Shown here: positions 1 to 64,000 of the stretch, piece by piece
Layout of the letters: each line of letters opens with the position of its first letter
Position numbering within the stretch: position 1 is the stretch's first letter
Made by a program: the position numbers and the translations under genes
Notes under the pieces: generated by a model
The model's database searches: none
What the model was told of the DNA's origin: nothing
What the model saw: only the letters and a program-made list of their open reading frames with translations
Assembly: GCA_001972305.1 (NCBI GenBank)
Contig: BDDD01000426.1
Location: 284,617-348,616, forward strand
From: Cephalotus follicularis
Taxonomy: Eukaryota; Streptophyta; Magnoliopsida; Oxalidales; Cephalotaceae
Direction: 5' to 3'
DNA length: 64,000 nucleotides

Positions 1-440
1 TTGTGCAGGAGCAGTTTGTTCCCAAGGAGGGTTGTCCTCTTGCTCCTCCCTTGCAATTCGTGGAGCTTGATCCACTCTAGGCACATATGTCCAGATTCCT
101 TGCTCTTTCTTGCATCCCATACGATTTAACGTGCTTTTGTTGTACGTATCTTCCTTCTTCAATTTTGTAGAGATCTCTCCTTCAAGCGGAATATGACAAT
201 GTAGGAAGACTAGGGTAAGAATGGATCCGTAAGGGAGAACGGATTTCTTCTGAGAAAATGCTCTTACCATTGTCTTGAGAATTAAGAGAGGGAAACAAAA
301 CTCGATCTTCGATAGGATGCACCACATAATGAAAACTTGCATCCTAGACAATTTGGCATACCCTCCACCGGTGGGTAGAATTTGATGCACGATGAGGTGG
401 TGGAGAAGCCTATGATCTACAGACAGTCGATTGGTTGTCT
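1..440 (-). pseudogene. Fragment of accessory ORF with putative plant transposon protein-like domain
   Basis: This is the middle part of the protein encoded at 54500-55982; both copies share the segments coding for HQILPTGGG-like and WCIL-like motifs (the first reads H-stop-ILPTGGG in the other copy). The N-terminal half is missing, because homology stops near 440 where LTR sequence begins, and the C-terminal part continues beyond base 1. Here the codon before ILPTGGG is CAA, whereas the copy at 55.3 kb has TAA, so the nonsense change there is copy-specific. The family is the plant transposon-associated domain often annotated in retrotransposon accessory ORFs; its biochemical role is unknown to me. 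Confidence 0.55.
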
Positions 441-492
441 TTTGATTTAAATATTGTGAGTTGCAATTATTGAATTTTATATCTGCTGGTAT

Positions 493-1035
493 AAAGACGT
501 CGACTTCTTTACCAAAGGCGTCGATGTCTTTCAGTTGGTAGCCGTTATAAGTGGTTAAACTAGCCGTTTCAGGTTTCCCGGGTGTTGTTCACTTGAAAAG
601 GCGTCGACTTCTTTTGAAAGGCGTCGATGTCTTTTCTGGGAAATCTCCAGGTCTTGAAGCTTTGAGTGTCACGTCGATCTCTTTCCTTGGAGTCGATGCA
701 TTTTCTGGGAATTTGCAGGTTGCTCTGTAAATGGCGTCGATCTCTATTTAAAGGCATCGATGTCTTTTGCTTTGACGTCGATGTCTTTCGTTTAAGGATC
801 GATGTCTTTGATTGCAATTTCATACAGTAGCTTCTGGTTTAGAAAACGACTAAAAGCGTCGATGTTATTTTGGAAGTAGTTGATGTCATCTTCAAAGTAG
901 TCGACGTCTTTTGGAAGTAGTCGATGTCTTTTGGTACGGATGTCGATGCCATTACTGGGAGGACAATGTCTTCTTTCCAGTTAATCCTGTACTAAAGACG
1001 TTGATGCTATTTGGAAAGGGTTGACTTCTTTTTCT
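493..1035. repeat. Palindrome array, copia flavour (gacGTCGACttc / gcGTCGATgtc)
   Basis: About 17 imperfect copies of a 10-14 bp motif around GTCGAC/GTCGAT lie 15-40 bp apart, typically ending in tctttt. Examples are at 497, 519, 601, 621, 734, 775, 857, 898 and 918. The array lies inside the copia LTR. The same array, diverged, is at 54378-54660. On the minus strand it stays open at 569-823, but the peptide only repeats DIDAF-like units, so I do not call a gene. Confidence 0.85.
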
Positions 1036-1149
1036 GCAGATAGGTTTTTAGGCTTTGATATTCAACTTGTAATTCCTTACACATCAAGTAAATTAGTTAA
1101 ATGCAAATATGTTATCATCAAAACAAGGATTGAGACTTAATCGTCAACA

Positions 1150-1250
1150 AATGATATGGAGTATGATTTATATTTGATTGAAGGAACTGAATGGATGGTA
1201 TCTCACGCGACGGATCGTGGGGGTTCGCCTTCGTGGTTCAGGGCGTGACA
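1150..1250 (+). mobile_element. 3' end of a D/L-family LTR
   Basis: The stretch ggtatctcacgcgacgg followed by gtgggggttcgcc and a terminal gggcgtgaca matches the 3' ends of LTRs at 49362-49397 and 60183-60237. It ends at 1250 exactly where Ty3/gypsy A coding sequence resumes, so this LTR was inserted into element A. The rest is interrupted by copia 1 or lies left of the window. Confidence 0.7.
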
Positions 1251-2175
1251 TCACCGATATCTAAAGCACCTTAAAGAATGGCACCGTCGGAATTGCAAGA
1301 ACTAAAGGAACAGTTGCAAGAGCTGTTGGATCGGGGTTTCATTCGACCTAGTGTCTCGTCGTGGGGTACTCCGGTTCTTTTTGTGAAGAAGAAGGGCGGT
1401 TCTATGAGGTTATGTATAGACTACATAGAGTTGAATCGAATTACTGTTTAGAACAAATACCCTTAGCCTCGGATTGATGACTTATTTGATCAACTCCAAG
1501 GTGCTCGGTATTTTTCTAAGATCGATCTGAGATCAGGATATCATCAGCTTCGGATAAAGGACGAAGATGTGCCTAAGACTGCTTTCCGTACTCGGTATGG
1601 GCATTATGAGTTTCTGGTGATGCCTTTCGGACTTACTAATGCACCGGCAGTTTTCATGGATCTGATGAATCGAATGTTTCATGAGTTCTTGGATCAGTTT
1701 GTGATTGTGTTCATAGATGATATCCTCGTGTATTCCAAGTCAAAGGAGGAACATGAAGAACAGCTTCGTATAGTACTGGTTATACTGAGGAAGAATCAAC
1801 TATACGCAAAGTTTTCGAAATACGAATTCTGGTTGGAACAGGTGGCGTTCTTGTGTCATGTGGTCACAGCTGAAGGGATTAGTGTGGATCCTGCTAAAGT
1901 TGAGGCTATTACTAAATGATTGAGACCTAACATAGTGACGGAGGTTAGGAGCTTCTTGGGTTTAGCTGGATATTATAGGCGGTTTGTGGAAGGCTTTTCC
2001 TCCATAGCCTTACCATTGACTAGCTTATGAAAAAGGGAGCTAAGTTTGAGTGTAATGAAAAACGGGAAGCAAGTTTCGAGAAACTGAAGAATGGTCTTGT
2101 GTCAGCACCGATTCTTCATTTATTGCCTGGGTTGGGTGGATACCAGATTTGCAGTGATGCTTCTAAGAAAGTTTT
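1251..2175 (+). pseudogene. pol: Element A reverse transcriptase / start of RNase H
   Basis: The reading runs from just before the RT fingers ([13 protein letters not shown]) through the palm to the start of RNase H (SDASKK). The catalytic FIDD is at 1710-1721, and [10 protein letters not shown] and [13 protein letters not shown] are typical Ty3/gypsy RT motifs. In-frame stops are visible at 1272, 1449, 1464 and 1917, and a small deletion near 2025 shifts the frame. The longest open piece is 1569-1919. RNase H is interrupted at 2175 by insertion of K and resumes at 12271 with LGCVLMQHG. It would have made cDNA in the cytoplasmic particle; it is now a relic. Confidence 0.88.
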
Positions 2176-3572
2176 TGTCACACCCCGTTCCAATAACAAC
2201 AATAATAATGGTAGCAATCAACATAATATCCGGCTTATACAGTTTTAGGCGGAAATTTAAAACTTTCAAAACGATTAATAACTTGCGGAAGCATTCAATT
2301 ATAAGTCGAATTAACAACGTAACACGCATCCCATACTATGTGTTACCAAAATACAACATTTCATTGTTAATTGCCCTCAAAACGGAGCGTGATTAAAACA
2401 TGTCGATACAATATTTCCTTCAGTGCGGAAATCCATCAAGTACAATAAATACATTATCCCAAATTAGTAAAGTCATAAACCATTATACATTAATCTAGTA
2501 CAAGATTCCATCATTACAATAACCAATTGATACAATATCCAACTGATAATTCTTAACAAGCACGTCTCATCATTCTCTTAAAACACGAGTATGGTTATTA
2601 CAATACAATACAATTAAAACAACCTTCAGAAAAGAAGCTTGCAACTCAGCTTCAGAAGCACTTGTCTGATTGCCGCTGTCAATCTGAAATTGTAGGGGGT
2701 TAGCCTTTGTCCTCACTCGGCTAAGTAGAGAAACTATAAATACCTTTCGGGATCAACAATAATGTAAATCATGTAATGAATGCATAATGATGCAGTACAA
2801 TATATATATACAATATGTATTTGTATATGCATCTCGATCAATAGTTACGCAACCATGCCAAGTGGCTACATCAACACAATCCATCAGTCATGTCACTAAG
2901 GACCAATCAATTCAATCAGTATTCGATAACCACCACCCGTAGGTTAGCATTATCTCACGTCGACGCTAACCGGCCCATAGGCGGAGGAAAGCTCGATCAA
3001 TAATTGACACTAACCGGCACGTAGCGGAGGAAGACCATCTGATGTGGTGTCCCTAGCCATCTCCTAGCCCCTAGTGCACAACCTGCCATTAGCGTAAGTG
3101 ACGACCTCCGTCACCGCACTAACAGCGTAACAACCACAATCAATCAAACAATTCAATCATTGATGCTAACCGGCCTCGAGCTAGGAAAGCACACAGCTAA
3201 CCGTCCCGTGGTGCTAGGAAAGCTCAATCAATCCAAAAATCAATCATTTCCAAGTAATTTATAGGTTAAAAATACTTGAAATAATACATTTATTCAAAAT
3301 GTAAATAGTCTTTGAAATCAAGTTTCAATCCTTCGAAAATATACATTTAACAAATATACATTTTCGTGTAAAATAATGATTTGTTATAAAATCATGTATG
3401 CACTTCTAAAATGATAAAACACTTTAGAATTCAATCACATTTCAATTCACAATTCAGTTCAAAGTTCAATTCATACCTACATCGACGCTAACCGGCACAA
3501 GGCAAGGAAAGCTCGACCAATCAACAATAATATGCAAGTAAACATATGCTCAAAATGCAACCCGACCCTTTC

Positions 3573-3935
3573 GGCGTTGACACCTAACCTCTAGGCGCCA
3601 AATCGTTCATATTAGTCACTTAAGCGTCACCGCTTAACCCTAGGCGTCAACGCTTATACCCTTTAAGCGTCGGCGCTTTAACTAGTAACCCAAGTGTCAA
3701 CAATTGTCCCTGACGTCGACGCTTCAAGGTAAGGATCCTTGAGCGTCGGCGTTCATTACTTTGGCGTTGACGCTTTGAGGTAGGACCTCAAGCGTCAACA
3801 TCCACGTGTCCATCACTCCGCATATTCAAACCAGGGCGTCAACGCTTTCCTTAAGCGTCAACATTTTTCGCGAAGTCAGTATACACTCCTACACATAACA
3901 GTCCATAGCATCAATGCTTATTGTCTAAGCATCGA
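3573..3935. repeat. Palindrome array, GCGTCGACGCTT flavour (K 3' LTR)
   Basis: About a dozen variants of gcgtcgacgctt, gcgtcggcgcttt and gcgtcaacgctt are spaced 15-40 bp apart, with clear examples at 3658-3675, 3712-3730, 3740-3755 and 3836-3850. The homologous array in the other K LTR is at 10433-10805. Confidence 0.85.
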
Positions 3936-4534
3936 CAGTTAGAGAAGATCAAAAACATCTTCTTCTTCAACACGTTCAATACCAAGAGATCAACATGAAT
4001 AATCACATATGCAATTCAATCCACAATCATTTCAATCACAATATGCAAGGCAGGTTAGCTACTTATAGCAACCCTAACACAAATCACACCATTCACACAC
4101 CAAGGGAAAATCATCCCAAAACGTGCATGCAATTCAATCCACAAAGTCCATGCATTTCATCAACAATAAACATCATTCTTGAACTCAAATAAGCAAGTAT
4201 AAATCCCCTACTATTACCCCTACCTCTGATTCCAAGCTAGGAATCGCAGTATCACTAGCACAGTCGAGCCGTAGGTTCAATTGCCGAACCTCTCCAATAA
4301 CTGCTGAACCGAAGCCGGTTCTTGCTAATTGATCTTTTCCACTGCAAAATCCAATTTCTGCACACACTGCACATACAACACATTTCGTTACGATCAACGC
4401 ACGCAAAACATTGTCGTCGCCAAAACGTTGGCCGGATTCCGGACAACTCATCTAGCTTGCGAAATACCCATCAACGGGTTCCACATTGAACGGTCTACAT
4501 AGAACCGCTCACGACTCACCGGGAATCGGCGCTG

Positions 4535-4735
4535 AACGCCGCGCCGCGGCCGGCAGTGAGTTGTGACTCACTGAGTCAACTCCCCGGACCTCCACAGGTC
4601 CGATCACCACCCAAAAGTGCCACACATTCACCAGTCCTACACGTCACTGCCCGTGACTCGCCAAGACTCGGCGCCAAACGCGCCGTCTCAGGCGACAATG
4701 AGTCGACTCGCTGAGTCGACTCAGTCAAGCCATTC
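4535..4735. repeat. GAGTCGACTC-type palindrome cluster (K 3' LTR)
   Basis: Several copies of tgagtcgactc or its diverged form (gactcactgagtcaactc) lie at 4550-4585 and 4699-4725. Similar clusters occur near the 5' side of LTRs D (40215-40420) and L (50690-51015), and in G copy 2 (25196-25480). Confidence 0.75.
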
Positions 4736-5019
4736 CGGCCGATTCCGGCCAAATCACGTCTCACCGGTGGTGGAAATGGGTAGAGCGGACCTTCTACACC
4801 ATAACCCATGCCATATGCGACGCTAACGGCGCCGGGAAACGCCTGGAGGAAGCGCGACAGTGGCGGCAGAGGAGAAGAAGAAAGAAGAGAAAATAGGAGA
4901 AGGGGGAAGAGCTTACCGGCGGTAGGCGTGCCTGGGTGGTCCGCCGTCCTCTCCCGGTCACGTGGTTGGCTCCGGCGTCATCTCCGGCGCCCTCTCTCCC
5001 TCTTTCTCCCGCTGTCTCT

Positions 5020-5050
<31 letters not shown>

Positions 5051-5403
5051 GTCTGTAGGTTATTCGCACGGGCGCGCTATGCGCTCGTGTCTCCCTCCTT
5101 CTTCTTTTATTATTTTTGCTTCCTCCTTAGTATTTTTTGGTAAAATACTAAGGTTTAGGTCCCGATTTTTCCGCGAATCGCGACATAATTTATCCAAACG
5201 ACCACCAAAATAATCGCAATAAAAATGTGAACATTTGGGCTTTATTGTCGCGCATTAAAAATAGGTTTTATTAGCCGTCTTAGCTAACATGATTACGACT
5301 TAAATGCGTAATGCCTTTTTATTACTCCGGGCTCTATCGATTTAATCACAACTATACATGCACCAATTTCATAATAATTATTTATGAAATTCGGGGCGTT
5401 ACA

Positions 5404-5420
5404 TCCTCCCCTCCTTAAAG
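5404..5420 (-). other. Polypurine tract of element K
   Basis: On the minus strand ctttaaggaggggagga directly precedes the 3' LTR start tgtaacgcccc. This is the plus-strand primer site of an LTR retrotransposon and fixes the minus orientation. Confidence 0.85.
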
Positions 5421-5437
5421 AAATCTCATCCCGAGAT

Positions 5438-5545
5438 TCCCTAGATTAAACATGTGAAGGTAGAATGCCTTCACTTCTTCCTCACGTTCTAAGTGGCTTT
5501 CCAAGCCCATGGTATTACCATCATACTTTCACCACATCGAGCTTC
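5438..5545 (-). pseudogene. Remnant of pol C-terminus in element K
   Basis: Minus-strand translation just upstream of the PPT gives EREEEVKAFYLHMFN, like the end of a chromodomain in chromoviral integrases (element B ends with EEHIREEYPRLF at the same place). An indel just before it breaks the frame where ATWE would be expected. It is the only recognisable coding remnant of K and indicates that K derives from a coding Ty3/gypsy element. Confidence 0.6.
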
Positions 5546-5693
5546 ATATCTCAATACATCTTGCTAATCGTCGGATGTACAGAGAACTGGAGCGATAGGC
5601 TTGTGACCACAGCTCATCCACATCAATCAATTCATAATCATACGATCCATAGTCATATGCCCCCTGTAAAGAAAACACAATTTATATATTCAC

Positions 5694-6100
5694 TGTAACG
5701 ACCCGATCCTTAACCACATGAGAAATTGTCCGCTTTTGTCCCACGCAGAACATACAGAGCCCATACATCTGTGTTTCCACGTGGACCATCACGGTTTTGT
5801 CCTAATTGATGGATTGGTCAGACTTCCCAGGATGTCATCCATACTGGTTTTGCCCTGAGTGCAACACGCTTAACTTTGGAGTTTCCACTAACTCCTCAGC
5901 CAATCCATCAAAAGGCGCCTCATGTAATTAGGTTCAAGGATCATTTCTTATATAGCACAGCCATACTTTCCCCCATTTCGATGGATCCGGCTCATTCCTG
6001 TCACAAGGGCGGCTCCATCTCATGGATAGCCCTTTCCTCTTGGCGGCTTCATCTCATGGATAGCTCTTTCCTCTTGGCCACACTTAAGTGGGGTGTCGCA
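5694..6100 (-). repeat. TRIM 3' LTR (407 bp)
   Basis: It aligns over its whole length with 6171-6574, differing by scattered substitutions and small indels. It ends gtgtcgca where the partner has gtgtcaca. Confidence 0.85.
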
Positions 6101-6170
6101 AGCCCACTAGCTTCCGCCTGGTTCGTCCCTGAACCACATCTACTGGAGGGGGTCCGTCTCTAATACCAAT
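6101..6170 (-). other. TRIM interior with PBS
   Basis: The 70-bp interior carries taataccaat at 6161-6170, the reverse complement of attggtatta, adjacent to the 5' LTR (6171-6574). At the other end is the short purine-rich segment expected of a PPT. Confidence 0.75.
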
Positions 6171-6574
6171 TGTAACGACCCGATCCTTAACCACATGAGA
6201 AATTGTCCGCTTTTATCCCACGCAGAACATACAGAGCCCATACATCTGTGTTTCCACGTGAACCATCACGGTTTTGTCCTAATTGATGGATTGGTCAGAC
6301 TTCCCAGGAGGTCACCCATCCTGGTTTTGCCCTGAGCGCAGCACGCTTAACTTTGGAGTTTCCACTAACTCCTCAGCCAATCCATCAAAAGACGCCTCAT
6401 GTAATTAGGTTCAAGGATCATTTCTTATATAGCACAGCCATTTCCCCCATTTCGATGGATCCGGTTCATTCCTGTCACAAGGGCGGCTCCATCTCATGGA
6501 TAGCCCTTTCCTCTTGGCGGCTTCATCTCATGGATAGCCCTTTCCTCTTGCCCACACTTAAGTGGGGTGTCACA
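6171..6574 (-). repeat. TRIM 5' LTR (404 bp)
   Basis: Partner of 5694-6100. Its right end is followed by ttcat, paired with ttcac on the far side of the element. Confidence 0.85.
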
Positions 6575-7720
6575 TTCATGCTCCCGAAGGAGGAATCAGC
6601 AATTTATAAATGGGCTCAGCCCTCAACAACCATAATTTAGATCCGAATCATCATTCTAATATCCCAAGTGATGGATCCATTAAAATCATACTCTTAGAAT
6701 TTCTCGAAATTTCGGCATGAAGTATTCGTTTATCGGACTCCATGCCACCTGATAAACCACAGTTTATATGTTTTGGGGTTTAACTCTCATATCTCATCAC
6801 AATCTATATGCTAGGGGCTCCGCCCACACCAGACTACATCTCAATTAAATCCAAATATATCGTTGCATGCGGAAGGATAATCCTTTCAATACCCTCAAAT
6901 GATGGGTTTGATCATATCCAATAATATCATACGCATGCGAAGGATAATCACGTCAAAATCTCAAATGATGGGTCTGATCATATCCAATAATATAATACAT
7001 CGATCAATTGATGCACTGCCACATGCCGGCAGGTCCAATACATCAACACACATTTATTTTCTCGCACAGCCACAAGCCGGTAGGTCATGTAATGTACAAT
7101 AATAAGCCTCAAAATATCAGTTCCCTTACTTTATTCATATAACACAAGATAGGCTGGAGAAATGAAATTTCTTACCATGCGCTTGTCTTGACTAATCACT
7201 GTAACTGCCATATGAACCTGAACCTGACCCACTTCATTTCAGTGAAACAGGTCAGCAGCCAATGGCTGTGTACAATATACATATGTAATGAATGTATGCA
7301 GAGGTGTAGCAGATATATATATATAATGTCAATCATGTGAGATGCGTACATAGCATAAGCAATGTGAACAATGTCATTTCACATTTATACAAGTCATAAC
7401 ACAATACGTCATCAGTAACTCTACCATATACCATCATCCGGGGCCTTTCGTCCCGTGTCGTGCCATGACCGTGCTATATCCATCCCTTTTCATATCCGTT
7501 CATGGTCCGTAGCCGTTTACAGTCCATATCCATTCACAATTCATATCCGTTTACCCTCTACCAGGAATCTAGAGGCTAACAACATATGTAGTTGTCATCT
7601 AACGACCGACTAAATATATATATTGTCCCATACCAGCACATATAAGTAGTTGGCCACCCATCGGTTCATTCAGAATCTATTTAGAGCATTCATCCAATGC
7701 CCATCCATTCGATAACAGTC

Positions 7721-8110
7721 CATTCGACCACTATCCGATCAATAATGACCCATTCGGTCACTATCCATTCAACAACGATACATTCGATCACTAACCGCTC
7801 GATAACAGCTCATAATGCCACTAACCGCTCGATAACGGTTCATACGACCACTAACCGCTCGATAACGGTTCATACGATCACTACCCGCTCAACAACGGTT
7901 CAAACGATCACTATCTGTTCAATAACAGTTCATACGATCGCTAACCGCTCAACAACGGTTCAAACGATCACTATCCCTCTAATAACGATTCAAACGATCA
8001 CCATCCGTTCAACAACGGCCCATATGATCGCTAACCACTCAACAACGGTTCAAACGATCATTATCCGTTCAATAACGGTACATTCGATCACCAACAGTTC
8101 AACAACGGTC
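7721..8110. repeat. Minisatellite, 13 units of 30 bp
   Basis: Units start every 30 bases (7721, 7751, 7781 ... 8081) with a consensus like catacgatcactaaccgctc followed by aacaacggtt. As 30 is a multiple of three, frames stay open through it (7697-8191), giving a threonine/isoleucine/serine-rich repeat peptide that I regard as incidental. The reverse complement resembles the gttatggaacggatacgg series in LTRs D and L. Confidence 0.9.
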
Positions 8111-8500
8111 TATTCCGATACGATGCGATTGATAACGACACGATACGATCCAATCGACAACAACACGATAAGATCGATGACGGTACACTAGTCATCCATA
8201 ACCATTTATACATTATCCATTTGCAAAGACCATTCACATTCTATCTCGATCAACCAATATTCGATACGGAAAACTTTTCCGACAACACTTACGCCTTTCG
8301 GCTCATCCGATCGACCATTTAGCCATTATGACTTATTCGGTTGGTCACTTGACCACTATACAGTCCATAGCCCTCACTGTCACTTCATTCGATATATCCC
8401 ATAGGATTTCGAGAGGTCTGTCTTCTTGAGGTCGGCCTTCCTGGCAAGTCTAGACTGCTCAGCAGCCTTAGGCGCTATTTCGGAGGCTTAAACATTAGCC

Positions 8501-8949
8501 TGATCTCAATCGGAATCAAAACCCATGTGAAACCGGGCAGTTTCACTAAAACATGGCTATTGGCGTCAACACCACCCTTTAGGCATCGACGTCATCACTC
8601 TAGGTATCTACATTCATATCAGGCTCTTCCAAAACGGTTCCCATCATGCCACGCAACATGGTCAGGAACCATGTGCTGTGGCTATGCTTGTGCGTACAAT
8701 CGACGCATATCCTTCATGTTGCAGCATTCGCAGCCGTCTGCTGCTGGAAGTAATCCGTTTTATAGCTCATCGGGTCCGTTCTGTCATTTACTTCCTCAGG
8801 AACATTTCATTAACGGCTCAAAGCCTTCCACGTTTTCTACTTCCATCCGTTTTGTTTCCTTTTAAGGAAGATCATGATTAATCACATCTTTAGGAAACAA
8901 TCGTTAATTGCCAAGGATAGTATCCCAACGATAGCTTATAAAAGGAATA
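8501..8949 (-). other. Untranslated leader/gag remnant of K (unrecognised)
   Basis: This lies between D-type sequence and the PBS, where leader and gag should be. I see no recognisable gag protein in any frame. A small cluster of ggcgtcaacacc and gcatcgacgtc motifs lies at 8560-8600. Confidence 0.4.
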
Positions 8950-8968
8950 TAAGCTCTAATACCACTGT
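8950..8968 (-). other. Primer-binding site of element K
   Basis: On the minus strand, acagtggtattagagctt follows the 5' LTR end ggggtgtgaca. It matches the usual TGGTATCAGAGC complement of the initiator tRNA-Met 3' end with one change, and it orients the element. Confidence 0.85.
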
Positions 8969-11884
8969 TGTCACACCCCGCTTCACAACCGACATATATA
9001 TAGTGGTGGCAATCAACATAATATCCGGCTTATACAGTTTTACGCAGAAATTTAAAACTTTCAAAACGATTAATAACTTGCGGAAGCATTCAATTATAAT
9101 CCGAATTAACAACGTAACACGCATCCCATTCTACGTGTTACAAAAATACGACATTTCATTGTTAATTGCCCTCAAAACGGAGCGTGATTAAAACATGTAG
9201 ATACAATATTTTCTTCGGTGCGGAAATCCATCAAGTACAATAAATACATTATCCCAAATTAGTAAAGTCATAAACCATTATACATTAATCCAGTACAAGA
9301 TTCCATCATTACAATAACCAATTGATACAATATCCAACTGATAATTCTTAACAAGCACGTCTCATCATTCTCTTAAAACACGAGTATGGTTATTACAATA
9401 CAATACAATTAAAACAACCTTCAGAAAAGAAGCTTGCAACTCAGCTTCAGCAGCACTTGTCTGATTGCCCCTGTCAATCTGAAATTGTAGGGGGTTAGCT
9501 TTTGTCCTCACTCGGCTAAGTAGAGAAAGTATAAATACCTTTCGGGATCAACAATAATGTAAATCATGTAATGAATGCATAATGATGCAGTACAATATGT
9601 ATTTTTATATGTATCTCGATCAATAGTTACGCAACCATGCCAAGTGGCTACATCAACACAATCCATCAGTCATGTCACTAAGGACCAATCAATACAATCA
9701 GTATTCGATAACCACCACCCGTAGGTTAGCATTATCTCACGTCGACGCTAACCGGCCCATAGGCGGAGGAAAGCTCGATCAATAATTGACACTAACCGGC
9801 ACGTAGCGGACGAAAGTTCAACAAACAAATGAGTCTACCGGCACAAGGCGGAGGATAGCTCAAAGTGTGGATGTCAACCGGCACGTAGCGGAGGAAGACC
9901 ATCCGATATGGTGTCCCTAGACATCTCCTGGCCCCTAGAGCACAACCTGCCATTAGCGTAAGTGACAACCTCCATCACCGCACTAACAGCGTAACAATCA
10001 CAATCAATCAAACAATTAATTCATTGATGCTAACCGACCCCGAGCTAGGAAAGCACACAGCTAACCGTCCCGTGGTGCTAGGAAAGCTCAATCAATCTAA
10101 AAATCAATCATTCCAAGTAATTTATAGGTTATAAAATACTTGAAATAATACATTTATTCAAAACGTAAATAGTCTTTGAAATCACGTTTCAATCCTTCGA
10201 AAATATACATTTAACAAATATACATTTTCGTGTAAAATAATGATTTGTTATAAAATCATGTATGCACTTCTAAAATGATAAAACACTTTAGAATTCAATC
10301 ACATTTCAATTCATAATTCAGTTCACAGTTCAATTCATACCTACATCGACGCTAACCGGCACAAGCAAGGAAAGGTCGACCAATCCATAATAATATGCAA
10401 GCAGACATATGCTCAAAATGCAACCCGACCCTTTCGGCATCGACACCTAACCTCTAGGCGCCAAATCGTTCATATTAGTCACTTAAGCATCGCCGCTTAA
10501 CCCTAGGAGTCAACGCTTATACCTTTTAAGCGTCGGCGCTTTAACCAGTAACCCAAGTGTCAACAATTGTCCCTGACGTCGACGCTTCAAGGTAAGGATC
10601 CTTGAGCGTCGGTGTTCATTACTTTGGCGTCGACGCTTTGAGGTAGGACCTCAAGCGTCAACATCCACATGTCCATCACTCCGCATATTCAAACCAGGGC
10701 GGCAACGCTTTCCTTAAGCATCTACGTTTTTCGCGAAGTCAGTATACACTCCTACACGTAACAGTCCATAGCGTCAATGCTTATCGTCTAAGCATCGACA
10801 GTTATAGAAGATCAGAAACATCTTCTTCTTCAACACGTTCAATACCAAGAGATCAACATGCATAATCACACATGCAATTCGATCCACAATCATTTCAATC
10901 ACAATATGCAAGGCAGGTTAGCTACTTATAGCAACCCTAACACAAATCACACCATTCACACACCAAGGGAAAATCATCCCAAAACGTGCATGCAATTCAA
11001 TCCACAAAGTCCATGCATTTCATCAATAATAAACATCATTCTTGAACTCAAATAAGCAAGTATAAATCCCCTACTATTACCCCTACCTCTGATTCCAAGC
11101 TAGGAATCACAGTATCACCAGCACAGTCGAGTCGTAGGTTCAATTGCCGAACCTCTCCAATAACCGCTGAACCGAAGCCGGTTCTTGCTTATTGATCTTT
11201 TCCACTGCCAAATCCAATTGCCGCACACACTGTACATACAACACATTTCGTTACGATCAACGCACGCAAAACATTGCCATCGCCGAAACGTCGACCGGAT
11301 TCCGGCCAACTCATCCAGCTTGCGAAACACCCATCAATGGGTTCCACATTGAATGGTCTACACATAACCGCTCACGACTCACCGGGAATCGGCGCTGAAT
11401 GCCTCGCCACGGCCGGCAGTGAGTTATGACTCACTGAGTCAACTCGTCGGACCTCCACAGGTCCGATCACCACCCAAAAATGCCACACATTCACCAGTCC
11501 TACACGTCACTACCCGTGACTCGCCAAGACTCGGTGCCAAATGCGCCGTCTCAGGCGACAGTGAGTTGACTCGCTGTGTCGACTAAGTCAAGCCATTCCG
11601 GCCGATTCTGGCCAAATCACGCCTCACCGGTGGTGGAAATGGGTACAGCGGACCTTCTACACCATAACCCACGCCATCTGCGACGCTAACGACGCCGGGA
11701 AACGCCGGGAGGAGGCGCGACAGTGGCGACAGAGGAGAAGAAGAAAGAAGAGAAAAGAGGGGAAGGGGGAAGAGCTTACCGGCGGTAGGCGTGCCTAGGT
11801 GGTCCGTCGTCCTCTCCCGGCCACGTGGCTGGCTCCGGCGTTGTCTCCGGCGCCCTTTCTCCCTCTCTCTCCCGCTGTCTCTCC

Positions 11885-11920
<36 letters not shown>

Positions 11921-12270
11921 TGCAGGTTATTCGCACGGGGGCGCTATGCGCCCGTGTCTCCCTCCTTCTTCTTTTATTATTTTTGCTTCCTCCTATGTAT
12001 TTTCTGGTAAAATACTAAGGTATGGGTCCCGATTTTTTCGCGAATCGCGACATAATTTATCCAAACGACCACCAAAATAATCTCAATAAAAATGCAAACA
12101 TTTGGGCTTTATTGGCGCGCATTAATAATAGGTTTTATTAGCTGTCTTAGCTAACATGATTACGACTTAAATGCGTAATGTCTTTTTATTACTCCGGGCT
12201 CTATCGATTTAATCACAACTGTACACGCACCAATTTCATAATAATTATTTATGAAATTCGGGGCGTTACA
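8969..12270 (-). repeat. Element K 5' LTR (3302 bp)
   Basis: Direct repeat of 2176-5403. It has an extra stretch of about 70 bp near 9810-9890, an extra ctaccggcacaaggcgg-type module, and lacks the tatatata run at 2803-2811. CT microsatellite at about 11889-11917. Confidence 0.88.
10433..10805. repeat. Palindrome array, GCGTCGACGCTT flavour (K 5' LTR)
   Basis: Counterpart of 3573-3935. Individual motifs have changed independently, mostly CG to CA/TG, as expected from cytosine deamination. A GAGTCGACTC-type cluster follows at 11415-11605. Confidence 0.83.
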
Positions 12271-13080
12271 GGTTTGGGTTGTGTTTTGATGCAGCACGGT
12301 CTTGTGATAGCTTATGCTTCAAGACAGTTGAAACCTTATGAAGTGAACTATCCTACACATGATCTTAAGTTGGCAGTTTGTGGTGTTTGTGTTGAAGATC
12401 TACAGGAACTATTTGTATGGAGAACCTTGTGAAGTTTTTACCGATCATAAGAGTCTCAAGTACATCTTCACCCAGACAGAGTTGAACATGCGTCAGAGGC
12501 GATGGTTGGAGCTTCTGAAGGATTACGATTTGAATATTTTGTACCACCCCGGTAATGCAAACATGGTAGCTGATGCTCTTAGTAGAAAGAGTTTTGGGAG
12601 TGTAGCGGCTTTGCTTACTCAGCCGTAGTTTTTAGCTGATATGGAGTGGTTGGATTTGAATATGTATGTTCGGGATTTTGGAGGTTATGCTACTGCCATG
12701 AATGTAGAGCCTACTCTTATATCTCAGATTATGTCAGCTCAGAGTGATGATGATGAGCTTTAGGCCTTAGTCCAGAATGTTGAAAAGGGTAAGCAATAAG
12801 AGTTTCGTATGGATGAGCATGGTGTGATATGGTTGGGTAGTCGGTTCTGTGTTCTGGCTGATCCTTCTATCAGAAATTATGTTTTGTCAGAGGCACACAG
12901 TTTTCCATTTTCTATACATCCGTGTTCTACAAAAATGCATAGAGACTTGAAAAAGAACTTCGGGTGGAATGGCATGAAAAGGGATGTAGCGGAGTATGTT
13001 GGGAGGTGTTTGGTCTGTCAGCAGGTAAAGATTGAACACTAGCGAGCTAGTGGGTTGTTACAAACCTTGGAGGTTCCAGT
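12271..13080 (+). pseudogene. pol: Element A RNase H and integrase N-terminus
   Basis: This continues RNase H after the K insertion with LGCVLMQHG...YASRQL. A frameshift near 12370 is followed by [11 protein letters not shown] and ADALSRK, then the integrase zinc-binding region with [11 protein letters not shown] near 13010-13038. In-frame stops occur near 12627, 12762, 12798 and 13040. The RNase H domain is split, 2170 to 12271. It would degrade RNA in the RNA:DNA hybrid and begin integrase; it is non-functional here. Confidence 0.85.
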
Positions 13081-13983
13081 TTGGAAATGGGAGATATTTC
13101 GATGGATTTTGTTACAGGTTTGCCGAGGACTTTCAGGAGGAACGATGCTATCTGGGTAGTAGTGGATCGATTGACTAAATCGGCTCACTTTTTGGCTATT
13201 CGAGAGGATTTCTCTGTAGACCGTTTGGCGGAGGTTTTCCAGCATGAAATAGTGAGACTCCATGGGACTCCGATATCCATTGTTTCAGATAGGGATCCCC
13301 GTTTCACTTCGCTGTTTTGGAAAGGTTTCAAGAAGGCGTGGGGTACGAGGCTCAGTTACAGTACAGCTTTCCATCCACAGACAGATGGGCAGACTGAGAG
13401 GACCATCCAAACCTTAGAGGATATGTTAAGATCTTGTGCTTTGGAGTGGACTGGGAACTGGGATGAGTATTTGATCTTAGTGGAGTTTGCCTACAATAAT
13501 AGTTGGCACGCTAGTATCCGTATGGCTCCTTTTGAGGCTTTATATGGGAGGAAGTGTCGAGCTCCGACATGTTGGGATGAGGTTGGAGAACGAGTTATTG
13601 AGGGACCCGAGCTAGTTCAGATCACTACTGAAAAAATGGCAATAGCAAGGGAGAGATTGAAGGCAACTCAATCTCGACAGAAGAGTTATGCAGACAGACA
13701 TCAGAGGGACTTAGAGTTCAAGGTAGGTGAACATGTGTTCTTAAAAGTTTCACTTTGGAAAGGAGTCCGACGTTTTGGGCTGAAAGGAAAGTTGAGTCCA
13801 TGGTTTATAGGACCCTTCGAAGTTCTGGAAAAGGCGGGCGTAGTTGCATATCGGTTAGCTTTGCCTCCGCAGTTAGCACACATTTATAATGTGTTCCACG
13901 TGTCTTTGCTGAGGGGTTATCAGTATCATTCCTTACATGTGATCCACTATCCTCTAGATAGTATTCGGGAAGACCTATTGTGA
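13081..13983 (+). pseudogene. pol: Element A integrase core and C-terminal domain
   Basis: The open stretch of 300 codons covers the rve core. The first catalytic Asp is in SMDFVTGLP, the second in SDRDPRF and the Glu in TDGQTERTIQ, with GPFEVLEKAGVVAYRLALPP and NVFHVSLLRGY in the C-terminal part. It ends at a TGA at 13981 caused by a small indel just before the chromodomain; element B reads through here (DLSCDEEADAI). The ATG at 13081 is only the first Met after an upstream stop, not a real start. An active enzyme would join cDNA ends to chromosomal DNA. Confidence 0.87.
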
Positions 13984-14141
13984 CGAGGAGGCAGAGGCTA
14001 TTCTGGATAGACAGGAGCGGGTTACACGTAGCAAGACTGTTCCTTTTGTGAGAGTTTTGTGGAGGAACCATCCCGAACGTGAAGCTACATGGGAGTTGGA
14101 GGATTATATTCGGCAGCAATACCCTCACTTGTTTGTTTAAG
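13984..14141 (+). pseudogene. pol: Element A chromodomain
   Basis: After the frameshift the sequence encodes AILDRQERVTRSKTVPFV, VLWRNHPEREATWELE and a stop after YPHLFV. This integrase C-terminal chromodomain defines chromoviruses and is thought to steer insertion toward particular chromatin. Its adjacency to the PPT confirms the pol end. Confidence 0.82.
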
Positions 14142-14180
14142 GTATGTTTATGTTTATGATTTCGGGACGAAATCCTTTTT

Positions 14181-14194
14181 AAGGGGGGGGTGGA
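14181..14194 (+). other. Polypurine tract of element A
   Basis: aaggggggggtgga lies immediately before the LTR start tgtaatacc and has the same form as in element B (37181-37192). Confidence 0.85.
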
Positions 14195-16992
14195 TGTAAT
14201 ACCCTGTTTATTTGTATGCATGTTTTACGGACTTTTAATATGTTTGTTTGTGGGCTTTTTAATTTGTTTTGTTATGAAGTCCGTTTACCCTATTATGGGC
14301 CTAGGCGACTGATACCAGCCTGAACCTTGGATATGATGGTGTGTGCATGTTTTGGTAAGGATTATGGTTTTGATTTATGCTTATGTCATTTTAAATAAAT
14401 TAACTTTCATAATTTCTAATTTTACAATTTTCAAAACTTATTAAAATAAAATCTTTTTATTTTCTATTTTTATTTCCTTTCTTATCTCTCTCCTATCTCA
14501 CCCGTATCTCTCCCTCTCCCACCCGTCTCTCTCTCCTATCTCTATCTCTCCCAATGATCTCTCCCTCTCTTAACTCCCTCATGCGTTTTCTTCCTCTTTT
14601 CCTTATCTGTCCCTAAATTCCCTCCCTCTTTCTGTTTTAGAGTGGTTTTGGTTATTGTTTTGTGCCATCTGTTTCTCTTGCAAATCACTGCCAAATTTTG
14701 CAAGCAAGGAATCTATTTTGGTTCTTCGTACGATTTCTTCATCAAATCAGGTTTGTGTTTTATTCTTACATTCCTTTTATTGTTCTATTTTGGTTATACA
14801 CACCTTTGGCAAACTTTAAAACCATGTATTCTTTCTCTTTTGTTCCTGTTGATCAGCTGTTTAAGTCTGGAAAATCGTTGTGTTAGTACAACATTTGTGT
14901 GTCACCATTACAGGTTAGTTAATTCGTTCCTTACTGTGATGCTTTTTGCTACAATGTTATGAATTTGATTTTGTATACATAAAGGCTGTTAGAGTTTGTT
15001 TCATGTCATGATGTGTTTTGTCATGGTTTATGAAGCTGTCAACATGTTTTAGGCATCATAGATATGTTGCAAACTGGTTTTGACATCTGTTAATGGTACT
15101 GGACAGCAAACTTGGACTATAAATTATGTATGCATGTGATTAGAAGTCATCCTTCTTTTAAAGTCTAGCCACTGGTCACATGGTCAATGTTAATTTTGTG
15201 TTTTTCTACTGTTAAAGGACCATATAATGACTTATGTAAATGTTTATAGGCCTATGGTGTTGTGGTATCCATGTTTTGAGAAGCTTTTGCATTAAATTGT
15301 AGAGTTTCTGCTGTTCTGTCATCCAGAACAGTCGACTGTTCTTATGGACAGTCGGTTGTCGTATGTTGAGTAGTTGGCTGCCTTACGAATAAGTCGACAG
15401 CTTTGCCTTGCACAGTTGATAGGACCCCTGTCACAGTCGACTGGCTGCAGTCCAGTTTGTGTAGTTGGCTGGCCCTGTTGCATAGTCAACTTCCAAGCTT
15501 CCAACAGTCGGTTGGAGCTCTGTAATAGTCTGTTGTTTTGCCCAGGAAATTTCTGTTTTCAATTTTCTTGGTCCGTTTGCATTTCGGATTGATCGGGGTC
15601 AGTCCTAAACACTTTTATAATTCTATTTTATGCCGAAAATGATTTTCAGACCCTTATATGAATGGTTTTGTATCTTTTAGATTGTTGTGCTTCGAAGGGC
15701 AATATATATATATCAGTCTTTTTGTAAGTCTTTTTTGTAAGCGCATAAGGTACGGGTATTCTGCTCTTTGACACTCTCTTCGATTTTATTGAACAAAATT
15801 CGGTTTTGTATTATGAATGGATATCGTTTCTTTGCTATATTCCTTCAGTTTTATGAACTCGGTTATATTTTATGATTTTGATATGTTCTGAAATAAAGTC
15901 GGTTTTGACATTTTGAAAAATAAATGTTCTTGACTTTATACTTATGCTATGATATGTTATGAACTATGTTATGATCATATCTTTATAGTGGAAATAAATG
16001 AGTTGATGCTCCGATTATGAAATATATATTATGATATTGTTTGTTAACGATTTTTGAATATGTTTCGAAAAAGACACGTTTACGTGGATTTTAAATTGAT
16101 TATGATAAATAAACGTTTTCGAAATGATATAATACTGAGTATTTGTACCCACCTATGGGGCGTAGCATAGGCATGCCGTAGGCCTGGCACAGGGACATGA
16201 CACTTCCGTAGCGGTGTGATTAGTCTATGACGTCTCTGTATGTTACGAATAAATCCCATGAGGTGGATTTATGGATCCGTTAGGTATGATAGAGGCGTAT
16301 GAATCGATTCTAGTATATGGCATACGTATGGAGTTATGCAATATGTGATATGATATGATACGAGAATTGACTTGTGTAGTGTCGTACACTTCAATTCTAT
16401 TGGGTATGTGGAATTAGTGCCTCCCTTGCCATCTATAAGTTTTGATACATGATATGTTGTGAGACTCAGTATGAATTTTATGTTTTCTTGTATGTTCGGA
16501 AGTTATGGATTTGACTTCAAAGAATGTTTAAACTGATTTACTGCGTAAGATTTCTGTTTTGAAATAACTTCTGAAATCTTGTTGCTTCTACATTATCATT
16601 TACTTTTTTACATTCTTTATTCGTACTGAGGTTTGCTCAATCGCGTTTTTGTTTCCATACGGCAGGTAATCAGGAGCACCGGGGGAAAGTGTGGTTGAGT
16701 GATGTCCATAATATGTCAAGGATCCTCTAGGAGTGTGATCCTGTTATGTTTTTTGTTAGGATTGGTTTTGAACAATATGTTACTTAATGGTTTAAGTTTT
16801 CAGTTTTTCACCCTTGGAACATGTTTAAGTTTTAGAATATTTCAAGTTTTCAGTTATAGTTTTAGATATTGCTATGTTATGACTGCCACGTATTTTGCTA
16901 ATAAAGTTATGCTTATGTTCAGTTAAGATATGTTCTGTTAAGTTCTGTTAAGTTATGACATGTAATGGCTCCCATCGTTCGGGGGTGTTACA
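14195..16992 (+). repeat. Element A 3' LTR (2798 bp)
   Basis: It runs from tgtaataccc to gggggtgttaca. It shares with the LTRs of B the 3' region tactgaggtttgctc...gcgtttttgtttc...gcggcagg (16625-16670) and the cctatg(a/g)gg...catagg block (16150-16260). Unlike B, its mid-LTR array is of the CAGTCGACTG flavour (15325-15535). No gene; a pyrimidine-rich tract spans 14480-14640. Confidence 0.85.
15325..15535. repeat. Palindrome array, CAGTCGACTG flavour (element A LTR)
   Basis: About nine motifs such as cagtcgactgttc (15328), cagtcggttg (15348), cagtcgactgg (15433) and cagtcggttgg (15504) are spaced 15-30 bp apart. The corresponding arrays in element B LTRs use GTCGACGCTTT instead. Confidence 0.85.
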
Positions 16993-17374
16993 CACAAAAC
17001 CCTAGCCATAGCCCAATCAACCATCACCCACATCACCCCTAACCATAAGAGATGATAAACAAAGCAACGCAAGAGAACCATGGAGGTTTTGGCAATGGTT
17101 CACACACCCACATCAAGACCACTGCCATGGCGTTACAAGAGAGGGAAGAAACGGATTATTAACAAGGTGAAGACTCCTTCCTTCAAGATAGCTCCCTCTA
17201 CTCTTTATCCCCTAAAGCTCCAAGTTCTCCACAAGCCACAGATGGGAGAAGGCAAGGTGTTTAAACTATTCTAAATCACTCTAGGTAAAGATAAGAAGCA
17301 GTGTGCAAGTTATCTCCACCTATAATGATGTTTGGCTGGTGGAAGGAGGCTTGAAAATGGCAGCTTTAACTCAC

Positions 17375-17840
17375 CAGGCGACATAGGCGTCGACGCGTAC
17401 GAGAGCAGGTAGAAGAGATCGCACAGGAGGGAAGAGAGAGAAAGAAAGAGTCCAAGTGTGTTCAGTAAGTTTCTCTAAAACTATTTATAGTGCTAACTTT
17501 CTCTCTGCTCTTGGAGTCAACGTGTACGCAAGGCGTCAACGTGTACACGTCTCACATTACGAAATGGCGTCAATGCCAGAGATAATATGAGACAGGTGCA
17601 TAGTATCATTTGTCTTCGCGTCAACGCCAAACCCCATGGCGTCAACGTGTAAAGCCACTGGTTTTTCCAGCGTCAACACATGCTCTCCATAGCGTCAACG
17701 TCCAACGACCTTTCTAGTTTAGACGTCGATGAGATGCCCTCGTAGCGTCGACGTATAAAGCTACTGGTTTTTCCAGTGTTAACGCAATCCCTTCGCGTCA
17801 ACGCCTAGTAACTCAACTAGACATTGGCGTCAACACACAA
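17375..17840. repeat. Palindrome array, GCGTCAACG flavour (G copy 1)
   Basis: About 14 motifs of the type ggcgtcaacgtgtac, gcgtcaacgcc and gcgtcgacg run from 17388 to 17835. G copy 2 carries GAGTCGACTC-type motifs (25196-25480) instead. Confidence 0.8.
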
Positions 17841-19150
17841 CAAAGGTGTTGAAGCCCAAGACAAAGAATGAAGACACTCTTTTCTATTTCCAAATAAGCC
17901 TTCGCATGGAATATTTCATCATGGCATTGCACGGACCTAAATCCATGCAAATGAAATACTCATTAGCCAAACAACATCTTCCCTGATGTTGTCCTTTCAC
18001 TAAATGATATGTGTCCTGCCACATATCAACATGTTCAAATTCAAGCAGGACCCGAAAGCATGTCATTCTCCGGTATGATGATAAATTCCCAGTGCACCCT
18101 GTCATCTGGTATGACCACTCCAATAGTACACCGACTATCAGAGCAGCCCCGATGTGAGCGGCAGTCACCCCTAGGATCCGTGTATTACCACGTCTATCAA
18201 TATTGATCCGAATAGCCATTCGCTTTATCCAATCATTGGCATATGTGTCATGTTTCCCTCGTCATACATGGCTCTGATCACAACCTAGGGTTTGGATGGA
18301 TGTCACCCCTAGTTGTGCTGTGATAGCTATGAATCTATGATCGCATTGAGACTATCGGTAGACCTCCTACGGGAACCTCTCATTCCCAGTCCACCTATGC
18401 CTGATCAGAACTTTTATGTCTGCAACGTACATAGACAAATAGAGCCGGTCACCCTCAGCCCGGGTGTGATTATTCCCTATCGCGCACTCGCCCATACATC
18501 GCAATGCAGCTCTCACAAGACCCAAAGATGACCCTTTTTCCAGCACCTGGCTAGTGCTGGGGAAGGCAGAAATCAAAGTCAAGCAGTTATCACCCAATGC
18601 ATGCCAGTCGCTCAGGTCAAAGGAGACAACGCAGGCTATAGACCTACTAGTCACCATAGACTATACACCACCGAGACCATAGGAATCCTATTGACATTGG
18701 GTATAGACTATCCAAATAGGTTTTCTATTGGTGGGTCTGTTCAGTGTCCTGCTCTCTAGCATACACCTCACATTTCGCTTTAGGGGTAAACCCAATTGTC
18801 TACGAGATAACCAACCTCCACTGAAAACCCGGGAGCAAGCTTAACGTGACAAGTCTTCACGGTTCATCAATGGCCCAAAGAAAGTGAACCTATGACTTGG
18901 AACATTTGCACATGGAATAAAGATCTCATTCTCATAGCCCTCTCGGTAAGAGATCCAACCCATTGAATGTGACAGGACGCTATTATGGCATACAGTTAAT
19001 TGCGTATAATTAGTCTATTCCTTTTGGTTGGTTGGGATGAGCCACATAGCCTTGCCATTAAAGAAATATGCACATGTAATATAAAAGGAATTCATAATTG
19101 TATTGAGTCAAGAGTATTTATATACAAACGAGCCATATCGTGGCATACAG

Positions 19151-21580
19151 TGTAACACCCCGCGCCCTCAGGGCAGATACGTGGTATTGCACTCAATCCA
19201 ATACACAATACAATGGTCGGGACTAGCAATATAAAAATGTGGAAAACTTAAAACTTTACAATACATATCGGTTGCGGAAGAAACAATACAAATCCAACCA
19301 TACAGTACAAAGCAAAGCTTTTACAATACAGTCTTTTACAATACATCATCAATCCTTCAATACAGTGTTACAATACAATACCTAACAAATCAATCGTTTT
19401 GCTACGATGTCTCAATCAGCTCTGAGATGCCCAAACGGTCATGAAATCGAGTCGAGTCTTCAATCTTTCTGTCCACTGCTACATGCCGCCCTACCTATGC
19501 TGCACATAAAGGTACAACACAGCCCTGCCCCGAAGGATGGGGTTAGCCACACTGGCTAAGCAGAAACCCCATGCAGCATGTATGCATGTACAATGTGCAA
19601 ATCAATGACAATCTATACAATATCAATGTGCAGTGTACAATATCAATGCATGACATGGCAAATATACATGTACAATTGGCGATCATACTATCCGTATGAC
19701 AGTGGCCCATAACAGAGCATACGGTTAGGATCTATAACAATCAATCAATGGCAGACACTCAATGGTGGTGTATGAAACACCCAACCAATAAATCAATATC
19801 CTATAGAGCATGCGACCGAGTCAATACAATGTCAATCGGTTAGCGGTGATCAATCCCACGGAAGGTAGTCCTTCAAAAAGGGTGGGAGATCTATCTATGG
19901 TTTCCAGATTGATCAGGTCTGGGATTCATAGATCTTCCAGCCTATGGCTGGGTTAATACAGTCTCGATGAGCTACAACCGAGGGAGCTACTGATACCGTT
20001 AGGGAGCCACGGCCTCAAGGGAGCATCAATCGACAATCAATCGGTACCGCTCGTCAGCGGGTCAATACAATACAATAAATGAAACGATCGACAGAATAGG
20101 TGGACATAGTCAATGACCTAGCATGCCGACACAAATCATTAGGTCGCTCTATAGGATCCATACAATACAATCAATCAATCAATCGAGTCAATATAGTATT
20201 GGGTAAAGTCAATAAGTGGTGGTGTCTAATGGAGAAATGGGAACGTGCGTCCATCGTACCGACTTAGGCTCGCAACAACACTCACGACTCAAGAAATCGA
20301 TCGATGTATCAATAAAACGTCGAAGCAAAGCAATAAGTGGTGGTGCCTAATGGAGGGATGGGAACGTGCATCCATTTTGATGACTTAGACTCGCAGCAAC
20401 ACTCATGACTCAAACAATCAATCGGTCAGTACAATCATTAAAACTAGTTTCAAACACTTGAACACCTCGAGTGAGGCTCCAGTCAAGTGGCGATGTGAAA
20501 AGAAGTAGAAAACTAGCTTTAAAACAGTTAAAAACTCCTTTCAGTATATTAGGCGTTGATGTCTTTGGTGAAAGACATCGACTCCTCTTTAAAACTATGG
20601 GAAGACATCGACGTCTTTAAAAGACATCGATGTCTTGCCCTATTTGTGTGGAGACATGGCCGAAGATGTCGACGTCCTTTAAGAAAGGCGTCGACGCGTT
20701 TCAATAAAAATAGCCTGAGAATGCACATCGATGTTCGGCATCGACGTCTTTCCAGGGGAGAGACATCTCGAGGCAAAGACGTCGACGTCTTTTAAAGGCG
20801 TCGATGTCTTTGCTGCAGAAACAGGGATATGGCACTCGTATGAGAAAGACATCGACGTCTTTGGGCTAAGGATCGATGTCTTTTCCGGGCAAAGTCGATT
20901 TTGTGCAGAAAATAGGGCCAATCTCGGGTCAAAATCCAATTTAAAGCCATTATTTGAAAACCAAAGTTTACAATCAATCATTTGAGATTAGTAAGACTAG
21001 TTACAACCTTCCAAATTCGATTTCAATCATTCAATTCAACAATTAGGTCAAGGGTTTGCTATAAACCCTAAAAACCTCAATTTAATCACTCAATCACTCA
21101 ATTCAATCATTCAATTCAATCAATCAATCAATAAAACAGTAGGCAATTCAGTAAAGAAGTCCTACCTTTCACTGAAACTTCAAAAGTTGAGCTAACGATC
21201 GATCAATCGGCTGAAAACGCCCAATAATCCGCTACTTTCTTATTCAATCGGTAAGCCACCACTTGTAATCACTGTCCTTGTCGATGGAGATGCAATTCCG
21301 GCTGCAAGGGAGGAAGATGGAGGCTCCAGCTAGAGAGAGGGGGGGAGGAGGATAGAGAGAGAAGAGGAAATGAGAATAATGAGAGAAAAGAGAGAAAGAA
21401 TTGACTTAAATAGTTGATTCGATCAACTCTCCAAAACTCGGCCCAAAATCTCGACTATACATGCATATAACCAATACAATATCAATAGGTATAAGAATAC
21501 CTCAATCAATACAGTTCAGTACGGTACAATACGGTACGATGTATGCATGAACAGTACAAAAGGGAATTCGGGTTGTCACA
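19151..21580 (-). mobile_element. Solo LTR H (2430 bp) with perfect TSD
   Basis: It begins tgtaacaccccgcgcc and ends cgggttgtcaca, flanked by identical tacag at 19146-19150 and 21581-21585. No interior, PBS or coding is present, so it is a solo LTR from recombination between two LTRs. Minus orientation is inferred because the reverse complement carries the ttagcca(g)...ggctaacccc block seen in forward LTRs C, E and L. It is rich in caatacaat-type short repeats (19180-19400, 20040-20190) and carries a palindrome array. Confidence 0.85.
20553..20885. repeat. Palindrome array, GACGTCGACGTC flavour (LTR H)
   Basis: About 15 motifs occur, including a perfect 18-bp palindrome at 20775-20792 (aaagacgtcgacgtcttt) and gcgtcgacgcg at 20688. 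The stretch 20775-20811 is nearly identical to the copia array at 493-531 and 54378-54415. Confidence 0.88.
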
Positions 21581-21604
21581 TACAGGGACACCCCTAACCT
21601 GACA

Positions 21605-22115
21605 CTTTTGACATCCATTTGAAAAAATGTAAAATCTTTGAATGATGCAAATGCAAGCAAAAACTGAATGGATTCAAGTCTAACTTCTGGTGCATATGAT
21701 TCATCAAAATCAATTCCCTCTTCTTAGAATAGCTCATAGCTACCAACCTAGCCTTGTTTCTAATAATTATGCCTTGATCATCCATTTTATTATGATATAC
21801 CAATTTAGTATCAATTATGCAATGATCATTAGGTCTAGGCACTAGTTTTCAAACATCATTGCGTTAAAATTGATTTAACTCATTTTGCATGGCAATAATC
21901 CAATTCTCATCTTTTTCGATCTTATTTATGTTTTTAGACTCTATTTGTAAAAGAAATGCAAGGAAATTATGATTAACACTATATCTAGTGATTATACCTT
22001 GCTTTGGATTATTTATTATTGCCTCATGAGAATACCCTCTTACTACCTTCAAGATCTTGTCATGAAGAGCCTTGGGGGTTAATTTCTTGTGTTGGCTCTT
22101 CATCTTTCTTTTCAC
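21605..22115 (-). pseudogene. pol: Copia I reverse transcriptase N-terminal part
   Basis: The piece 22115-21864 ends in WIIAMQNELNQF, the typical start of copia RT. After a frame change, 21842-21605 encodes KMDDQGIIIRNKARLVA and a frameshifted stretch corresponding to the first palm region. It stops at the G copy 1 boundary, so the YVDD motif is absent. Several frameshifts are visible. It is part of one polyprotein with the integrase at 22161-22960, separated by a TGA near 22161. Confidence 0.8.
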
Positions 22116-22160
22116 TTTAGTTTCTTCAAGGCATAGTTCCTGAATGTTCTTTTCAATGAA

Positions 22161-22960
22161 TCATGGATCATCAACATCAAGTAATTCTTTTGGAACCATA
22201 GGGTTAGATTTATCAAATACAACATGCATTGATTCTTCTACAAGTAATGTTCTCTTATTAAAGCATTTATATGCTCTACTTGTAGTGGAATAGCCAAGAA
22301 ATATACCTTCGTCGACTTTAGAGTTGAACTTACCAAGATGATCTTTTCCATTATTTTTGATGAAGCATTTACATCCAAAAGCATGGAAGTAAGTAATGTT
22401 AGGCTTTCTCCCTCTCCATAATTCATATGGAATCTTTTTTAGAACTGGCCTAATTGATACATGATTTAAAATGTAGCAAGAGGTATTTATTTCCACGGCC
22501 CAAAAATATTTTGGTAAACAGTTTTCATTCAACATGATTCTAGACATCTCTTGTACAGTTCTATTTATCCTTTCAAAGTGTGGAGAACTCATGAATAAAA
22601 CCATTTTCTTTACAAAATTCCTCAAAGAGATGGTTTTAAAATTCATTTCCATGATCATTTCTAATAGTTAAGATAGAAAAATCTTTTTCTTTTTGAACAA
22701 TGTTACAAAAGTGTGAAAAATTCTTTGAAAACGTCACTTTTGTAGGCAAGAAAAATAGTCCATGTATACCTTCAACTGTCATCAACAATAACCATAGCAT
22801 ATGATTTACCACCTAGACTTCTTATATCTATTAGTCCAAATAAATCAATATGCAAGAGTTGTAATACCCTAATTGTAGAGACACAATTCTTACTTTTAAA
22901 GGATGCTTTAGTTTGCTTCCTATGTTGGCATGCATCACAAAAAATTATCTTTTTGGAAAA
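22161..22960 (-). pseudogene. pol: Copia I integrase
   Basis: Reading leftward: zinc-binding cysteines in FCDACQHRKQTKASF, then LLHIDLFG with the first catalytic Asp and VIVDDS (stop near 22772). After frameshifts comes 22658-22161 with SSPHFERINRTVQEM, LPKYFWAV, IPYELWRGRKPNI and EGIFLGYSTTSRAYKCFNKRT. The usual PQQNGVVERKNR segment carrying the catalytic Glu is altered (SPHFERINR). An active integrase would insert cDNA; this copy is inactive. Confidence 0.83.
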
Positions 22961-23121
22961 CAAACCACACGTGGCCCAACCCAAACCACGAACCACCATG
23001 AAACTTTTTTAACCAAACCAGCCTGCTAGACACACGAATCGATCCGGCCCGTACTTATAAGAGCCACGGACCCGTGGTCTGGACCGAACTAACCATGGCC
23101 AACTCTGTTCATATGGATCTA
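22961..23121. other. Unassigned 160-bp spacer
   Basis: It lies between the copia I integrase and LTR C. I see no match to other parts of the window and no coding signal. It contains a short dyad, ccacgg/cccgtgg, near 23063-23077. It could be flanking copia sequence too diverged to read, or original host DNA. Confidence 0.4.
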
Positions 23122-23282
23122 TGTAACGCCCTGATTTTTCATTTAAGTATTATTGTATTTTTCATTGTAAATTAAATGATGAATTAATGATAATTATGTA
23201 TTTTAGCTTAATGTTGAATTTTGAATGGAAAGTGTTAAGGAGTGGACTTGAATTGACAAATACAAAGGAAAAGGGCACTTGA

Positions 23283-23485
23283 GCATCGACGCCAAGAGAT
23301 GACATTGACGCCAAGGAACAATGGGGCGTGTTTAAGGCTCCTTGACTTAAGGCGTTGACGCCAAGTGATGGCGTCGACGTCCATTGATGGAGAGCAAAAA
23401 GGGGTGGGCGTTTACGCGATTCGAGGAGCCTGTTAGTGCCAACAAGAAGGTCAAGCGTCAACGCTTAAGGTTGACGTCGAAGCCT
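23283..23485. repeat. Palindrome array 1 of LTR C, GCGTCGACGCC flavour
   Basis: About eight motifs of the type gcatcgacgcc, gcgttgacgcc, gcgtcgacgtcc and gcgtcaacgc. At the homologous site LTR E has cagccgactgg. Confidence 0.82.
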
Positions 23486-23665
23486 AAATCTGTCGGCAGA
23501 ATTGGTTAAAACGCTGACAAAAGATACGTGAGAGAGAAGTGTAAGACACTTTATCTCTTCCCCATGCTCTGCCATCATAGAAAGGAAAGGAAAAGTGATT
23601 GATGGGTGTCATGTTGGCAGAGAGAAGAACGAGAGAGAGAGATGCATGGCACCTTGCATGTGGAT

Positions 23666-23713
<48 letters not shown>

Positions 23714-24204
23714 CCTCCATAACACACACCTCTCATCTTCATCTTCCTCTATCTCCACCGAAATTGAAAGAAAACAGTGAGAAAAGAGAGAAACGGAAGA
23801 AGGGACAAGTTATACCTCTCCATTATTGAACCTGGGAACTTGGAGGCTCGAACCAAGGGTTAGCCGAGCTTGAACATGGGGCTATTACACCAGACCTTGG
23901 AGCTCAAAGCTACTGGTTGGTAAAGCTTAAAGAGGTGGACTTCGATTCCTAACTTGGGATCAGAGGTAGGGATTACATAACTGTATATTTGAGTTCAGTT
24001 ATAATAAGAGTCATTTGATGAATGCATCAATGGTGGATTTGTGGTTTGAGTAAATGCTATGGTTTGTCTTGAATGATGACCTGTTATGAATATGTTGCTT
24101 TGGGTGAATATGGACTAAGTATTTCATGTGTAGTTTGCTTGGATCCGTTGTCTCGCGACATGGTTGTACATTACAGTGGAAGAGATGCTGTTATTGTCTC
24201 ACAG

Positions 24205-24505
24205 ACGTCAATGCCTAGAGTGCGCATCGATGCCTTGGTCTGTTATATGAGAGAATAGGACACACGACACGTTGGTGCCTGAAGGGGTTGCCATGTGCGT
24301 CGACGTCAAAAGGTAACATGTTGATGCCTAAGTGTCTGCCAGATATGGTTCACTATTAATGTTGACGCCTAGAACTTGTATTGACGCCTAGCACGAATGT
24401 TGGCACCTGAGGGGGTTGCCATGCACATCGATGCCTAGGGTGGACGTTGACGCCTAAGAGGATGCCGTACACATTGACGCCTAGAGTTAGGTGTTGACGC
24501 CAAAA
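24205..24505. repeat. Palindrome array 2 of LTR C, GTTGACGCCTAG flavour
   Basis: About 12 motifs such as cgtcaatgcctag, gcgtcgacgtc and cgttgacgcctaag. The GC-arm flavour matches array 1 of the same LTR. The second array of LTR E (47702-47960) uses CAGCCGACTG. Confidence 0.82.
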
Positions 24506-24738
24506 AGGTTCTGTCTACATTTTAAGCATATGTTTGCTTGCATATTGCTATGGTTGATCGGGCTTACCTCGCCTAGTGCCGATTAGCATCGATATATGTC
24601 TGATTGAACTGTTAAAATGATTCCTAAAATGTTTTATCATTTCAGAAAAGTATATAAAATGATTTTGCTATAAATCATCTCTTGATATGAAATATTATTT
24701 TTCAATGGAGTGAAGCGAGGTTTCAAAAGACTGTTACA

Positions 24739-25889
24739 TGTTGGAAACCTGGCAAGGGTTCCCAGTCGATTTGGTCCTAGGACGCAAGTGTGTAAAATTT
24801 TAAATTTTCAAAAACACCAAGACTGAAAGTCATGGTCCACACTTACATCTTAGTATCAAATTGAAAAGCCTAGGATCTCCGTTTAATTAACAATCGAACT
24901 AAAACAAGAACAAACATGCACAAAAAGATAAACCGAACACACATCGGTAACAATAAAAGGAAGAGCGAAGCAATCATACCAACATTGGAGGCTCCACCAC
25001 TTTACCGCTACGCACTTGCAGTAGTAACTGCCTGTCACCGGTACCACCGCCGGATATTGGACAGTCTACGTTAGGTCCGATCTTGACACCACCGGACTCA
25101 GAAAAAATTGCTTTACCCGTTTTTGAAGAAGACGCGCAGGAAAGCGCCCTGGAACTCACCGGAACAGTAGACAGGGGCGACAAAATGCACTGAGCGTGGA
25201 CTCAGTGCGACTCGGTCAACACGTCATTGATCGGCCGCGAAATATGTGGACACCAACACCCCGATGAACACACTGGTGGCTGAGAGTCGGCCAGGAACAC
25301 CAAGAACGGCCGGCGGTGAGTCACTGGGTTGACTCGCCGTTCGTCATCAGCAGCGGCCAAGACCCAAAAACGCATCAGCGTCTTCAAGCTGACTCACCTA
25401 CACCCTAGGCTTGCCGTGACTCAGGCCTAGAACGCCAAGCCAGAGCGCACAACAAGTCGACTCGACAAAGTCGACTCACAACACACAAGCGCTGGCCAAA
25501 ATGCACGGGAAGCGCAAAACAAAGATCAAAATGGATAGAGCCATTGATTGGCTCCACCCACTGTGATCATCGGCGGTGGAAGAGATGCCGAGAGCAAGCG
25601 GCGGCAAAAAACACACTTGTCGCCAAGGAGAAAAATAGAGGAGAAAATGGGAGAGAAAGGGGAGAAGGCTTGCCAGGGAAGGTCGCTCGCCTTCTCAATG
25701 CCACCGGCGCGAAGCGCCGGCTTCTCCTCCGGCCAGAACGCGCCCCTGCGCAGTGACGCATGAAGCGTCTCTCTCTCTCGGCTAAAACACACGACAGGCG
25801 CTGGGAGAGAAAGAAAAAGACACGAGAGAGAGTGTGAGAGAGATTAAGTTTTAAAATTAAAATTTTGGCTTTGACTTAATTAAAATTAA

Positions 25890-25922
<33 letters not shown>

Positions 25923-27251
25923 CTATTTCTCTCCTTCTCTATAATTTTAAAGTCTCTTTCAAAATTAAAATGTTTCTCCCATTTGTAAATTAAAGACTCT
26001 CTCTTTAATTTTGATTTAATAAAATTAAATCATGCTCTGTCTTTAAATCTCTTATATATCAAGATGACTATTAGTGGAACGAAAAACAAACCACTAATGT
26101 CAAAATAATATATACTAGTTAAAAACTAGATTTACCACCAAGCGAGCATGTGTGCAGCATGCGTCACTTTTCCAGAACATCCGGAAGTTCTGGTACGACT
26201 ATCCAGCTAATAGTCCCGGTGTGATCTATAATCACCCCTGGATCCATGGACCAAAAAGTACCACATATATCATTCGTTAATCAGTTACCCAGTACTTTAT
26301 CACTGTCATCGGTTTGTGTGCCACGTATCCTTTGTCATCTCGGCTCCGACCGCAGACTAGGGTTTGGATAAATGTCACCCCTAGGTAAAACCACAATAAC
26401 TATAATTCTATGAACGCACTGAGACTATGGGAGATATTCACGAAAACCTCTTGTTCCCAATCTCCCAATACCCGGTCGGGATTTTAAGTCTTCAACACTC
26501 ATAGATGTTATAAAGCCTATTACCCTCAACACGGGTATGACAATCCTATCTTGCGAACTCGCTCATACATCTCAATGCAGCTTCCACAAGGCCCAAATAC
26601 AACCCTTTTGCCAGCACTTGGCTAGTTCTAGGGAAGGCAGAAATCAAAGTCAGGCAGTTACTACACAATGCATGCCATCCGCTCAGGTCTAACGATACAA
26701 CATAAATCACATGTGATCTACTAGTCACCTTTGACTAAGCACTACCACGACAACAGGAACTCTATTGATAGAGGTGTTGACTCTCCAAATAGATAACCTA
26801 TGGTAGGTCGGTTCAGTGTCGTGCCTCTGCACGCACCCCGCATCAGCTCTAGGGTAAAACCCAATTGGCAATGAGATGATCCATCCTTCTTTACCATTCG
26901 AAGCAAGCATAATACGACAAGTCTTTACAGTTCATCAATTGCCCTAAGAGAGTGAACCTATGACTTGGAACTTTTGTCATCAGGGAGTAAGGATCTCATT
27001 CTCATAACCTATCAGGCATGAGATCCAACCCTTTACGGACAGTATGCTATATGTGTATTCAGTTGACATGCTGATCAACTGATCCAGTGAGACGGTTTGG
27101 GATAATACATATAGCCAGATGCCAATATTTATTAAAAAATGCACAATAGAACACGAATGAAACTGAGAATGTACGATTCAAGACTGTGTCATATGTCAAC
27201 AACATATGTCTGCAGCCTTCTCGTTGCTTGTAGGGACACCCTAATCTAACA
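24739..27251 (-). mobile_element. Solo LTR, family G copy 2 (2513 bp) with TSD
   Basis: It starts tgttggaaacctggc and ends ctaatctaaca, with identical ttaca on both sides (24734-24738, 27252-27256). It is inserted in LTR C. No PBS, PPT or coding is visible. It contains GAGTCGACTC-type motifs (25196-25480), a CG-rich segment at 25100-25760 and a TC microsatellite near 25896-25922. Its right half aligns with G copy 1. Confidence 0.82.
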
Positions 27252-28146
27252 TTACATATTTTGAGTAAATATGTGTATTTCAAGTGTTATTACATATAAT
27301 TACTTGAAAATGGATTTGGATTGTTGATTATGCATTCTGAAGCAATGTGGTATTTCAAGCGTTATTACATATAGCTACTTGAAAACGGATTTTGGATTTT
27401 TCCCAGCACCACAAGAGGGATTGCCTGCCAGCTTTCCTAGCTCGTGGCCAGTTATCTTGTTTGATTGTGGGATGTTGTTCCTAGCCTTAAACAGTCAGCC
27501 TGCGTGCCTTCCTAGCCTTGGCCAGTTAACATCATTGAGTGGTCGAGTTTCATAGCTTTATGCCAGATTGCCTCGATACACGTGGATTGTGTGGTTTTGG
27601 CCACTTGGCATGATTGTTGCCTGTTGATAGATACATATATACATATATGTGTATATATATTGTTTATTATATCATGAATGCATTCATTTCATGTTATCTG
27701 TTATCGATGTTCCCAAGGTACTTTTATACTTTCTCTACTTAGCCAGTGGATTCAGCTAACCCTATCAATTTTAGATTGATGCAATGTACTTGACGTCGTT
27801 CAAGCATGAGGGGGGAAGCAAAGCGAGGATGAAGTTGTATTTCTTTTGAGAAATATAATATTGGATTACTATATTGAGGAATTTATGTACTGATGGATTT
27901 TTGTATCGATATTGTTCACGCTCCGCTTCAAGAGCAGATAACTATGATGATGATGTTGTTGTTGTAACATGTAGTATGGGATGCATGTTGCTTGTTTAAA
28001 TTCGGCTTATTATTAAATGCTTCCACAAGATATATTATATGTTGGAAAGTTTAAATTTTCCATAAATTTATATAAGCTGAATATATGTTGATTGTCACGA
28101 CCTAAGGGTCTATACTATTGTATTTAGGAACGGGGTGTGATAATAG

Positions 28147-28158
28147 TGGTATCAGAGC
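28147..28158 (+). other. Primer-binding site of element C
   Basis: tggtatcagagc, a perfect match to the standard initiator tRNA-Met PBS, lies four bases after the LTR end. Confidence 0.92.
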
Positions 28159-28222
28159 ATATATGACATTATATGCTTAGCTTGGATAAGTTTCTTCGCA
28201 ATTAAACTATTGTTTCCTAGAG

Positions 28223-29260
28223 ATGACTAATCCCATCTTCCTTATAGGAAACAAAATGGACGGTAGAAGGAGACGGGGAAGGGCTCAGACTGTTAATCAA
28301 TATGTTCCTCAGGAACCAAATCTTGGGGGAGAGCCGATAGGTGAGGTTCCCCATGGAATGAATGAGGGGAGAGATCCATTGGATTGTATTGCAGACTACT
28401 TCCAGTAGTAGATAGCTGCCAATGCAGCTAACTTAGAGGAGATGAGGCGGTTGTATGCCCAAGCACAGCCTCGGCACGTGGCTCCTGGCCATGGTGCACG
28501 TGATGATGGTAATCAGTTTGGAAGGAATCTTGAGAGATTCATGAGGCAGAACCCTCCAGCCTTCAGAGGTGAGCTTGATGCCACTATTGCGAAGAGGTGG
28601 TTACAGGACCTAGAGAATATTTTTGAGGTGATGGTTGCACAGATGACCAAAAATTAAAGTTTGTTGTGTATCGTTTATGGGGAGAGGCCACTCACTGGTG
28701 GGAGATGGTCAAGGCAAAGTGGGAGTCAGCTGGACTCGACAGTACTTGGGAGAGGTTCCAAGAAGAATTCCTTGCAACCTATGTACCCCGGATAGAGCGG
28801 GAGCGGAGAGAGACGGAACTCTTAGAGTTACTTCAGGGAGAGATGACTGTGGCCGAATATCAGGCCAGATTTATGGAGCTAGCCAGACACTCGGCTTATC
28901 TAATAGCTGATGAAGAGAAGAAAATCTGGAGGTTCTTGAAGGGGTTATGACCGAATCTTTGGTCGAGAATTAGAGCCATGGAGTTGGGAACTTTTGCCCA
29001 CGTTTCTCAGAAAGCGAGGCTGTTGGAGAGCATATCAAATGAAGATCGCAGCAGAGTAGGCAGACCTCTACACAATCTAGGCCAACATCGTCAAAATGGC
29101 ATGGTAGTGGTTCTCCGACTAAATCATCGAAGAACAGGTCTCAGCAGTCTACCACTCAAGGCACTCCCAATCAGGGGAGCAACACCAGATCTGGGGGTTG
29201 TTTTCATTGTGGTCATCCTGGTCATCAGCAAACGGATTGTTGGGTAAAGAATGGGTGGTA
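28223..29260 (+). pseudogene. gag: Element C gag
   Basis: Reading from MTNPIFL at 28223, gag has two tandem in-frame TAGs at 28406-28411, then an N-terminal region with RFMRQNPPAFRGE. After a frameshift near 28650 comes the retrotransposon gag core (YRLWGEATHWWEMVK, WERFQEEFLATYVPR, MTVAEYQARFMELAR) to a TGA near 28948. A CCHC zinc knuckle (C-X2-C-X4-H-X4-C, CFHCGHPGHQQTDC) is encoded at 29199-29240 in another frame. An intact version would form the cytoplasmic particle and bind RNA. Confidence 0.83.
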
Positions 29261-29400
29261 CGTCAGGTGGGGCATCCAGTCATGCAACGACGGATTGTTC
29301 GAGGGGTCGAGGGGCAGTGCCTACTAGACCTGCGGGTGGTAGCGGTACTACAGCTGGACCTTCATAGCAGAGAGATACTGGCAAGAGTATCATGAAAGGT

Positions 29401-29792
29401 AGAGTTTTCACCCTTACTCAGACAGAAGTTCCTAAGTCTACTTCTGTTGTTGGAGGTACATTACATATTTAGGGCTTTGCTGCTAGAGTATTATTGGATC
29501 CAGGGGATTCACACTCATTTATTGCCTCCCGATTTGCATCATGTTTGGATGTGATGCCTGATTGCATGCCATATATGCTTGATGTGAGTACACCTACTGG
29601 AGATTCCATGTGTATGGATTTTATGTATAGAGGTTGTAAAATTTCTATGGCGGGTATTCCGTTGTATGCGGATTTTATTGTATTACCCATTCATGAATTC
29701 GATGTCATCTTGGGTATAGATTGGCTATCAGCTCATCGTGCTTACATGGACTGTTACAGCAAGACAGTGGATTTTGTCTACCCGACGGTGCT
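29401..29792 (+). pseudogene. pro: Element C aspartic protease, interrupted by element B
   Basis: GRVFTLTQTE leads into the protease with LLDPGDSHSFIA at the active site (DPG rather than DSG/DTG) and FDVILGIDWLSAHRAYMDC near the end. An in-frame TAG lies at 29470. After KTVDFVYP the frame is cut by the LTR of B at 29793. The next C residues (ATFQFEGD) are at 39813-39835. The enzyme would process the polyprotein; this copy is interrupted. Confidence 0.82.
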
Positions 29793-29919
29793 TGTAATAT
29801 CCCGTTTCAATGATGACATGTTTATCGTTTTATGTTGCATTTATACCTTTTGATATATGCTTTGGTTTGAACTCTTTGATTTTATTTTGAATTTCTTTTA
29901 TTTTGTTTTCTGGGCACAA

Positions 29920-30065
29920 AGCGCCGACGCTCTTATTAGAACCGCCGATGCTTTGCGTGCGTGAGATACGTGGATGCCAAAACGTGTGACTTTGACGCAT
30001 TTTGTAACTGAAGGCTTCACCGTCGACGCTTTAAGTAAACTGTCGACGCTTTAGTCGTCTTCCTT
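29920..30065. repeat. Palindrome array 1 of element B 5' LTR
   Basis: Motifs gcgccgacgctc, gccgatgcttt, tttgacgcat, gtcgacgctttaag and gtcgacgctttag. The copy in the 3' LTR is at 37312-37460. Confidence 0.83.
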
Positions 30066-30784
30066 ATTTGTTTTGGACGGTGACAGTGTTTTTGGAAAGA
30101 AAAATTCTTTTCTTCTTCTGGCTATCCGAGTTCCTTATGTATCTGATACGTTTTGGTTTGTTTGGTAATGTCTTAAAACACTGATTTTGTCATTTAAACA
30201 CACGGATTTTTGCACTTAATGGACCAATTGTTTTAAGAACTCAAACCATTTTTGCATTTCTTACAAACCAGCACAGCAACTTGAGCACATTTTTCTGCAT
30301 CGCTTTTGATGTCTTTTGAAAGTATTTTCTAAAAGAAAGTTGTAGTTTGTACTATGTAGTTTCAATATCAATCATTAGTTTGTATTGAAACCAGTTAGAA
30401 TTCATCTTTGAGCATGATTTTAGAAGCCAGTTGAAATAGATTTCTGATGTTTGAATTCAATCTATATTTCATATTCTTACATGTTTTAATTGATACACCG
30501 GTGTTTAAAGCAGCGAATTTATGTTATAAGTATATGTATGTCACTGATTTTAGGATTTGTACACAGAAAAATCGGATTGTAGTTATGTTTGCATAAACTG
30601 TTTATATATCCGAAAATTTCAATTCAAAATGTGTTTTATACTTTACATGAAATCATAGGTTTATTATAGCGTTTTTGAACTTGCATAACATGTCACAGAA
30701 CCTACATGTTGTTATTTACGCATCGTGTTTATCAAAAATCAGATTTTGCCATGGATTTGAAACTGTTTTCTGCAAATGGTACTG

Positions 30785-30930
30785 TGTGTTCGACGCAAAC
30801 CGTCAACACTTATTTCTTGAGCGTCGCCACTTTGTACTGTTTTATGCTGTGTTTAGTCGACGCTTTGCTCAGCGCTTTGTCCTTTTATGAAATGAAACCG
30901 TCGACGCCTAAGAACAAGCAGTCGACGCTT
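30785..30930. repeat. Palindrome array 2 of element B 5' LTR
   Basis: Motifs ttcgacgc, cgtcaacactt, gcgtcgccac, agtcgacgctttgc, cgtcgacgcc and agtcgacgctttc. The flavour (GTCGACGCTTT) matches array 1 of the same LTR. The copy in the 3' LTR is at 38188-38335. Confidence 0.83.
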
Positions 30931-32412
30931 TCTCTGGCAGTTTTGATAATTGCTTGTTTTTATGTTATGTGATGTTTTGGCTTAAATGTCTAGGTCTTGA
31001 TATCGTCCGTGGTGGAGATTAGGACACTCCTATGGTGCTTTTGTTTGGTATTCGTGTTTGTTTAGATTTTTCGAACTGCTAAGGTACGGATTCTTCGTTC
31101 TTGGATATCTCCTTGATTAAATTGAATAAAGTCAATTTTTACTGTTTGATGATTATGTACGGTTACATCGTTCTTTGAAATACTCCTATTGATTGTTAAA
31201 GTAAAACGGATTTATGCTTTTATGATTTTGCTCCTGATTTTAACTGTAATAAAATTATAATTAAAATTTGATACGGATATTCTCGTTTTTATAATAATCT
31301 AATTGAAATGGATTTTAATATTGTTACATCGGATATTGATATGCATGTTTTTTTTCCGCTGTCAAAAATATGTTATTTATTTTGGACATTACTTCCACTT
31401 TAGGAAGTATGTCAAACTTCAGATACGAATCAGATTATGATTTCAGATATGAAAGTATATTTATGATTCTCTTTAAATAATTTCAGATATGTTTGGAGAC
31501 AATTTACATAAGTATGTTTTAAGTTGTTTTCGAATAAACAATGCTTTAACATAATAACATGCAGAGAAAAACCCTACCTATGAGGTATCATAGGCATGTC
31601 CTTTAGCACGAAGGGCATGACACCTACCGTAGTGGTGTGATCGGTCTACGGCGCCTCTTTTAAATATGTATCCTGAGGATAGGATATGGATCCTTTTGAG
31701 CCATATGAGTATACTCTAGTTATTGTCAGAATTCAGTATTCAGTATTGGGATTGTTTGTGTAGTTCCGTACACGACTTTTTCGTTAGATCATGTGGGCCT
31801 CGCGAACCCCTTGCACCTATACATGTATGTATGTCAGAATTCTCTGTTATGGAATTTTGAAATCAGATAATGTTTTGAATTATGATATTCTGTTTTTCAT
31901 AAAGTTATGATGATTTATAACTATTCGTTTTTAAATATTATGCTTTACATTTTGAAGAATATTTATTATGTTACTTTGCTGAATTTTAAAGTTCAAGATA
32001 TTTCGTTTACCCTTTACTGTTTTACTTCCTTATCCGTACTGAGGTTTGCTCGGCCGCGTTTTTGTTTCTATGCGGCAGGTTTTCAGAAGGATGGGGAAAA
32101 CGTGTGATGAGAGTTATCCACTGGTTAGAGGATCATCTAGGAGTTAGTCCATTATGTTTTCAGTAGTATTGGTCATGTTTGAGACAGTATTAGACTAGAT
32201 TCTTCTTAAACAGTATTGGATATCAGATTATGGTTTGTTTTAATTATGAATTGTTAAAGTTTTCCGACTTTGTTTAACATCAGTTTTGTTATAAGTTATG
32301 TTTGCAGACCACCACATCCGTTTTGCGTAAAGTTCATGCTTAGATATTCTATTATGTTTAGTTTGATATTATGACCTGTAAGGGCTCCCACCATCAGGGG
32401 TGTTACAGATTG

Positions 32413-32423
32413 TGGTATCAGAG
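32413..32423 (+). other. Primer-binding site of element B
   Basis: tggtatcagag begins five bases after the 5' LTR end, complementary to the initiator tRNA-Met 3' end. Confidence 0.92.
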
Positions 32424-32580
32424 AGATAGGTTTTGTTTCCTTAGAAGACCGAACTAGGTTTGACCTGTGAGATTGGGTAGACACTGGGTTAGGACTTCTT
32501 CGTTACGATCTTTTGATATGTCATTCGATCTGACCTTATGGCTCTTTTGTCTTTATCTTGCCCTGGTTTCTGTTGCTTAG

Positions 32581-33285
32581 ATGGCACGAACAAGGAACAC
32601 CCCTCAGAGAACCGAACCTGTTGTGGCTCAGGTTGGAGCAAGAAATGAGCTCGCAATGGACGAGATGGTTAGACAGGCTGTGGCTCAGGAAGTGAACCGA
32701 GTAATACAGCAACAGCAAAATCATGAGCAAGGTCATCGTGAGCAGGTAGCTTTGGAGAATGTACCAGTTGATGCTCATGCAGCTAGGGGAGCTGGGGACC
32801 ATCCTGATACTCCAGTTTATGTATGGCTGGAGAGGTTCCAAAAACAGAGACCGCGATCCTTTAGTTTGGCGCCAACACCTGTGGAGTCTGAGCACTGGAT
32901 TACTCATTTGCAAAAGATTTTCGATTTATTGGGATGCGACGATGATCAGAAGGTTAAGTTGGCCGCGTATAAGCTGGAGGGCGATGCCCAAACATGGTGG
33001 AAGACCTTGAAGATAGCTAAGGATGGAGGTTTTGTTGAGACTTTGTTTTGTTCTGATTCCTGTGAGATCTTTTATCAGCGGTATTTCCCCACTGCTGATA
33101 AAGAGGCTTATGCGAGGGAGTTTCTGATGACGAGACAGAAGGAAGGTGAATCTGTTACTCAGTTTTTAGCCCGGTTTACCAGGTTGGCGGGTTTTGCAAG
33201 ACCTGCGGCAGGATCAGCAGTGGAACAGGCAGAAAAGTTTAAATGGAATTTGCACTATCAGCTTAGGGGTAAGCTGATTAACTAG
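32581..33285 (+). pseudogene. gag: Element B gag
   Basis: The ATG at 32581 opens 234 codons (MARTRNTPQRTEPVV) to a TAG at 33283. The gag core is clear: VWLERFQKQRPRSFS, ITHLQKIFDLLGCDD, YKLEGDAQTWWKTLK, FYQRYFPTADKEAYAREF and VTQFLARFTRLAGFA. Translation continues in frame past the TAG (FADVSKVANTAKNIEMER) to further stops at about 33466 and 33499. The start lies 168 bp downstream of the PBS, a normal leader length. Nucleocapsid-type zinc knuckles follow at 33550-33648. Confidence 0.9.
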
Positions 33286-33549
33286 AGGTTTGCAGATGTG
33301 TCAAAGGTTGCGAACACCGCAAAGAACATAGAAATGGAAAGGTTGGATTTTCAGGCTGCTCGTTTAGGAGAAGAAAAGAAGAGAAATAGGGGAGATTCTC
33401 AGGGCCAGAACTCAGGACAGCAAGGTAAGGGCCGAAATGGTAAGCAGCAAAAGAAAAATAAAAACTGAGGAGGTGGACAGTCTGGAAATGATCAAAGTTA
33501 GAATCAAGGAGCTACTGGTGGGGGTAACCACACTGTTCAAATTGCACAA

Positions 33550-33648
33550 TGCGAGACTTGTGGGAAGAGGCATCCAGTTAGGAATTGTTACAAGGCTTCA
33601 GGAGCATGCTTTGTGTGCGGACAACAGGGCCATCGTTTTATGGATTGC
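33550..33648 (+). pseudogene. gag: Element B gag zinc knuckles
   Basis: Two cysteine-histidine motifs are read in one frame: C-ET-C-GKR-H-PVRN-C (33550-33588) and C-FV-C-GQQG-H-RFMD-C (33607-33648). The second is a canonical CX2CX4HX4C knuckle and the first is one residue short. These bind element RNA in the particle. Confidence 0.87.
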
Positions 33649-34143
33649 ACAGATCCTCTAGCAAAGGAGAGGAAAGGTAATGGCGGTGACGCGAGACAGC
33701 GTAATGTAGGTGGCCGAGTCTTTGCTTTAACTACTCATCAGGCAGCGGGTGCTCCAGGTACTGTTTCGGGTTATGTCTCTGTTTGTAATCGTATGGCTTA
33801 TGTTTTGTATGATACTGGATCGACTCACTCTGTGTTAGCAAGGTCTTTTGTTCGGCATCTTGGGGTGCCATCTCTAACTCTGGATCCAGCTTTGGTTCTT
33901 TCGACCCCTATGGGGACATCTGTTGTGATATCTGAATGTTTTCGTGCTTGTCCTATCACTTTTGATAATCGTGTTCGAGATGCGGATCTTTTCCCAATAG
34001 ATATGTATGAATTTGACATGATTCTTGGCATGGATTGGTTAGATCGCCATCGTGCTACGACTGACTGTCATTTTCGAAGGGTTCTGTTTAGGGATGTGGA
34101 TAGGCCTGATTTTATTTATCAGGGTTCACACCCGAGAATATGA
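33649..34143 (+). pseudogene. pro: Element B aspartic protease
   Basis: The frame is open from the zinc knuckle to a TGA at 34141. The active site DTGSTHSVLA has its catalytic Asp at 33811-33813, and FDMILGMDWLDRHRATTDC is the conserved C-terminal flap/strand region. It would cleave the Gag-Pol polyprotein. A second TGA at about 34171 separates it from RT. Confidence 0.88.
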
Positions 34144-34176
34144 GTTAAGGTTATTTCTGCTTTGAAGGCTTGAAAG

Positions 34177-34947
34177 TTGGTAGCTAAGGGTGCTGAGGGT
34201 TACCTAGCTGTTGTAAAAGACGTCTCTAAGGATGAGCCTCACCTTGAGGACTATCCGGTTGTTAGAGAGTTTTCAGATGTGTTTCCGGAGGACTTACCGG
34301 GTTTGCCACCGCAACGGGAAGTGGAGTTTACCATCGAGCTCATTCCCGGAGCGGCACCGTTATCTAAAGCACCTTATAGAATGGCACCGTTAGAATTGCA
34401 AGAACTGAAGGAGCAGTTACAAGAGTTGTTGGATCGGGGTTTTATCCGGCCTAGTGTTTCTCCATGGGGAGCTTTGGTTCTTTTTGTCAGGAAGAAGGAC
34501 GGGTCCATGAGGTTATGCATAGACTATATTGAGCTGAACCGGATTACCATCAGGAATAAATACCCTTTGCCTAGGATTGATGACCTTTTTGATCAACTCC
34601 AAGGTGCACAGTATTTTTCTAAGATCGATTTGAGATCTGGTTATCATCAGCTACGTGTGAAAGATGAGGACGTAGCTAAGACTGCTTTTCGTACACGGTA
34701 CGAGCATTATGAGTTTCTTGTGATGCCATTTGGACTTACAAATGCACCGGCAGTCTTTATGGATCTGATGAATCGGGTGTTTCATGAATACTTGGAAAAG
34801 TTTGTGATTGTGTTTATTGATGACATCCTTGTGCATTCCAAGTCGAGAGAAGAACATGAAGCTCAACTTCGTATGGTGCTGGGTATTTTGAGGAAGAATC
34901 AGTTTTATGCGAAGTTTCAAAATGTGAATTTTGGTTGGAGCAGGTGA
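34177..34947 (+). pseudogene. pol: Element B reverse transcriptase
   Basis: Typical linker [18 protein letters not shown], fingers [38 protein letters not shown] and [16 protein letters not shown], with catalytic FIDD at 34813-34824. A one-base deletion near 34917 shifts the frame just before FWLEQ, so the polymerase ends early. The rest continues in another frame from 34935. The first Met used here is inside the polyprotein, not a true start. Confidence 0.9.
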
Positions 34948-35632
34948 CATTCTTAGGCCATGTGGTTATAGCAGATGGTATTAGTGTGGATCCTGCTAAG
35001 GTTGAGGCTATTACAAAATGGCCGAGGCCTACTACAGTAACGGAAGTTAGGAGCTTTTTGGGTCTGGCAGGCTACTATAGGCGGTTTGTGGAAGGCTTCT
35101 CCTCCATAGCCTTGCCACTAACACAACTTCTAAGAAAAGGAGCCAAGTTTGTGCGGAACGAAGAAAGGGAAGAAAGTTTTGAGAAATTGAATCTGGTGTC
35201 TGCACCAATTCTTCGGTTACCGTCTGGGTCAGGGGGACACCAGATTTACAGCGATGCTTCCAAGAAAAGGTTGGGATGTGTTCTAATGCAGCACGGTCAT
35301 GTGATAGCTTATGCTTCAAGACAGTTGTAGCCTTATGAAGTGAACTACCCTACACCTGATCTGGAGTTAGAAGCTATGGTTTTTGCGTTGAAAATCTGGA
35401 GGCACTATTTGTACGGAGAAACTTGTGATGTTTTCATTGATCACAAGAGTCTCAAGTACATCTTCTGGCAAAAGGAGTTGAACATGCGACAGAGGAGGTG
35501 GTTGGAGCTTTTGGAGGACTATGACCTGAATATTCAGTACCACTCTGGTAAAGCAAATGTGGTAGCTGATGCTTTGAGTAGAAAGAGTTATGAGAGTGTA
35601 GCGGCTTTGCTTACACAGCCGCAGTTGATAGC
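34935..35632 (+). pseudogene. pol: Element B RT thumb and RNase H
   Basis: [28 protein letters not shown], then RNase [18 protein letters not shown], a TAG at 35328 after [53 protein letters not shown] and VADALSRK. The acidic residues expected for the active site (D in SDAS, E in ELEA, D in IDHK, D in ADALSR) are all present. The TAG corresponds to a Lys codon in element A. Confidence 0.88.
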
Positions 35633-36408
35633 AGATATGGAGCGGTTGGACTTGAACTTGTTTGTTCGGGGTTCTGGAGGATATATGGCTAGTATGAGTA
35701 TAGAGCCTACCCTTATATCACGGATTAAGACGGCTCAGAGTGATGATGGTGAACTATGGGCCTTAGTCCAGAATGTTGGTGAGGGTAAAGAGTCAGAGTT
35801 CCGGGTGGATGAGCATGGAGTGATCTGGTTGGGTAGTCGGATATGTGTGCCGGTGGATACTACTATCAGAGATGCTGTTTTGTCAGAGGCGCCTAGCTCT
35901 CCATTCTCTATACATCCAGGTTCTACAAAAATGTATAGGGACTTGAAGCGAAACTTCTGGTGGAATGGAATGAAAAGGGATGTAGCAGAGTATGTTGGGA
36001 GGTGTTTGGTCTGTCAGCAGGTTAAGATTGAGCACCAACGAGCCAGTGGTTTGTTACAGCCCTTGGAGGTTCCAGTTTGGAAATGGGAGAGCTTAGGGAT
36101 GGACTTTGTTACAGGGTTGCCAAGGACGTTCAAGAGGAATGATGCCATCTGGGTAGTGGTGGATCGTTTGACTAAATCGGCCCATTTCTTGGCTATCTGG
36201 GAGGACTATTCTGTAGACCGGTTGGCAGAGGTTTTCCAGTGAGAGATTGTGAGACTTCACGGGACAGCTGTATCCATTATTTCGGATAGGGATCCTCGTT
36301 TGACATCTAGATTTTGGAAGGGATTCCAGAAGGCTTGGGGAACACGGCTCAATTAAAGTACAGCTTTCCACCCACAGACAGATGGACAGTCAGAGAGGAT
36401 CATCCAAA
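35633..36408 (+). pseudogene. pol: Element B integrase, zinc-binding domain and core
   Basis: The HHCC region includes [19 protein letters not shown] and [12 protein letters not shown]. The core has the first Asp at 36102 (GMDFVTGLP), the second at 36285 (SDRDPRL) and Glu at 36393 (TDGQSERI). The second Asp and the Glu are separated by 35 residues, the D-D-35-E spacing of retroelement integrases. It is broken by a TGA at 36240 and a TAA near 36355. Confidence 0.88.
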
Positions 36409-36410
36409 CT

Positions 36411-37139
36411 TTGGAGGACATGCTGAGGTCTTGCGCATTAGAGTGGGCTGGAAACTGGGATGAGTATTTGAGCTTGGTGGAGTTTGCATATAATAATAGT
36501 TGGCATGCTAGTATTCGGATGGCTCCATTTGAGGCTTTGTATGGGAGGAAATGTCGATCTCTGACATGTTGGGATAAGGTTGGAGAGAGAGTCATCGAAG
36601 GACCTGAGTTAGTTCAGATCACTACGGAGAAAGTGACTGTAGCTAGGGAAAGACTGAAGGCAGCTCAATCCCAACAGAAGAGTTATGCAGACAAACATCG
36701 AAGGAAATTGGAGTTCAGAGTTGGTGAACACGTGTTTCTGAAAGTTTCACCAAGGAAAGGAGTCCGAAGGTTTGGGCTGAAGGGAAAGTTGAGCCCACGG
36801 TTTATAGGACCATTTGAAGTACTGGAGAAGGTTGGAGCAGTTGCATACCGGTTAGCTTTGCCTCCACAGTTATCTCATGTCCATAACGTGTTCCATGTGT
36901 CTATGTTGAGGGGTTATCAGTACCATCCCTTGCACGTGGTTCACTACCCTTTTGATAGCATTCCAAAGGACTTGTCTTGCGATGAGGAAGCTGATGCTAT
37001 TCTGGATAGACAGGAGAGGGTTACTCGTAGTAAGACCATCCCTTTTGTAAAAGTCTTGTGGAAGAATCATCCCGAAAGTGAAGCTACTTGGGAGTTGGAG
37101 GAGCATATTCGGGAAGAATATCCTCGCCTGTTTGAATAA
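36411..37139 (+). pseudogene. pol: Element B integrase C-terminus and chromodomain
   Basis: Open to the natural TAA at 37137. AYNNSWHASIRMAPFEALYG is the end of the core, then GPFEVLEKVGAVAYRLALPP and NVFHVSMLRGY. A chromodomain lies from about 36990: DAILDRQERVTRSKTI, FVKVLWKNHPESEATWELE and EEYPRLFE. Chromodomains of this clade are thought to guide insertion to heterochromatin. This stretch has no internal stop. Confidence 0.9.
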
Positions 37140-37192
37140 GGTACGTTAATGGTTATCATTTCGGAACGAAATCCTTTTTTAAGGGGGGTGGA

Positions 37193-39807
37193 TGTAATAT
37201 CCCATTTCTATGCAGAAAGGTTTATCGTTTTATGTTGGGTTTATACCTTTTGATATATGCTATGGGTTGAACTCTTTGATTTTATTTTGAATTTCTTTTA
37301 TTTTTTTTTGGGCACAAAGCGCCGACGCTCTTATTAGAACCGCCGACGCTTTGGGTGCTGTGAGATACGTGGACGCCAAAACGTGTGACTTTGACGCGTT
37401 TTGTAACTGAAGGCTTAATCGTCGATGCTTTAAGTAAATTGTCAATGCTTTAGTCGTCTACCTTATTTGTTTTGGACGGTGACAGTGTTTTTGGAAAGAA
37501 AGATTCTTTCCTTCTTCTGGCTAGCCGATTTCCTTATGTATCTAATGCGTTTTTGGTTTGTTTGATAATGTCTTAAAACACCGATTTTGTCATTTAAACA
37601 CACGGATTTTTGCACTTAACAAACCAATTGTTTTAAGAACTCAAACCATTTCTGCAATTCTTACAAACCAACACAGCAAGTTGAGCACATTTTTCTGCAT
37701 CGCTTTTGACATCTTTTGAAGGTATTTTCTAAACGAAAGTTGTAGTTTGTACTATGTAGTTTAAATATCAATCATTAGTTTGTATTGAAACCAGTTTGAA
37801 TTTATCTTTGAGCATGATTTTGGAGGCCGGTTGAAATAGATTTTTGCTGTTTGAATTCAATCTGTATTTCATATTCTTACATGTTTTATTTGATACACCG
37901 GTGTTTAAAGCAATCAATTTATGTTATAAGTATATGTATGTCACTGATTTTAGGATTTGTGCACAGAAAAATCGGATTGTAGTTATGTTTGCATAAATTA
38001 TTTATATATCTAAAAATTTCAATTCAAAATGTGTTTTATACTTTACATGAAATCATAGGTTTATTCTGGCGTTTTTGAACTTGCATAACATGTCACAAAA
38101 CCTACATGTTGTTATTTATGCATCGTGTTTATCAAAAATTAGATTTGGCCATGGATTTGAAACTGTTTTCTGCAACTGGTACTGTGTGTTCGACGCAAAC
38201 CGTCGACGCTTATTTCTTGAGCGTCGCCACTTTGTACTGTTTTATGCTGTGTTTAGTAGACGATTTGCTCAGCGCTTTGTCCTTTTATGCAATGAAACCG
38301 TCGACGCCTAAGAACAAACAGTCGACGCTTTCTCTGGCAGTTTTGATAATTGCTTGTTTTTATGTTATGTGATGTGTGGGTTTAAATGTCTAGGTCTTGA
38401 TATCGTCCGTGGTGGAGATTAGGACACTCCTATGGTGCTTTTGTTTGGTATTCCTGTTTGTTTAGATTTTTCGAACTGCTAAGGTACGGATTCTTCGTTC
38501 TTGGATATCTCCTCGATTAAATTGAAAAAAGTCAATTTTTACTGTTTGATGATTATGTACGGATACATCATTCTTTGATATACTCTTATTGATTGTTAAA
38601 GTAAATCGGATTTATGCTTTTATGATTTTGCTCCTGATTTTAATTGTAATAAAATTATAATTAAATTTTGATGCAGATATTCTCGTTTTGATAATAATCT
38701 AATTAAAATGAATTTTAATATTGTTACATCGGAGATTGATATGCATGTTTTTTTTTCCGCTGCGAAAATATGTTATTTATTTTGGACATGACTTCCACTT
38801 TAGGAAGTATGTCAAACTTCATATACGAATCGGATTATGAATTCATATATGAAAGTATGTTTATGATTCTCTTTAAATAATTTCAGATATGACTGGAGAC
38901 AATTTAGATAAGTATGTTTTAAGTTGTTTTCGAATAAACAATGCTTTAACATAATAACATACAGAGAAAAACCCTACCTATGAGGTATCATAGGCATGCC
39001 CTTTCGCACGAAGGGCATGACACCTACCGTGGCGGTGTGATCGGTCTACGACATCTCTTTTAAATATGTATCATGAGGGTAGGATATGGATCCTTTTGAG
39101 GCGTATGAGTATACTCTAGTTATTGTTAAAATTCAGTATTCAGTATTGGGATTGTTTGTGTAGTGCCGTACACGACTTTTCCGTCAGAGCATGTGGGCCT
39201 CGCGAACCCCTTGCACCTATATATGTATGTATATCAGAATTCTCTGTTATGGAATTATTAAATCAGATAATGTTTTGAATTATGATATTCTGATTTTCGT
39301 AAAGTTATGATGATTTATAACTATTCGTTTTTAAATTTTCTGTTTTACATTTTAAAGAATATTTATTATGTTACTTTGCTAAATTTTAAAGTTCAAGATA
39401 TTTTGTTTACCATTTACTGTTTTACTTCCTTATCTGTACTGAGGTTTGCTCAGCCGCGTTTTTGTTTCTATGCGGCAGGTTTTCAGAAGGATAGGGGAAA
39501 CGTGTGATGAGAGTTATCCACTGGTCAGAGGATCATCTAGGAGTTGATCCATTATGTTTTCAGTAGTATTGGTCATGTTTGAGACAGTATTAGACTAGAT
39601 TCTTCTTAAACAGTATTGGATATCGGATTATGGTTTGTTTTAATTATGAATTGTTAAAGTTTTCAGACTTTGTTTAACATCAGTTTTTTTATAAATTATG
39701 TTTTCAGACCACCACATCCGTTTTGCGTAAAGTTCATGCTTAGATATTCTGTTATGTTTAGTTTGGTATTATGACCTGTAAGGGCTCCCACCATCGGGGG
39801 TGTTACA
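37193..39807 (+). repeat. Element B 3' LTR (2615 bp)
   Basis: Same length as the 5' LTR and collinear with it, preceded by the PPT aaggggggtgga (37181-37192) and followed by TSD gtgct. Palindrome arrays lie at 37312-37460 and 38188-38335; several motifs that read gtcaac or gccgat in the 5' copy read gtcgac or gccgac here. Confidence 0.92.
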
Positions 39808-41064
39808 GTGCTACATTCCAGTTTGAAGGAGATAATGTAATACCCCTAATATATACATATTAAAAAAAAAGAAACAAACACAGGCGCATATGGCGCCCGT
39901 ATGAAAGAGAAGGAGATAAAGTAAGGGAGAGAATGGGAGTGCACCAGAGAAGATAGAGAGACAGGGAGAGACGCGGGAAATCAAAGACGCTCGATGACGG
40001 AAGAGCAAGACGGCGAGCGTCACGGTGGTTTCCCCATGGCCGGTAATCTTCTCCTCATTCTCCTTATCTTTCTCTTTCTTCTTCTCCGCCTCTGTCATGC
40101 ACTATCGTGCGTTCCACCGCTGGAAATCAGCATGGTTGGAGCGGGTCTTCGTCTAGGAGGCCAGCTCTGCCTCTTGTGATGACTGTTGTGGCATTTCTTG
40201 GCCTGAATTGGTCAGAATTAGTTGACTGAGTCGACCCAGAGAGTTTGACTCGCTGCCTCCTATGACCGAGCGATCAGCGCCGAGTCTCAGGTAAAGGCGC
40301 ATAGAACCGAAGGTTTTGTGAAGTTTTTGGGAGTTGGCTAGAGTATTTGTTGAGCGGTGAGTTGACTCGGTGAATCGAACTCACCGCCGACCGTGACAAC
40401 ACGTTTCACGGCGAGTCACGGTGGTTCCTTTGCAGATATGAATAGATCGGCCAATTTGGAGTCTGTTTATGGAGTGCCGGAGCCTCGGGGTGTTGGTAGG
40501 AAACTGGCCGGAACTCCGGTGATGACAATGTGTATTTCCTACCTGTGTGTAGATCGTAATGGAATGTGATGGTTATTGCAGTGATACAGGGAGGGAGATA
40601 ACTCTGTTGACACAAGATCAAGTTGTGCTCGTGACAATGAGTGAAGCTTAGAGGAGGTGGCAGTTCGTCGATTCTACTACAAGTCCTCCCAACTCACAAG
40701 CTCAATTGTTAACAGGGAGGATATTCATATGCTCCGATGGTACGTCCTCAAATGAGTATTGACTTGACTCCATTCATATATGCCGGTATGGGACGGTAGT
40801 GAACGAATGGTAGATCACCAGAGTACGTAGGTTATACTATTTGCACTGCATTCATGCATTTCTATGAATTGTTACTATGTTACTGTTTCTACGTGTTGAT
40901 TGACTGCCGCTATACTGTTATTGAAACTGCTACTGTTTATTGGTTATCGCACAGACTGGGAACTGGGTGTGGATCTATAAACTGGTTTTAGTGAAATTGA
41001 AACGGATTTCATGGATTTTGGACATAGTTCCATCGATTTGCGAACTGATGTTTCTGATAAAATC

Positions 41065-41235
41065 GTCGACACTTTACTGCTTTCAAAACTGACCCGTCGA
41101 GGCTTTCATGCCTTTAAACTGAGTAGACGATGTTTTATACTTATGCTTTCAAAAATCGTCGACTCCTTTGTGTGTTGAACTGAATAGTCGACACTATACG
41201 CTTCTAAACTAAACTAGTTGACGCTTAGTGCCCTA
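41065..41235. repeat. Palindrome array of LTR D (CGTCGAC / AGTCGAC mixed)
   Basis: About seven motifs: cgtcgacactt, cgtcgaggctt, gtagacgatg, cgtcgactcc, agtcgacact and gttgacgctt. The LTR L counterpart is at 51710-51855. Confidence 0.75.
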
Positions 41236-41519
41236 TTTTGCAAAATGGCACTGTTTCTCGATGTTTCAATTCCAAACTGTTTCTTCTTTAAATTGATTCC
41301 ATAGGAAGCCTCCCTAAGGCCTTGTATCCTATGCGAATCATCTTTTAACACTGTTGAATCTTAAATCAAGTTTTCAAAGTGATTAATGAAGAAAATGCAA
41401 CAAAAGAGTTTTCATACAAACGATTTTCAAGAATGGTTAGGATAGCTCCTTTGGGACCTTTGGACGTTGATGATCTCATTGGACTACCTCTCCATTGTTT
41501 TACAAACTTTGATAGGGAC

Positions 41520-42390
41520 CAACAACTGTTACTGAAAACTGTTACTGAACTGTTACTGAATACTGTTACGGAAAACTGTTTTATAACTGTTTTGACGGAT
41601 GTGGATCTTACATAGATCCTTTAGTTCCCTATCATTTCTACTGTTTACTATTTACTGTTAATGAGTGCGACTACTGTATGATTACTGTTTACTGTTATTG
41701 TTTGAGACTGAACGAGATAACCCATTCATAATCTTCATTTCCTTCATGAAGTATTATGGGTGTTTGGCCACACATCACTGTTAATCCTTTTTTTTTTGTG
41801 ACCTACGGGAGTCACCGCCTGAGGGATGGATACTGTTACTGTTACTGGCTAGTACCCTTCCGGTCTAGCATTGCTGTTACTAGCTATTACCCTTCGGGTC
41901 TAGCACTACTTTACTGTTACTGGCTGGCACCTTCGGGTTTAGCGCTACTGTATTGTTTTCGTGGCCAGTGTTATCCTATGCTCCATACGGCTATAACACG
42001 GAGGGTGTATAGTCGGTGGAGGTACTATCTCGGGCCGGAGTGGCAGAAAAGTATTTGACCTATGGACTGTTTGTTCCTATGTACTGTTACTGAATGTTTA
42101 CTGAGTGTCTGCAGGCCTATGGCCTTGGATGTGATTAGGACTAGCTAGATATACCCCGCTTAGGGACGGTTGGTATATTGAAGATGTTTGTAACTATACA
42201 TTGATATACTACACTGCACTGTTACTGTTACTGCCACTGTTACTGTACACCATTACTGTTCACTGTGCACTGTACTGTACTGTTACTGTCACTATATTGT
42301 TACTGTACTGCCACTGTACCGTTACACGGCATACTGTTACACTGTCACACTACTGTATTGATACATACATCGCATACTGTTGTACTGTTG
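41520..42390. repeat. ACTGTTACTG-type low-complexity repeat field (LTR D)
   Basis: Dozens of actgttactg and ttactgtta words lie between 41520 and 42390, then ggttatggaacgg-type words to 42540. LTR L lacks the first expansion but has related tacggttgcattacatggc words at 58960-59090. Confidence 0.75.
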
Positions 42391-43490
42391 CATCGCATGG
42401 CATATGATATAGCGTTTCGCCATACAGATTGTACGGCTACGGTTATGGTACGGTTATGGAACGGATACGGAACCGTTATGGAAGGATTATAGAACGGATA
42501 TGACATGGTTATGAATCGTATCGTTATGGATCTTAATGGTCCGAATTGTGATGGTATATGGATATTGATGGTGGCTGTAGCTAGAGAGACCAGTGTTAGA
42601 GAAGGTCCATCTTCTCTTCCCTGTTCTACTTACGAATGCTACTCTAGTATGCCAGTAGAATGAGGACCTCTACTTAGGACACCAAGAGCGCCTAGTCTGT
42701 TACCTCAGCAAGGAAGGCCGAGAAAAGCTTATATATGCTTTGGAAGGACTTTGGAATGATATGGACGTCGAATGATAATGGAATTGTGTTGGAATTGTAT
42801 AGATATGGTTATTGAATGGTGTCTAGTATGGAAAATGGCAAGTCTCTAAATGCTAGTTTTCATAGCATGATTTATATCGATTGTCATGCATACATCTCTC
42901 ATACTGTACACATATCTGTTGCACTTCTATATGTTCCTTGCATATGTATATCCTACACAACATTCGAGTTGCTGACCCATTGTATTGTAATGTAATGGGT
43001 TAGGTTCAGGTCCAGGTGACGCGCAGTAGTGACCAGTTAGGTTAAACCGCAGAGTAAGGAATTACATCCCCTCCAACCTACCTTGTATAAATGTGATTAA
43101 TGTAAATGAACTGATATTGTATAAGAGACATGTTTTATTTCTGTATTTGACCTGCCGGCTTTTGGCAGTGCTAGATTTATATGAGTGTTGATGTAAAGGA
43201 CATGGATGGTGTAACGCCCGGGTTTTTCATTGTGTGTATTATTGTATTTCCCCAATGTAATTTCATCATGAATAAATGAGAATTATGATCTTTCCATCTT
43301 GGTGTGTAACATCTTGAGTGAAAAGTGTTAAGAGTATTATCTTAAGTTGAATTCCTGAAAAAGTGTGCTCAAACAGCCGACTGGTTGATAAAACAGTCGA
43401 CTGGGAAACTGTTTAGCTGCATAGTCGACTCGTGAATTGAACCAGCCGACTGGTAGACTGCCAAGCCACCTGGCAGTCCAACAGTCAAGT

Positions 43491-46400
43491 TGTAACACCC
43501 CCCGAACGGCGGGAGTCGTTACGGTTCCTAATCCGAGACTAAACATAACCTATCTTATAACATGGCTCAATTTATTCCTTTTTATCAATTTATTAACTTA
43601 GCATATATTCCTATTTAACTATAAATCAAGGTTCGCCTTTATTCTTTCTATCAAATTATTAACTCATCTTTAATTCAAATTGCGTGATGGTCAATATATA
43701 TATATATAATCTAATAATGGTCTAGCAACTTTACTCAAAATCTAAAAACATGGTCTAAAACTTTATTCATAATATGACAACTTAAACATAACCCAAAGAC
43801 TTAAACATAATTCAAAGACATAAACTAAAAGACATGATATTGTTCAAATAGGGGTTCTATCATGACCATAAAATTAACTAAGCATAAACGGTTCCATCTC
43901 CTAGGTGGTCCTTATCATAAGTGACATCTCGCTCATCACACATTGCCCGGATGCTGTCCCAGAATACCTGCCGCATGGAAACAAAAACGCGACTGAGCAA
44001 ACCTCAGTACGGATATAGAATCATAAAACATAAAACGATAATTTAAAAGATAGAAAATACCTGAATCTTTAAGTATCATATACTTTATGCATAAAACAAA
44101 TTAAAATTATTTTCAAAAGCGAAGGCAAGTAGTTATACAATCAATTCAAAACGAATATCTAATTTTCAAAGCGTTATTCAATTTCAAAACATAATCTAAG
44201 TTCAAAACAGTATCCAAAACATATTCAAACGAAAAATAACAAACAGGGACTTATCCGATTCCGATATCTCATTACCGAGATCCAAAGCGCATACACATAT
44301 GCGAAGTTGCAAGGGGTTTGCAAGGCCCACATGCCAAACGGAAAGACATGTACGGCACTACACAATCAATCCCCAAAATCTGAATCCTTAACATATCAAA
44401 AACTAGAGTATACCCATACGCCTCTATCACAAAATCGGATCCATAAATCCACCTCATGGGATTTATTCAAAACAAAGAGAGACGCCGTAGTCGAATCACA
44501 CTGCTACGGAAGTGTCACGTCCCCGTACCAGGCCCACGACGTGCCTATGGTACCTCCATAGGTAGGAAATATCTCTGTGTATATCCTTATTTCAAAAACA
44601 TTGCTTTATTTTTCAAATCAATTTAAAAATGTATACACGTTTTCTAAACATTTTCTGGACATAGTAAAATCATTACCTAACATCAACTCATTTATTTTCC
44701 ACTGTAAAGAGATGATCATTTCATAACATATCGTAACGTATCTTAGCATAAAAATATAATTAGGAACGTTTAATTTCATAAAACGTCATAAACCAATTTA
44801 TTTACGTACCATATTATAAAACATAATCAAGTCTATAAAACGAGATCATAGAATAAAACTGATTTTAGTTTAATAAACAGATAGCCAAGGAACGATAGAA
44901 AATCCGTACGTTATTCATAAAGTAAAACTATATTTTTACCATAATAAAAACAGTAAGAGGGTATCAAGGAACGAAACATCCGTACTTGAATATATTTGCA
45001 TTCATTTTAGTAAAACCGAAGGAATAAGCCAAGAACGAAGAATCTGTACATTTTCACAAAAACATATAACTGATTTATTTTTATAAAATCACCTGAGTGT
45101 ATCAAGGAACGAAAATACGTACGTTATTCATAAAAATATTAAACTGATTTTATTCAGATAAAACCGAAGGAGATATCGAAGAACGAAAAATCCGTACGTT
45201 ATTCATAAAGTAAAACTAACATTTTTACTCTAATAAAATCAATAGGAGCACCAAAGAAAGAATGATCCGTACCTTAAGCGATCACCAAATAACTTTACGA
45301 ATTGATCAACAATTTCTAATTGTCCCACGTAGCACACAAATCTAAAAGGTACAATATCATTCATATAAGGTTTCAAAAATCACTTCCAAACATCAAACAG
45401 CAATTTAATAGTGTTTAAAACAGACTCCAAATCATTAGACGAACAAGCGGATTACAAAACTTGAAACCAGAAATTTTTCTGGGCAATTCCAGTCGACTGT
45501 ATCAAGATCCAGTCGACTACTCATAGGGTGGCAGTCGACTGTGTGGCATGGGTAGCCGACTACTCATACTAGGTTGAATCCAATCGACTGTGACAGGGGT
45601 CCAGTCGACTGTGATGGGCAAAATAGTCGGCTGTCTCACGAGGCAGTCGACAGTTCTGGGCGACGGAACAACAAAAACATAGCAATTCAATTCTAATTTT
45701 CTGTCAAAACTATATTACAACATTACCAGATGGTTACCAACATTTAAACAAGACTTAGGTGACTTAATCGTGGCATTTAAACATCCAGAATCAAAAAGTT
45801 TATGCAATGGGTGATCTTTCTTTAAAGAGAAGCAATTTCAATTCATTGCATGCATGCTTATATGAACAAGTTTTCTGTCTTTAATCATTATCCTTAATCA
45901 AAACCAGTATGTATCATCTACCTAATGCATGTTGACAGGTTTAGAAGCCATGGTTGCAGAAAATCAAAAAAAAAAACAAAACATACTAGCAACCAATCAT
46001 GCAAAAGACTTTGATAACAAAACTAAATGCTAAACCATAATAGTGGATGATAACAAACCTGATTCAATGAAGCAATGAAGATAAAAACAACTTCTAATCA
46101 TGCAGGTTCGGCTCAAGGAGAGAGATAAGCAATGGAGGCACAACAATGAACATATAGAATACATATACAATATGGAAAAGGTAATTTAGGTCATGATAAG
46201 CCAAAAAGGAATCCAAATTCTGATATAATGTGGAAAGGGGGCATAATTTCGGGATTTGAGGGTGATAAAGAACGAAGAAAATCAGTTTTGGGGAGGAAGA
46301 AGGAAGAAAAACGGGAAGGGAGGGAAGAAATATGGAAAAAAGTCTTTTATTCCAAAAAAAGAATTTTGTTTCTTAATAAAACAATTTTTTGCCATTTATA

Positions 46401-46867
46401 CAATATTTGTCTCCTAATAAAACCCTTTTTACCTTGTTTATGTTAAAACTAATTTTAATTAATTTAAAATGCCAAACAACAATTATTACTTATCTATAAT
46501 TATATTTTATCAAATATCCAAAGGCAATATAACTGGTATCATAAAGCCCAAAATAAAAGGATTTGTTTTCCAACTAAAACAATTTTACCACGTTAATAAT
46601 AAAAACCAATTTAATATTTATACGAAATATAATTCAATTAATTTTACCTATTCATATACATAATCCAACCAATATTCACCAACCATATAATAACAAGACA
46701 ATATATTTTTTTGTTTTTCCAACAATCATATCCTAATAAAATAAAAGCCCTAAGTTTAAATTCACATAACCCATAGAACACATTATGCCAAAACAAATTA
46801 TGCCAACACAACCAAGTAAATTAAATTTAAAATCCGAAATATGCACGTGAACGAACGGGGTATTACA
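43491..46867 (-). mobile_element. Solo LTR F (3377 bp) with perfect TSD
   Basis: It begins tgtaacaccccccgaacg and ends cggggtattaca, flanked by identical caagt (43486-43490, 46868-46872). The reverse complement carries the gtactgaggtttgctcagtc block (reverse of 43990-44010) and the cctatgg...gtaggcc region of A/B LTRs, so it is an A/B-related LTR in minus orientation, inserted into the first palindrome array of LTR E. It contains a CAGTCGACTG array (45485-45660). No coding; AT-rich to 46860. Confidence 0.88.
45485..45660. repeat. Palindrome array, CAGTCGACTG flavour (LTR F)
   Basis: About nine motifs including ccagtcgactgt (45490), ccagtcgactac, gcagtcgactgtgt, ccagtcgactgtgatg (45601) and gcagtcgacagt. 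The flavour equals that of the element A LTR, the nearest relative here in orientation-corrected comparison. Confidence 0.84.
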
Positions 46868-47701
46868 CAAGTGGACAGCCGACTGTTGGGGAAGAACAGC
46901 CGACTGGATCATGCCTTGTTTTCGTACAACATGTGGCGAGATCACATGCAACAGCTAACAGGATAAGGGCATCTTTTAGGCGCCATCACATGCCAAATAA
47001 AATGTGTTGGACATGCACCATAGCTCCTGAACCTGTAGAGACTGAATGGAAGAGTGTGAGTGACATGTGTGTGTGTGTGTGTGCATGCAAGTGATGGAAG
47101 GAGAAATGGCACCTGGACCATGCAAACAGGCTGGGGGAGGAAAGAGGAGAGTTAACCTACATAAACACTCTGCCCATCTCTCTCTCTCGCCCAACACCTA
47201 TGAAAAAGGAAACCAGAAAGAAATTTGAGAGGAAGACACAGTGAGAAATCGTGAGAGGAGCTACTAGATTGGAGTTTGAGCTTTTGGGGAGCTCAAAACA
47301 TCACTGACCAAGAACTTAAAGAGGTGGACTTTTCGATTCCTAACTTGGAACCAAAGGTAGGGGTAATTGTTAAGAAATTATACATGTAAATTCGAGTTCT
47401 AAAATAATGTTACTCATTGGTGAATTGCATGTTAATATGGACTGTGGATTGTTGGATGAAGTATCATAGTTACTGTGGTCCATTAACATGATAAGTATAC
47501 TGGGTTCTAGATTGAGAATTGATTAGATTGCATGCATTACTATGTTGGATCCACTGGTGTTGTGATGAAATAGAGGAAATGCATGAACTGTGATAGTGTT
47601 TTGTGAACTACTGATGATATTCTATTGTGTGAATAGGGTTGAGTGACTTGCAAATAACTGGTTGGATGTAAATTGGACAATTGCATGTTACTAGTTTGCA
47701 G

Positions 47702-47960
47702 AACAGCCGACTGATTAGAGAAAATAGTCGACTTTTTAAGGTACACAGCCGACTGTCAAAGGAAAACAGCCGACTGTGCATGCGTTAGCCTCCCAGAAAT
47801 GGCAATAAGAATCATATGTACATTGTTCGTGTAGACAGTCGACTGTTGAGGAAAAACAGCCGGCTGCTCATGCACTAATCGCCTAGAACAACCGACTATT
47901 GGAGGAAAATAGTCGACTGCTCAAATAAACAGCCGACTGTTACAGGGAATAATCGACCTT
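47702..47960. repeat. Palindrome array 2 of LTR E, CAGCCGACTG flavour
   Basis: About ten motifs: cagccgactg (47705, 47747, 47768), cagtcgactg (47837), cagccggctg and agtcgactgc. Array 1 of the same LTR (43372-43490, continued 46873-46912) has the same flavour, while the related LTR C has GC-arm motifs at both sites. Confidence 0.84.
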
Positions 47961-49397
47961 TAGAGAAGGTGGTAAACATAGGTGCGACGCCAGCGATCTT
48001 AGATGCATTCTGAGCATATATTTGCATTATATATTGTACTATTAAGTGAACTGTGAACTAAATTGTGACTATTTTCTAAAATGTTTTATCATTTTAGAAG
48101 TTGATACATGATTTTAAATAAATCATTATTTTGTATGAAATACATATATTTTCAAATGAACGGAGAAGTAATCTCCAAATATTGTGAACTGCTTCAGAGA
48201 TGGCTTGTACATCAAAATTATTGTTTCAAGCATTTATAAATTATAAATTACTTGAGTTGCTTATTGAATGTGATTGCCAATAGCGGGGTATTGTTGTTAC
48301 TTAGCCACTGTGCTGGGTATCGTTGCTGCTGTTGTCGTTAGCGGAGTACTGTTGGTACTTAGTCGCCGTGCTAGTATTGTTTACTGTGTCCAGACTGGTG
48401 TTACTTGCCATCGCGCTAGTAACGTGGATGTTATTGTACTGATTGTGTTTGAGTGGTCCCCTTGAGGACATGGCTGATTATACTGACAAATATACATATT
48501 ATATGTATATGTATTGTTATACATTATGTAGTACATCATTGTGCATTCATACATGACACTCATTATTTTGACCCCGAACTGCATTTATAACTTCTCTACT
48601 TAGCCGAGTGAGGACAAAGGCTAACCCCTTACATTTCAGATTGATGTAGTAGGACCAATGTGGACACGCGTGGAGAAGTACAATTGTAATAATGTTACCT
48701 AGTGGAGTCGTAACTCCTGTTGGGATTGTTAAACTGTTTCATATTTATGTCTTTGTAACCGATGGATTTTCGATTATTTTTAATGGATTATGTATTGGAT
48801 AACTGTTATATTGGGATAATATATTTGATGGATTCCTACACATGATCAAATACTGTATTGAATGTTTTAATTCACGCTCCGTTTAAGGGCAATTGACCAT
48901 GGTTTATTTATGTTGTGGGTAACACATGCTATGGGACATGTGTTACGGTTTAATTTGGCTTATTATCGAATGCTTCCGCAATTGAAATAACTATTTAAAA
49001 GGTTTAAAATTTATCATAAAAATGGATAAGCCAAATATAATGTTAATTGCTACCACTTAATTGATGGTTACCAAAGGTGGGGTGTGATAGATGGGTCCAT
49101 ATATTGTGATATATTGTTGCTTTCCTCCTACGAGAGTGTGGATTGTTGAGGGATGAGCCCATATATGAACTGTGTTTTCTTTACAAGGGGACATAGTCCG
49201 ATAAACGAATACTTCATGCCCGATTTTCTGGAGATTTTAAGAGTTAGTTTTTATTTCAATTGATAATTCCACTGATGTAATATGACTTTGATCTAAAGCT
49301 TTATGTGTATATAGCAGTTTTGGAGAATGATTGATAAATGATATAATGGATTGAATGGAAGGTATCTCACGCGTCGGATCGTGGGGGTTTACTCTCG

Positions 49398-49971
49398 CGT
49401 AGTATTTATTGATGATATATTGGTGTATTCGAGGAGTGGGGAGGAGCACGCGTACCATCTGAGGTTAGTTTTGCAGATTCTCCAAGAACAGCGGTTGTAT
49501 GCCAAATTCAGAAAGTTTGAATTTTGGCTTGATCATGTGATCTTTCTTGGTCACATAGTATCTGGTAAGGGCTTGGCGGTGGATCCGTGGAAGACTGAGG
49601 TTGTTCGGGATTGGCCACAACCGAGGAATGTGACCGAGGTACGTAGTTTCCTTGGATTTGCGGGTTATTATCGGAGATTCATCCAGAACGTTTCGAGAAT
49701 AGCCGCACCATAGACGCAGTTGACTCAAAAGAAGACCTTGTTTATTTGGGATGGAGACTGCGAGGCTAGTTTCCGAGAGTTGAAGTATTTTTTGATTACT
49801 GCTCCCATCTTGGCATTACTCGAGGGTAATGAGGATTTTGCGGTTTATAGTAATGCTTTAGGTAAGGGACTGGGTTGCGTGTTGATGCAACATGGTAGAG
49901 TTATCGCTTATGCTTCGAGGAAGCTGCAGCCACATGAAGAGAATTACCCAACGCATGATCTTGAACTAGCG
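49398..49971 (+). pseudogene. pol: Ty3/gypsy RT palm and RNase H fragment (probably element C)
   Basis: It begins abruptly at the catalytic [10 protein letters not shown] (FIDD at 49405-49416), without the fingers, directly after truncated LTR D. It continues with [31 protein letters not shown] and [13 protein letters not shown], has a TAG at 49711, then RNase [20 protein letters not shown] and [11 protein letters not shown], where LTR L starts. It differs from A and B, so it is another family. A lost RT start and no integrase mean it is a relic. Confidence 0.82.
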
Positions 49972-52900
49972 TGTTGTTGTAATGATGCCCAATGGAAGCC
50001 CCGAATTTTATAACAGTAATTGTATAAATAATTATTGTAATATTTGACACAGCGTGTTGTTGTAATGAAGCCCAATGGAAGCCCGAGGCAATAATAGGTA
50101 TTGCGCATCGAAACCCGTAATTATAAGGCCCAAACGGCTAATAAAGCTTATTTTTAATGCGCGACAGTAAGCCCCTATGTTCGCATTATTATTGCGGTCA
50201 TTTTAGTGGTCGTTTGGATAATTTATATCGCAATGCGTGGAATAATTGGGACCCATGCCTTATGATTTTGCTAGTGAATACCAAGAAGGGAAGAAAATTT
50301 ATAAAGGAGAAAGGGAGAGAAGACGGACGCATAACACGCCCATGTGAAGAAAGAAAGCAGTGAGCGCACAAGGTGCCGACACTAGAAAGAAAGCGAGAGA
50401 GCGGGAGAGAGAGAGAGGCGTTGGGCGCACCGAAGAAGACGATGGCGCCAGACCAAGAGCTCGCCGGTCAGAGCATCCACCGCTGACAGTATGCCTTCTT
50501 TCCTCTTCTCTTCTCTTTTCTTCTCTTTTTTTCTTTTTCATCTCCCCGATGCCTTACATCACTGTCATTGTTTCCGTGCGTTCCACCGACAGTAATCGTA
50601 GCGAGTGGGGCTGGTCTTCGCTTAGAAGGTCGGCTACACCTATTTCAGTGACCATTTAGGCGTCATTTGGCCTGAATAGGCCGGATTGGGGTCACTGAGT
50701 CAACTTGGCGAGTCCATCTCATCAACGCCTATGACGCGACGTTTGTTATTGAGTCATAGTGAGTCTCGGTCGCCAATGACTTGATCGAAGGATTTTAATG
50801 CCGGTTATCCCATGAACGGAGTTAGACGAACTAGTCGAAGCTCTGGCGAGAAGACTCAACGCCAATTCATGTCGAGTTACGGGCAGAGACGCCTAGAGAC
50901 AGCAGTTTTACGGTATTTTTATGAAGCGGACAGAAATATGTAAGTTTGGCGAGTCGACTCAGTGAGTCAAACTCACTGCCGGTTGTGACTGTGCGATTCA
51001 CGGCGAGTCACGGTGATCCCCCGATAGCATTGTATAGATCAGCCAATTTGGAGCCTGTTTATGGCGTGGCCGGAGCCCCGATGTGTTGGCCAGAATCTGG
51101 CCGGAGCTCCGGTGACGACAATGTGTATTTGCTACCTGTGTGTAGATCGTAACGGAATGTGATGGTTATTGTAGTGATACAAGGAGAGAAAGAGAACTCT
51201 GATGACACAAGATGGAGCTGTGCTCGTGACAACGAGTGAAGCTTAAAGGAGGTTGCAGTTCGTGGATTCCGCTGCCAATCCCAACTCGCAACTCAATTGG
51301 TAACAGGTAGGGTATTCATATGCTCCGATGGTACGTGCCAGATGACTATTGGTTGATCCCTTTCGTATACGCTGGTATGGGACGGTAGTATACGAATGGT
51401 AGATCACTAGAGTGGGTTATACTACTTGCATTGCATTCATGCATTCTAAATGGTTTTATGGATTGATATGTGTATGAATTGTAATTGTATGGATGCATGA
51501 TTGTATATATATACATACGAGTATACGGATGGATATGTATATTGCATATGGCATATGGTATAAGGGTTAGATATTGAATTGAGAGGAGATGAGTTCTTGC
51601 CTTCTCTCAATTCACGAGCTATGGGATGAATCCTAAAGGGCTTTGAACTGGTTTTGGACATGGTTTTCACTAATTTGCGAACTGTTTTGCAAAACGATAT
51701 TTCTGTCGAAACCGTCAACACTTTCTTCTTAACTAGCGACGCTTTTTTGTGTTAAACCAAACAGTCGATGCCTTATTCTTTCAAACAAACCGTTGATGCT
51801 TTATACTTGTGCTTTATAAAACTGTCAACACCCCAGGCTAAGCATCTATGCTTAGTGCGCTATTTTAATTAAACACAACTGTTTCATATGGTGTTGATCA
51901 GAAATGGGTTTCTATACAAATGGATTTCATAGGATGCCTCCCTAAGGCCTTGTAGCCTATGAAAATCCTCTTGTGACATTTTTAAACTACGGATCAATCT
52001 GCAAAATGAATCTTTAAAGAAAGTTCCATAAAAATGGGATTTTATACAAATGGTTTTCAAAAATGGTTAGGATAGTTCCATTGGGACATCTAGATGCGGA
52101 TTCTCCCATTTGTACTTCCTTTCTATTCATTATAACTTCGATAGGGACCAACCGAATGATTACGGAAATTGATCACAGAAATGGATTATGGAAACAAAAA
52201 TGGCCATTGAATATGAAAAATGAGTTATGATTACGGAAATGATCTTTACTTGATTTGACGGACGTGGATCCATGAGATCCTTTACAAAATGGTCCCTATT
52301 ATTTAAAAGCATTGTCACGCCCCCATTTCGGTAAGACAACATTAAAGCGGTAAAGGCAATTAACACATAAATTTAGCTCATGCAATTACCATAAAATTTA
52401 AACTCATAAACAAGATATCAGTTGCGGAAGCATAAGATTCATAAGCTGAAAACACGTAACGTGCATCCCATACTGCATACTACCCAATTACAAGCCATTG
52501 TTAAAAGCCCACAAATGGAGCGTGATCACAGTACATTAAAGAAAGCCCAGTTTTATCAAAACCAAAAGAACAGTACATTAAAATCTTAACACAATAGTTT
52601 ATTACAAAGCGAAAGAACGTAAAGCCAACAACAAGAAGCTAAGACTTGCTCTTCGTCCATGCTATCCCACCAGTCAGCTGCATCAATCTGTAAAGTAGGG
52701 GGTTAGCTTTTGTCCTCACTCGGCTAAGTCATAAAAGTAGTTCGGGATTAACATTAAAAGCATGTCATGATATGAATGCATAGATGATGCAATGCAGTAG
52801 AAATCCCAGTTTATATATATATATGTTTAACAGTACAGTAAAATATCAGTGGGGGCATATAATATATATATGAAAATATATGTATGCAACAACAGTACAG

Positions 52901-53589
52901 TAATAACCCGGCCAGGGCTACATCATCAGGCACAGTAATGTCCGAGAAGGACCAACATGCAGTACAGGATGTCCATAAAGGACCACAACAGGCAAGCAGT
53001 ATATTTAACGCCGCCAACTTCTGGCCCCACGCTACACTCCCACTCCAGTCCCTACTTCAGGCAACCGACCGAGGCAACAGTACAGTACAGTACAGTGAGT
53101 CACCCAGCCAACTCCTGGCCCCTAGGTCAACCCTACCACTAGCCGACGCTGGCAGTCTCCGCAATGCAACCAGCGGCTCAAGCACAAACATAGTACAATT
53201 CACAGAGCAAACAGTGAATCCAAGCAGTAACAGTACGGTAAATAGTACAGTAGTGATCGTTTAGATCCACAATAGGCAGTTCGTTTCCAAAATCTTTCCA
53301 AAAGTGACAACATTGAAATATGTATTTTCAGTAGAAAATACTTTTAAACAGTTTCAGTAGTGGAAATCGCTTTCCAAAAAAGTTCCAAAATACGAAAACA
53401 ATATTCATTTCGTACTTAACATAGTAGTTTCAATTTATATATGCATTTCTAAAGTAGCAATACTTAGAAATCATAATCCGATTACAAACAGTCCAGAACA
53501 GGTAGTAAACAGTGTATATGCAATGCATACAAATGCTCAAGTGCATCCTAGCAGGAATCGGGATCGTTTCGCATTGTTTTAAGCAAGAA

Positions 53590-53732
53590 GAGTCCAACAG
53601 CAGTCCAACCAGTCAGCTGGAATCCTTACCAGTCGGTTGTTCTGGGTCGAGCAGTACCCAATAGTCGGCTGGTTCCTTCTACCAGTCGACTGTCCATTAG
53701 GCAGTCGGCTGTTATCCTTTAATAGTCGACTG
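53590..53732. repeat. Palindrome array, CAGTCGACTG flavour (LTR M, left)
   Basis: About seven motifs: ccagtcagctgg, ccagtcggttg, atagtcggctgg, ccagtcgactgtcc, gcagtcggctg and atagtcgactgtg. Copia 2 is inserted exactly at the end of the last motif. Confidence 0.83.
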
Positions 53733-54660
53733 TGAATAAACTACAAGGGGGGGGGGGGTGAATTGTAGTTTCTAAAAATAATCTAAACTTTTCGCAATGA
53801 ACAATAATAATGAACAATATCAGTATAAACAATAATGTAAAGAGATAGAGCTAGGGGATTTGCAAACACTAGTTTAGAGTGGTTCGGCCAAACTCTTGCC
53901 TACGTCCACGTTTCCCAAGGATCTCCTTGAGTTTCCACTAGTTCTCCGAATACAATTGCGGGTGTTATTCGGTACACCTTTGTGATTGACCTCAATCACT
54001 TATAACTCTCTTTGGGTTCACTCCCCAAATTCACTAGGGTTCACTCCCCTATTACAATCAAAGTATAAAGTGTAGTGTTTGTAACTAAACCTCTCACAAG
54101 GTTGGATATTACAAGATATAATTTGCTCAATTCAGTGAGAACAAGAAAATAGCTTAAAGTGTGAAGAGAAAGCTTTTAGAATGAACTTTGAATTTGATTT
54201 GATCTTTGTATGTTTGTTTTGCTTGATCTTTGTATGTATGATTTTCTCCACACTTTTCTCTGAGGTTTCAGTCTTCCTTTTATAGCCATAAAAGGTTTGT
54301 AGTCGTTGCATGAATTATGGAAGCTTTTGATTAAAGAATGTGTAGTTGCAATCTTTGATTATTGTCTCTACTGGTATAAAGACGTCGACTTCTTTCGAAA
54401 GGCGTCGATGTCTTTGTAGCTGATAGCCGTTGGAAGTGCTTGTACTAGCCGTTCCAGGTTTCCCGGGTCTTGTTCATTTAAAAAGACGTCGATGTCTTTT
54501 TAAAAGGCGTCGATGTCATTTCTGGGAAATCTCCAGGTATTGACACTTTGAACATCACATCGACTTCTTCTGTGGGAGTCAATGTATTTTCTGGGAAATG
54601 CAGGTAGCTCTAGAAAGGCGTCGATGTCTATGTAAAGGCGTCGATGTCTTTCGTACGGAC
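53733..54660 (-). repeat. Copia 2 LTR (5'-truncated), with G12 run
   Basis: Part of it (54325-54650) matches the copia 1 LTR (443-775): sequence around tagccgtt(c/t)caggtttcc and the array are shared. The end carries a run of 12 G at 53747-53758 inside gggggtgaattgtag. The array (54378-54660) has eight or so motifs. The 5' start tgttgacg seen at 1149 is absent here. Confidence 0.75.
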
Positions 54661-55982
54661 GTCTTGGAGTCTCTTCGCAACGATCAATAGTCTTGGAGTC
54701 GGCAAGCTTCCGTTCCATTCTTTTTAGACGCCTCTTAACGACTCTTCGATCGTAGTAGACGGTGTCATCAACATTTTTGTACTCAGAATGAAGTATTTTA
54801 TGATCATTCTCCAATCTACCGAGTCGCGTGTTGACTTGCTCAAATTTATCATCAAGCGAGGCTTGCATGGAAGCGAATTGAGAACGCATGAACTCCATCA
54901 CCCTGTCATAATCAGTGGTGGATGAGGAGCTTTGAGCTTGAGGCTGAGCAGGGACAGCTTCTCCTTGAGCTTCCCAAGGTGGGTTCTCTTCTTGTTCTTC
55001 AATAGCAATTCTAGGCCCTTGATCCACTTTGGGGCAATAGGTCCAAATTCCTTCTCGCTTTTTCCACCCCATCCGATTCAAAGTACTCTTGTTGTACGTG
55101 TCTTCTTTCTTCAACTTTGTTGCAATCTCTCCTTCTAGCCGAATGTGAAAGTGTTGGAAGACTTTGGTAAGAATGGATCCGAAAGGGAGTACGGATTTCT
55201 TTTGTGAGAATGCTCTAACCATAGTCTTGAGCATGAGGAGAGAAAAACAAAACTCAATTTTGGATAGGATGCACCACATTAGAAAAACTTGCATCCTAGA
55301 CAATTTTGCATACCCTCCACCGGTGGGTAGAATTTAATGTACAATAAGATGGTGGAGAAGCCTATGGTGTACTGACAATCTATTTGTGGCCAGTGCCATG
55401 TTTGGATGAACATTTGGATCATTAAGGTAGAGAATAGACAAAATTTGGTTAGGGTGAAAACCCTCAACCTCCGGCCATTTTTTTGTGTTCAAACACATAT
55501 AAACCGGTGTGTGGAATATGTAAAATAGAAGCTAGAATCCTCGCATCTAGATAAATTCTTTCTCCTTTAACATAAGAAGAGAGGGAAAATTCCTCATTTT
55601 GGCTAGAAACCATCCTAACGTTAGAATAAAATTCCTTGACCAATTTGATGTAAAAAGGGTCAGAAATTTGAACAAGAGGAATGAGATGGAGGTCCTCTAA
55701 CCAAGAAACAAACGAAAACTCGGAGGAACAGAAATCTAAGTCAATATTTCTGCCTCCCATGACTCTTTTGTCAACAAAAGCAACACTTCTCAATGGGACA
55801 GGGGCTTGCTCTTCGGATTCGGAATCCGATTGGAGAGCTGGATCAGGGGAAGGTTCTCTATTCTCAAGCCTCTGCTTTTTAGCAGATTTCGGTGACTGAG
55901 AGGAAGAAGTACCCTTCTTTTTGGCACCCTGTTTTGATCTGACCATTTTCACAAATAGATGGTGTGGACAAGAGAAATACAC
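54500..55982 (-). pseudogene. Copia 2 accessory ORF, putative plant transposon protein-like
   Basis: The Met at 55946 (MVRSKQGAKKKGTSSS) starts a basic, low-complexity N-terminus. Then comes a region (FYIKLVKEFYSNVRM, YVKGERIYLDARILASILHIP) that resembles the plant transposon-associated domain found in many retrotransposon ORFs. A one-base expansion in an A run near 55480 causes a frameshift, and a TAA near 55337 is nonsense relative to copy 1. From 55303 it continues with VFLMWCILSKIEF and a C-terminal coiled-coil-like stretch (FASMQASLDDKFEQVNTRL). The frame then runs into the palindrome array (IDAF repeats) to 54500. It sits where SIRE elements carry an env-like ORF; function unknown. Confidence 0.7.
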
Positions 55983-56174
55983 AGAGAATGATAAAAACGG
56001 ATGATTTGGACGACACGAAAACAGTTTTTGAAGATGGAGAAGTAATCAGGGGATGCTTTACGACCAAACGGAACAATTTTTGACAGAAAAATGAGAGAGA
56101 AGAAAATTTTCGAAATGCTCAGAAATGGAGGGAAGATGAGAAATGAACATGAAGTCAACTTTTTATGAAGAAGT

Positions 56175-56425
56175 CGATTTTTGAGTAAAAGACGTCGACG
56201 TGATTAAAAAGAAGTCGACGCGTTCTTTAAATGAACGGAAGAAATCGATACAGAAAACGATGCGTTTTGAAAAGCATCGACGTGTTTAAAAAGGAGTCGA
56301 CGTGTTTCAGTGAAACACAAAGGGATCGACATTTTTCAAAAAGGATCGACATGATTTTCATGAGTCATACAGTTTTGCAGAAAAGAAGTCGACGACATTT
56401 TGTAAAGCATAAAATTTCCAGAAAA
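56175..56425. repeat. Palindrome array between copia 2 RNase H and accessory ORF
   Basis: About ten motifs such as gacgtcgacgtg, aagtcgacgcg, gcatcgacgtg, gagtcgacgtg and aagtcgacgac. It lies in a non-coding spacer (55983-56544), not in the LTR. Confidence 0.8.
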
Positions 56426-56544
56426 GAAGTCAACTCTTTTGTAAAACAGAGCAGAAAAATCAAGCCAAAAACAGAACAATAACTAAAACAATCATCATAT
56501 CAAATATGCAATCAATCAAACATATCATTCAAACATCATAAACA

Positions 56545-57228
56545 TCATTCAATCTCACATAAACCTAATTCTCTTCTAAACATATAAAAGGTTTGTTCAT
56601 CTAACGGTTTTGTGAAAATGTCCGCGACTTGTTCTTCGGTAGGGACGAAAACTAATTCTATATCACCTTTTTCACTATGGTCTTTAATGAAGTGATATCT
56701 AATGTCTATGTGCTTGGTTCTTGAGTGATGAACGGGATTTTTCCCTAAGCAAATAGCACTAGTGTTGTCACACCTAATTGGTACTTTTTCAAAAGTAAAC
56801 CCATAATCAAGGAGTTGTTGCTTCATCCACATTACTTGTGCGCAACAACTGCCTGCGGCAATGTATTCAGCTTCGGTAGTTGAAAGAGCTACTGAATTTT
56901 GTTTCTTGCTAAACCAAGAAATGAGCATATTGCCTAAGAATTGACAAGTGCCACTTGTGCGCTTTCTATCCACTTTATATCCTCCGAAATCGGCATCGGA
57001 GTAAGTGTGTAGGTCAAATGATGATTGCCTAGGATACCATAATCCTAAGGTCGGTGTATATGCTAAATATTTGAAAATGCGTTTTACGGCATGCAAATGT
57101 GATTCTTTGGGACAAGCTTGAAATCTAGCACACAAACAAACACTAAACAATATATCCGGCCTACTTACCGTTAAATAGAGCAAAGATCCTATAATACTCC
57201 TATATAGTTTTTGATCGATTGACTTACC
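56545..57228 (-). pseudogene. pol: Copia 2 RNase H
   Basis: Follows RT in the same frame after a single TAA (57229-57231). RSIIGSLLYLTVSRPDILFS, SDADFGGYKVDRKRTSGTC, ALSTTEAEYIAAGSCCAQ, IRCDNTSAICLGKNPVHH, RTKHIDIRYHFIKD and ADIFTKPLDE are the usual copia RNase H landmarks; the active-site D, E and D residues are present. The frame is open to the natural TGA at 56545. No other break is visible. Confidence 0.9.
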
Positions 57229-57543
57229 TTACTCATCTTTGTCAAGCTTTGTTGTTGTGCTCATGGGTGTTTTGCTCTTTTTAGCACTCGCCATCCCAAA
57301 TCTCTTAAGTAAGTCCTTGACATACTTTGATTGATTGATGAAGATGCCTTCCTCCAATTGTTTGACTTGAAGTCCGAGGAAGTAATTGAGCTCACCCATC
57401 ATGCTCATCTCGAATTCCACCTGCATAATCTTAGCAAAGTTCTTGCACAAGTTTTTGTTAGTAGAACCGAATATGATATCATCCACATATATTTGAACAA
57501 TCAAAATTTCACATAATCTCATTTGATTCTCAGTAGCAAGCAT
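57229..57543 (-). pseudogene. pol: Copia 2 reverse transcriptase, C-terminal part
   Basis: Encodes the catalytic YVDDIIFGSTN, MSMMGELNYFLGLQVKQ, GIFINQSKYVKDLLKRFGM and KTPMSTTTKLDKDE, then TAA. The N-terminal two thirds of RT is missing because copia 2 is cut near 57545, where LTR M resumes. The Met at 57543 is internal or junctional, not a start codon. Confidence 0.88.
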
Positions 57544-58149
57544 AGCAGATGAAAAACAGTAGCAACCACGTCTTAAAATCGGTAACTACAACTCACGCAA
57601 CCAGGCATTCAAATCATGGAACATGCAGTAACTTTAAACTCAAAATACCATTACAACTTCCCCTACCTTTTGATTCCAAGTTAGGAATCTGTAAGTCCAC
57701 CTCTTTGTGTTCCAACAGTGACGTTTTGGGATCCCAGAAGTTCCAACTCCAAGCCCACCAGCTCCAAGAACAGCCCAATAGCTCCAACCCGAGCTCCAAG
57801 CTTCAACAATGGAGAAACACTCCCTTCCCTCTTTTCTCTGTGTTTTTCTCTACTATCCTCTTTGGTTCTTAGACTTTTTAGTACCAGGACGAAGGACATG
57901 AGTGAAGACGTTTTATGCAGAGTGTTTCTCTCCCTCTCTTCCTTATCTCCCTTCACATGGCACTAAATGCCAAATTTCTATTCCACATGCATGCACACAC
58001 CCACGGGTCTAAACTCCTTCCCCCCATGAAGTTTGCATGATCCACAGGTGTCCTCTTCTTCCATTCCTTAGTTGCATGAAACATAGATGGCACCCACTTC
58101 CATCTGTCAGCTGTAGCATGTGATTTCCATCACATGCAACAAAACAGAG

Positions 58150-58310
58150 CACGATCCAGTCGGCTGTCCACACCCAACAGCCGGCTGCTCGCCTGGCAGA
58201 TCGTTACCATGTAGCTCGACAGTTGGCCAGTCGACTGGTTCATCCCACCAGTCGACTGTTCCCATATGCAGTCAACCAATAGGCTGGTCTACTGTACCAG
58301 TCGACTGTTC
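58150..58310. repeat. Palindrome array, CAGTCGACTG flavour (LTR M, right)
   Basis: About eight motifs including ccagtcggctgtcc, aacagccggctgc, ccagtcgactgg (58229), ccagtcgactgttc (58250) and ccagtcgactgttc (58297). Same flavour as the other array of this LTR. Confidence 0.83.
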
Positions 58311-60237
58311 ATAGTGTACTTACTAAGTAAGGTGTACTTACTAAGCAATCACACTTCTAAGTACTTAATTGATTTAAAATCAACATCATCAAATTCGGAA
58401 AATCCATCTTTTTATTAATTCCACAAATAAAGTACATTTACATTGTGAAATTACAATACATGAAAGTTCCGGGCGTTACAAGCATACATGATTTTGGGTC
58501 ACAACTACGGGTTGGATCATGGATTGTACTGTCTGAGACTATAGAGATAACCCATTCCTGACTTTCATTTCCGTCGTGAATGTCATGAATGATAGACCCA
58601 TATACATGGCGCGGACCCCACTCGTTGGGAGGACCCATATACATGGCGCGGACCCCACACATTGGGAGGACCCATATACATGGAGTGGACCCCACACATT
58701 GGGAGGACCCATATAAATTATGAAATAAATGACGTGGTCAGTGTTATCTCATTCCTCACACCTCCATGACACCAAAAGTGCATCGAGGGTGGGATGGACC
58801 CTATGGACTGATTATCCCTATGATTGATATGGATTGCTATATGGATTGTCTACATGCCTATGGCCTTTGATGTGACATTAGGACTAGCTGAGTATACCAC
58901 TGCTTAGGGACAGTTGGTATACGGAAGTTGTCCGCACTTGACATTACATGAAATACTATGATACGGTTGCATTACATGGCTTACCTACACGGTTACATTA
59001 CATGACATACTATGATACGGTTGTATTACATGGCATACCGCTATACGGTTACATTACATGACATGCTGTTATACTGTTGCATTGCATGGCATATAATATA
59101 GCTTTCCGCCATACGGATTGTACGGCTGCGGTTATGGATCGTATGGTCACGGATCGTACCGTTATGGAAAGGTTACGAAACTGATATGGAATGGTTATGG
59201 AACGGATACGATATGGTTATGGATCATATCGTTATGGATCGTAATGGTCCGCATGGTAATGGTATATGGACATTGATGGTGGCTGTAGCTAGAGAGACCA
59301 GTGTTAGAAAATGTCCATCTTCTCTTCCTTGTTCTACTTACAGATGCTACTCTAGTCTGCCAGTGGAATGAGGACTTCTGCCTAGGACACCAAGAGCGCC
59401 TAGTCTGTTACCTCGGCAAAGAAGGCCGAGAAGAGCCTATATGCTTGAAAGGACTTTAGAATAATATGGACACTGAATGATCGTGGCAAGTTTCTTGATG
59501 CTAGTTTTCATAGCATATTTTATATCGATCGTCATGCATACATCTCTCGTATAGCATACTTATCTGCTGGACTCCTATATGTACCTTGCATATGTGTATC
59601 CTACACAACCTTCGGGTTGCTGACCCATTGCATTGTATTGTAATGTAATGGGTCGGGTTCAGGTCCAGGTGACGTACAACAGTGACCAGCCAGGTTAAAT
59701 CGTAGGGTAAGGATTTACATCTCCTCCGACCTACTTTGTATAAACGTGGTGTTTGTAAATGGACAAATATTGAATATGGATGTGTATATTGTTATAGTAA
59801 AGAGACATGTTTTATTTCAGCTATTCACCTACCGGCTTGTGGCAGTGCTTGATTTATATATGTGTTGATGTATTGGATATGTATGGGTTCAACATTTGAG
59901 ACATTAGAACGACATTCGGACTTAAATTGTGGTTCTGAGGGCTGAGCCCATATATATATAAACTGTTGATTCCTCCTTCAGGAGTGTGGATATAAATTGT
60001 GTTTTCTTTACAGGGGGTTATAGTCCGATAAACGAATACTTCATGCCCTATTTTCAGGAGATTTTCAAGAGTTAGTTTTTATATGGATTGATTAATTCCG
60101 CTGTTTTAATACGATTGTTTAAAATTTTAAATTTGTAGCACTTTTTTGGAGTGTGATGCATGATACGGTTTGATGGAATATATGGTATCTCACGTGTCGA
60201 GTCATTGGGGTTTACCCTCGCGGTTCGGGGTGTGACA

Positions 60238-61043
60238 TCTAGGGTTGACACATATCCTTACCCTAGGCCATGATCGGAGCCGAGGATGACGAGGGATTAT
60301 AGTACACGGTAACTGTTGTCAGGATAAAGTATCGAATGTATCGAAAACAGACTTAAATGTGGAAATTAATCAAGGGATTAATTTACACACCTGGAATATG
60401 ATGGTCATAGGTTCAGGGTCTTAAAAGTAGTCAAGGACTATTTATGGTAAGTTTACATAAAAGCAAGGCGTCTTAGTAACACACCATCGTTACAGATTTA
60501 ATTCCGGACTTTCGGGGTCCCACCTCACGAGTATATGTATCGGATACATATATCGTATTGTTATATATAACGTGTGATGGAACATGTTATATTGTGGTGT
60601 ATTAGCGATGTTATGTGACTAATTAGTTGACGTAACATATTAATATGATTATGGTAATTAAATAATAATTGAATTATTATTTTATCTCTCAATCTCTCTC
60701 AAGCATTGGCTGATTGCATGCTAAGCTCTCTCTTCTCATTGGTTGCATGAAGAGCAACATGTTTTTGGTTGTTAGACAACCTGTATTTGACATACCATGT
60801 TTTCCTTCTTAAAGGAAATGAAGACAACGCATCTTCCATGCATGGACATTTCGTATGTCATGCAAACACCAATTTGGTAAAACCATATGTCATGCAAATG
60901 GATATGGTAATACACAATCATGGCACCAATGATAGGAAATGGGATTTGTATTCAGGGAATAAAATCCATTCCACACATTTTCTTGATTCCTGGCATTATG
61001 GTGATCCACAATTGGTGGATCATGACATTGGATGGAGCATGGC

Positions 61044-61088
<45 letters not shown>

Positions 61089-61663
61089 TTTTCAAGTGTG
61101 TGTGTGTGTGCGCAACCTGGACGTTTTTCATAGTGAAAAACAGAGAACATGTTTTCTGGACTATGAGACTTGGCCATTGGTCTTGGAGTTCTTGCAGAGA
61201 GAGTGTGTGAACATTGGTTTCTTTGTTCTTAGAGAACAAAAGAGAGAAAAGAGAGAAAGCGATATACCATAGTCTTCAAACACCACAGCTTGATTTCTAT
61301 AGGTGGTGTACTGCTTTCATTGAGCATTACATTCCCTATATTGATCCTATTTTAGGATTAGAAATATAGGACTTGTATTTACCTTGGTTATTCCACTGCT
61401 GTCTGTTCCTGAGTGAAAGCTTTAAGTCTCAGAATGGATTCTTGAAGGAAGGAGTTTGCTAGCTCGGTATAAACTCTATCCTTCTCTAAATGTTTATATT
61501 GTTTGATTGGGCTGTTGATTAGCGATCCTAGGATGTTTATGATTGTTTATAGTGTTAGAATATGGGACGTTCTTTGTTATAGAGCCACTTTAATGAAAAT
61601 TAAAGTTGTACATTCTATGTTCCTAACCCCTAAAATGGCCATAATCTCAGTTTTGTTCTTCCA
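60238..61663 (+). mobile_element. LTR family G-related LTR, copy 3 (5' part missing)
   Basis: The start (ctagggttgacacat, ggagccgagg(a)tgac) matches the reverse complement of 26340-26390 in G copy 2. It ends ttgttcttcca before a PBS at 61666, so it is a 5' LTR in forward orientation whose first part was lost at the junction with L. The last part does not resemble the ends of G copies 1 and 2, so the family is only related. GA microsatellite 61050-61084, GT run 61097-61110. Confidence 0.6.
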
Positions 61664-61665
61664 AT

Positions 61666-61674
61666 TGGTATCAG
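61666..61674 (+). other. Primer-binding site of G copy 3
   Basis: tggtatcag (followed by aagta) matches the first nine bases of the initiator tRNA-Met PBS, three bases after the LTR end cca. Confidence 0.75.
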
Positions 61675-61751
61675 AAGTACTAATCAACCGCAGTTAAACA
61701 TTGTTTTTGGTTTTTGGTGACTGTTTTGGATTAAAATTCATGGCTAATATT

Positions 61752-61794
61752 GTCTAACTGACGACGGTTTCGCGTAAACCGTCGACAGTTAGAC
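61752..61794. other. 19-bp stem hairpin in leader of G copy 3
   Basis: gtctaactgacgacggttt (61752-61770) pairs with aaaccgtcgacagttagac (61776-61794) at 18 of 19 positions around a 5-base loop cgcgt. It lies about 80 bases after the PBS, where retroelement RNAs often have packaging or dimerisation structures. A GTCGAC core is inside the right arm. Confidence 0.85.
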
Positions 61795-61965
61795 ATTAAG
61801 TGCTGACGGTATGCGTTAAGCGTTGAAGGAAACCTTGAGCGTTGGCGCTTTGCTTTGAGCGTCAAAGCTTAGTGGTTTAGACAACGACACTTTGTCTAAA
61901 GCACAGCATGTTACTCAAAGCGTCGACGCTGGTAACCGCCAAAGATTAAGATAAAGAGTTGGCGC
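61776..61965. repeat. Palindrome array in leader of G copy 3
   Basis: About eight motifs: cgtcgacagtt, gcgttgaagg, gcgttggcgctt, gcgtcaaagctt, agcgtcgacgctgg and gttggcgcttt. This one lies after the PBS, outside an LTR. Confidence 0.78.
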
Positions 61966-62269
61966 TTTCGACGGGTAATATGCGACTTTGGGTTAATATG
62001 GTTTATAATCCCTATGATGCAGGATTTTGATTAATCTAGTGGGAGTTTTACCATATTATGCCACGTATGATTCGATTAGCCATAAAAAATTAAAAGGTTT
62101 ATGTGTTTATTCAAAAATTATATTAGATATATTTTTGGATGTTGTTATGCATGGTGGTATGCTAAGGGACTTGACCTAGATTTCAGTTTCTGTTGTGGAT
62201 GTTTAAATTTGCTTTATTATTTTATTGGGTTCGTAATTTGGTGGCCTGCGTGCACCTTAATTAACAGGA
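61966..62269 (+). other. AT-rich leader of G copy 3, nothing recognised
   Basis: Continuation downstream of the PBS. I find no gag-like reading frame. It ends near 62270 where a GC-richer region starts. Confidence 0.4.
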
Positions 62270-63651
62270 CCCGTTCCTAAAACACCCGGGGGAGAGGAGC
62301 CTTGTCGGGGAAGGCACACCTGCCAACAACCCTCCAATCCACAAAACTACCCAACCTGACCAACCTGGATAACGCCAGGGGTCTATTGCTCAAATGTCCG
62401 ACGAGGAAGTCAGGGCTGGGGATGCGTAATACCACTAGGGATAAAGAAGCAAAGGACTTAAAAGAAACTACCGAGGAACCCAAATGCCCCGTTTCACTTG
62501 AGCCCGAGGAAACCCCACATGTGTTCCACACATGATCACACTAAACCTCAAGGTCGGCTAAGGCACCCGAGGAACCAAGCACTACGTTCCTCACCTCGGC
62601 AAACATAACACCTCACGCGCTCAGGCCTCAACGCGAGCTATATACCCGAGGAACCTAAGTGCGTCAAAATGTCCGGGGAAACACCCAAAGTCCGAGGATC
62701 CTCCAACATCCAAGGACAAACGAATGTCCGAGGACTCAAAATCGTCCCAAGACACACGTGGCAACAAGGATCCATGCACCCCTCACATTCGAGGACTGCC
62801 AACTAGCCTATTGGTCTGACATCTACTTCCCTAGGACCCGAAACATGCTCGAACAATGACCACGATGGTCTGACTTCCTGCCGAGGAAGCCTGTCACGCA
62901 CAAGGTCTACTTAAGGTTGATCCCACGCCCGACCACAAACCCCAACATCAACATTCATCCTTACCTCGACTCAGGAGCTCGGACTATGGTTTATACCACC
63001 TAGAACCTCCACAATACCACCAAGGATACAAAAGCCGAGAAGAATCATATCATTCCATAAATCATAAAAATGATCATACAACAATACCCATCAGGAGTTT
63101 ATACATAAGATGTTTACAAAACATACAAAACTACCCAAAAGAATGTCCCCAATACATGAAGGAGGAACTAGCCCAGAAGGCCAGGGGAGGTTCCTGCTCC
63201 ACGGTCTACCTCGCAAAAGTCCTTAAATGTGGTCCGACAAGAAGTAAACTTCACATGTTCCTCAACTGCAAAACAACCTGGGAAGGGGTTAGTCCAAAGA
63301 CTAGTGAGGGGAAAAGAAAGCATTCCTTAGGCGCCAGACAACACCAGACGCTGAGGACAAAAGGCTATGCCCCAACTGGGCCATCAATAACCACGGCTCA
63401 AACGCTCGAGGATACTCAACAAGAAAATCAACAGACTACTTAGAGTATAAAACATAGCGAGATATGTATATGAAATCAATAATACCTACCGAGAACAAAA
63501 ATAAGAGAGACAGAAATTAAGCAAGTGTCCAAAATAAATATCCTGAGGACCCAATAAAGAGAATCAAGGACTCCAGAGATCAAATTGATCAGAGGAATAC
63601 CGATACCTGTCACCTTACCCAAATCACCTCGGCCATATCCAATACATCTGT
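62270..63651. other. Unclassified region with CCGAGGA motif series, possible LTR
   Basis: A compositionally different stretch with about nine ccgagga/cgaggaa motifs (62399-62887) spaced irregularly. Frames at 62302-62535, 62659-62859 and 63156-63443 are open but show no domain and are rich in E/K/T from the repeats. It is followed by a possible PBS at 63652, so it could be the 5' LTR of another retrotransposon, but I could not find its start. Confidence 0.35.
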
Positions 63652-63670
63652 TGGCGCCGGATTTCACGGA
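63652..63670 (+). other. Possible PBS (TGGCGCC type)
   Basis: tggcgccggatttcacgga follows aatacatct. TGGCGCC starts occur in PBSs of other Ty3/gypsy lineages (Athila/Tat). A second LTR is not in the window, so this is tentative. Confidence 0.35.
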
Positions 63671-63837
63671 GGTAATCTCACACAGTCCACCACAAACTTT
63701 GAGATGAAGATCATAGGCTTACAGGATGTGCACCACCTGTCATATACCGGTACAGAGAGCCACAAGTCTTGGTCTTCCATCAGAGGTGCCGACGGATCAA
63801 TGTCGAACCCAGCCCCTGAGAGACAAGCAGATCGTGA

Positions 63838-63950
63838 ACATCGACTGAGGCGCCAGCGAATCACCACCCTCGTCGGCAATCACATATAAGAACATTGACT
63901 GAGAGGTCAACGAATCACTACACGAGCCATCCATCGTCGGGAATCTCATA
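63838..63950. repeat. Imperfect direct repeat of about 55 bp
   Basis: acatcgactgaggcgccagc at 63839 and acattgactgagaggtcaac at 63892 start two similar units, each running on through cgaatcac and cgtcgg(c/g)aat. The second unit has an extra block gagccatc. Confidence 0.6.
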
Positions 63951-64000
63951 GTAGAGCATCCTACAAGGCCTGTTGGGAAGAGGAGCGGATCCTCGGCTGC

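Follow-up and report, generated by a model that had tools for sequence, protein, structure and literature searches.

The window, by which we mean the whole 64,000-nucleotide stretch of Cephalotus follicularis DNA that was analysed, contains two retrotransposons with delimited LTR pairs, E1 and E2, fragments of Ty1/copia elements, and arrays of short palindromes (Table 1), which are present in the LTRs of both E1 and E2. E1 is a Ty3/gypsy element with a primer binding site (PBS) of the iMet type (TGGTATCAGAG), and E2 resembles the gypsy elements E1, L016, L022, and L028 by PBS, polypurine tract (PPT), and LTR ends only. The copia SH3 domain is the sole Pfam match among one set of ten open reading frames (ORFs), a further ten ORFs gave no Pfam match, and a tRNA scan found none. 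Two ORFs match PF20167, both below the Pfam cut-off, and their position after the copia pol suggests an env-like gene.

Table 1. Retrotransposon features and palindrome arrays, in window coordinates
Feature	Position	Strand	Sites	Remarks
Array	424..907		10	GC/AC arms (AAAGRCGTCGAYGTCTTT type); adjoins PF20167 ORF 1-588(-)
E2 3' LTR	2176..5403	-		GAGTCGACTC pair at 4702-4720
Array in E2 3' LTR	3479-3845		9	
E2 5' LTR	8969..12270	-		iMet-type PBS; evidence: LTR pair 94-95%, ends, PBS, PPT
Array in E2 5' LTR	10343-10780		9	
Array in E2 5' LTR	11436-11585		4	
Array	15329..15514		5	CA arms
Array	17533..17836		10	GC arms
Array	20480..20858		10	AC/GC arms; homologous to array in L028 gypsy LTR
Copia SH3 domain	22164-22667	-		
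Array	23283..23477		5	GC arms
E1 5' LTR	29793..32407	+		Ty3/gypsy; 94% LTR pair, TSD GTGCT, ends TGTAATAT...TTACA; sites ~130-250 and 1030-1130 bp into LTR
Array in E1 5' LTR	30821..30928		4	
E1 chromodomain + SH3_Tf2-1	36357-37136			
E1 3' LTR	37193..39807	+		
Array in E1 3' LTR	38200-38328		4	Matches array of 5' LTR
Array	41063..41194		4	Mainly GC arms
Array	43374..43452		4	Mainly CA arms
Array	45490..45653		7	CA arms
Array	47704..47939		8	CA arms (CAGYCGRCTG); steps 21,21,21,69,21,53,20
Array	53610..53732		6	CA arms
Array	54382..54647		7	84% like 424-907 array; downstream part of PF20167 ORF region (minus strand)
Two PF20167 ORFs	54503..56045	-		
Array	56192..56436		6	Between copia pol and PF20167 ORFs
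Ty1/copia reverse transcriptase fragment (RVT_2)	57232..57585	-		E 1.3e-16
Array	58157..58307		5	CA arms
Array	61779..61929		4	Mainly GC arms

The word GTCGAC occurs 61 times in the window, against 7.6 expected from dinucleotides, and tops the enrichment among the 64 palindromic hexamers. When a site is defined as a 10-mer with at most two mismatches to one of four arm types (CA, GC, GA, AC), the window contains 170 palindrome sites and 19 arrays of 4 to 10 sites each, whereas 12 windows simulated with an order-3 Markov model have a mean of 58.4 sites and, in total, a single array of at least four related palindromes. The arrays of GTCGAC-core palindromes reported in a preliminary description of this DNA are thus real, with fewer copies than the 7 to 17 per cluster given there; 10 of its 11 named coordinate ranges overlap an array of at least four sites, but 29920-30065 has just two exact GTCGAC words. 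Across the C. follicularis genome, GTCGAC is found 849,481 times versus 231,366 for the reversed word, and pairs 10 to 40 bp apart number 224,538 versus 3,925 for the reversed control. Arrays lie in the Ty3/gypsy LTRs of E1, L016, L022, and L028 and also in copia elements, beyond chance, which bears out the earlier claim of one design spanning both superfamilies.

The arms were compared at 148 non-redundant GTCGAC sites (of 185) from the window and the loci L001, L004, and L008-L028, with positions numbered from 0 at the palindrome centre. Mirror matches at positions 3, 4, and 5 number 104, 68, and 62, compared with 67.3, 45.3, and 43.3 with the right arms shuffled (p = 0.0005 each). The effect is weaker at position 6 (p = 0.035) and absent at positions 7 to 9. 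Among the 10 of 11 control palindromic hexamers with enough sites (CTCGAG yielded no row), none behaves comparably; ATCGAT, with p = 0.025 at a single position, and GCATGC, with p = 0.007 at position 9, come closest. Likewise, among the 16 palindromic 4-mer cores, TCGA alone has raised arm symmetry, with 47 of 264 in the window, where the other cores have 2-8%, and 70 of 541 in 20 sampled loci, where they have 3-8%. When right arms are shuffled only within 3-kb clusters, the excess disappears everywhere but at position 3 (134 versus 124.1, p = 0.001), indicating that the symmetry lies mainly between families. Arm symmetry is real and specific to the GTCGAC core, but it is a property of families (CAGTCGACTG, GCGTCGACGC, AAGACGTCGACGTCTT): the self-complementary arms proposed to vary together do so between families and hardly co-vary site by site inside one cluster. 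The CA profile is CAGYCGRCTG, with C/G in 23% at the Y/R place, and the GC profile is AAGCGTCGACGCTT.

The spacing of the sites was analysed in 32 unrelated arrays (of 52) with 565 pair distances, for which the best period is 10.30 bp (bootstrap 10.22-10.35) with R = 0.521, above the null maxima of 0.150 for random placement and 0.132 for jitter (300 runs each). Phasing at 10.3 bp is found separately in the 13 CA arrays (R 0.58) and the 15 GC arrays (R 0.51; null maxima 0.19 and 0.24), and is not above the null in the GA or AC arrays (two of each). With the period picked on the same data, 161 of 191 adjacent gaps deviate from an integer number of turns by no more than 0.2 turn, and 65 of 94 (versus 38.5) when gaps of 18-24 bp are removed; for exact GTCGAC alone, 32 of 58 gaps outside this range are in phase (p = 0.02). 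A 21-bp step, or two turns, dominates, and gaps of 28-32, 50-53, and 69-73 bp are frequent. On a stretch of contig C1, whose first rows overlap L001-L008, themselves members of the first set, 48 of 67 non-redundant pairs are at 20-22 bp, 10 at 27-32 bp, and none at 24-26 or 34-38 bp.

A hold-out of five loci with six arrays again has the 21-bp step, and its R of 0.315 at 10.3 bp is matched by 1 of 2,000 null runs; its own best period is 23.7 bp (R 0.396), and just 10 of 21 gaps other than 18-24 bp are in phase. The odd-turn steps are thus strong in the sample and not reproduced in the hold-out. A long-range lattice beyond the phasing of neighbours appears weak: in three distance ranges, permuting gaps within arrays reaches the observed value in 20, 62, and 155 of 500 runs, and permuting them across arrays does so in 21, 7, and 12 of 500.

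The dominance of 21 bp, together with tandem-repeat calls at several arrays and a 76% duplication within the L024 array, shifted by 127 bp, is what would be expected if a unit of about 21 bp grew by slippage as a minisatellite and the spacing were simply its repeat period, and the out-of-phase steps in the hold-out fit this as well. However, the spacers are unlike, those of adjacent 21-bp units being 32% identical (20 pairs) compared with 27% between loci, and gaps of 28-32, 50-53, and 69-73 bp are frequent in the 32 arrays as well. In 33 overlapping pairs of related elements, up to 93% identical, sites differ at 136 of 1,395 non-CpG positions and spacers at 748 of 3,619, so that sites are conserved twice as well as spacers, a ratio partly favoured by the way sites were called. 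We therefore regard tandem duplication alone as an unlikely origin, while duplication may have provided copies.

Sites in single copies are not protected in this way. In E1 and E2, the paired LTRs differ at 26 of 282 site positions and 267 of 5,543 positions elsewhere; at CpG positions the counts are 17 of 115 and 69 of 463, and at other positions 9 of 167 and 198 of 5,080 (p = 0.31). With CpG set apart, there is no site protection in these pairs, which argues against host-level constraint on single copies. CpG positions change at roughly three to four times the rate of other positions, within and outside sites alike, a pattern that methylated CpG would show.

Spacing by whole DNA turns suggests a protein lining up along one face of the DNA and favours the earlier suggestion of sites for a putative dimeric DNA-binding protein. 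The arrays are probably cis-regulatory clusters of putative sites for a single dimeric protein or a small group of related ones, host-encoded or element-encoded, on one helix face, selected while the elements were active. Each palindrome would bind a symmetric dimer through the YCGR/TCGA centre as shared contact, the arms deciding which family member binds, and whole-turn steps, mostly two, would put dimers on one helix face where neighbours could touch and bind cooperatively. Such an array may act as an enhancer in the LTR, with a further location ahead of the extra ORF in copia elements; selection would operate only while a lineage transposes, and sites would decay like other DNA after insertion. 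As a candidate for the protein, the PF20167 ORF was set aside, its predicted structure (pLDDT 43.7) being too poor to judge. Palindromes as integration targets were also rejected: the target site duplicated by E1, GTGCT, is no palindrome, and the arrays are located hundreds of bases inside the LTRs.

An RNA role, in which adjacent copies pair as transcript hairpins for packaging, dimerisation, or silencing templates, seems somewhat less plausible than duplication. Small RNAs are drawn to maize Sirevirus palindromes, according to the parts of PMC10760457 and PMC5311732 available, and array RNA folds better than approximate shuffles (median z -3.75; 26 of 32 arrays), but such z-scores arise from any complementary copies. 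Hairpins between copies should not need whole-turn steps either, and the analogy drawn earlier with retroviral dimer loops leaves the helical spacing unexplained despite this unusual foldability. Least probable is a chromatin code in which palindromes at steps of about 10.3 bp position or repel nucleosomes or offer CpGs to the methylation machinery: the nucleosomal repeat is close to 10.3 bp, most sites have a central CpG, and in 54 spacers of 21-bp steps the A+T content reaches 0.67-0.74 at positions 2-3 and 9-10, with 0.50 at mid-spacer and 0.41 and 0.46 at the two ends, yet this central dip is small and family-specific arms of 10-16 bp would not be needed.

The reading as phased protein-binding sites can be extended, more speculatively, to a sequence-specific protein system, perhaps from one element family, that would assemble cooperatively on the palindromes and be used in trans by Ty3/gypsy and Ty1/copia elements, with arm changes reflecting differing specificities, as an arms race against silencing would produce, and about 850,000 GTCGAC words left in the genome. 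We consider this possible and well short of probable. Plant LTRs diverge fast, making a common regulatory logic hard to see; a turn-spaced palindrome vocabulary of two retrotransposon superfamilies points to a factor common to both, and opens the long-standing question of what LTR palindrome clusters do to testing.

A comparable system is formed by the VANC targets of VANDAL DNA transposons, described in the available part of Hosaka 2017 (PMC5735166) as dense arrays of short motifs in non-coding element DNA that change between related families, one motif being shared by the unrelated element AT9TSD1. The arrays described here are similarly dense, non-coding, and variable between families. In contrast, the VANC motifs are not described there as palindromic and are arrayed one-way as tandem repeats, and VANC is a known anti-silencing protein, encoded by the element itself, that binds its motif and takes methylation away, whereas the binding protein here is putative. 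In another known system one palindrome is common to unrelated element classes, as here, but its core differs and a small-RNA link is known.

The closest likeness, already named in the preliminary description and upheld here, is to the repeated motif (RM) boxes of Sireviruses. In the part of Bousios 2010 (PMC2829016) available, these are palindromic, CpG-bearing, present in 8-32 copies per element, variable from element to element, and grouped both within the LTR and ahead of env; the Vitis box CGGTCGACCG contains GTCGAC, and the Tnd-1 box ACAATCGATTGT is centred on TCGA. An array between pol and an env-position ORF is found in the window and in L025 (RVT_2 9161-9802(-), array 8561-8728, PF20167 7577-7957(-)). 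Against the at least eight RM boxes, the E2 LTRs have 9 sites, L022 has 13 (LTR end not delimited), L012 has 12-13, and the E1 LTRs have 7 each, 4 of these in one array. The CGG-CCG core signature of RM boxes is replaced by a YCGR/TCGA core, and the same arm types occur in Ty3/gypsy LTRs, whereas PMC2829016 compared Ty1/copia only. Palindrome arrays in Sireviruses were thus already known, and the Ty3/gypsy sharing and the helical phasing are new relative to the part of that source available, in which a word search for spacing terms turned up nothing about how the boxes are spaced. Among the titles and abstract beginnings that we found, none mentions helical phasing of LTR palindromes; a 2016 Genome Research paper on Sirevirus palindromes may describe phasing.

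In Sireviruses a TATA box follows the array at a distance of about 37 bp, whereas here TATA motifs are not consistently downstream of arrays in seven LTR stretches, those of L022, L016, and L028 being undelimited at the far end. Sireviruses also have several AGGGGGAG PPTs, the last one 10 bp from the 3' LTR (PMC2829016, available part). Such octamers are absent from the window; two occur in L025 and two in the L024 linker, without an LTR start. L012, with no same-strand pol found in the locus, fits the rule, having octamers at 5964, 5840, and 5759 (minus) next to a probable LTR start at 5749, deduced from TGTTGATATTG, and its array lies 146-599 bp inside the LTR so delimited.

GTCGAC occurs 61 times in the window against 7.6 expected, the highest enrichment among palindromic hexamers, and there are 19 arrays of at least four sites (10-mers within two mismatches of a palindrome with CA, GC, GA or AC arms), compared with 1 summed over 12 simulated windows, bearing out the GTCGAC-core palindrome clusters of the preliminary description. 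The hexamer is again top-ranked in 20 sampled 10-kb loci of the same assembly (200 kb less 15,181 letters; 110 copies versus 14.2 expected), with 30 arrays spread over 15 of the 20, and once more in five hold-out loci (26 copies, 5.1-fold), which contain six arrays in all, spread over three of the five. The whole 1.577-Gb assembly holds 849,481 copies, versus 231,366 of the control CAGCTG, which is GTCGAC reversed and lacks CpG. Two further palindromic hexamers exceed expectation in the window, GGCGCC (16, 4.4-fold) and GACGTC (25, 3.3-fold), the latter being included in part in the AAGACGTCGACGTCTT family.

Among the 16 palindromic 4-mers, dyad symmetry beyond the core is raised for TCGA only. 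Arm matching at positions 3-5 greatly exceeds that of shuffles in a set of 148 non-redundant sites, and none of 10 other palindromic hexamers tested for arm matching is comparable to GTCGAC. CA/TG arms are found in 43 sites, GC/GC in 7 and GA/TC in 3, with 2 and 2 sites in the mixed CA-GC forms. The earlier proposal that arms vary yet stay self-complementary stands across families; inside 3-kb clusters the effect nearly vanishes, so that the palindrome is a property of the family.

Site-pair distances in 32 unrelated arrays, scanned from 6 to 30 bp, have a best period of 10.30 bp (periodicity strength R, 0.521; null maximum, 0.150). The dominant step is 20-22 bp, with steps of 27-35, 40-44, 47-53 and 69-73 bp also present. 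In a stretch of another contig, partly overlapping loci L001-L008, 20-22 bp separates 48 of the 67 non-redundant pairs, and distances of 24-26 and 34-38 bp are absent. Among the hold-out gaps, 18 of 39 measure 18-24 bp, and R at 10.3 bp was matched by 1 of 2,000 null runs; the top period there is 23.7 bp, not 10.3. The two-turn step is firm. Odd-turn steps are likely, a lower grade given because phasing does not extend to hold-out gaps of other lengths than 18-24 bp (10 of 21) and exact GTCGAC alone places 32 of 58 gaps outside 18-24 bp in phase at p = 0.02. The periodicity of the few GA and AC arrays falls within the null range.

Elements and ORFs associated with the arrays
Feature	Class	Location	Strand	Description
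E1	Ty3/gypsy	window LTRs 29793-32407, 37193-39807		chromodomain, Tf2-type SH3
E2		window LTRs 2176-5403, 8969-12270	minus	PBS and PPT in E1 style
L022 element	gypsy			LTR pair flanking gag, protease, RT; second LTR cut by locus end
L016, L028 elements	gypsy			order pol, PPT, LTR start, array
Window copia element	copia	RVT_2 57232-57585		PF20167 ORFs flanked by two arrays
L025 element	copia			second case with array
L012 element	candidate Sirevirus-type, by PPTs			PPT set, then probable 3' LTR with array 146-599 bp inside; no same-strand pol detected within locus
PF20167 ORFs		window 1-588, 54503-56045	minus	match Transposase_32, putative plant transposon protein
PF20167 ORFs		L016:6098-6928, L024:2615-3391, L025:7577-7957		

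The suggestion that one design spans Ty3/gypsy and Ty1/copia is supported by arrays in E1, L022, L016 and L028 (gypsy) and in the window copia element and L025 (copia). Three ORFs from the internal part of E2 or nearby yielded no retrotransposon domain. In the E2 interior (window 5694-6574 and 7708-8109) a 407-bp segment is directly duplicated at 96%, and a 30-bp unit is repeated in tandem about 13 times. E2 interrupts an E1 relative (window 1252-2170 and 12274-14220, 82-83% to 34355-37214), and the flanking GTTTT on one side and GGTTT on the other are suggestive of a target duplication altered at a single position.

The PF20167 ORFs lie near arrays, and those of the window element and L025 are placed 3' of copia pol, where the env-like gene of Sireviruses usually sits. 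The L016 ORF has 349 database matches, the 120 listed all being Cephalotus follicularis proteins (62-91% identical), and a window piece is just 27% identical to it over 84 residues. CA-type arrays adjoining PF20167 in L016, L020 and L024 may be copia as well, with lower certainty owing to nesting, since a number of CA arrays lying away from gypsy pol, L025:6371 among them, are homologous to the L016 gypsy LTR array.

Neighbouring spacers are barely alike in sequence. Among 33 array-sharing pairs of related elements, non-CpG changes affect 9.7% of site and 20.7% of spacer positions, half the rate, with sites called by similarity and thus somewhat favoured. Pooled over E1 and E2, the two LTRs of an element differ at 26 of 282 site positions and at 267 of 5,543 others, a faster decay due to CpG: CpG positions changed equally (14.8% and 14.9%), and non-CpG changes show no detectable difference (5.4% versus 3.9%, p = 0.31). 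Site protection is absent after these insertions, which fits selection within active lineages, with neutral decay and CpG loss in dead copies.

We lean towards the arrays being LTR enhancers, bound cooperatively by a putative dimeric DNA-binding protein that would be either a host factor or element-encoded, resembling VANC of VANDAL transposons. The symmetry of the sites argues for a dimer, the whole-turn steps for binding along one DNA face, the family-wise arms for several specificities, and the occurrence in two superfamilies for either a common factor or capture on more than one occasion. Symmetry and turn-wise steps favour the dimeric-protein sites raised earlier as a possible role, the protein itself being putative.

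Palindrome clusters are already known from Sirevirus LTRs and are termed Sirevirus-specific relative to other Ty1/copia (PMC2829016). Compared with those clusters, the arrays here are TCGA-centred, common to Ty3/gypsy and helically spaced, and it is this vocabulary, its sharing with a second superfamily and the spacing that are added. Titles and abstract openings from the literature searched, mostly non-subscription and excluding a 2016 Sirevirus palindrome paper, make no mention of helical spacing of LTR palindromes.

Elsewhere in the sampled loci, an ORF after copia gag (L026:6374-7246) weakly matches a leucine zipper (bZIP_1 at E 2e-4, under the cut-off), which may reflect no more than a coiled coil, and L027:642-2924 is an array resembling a satellite, its period being close to 163 bp.
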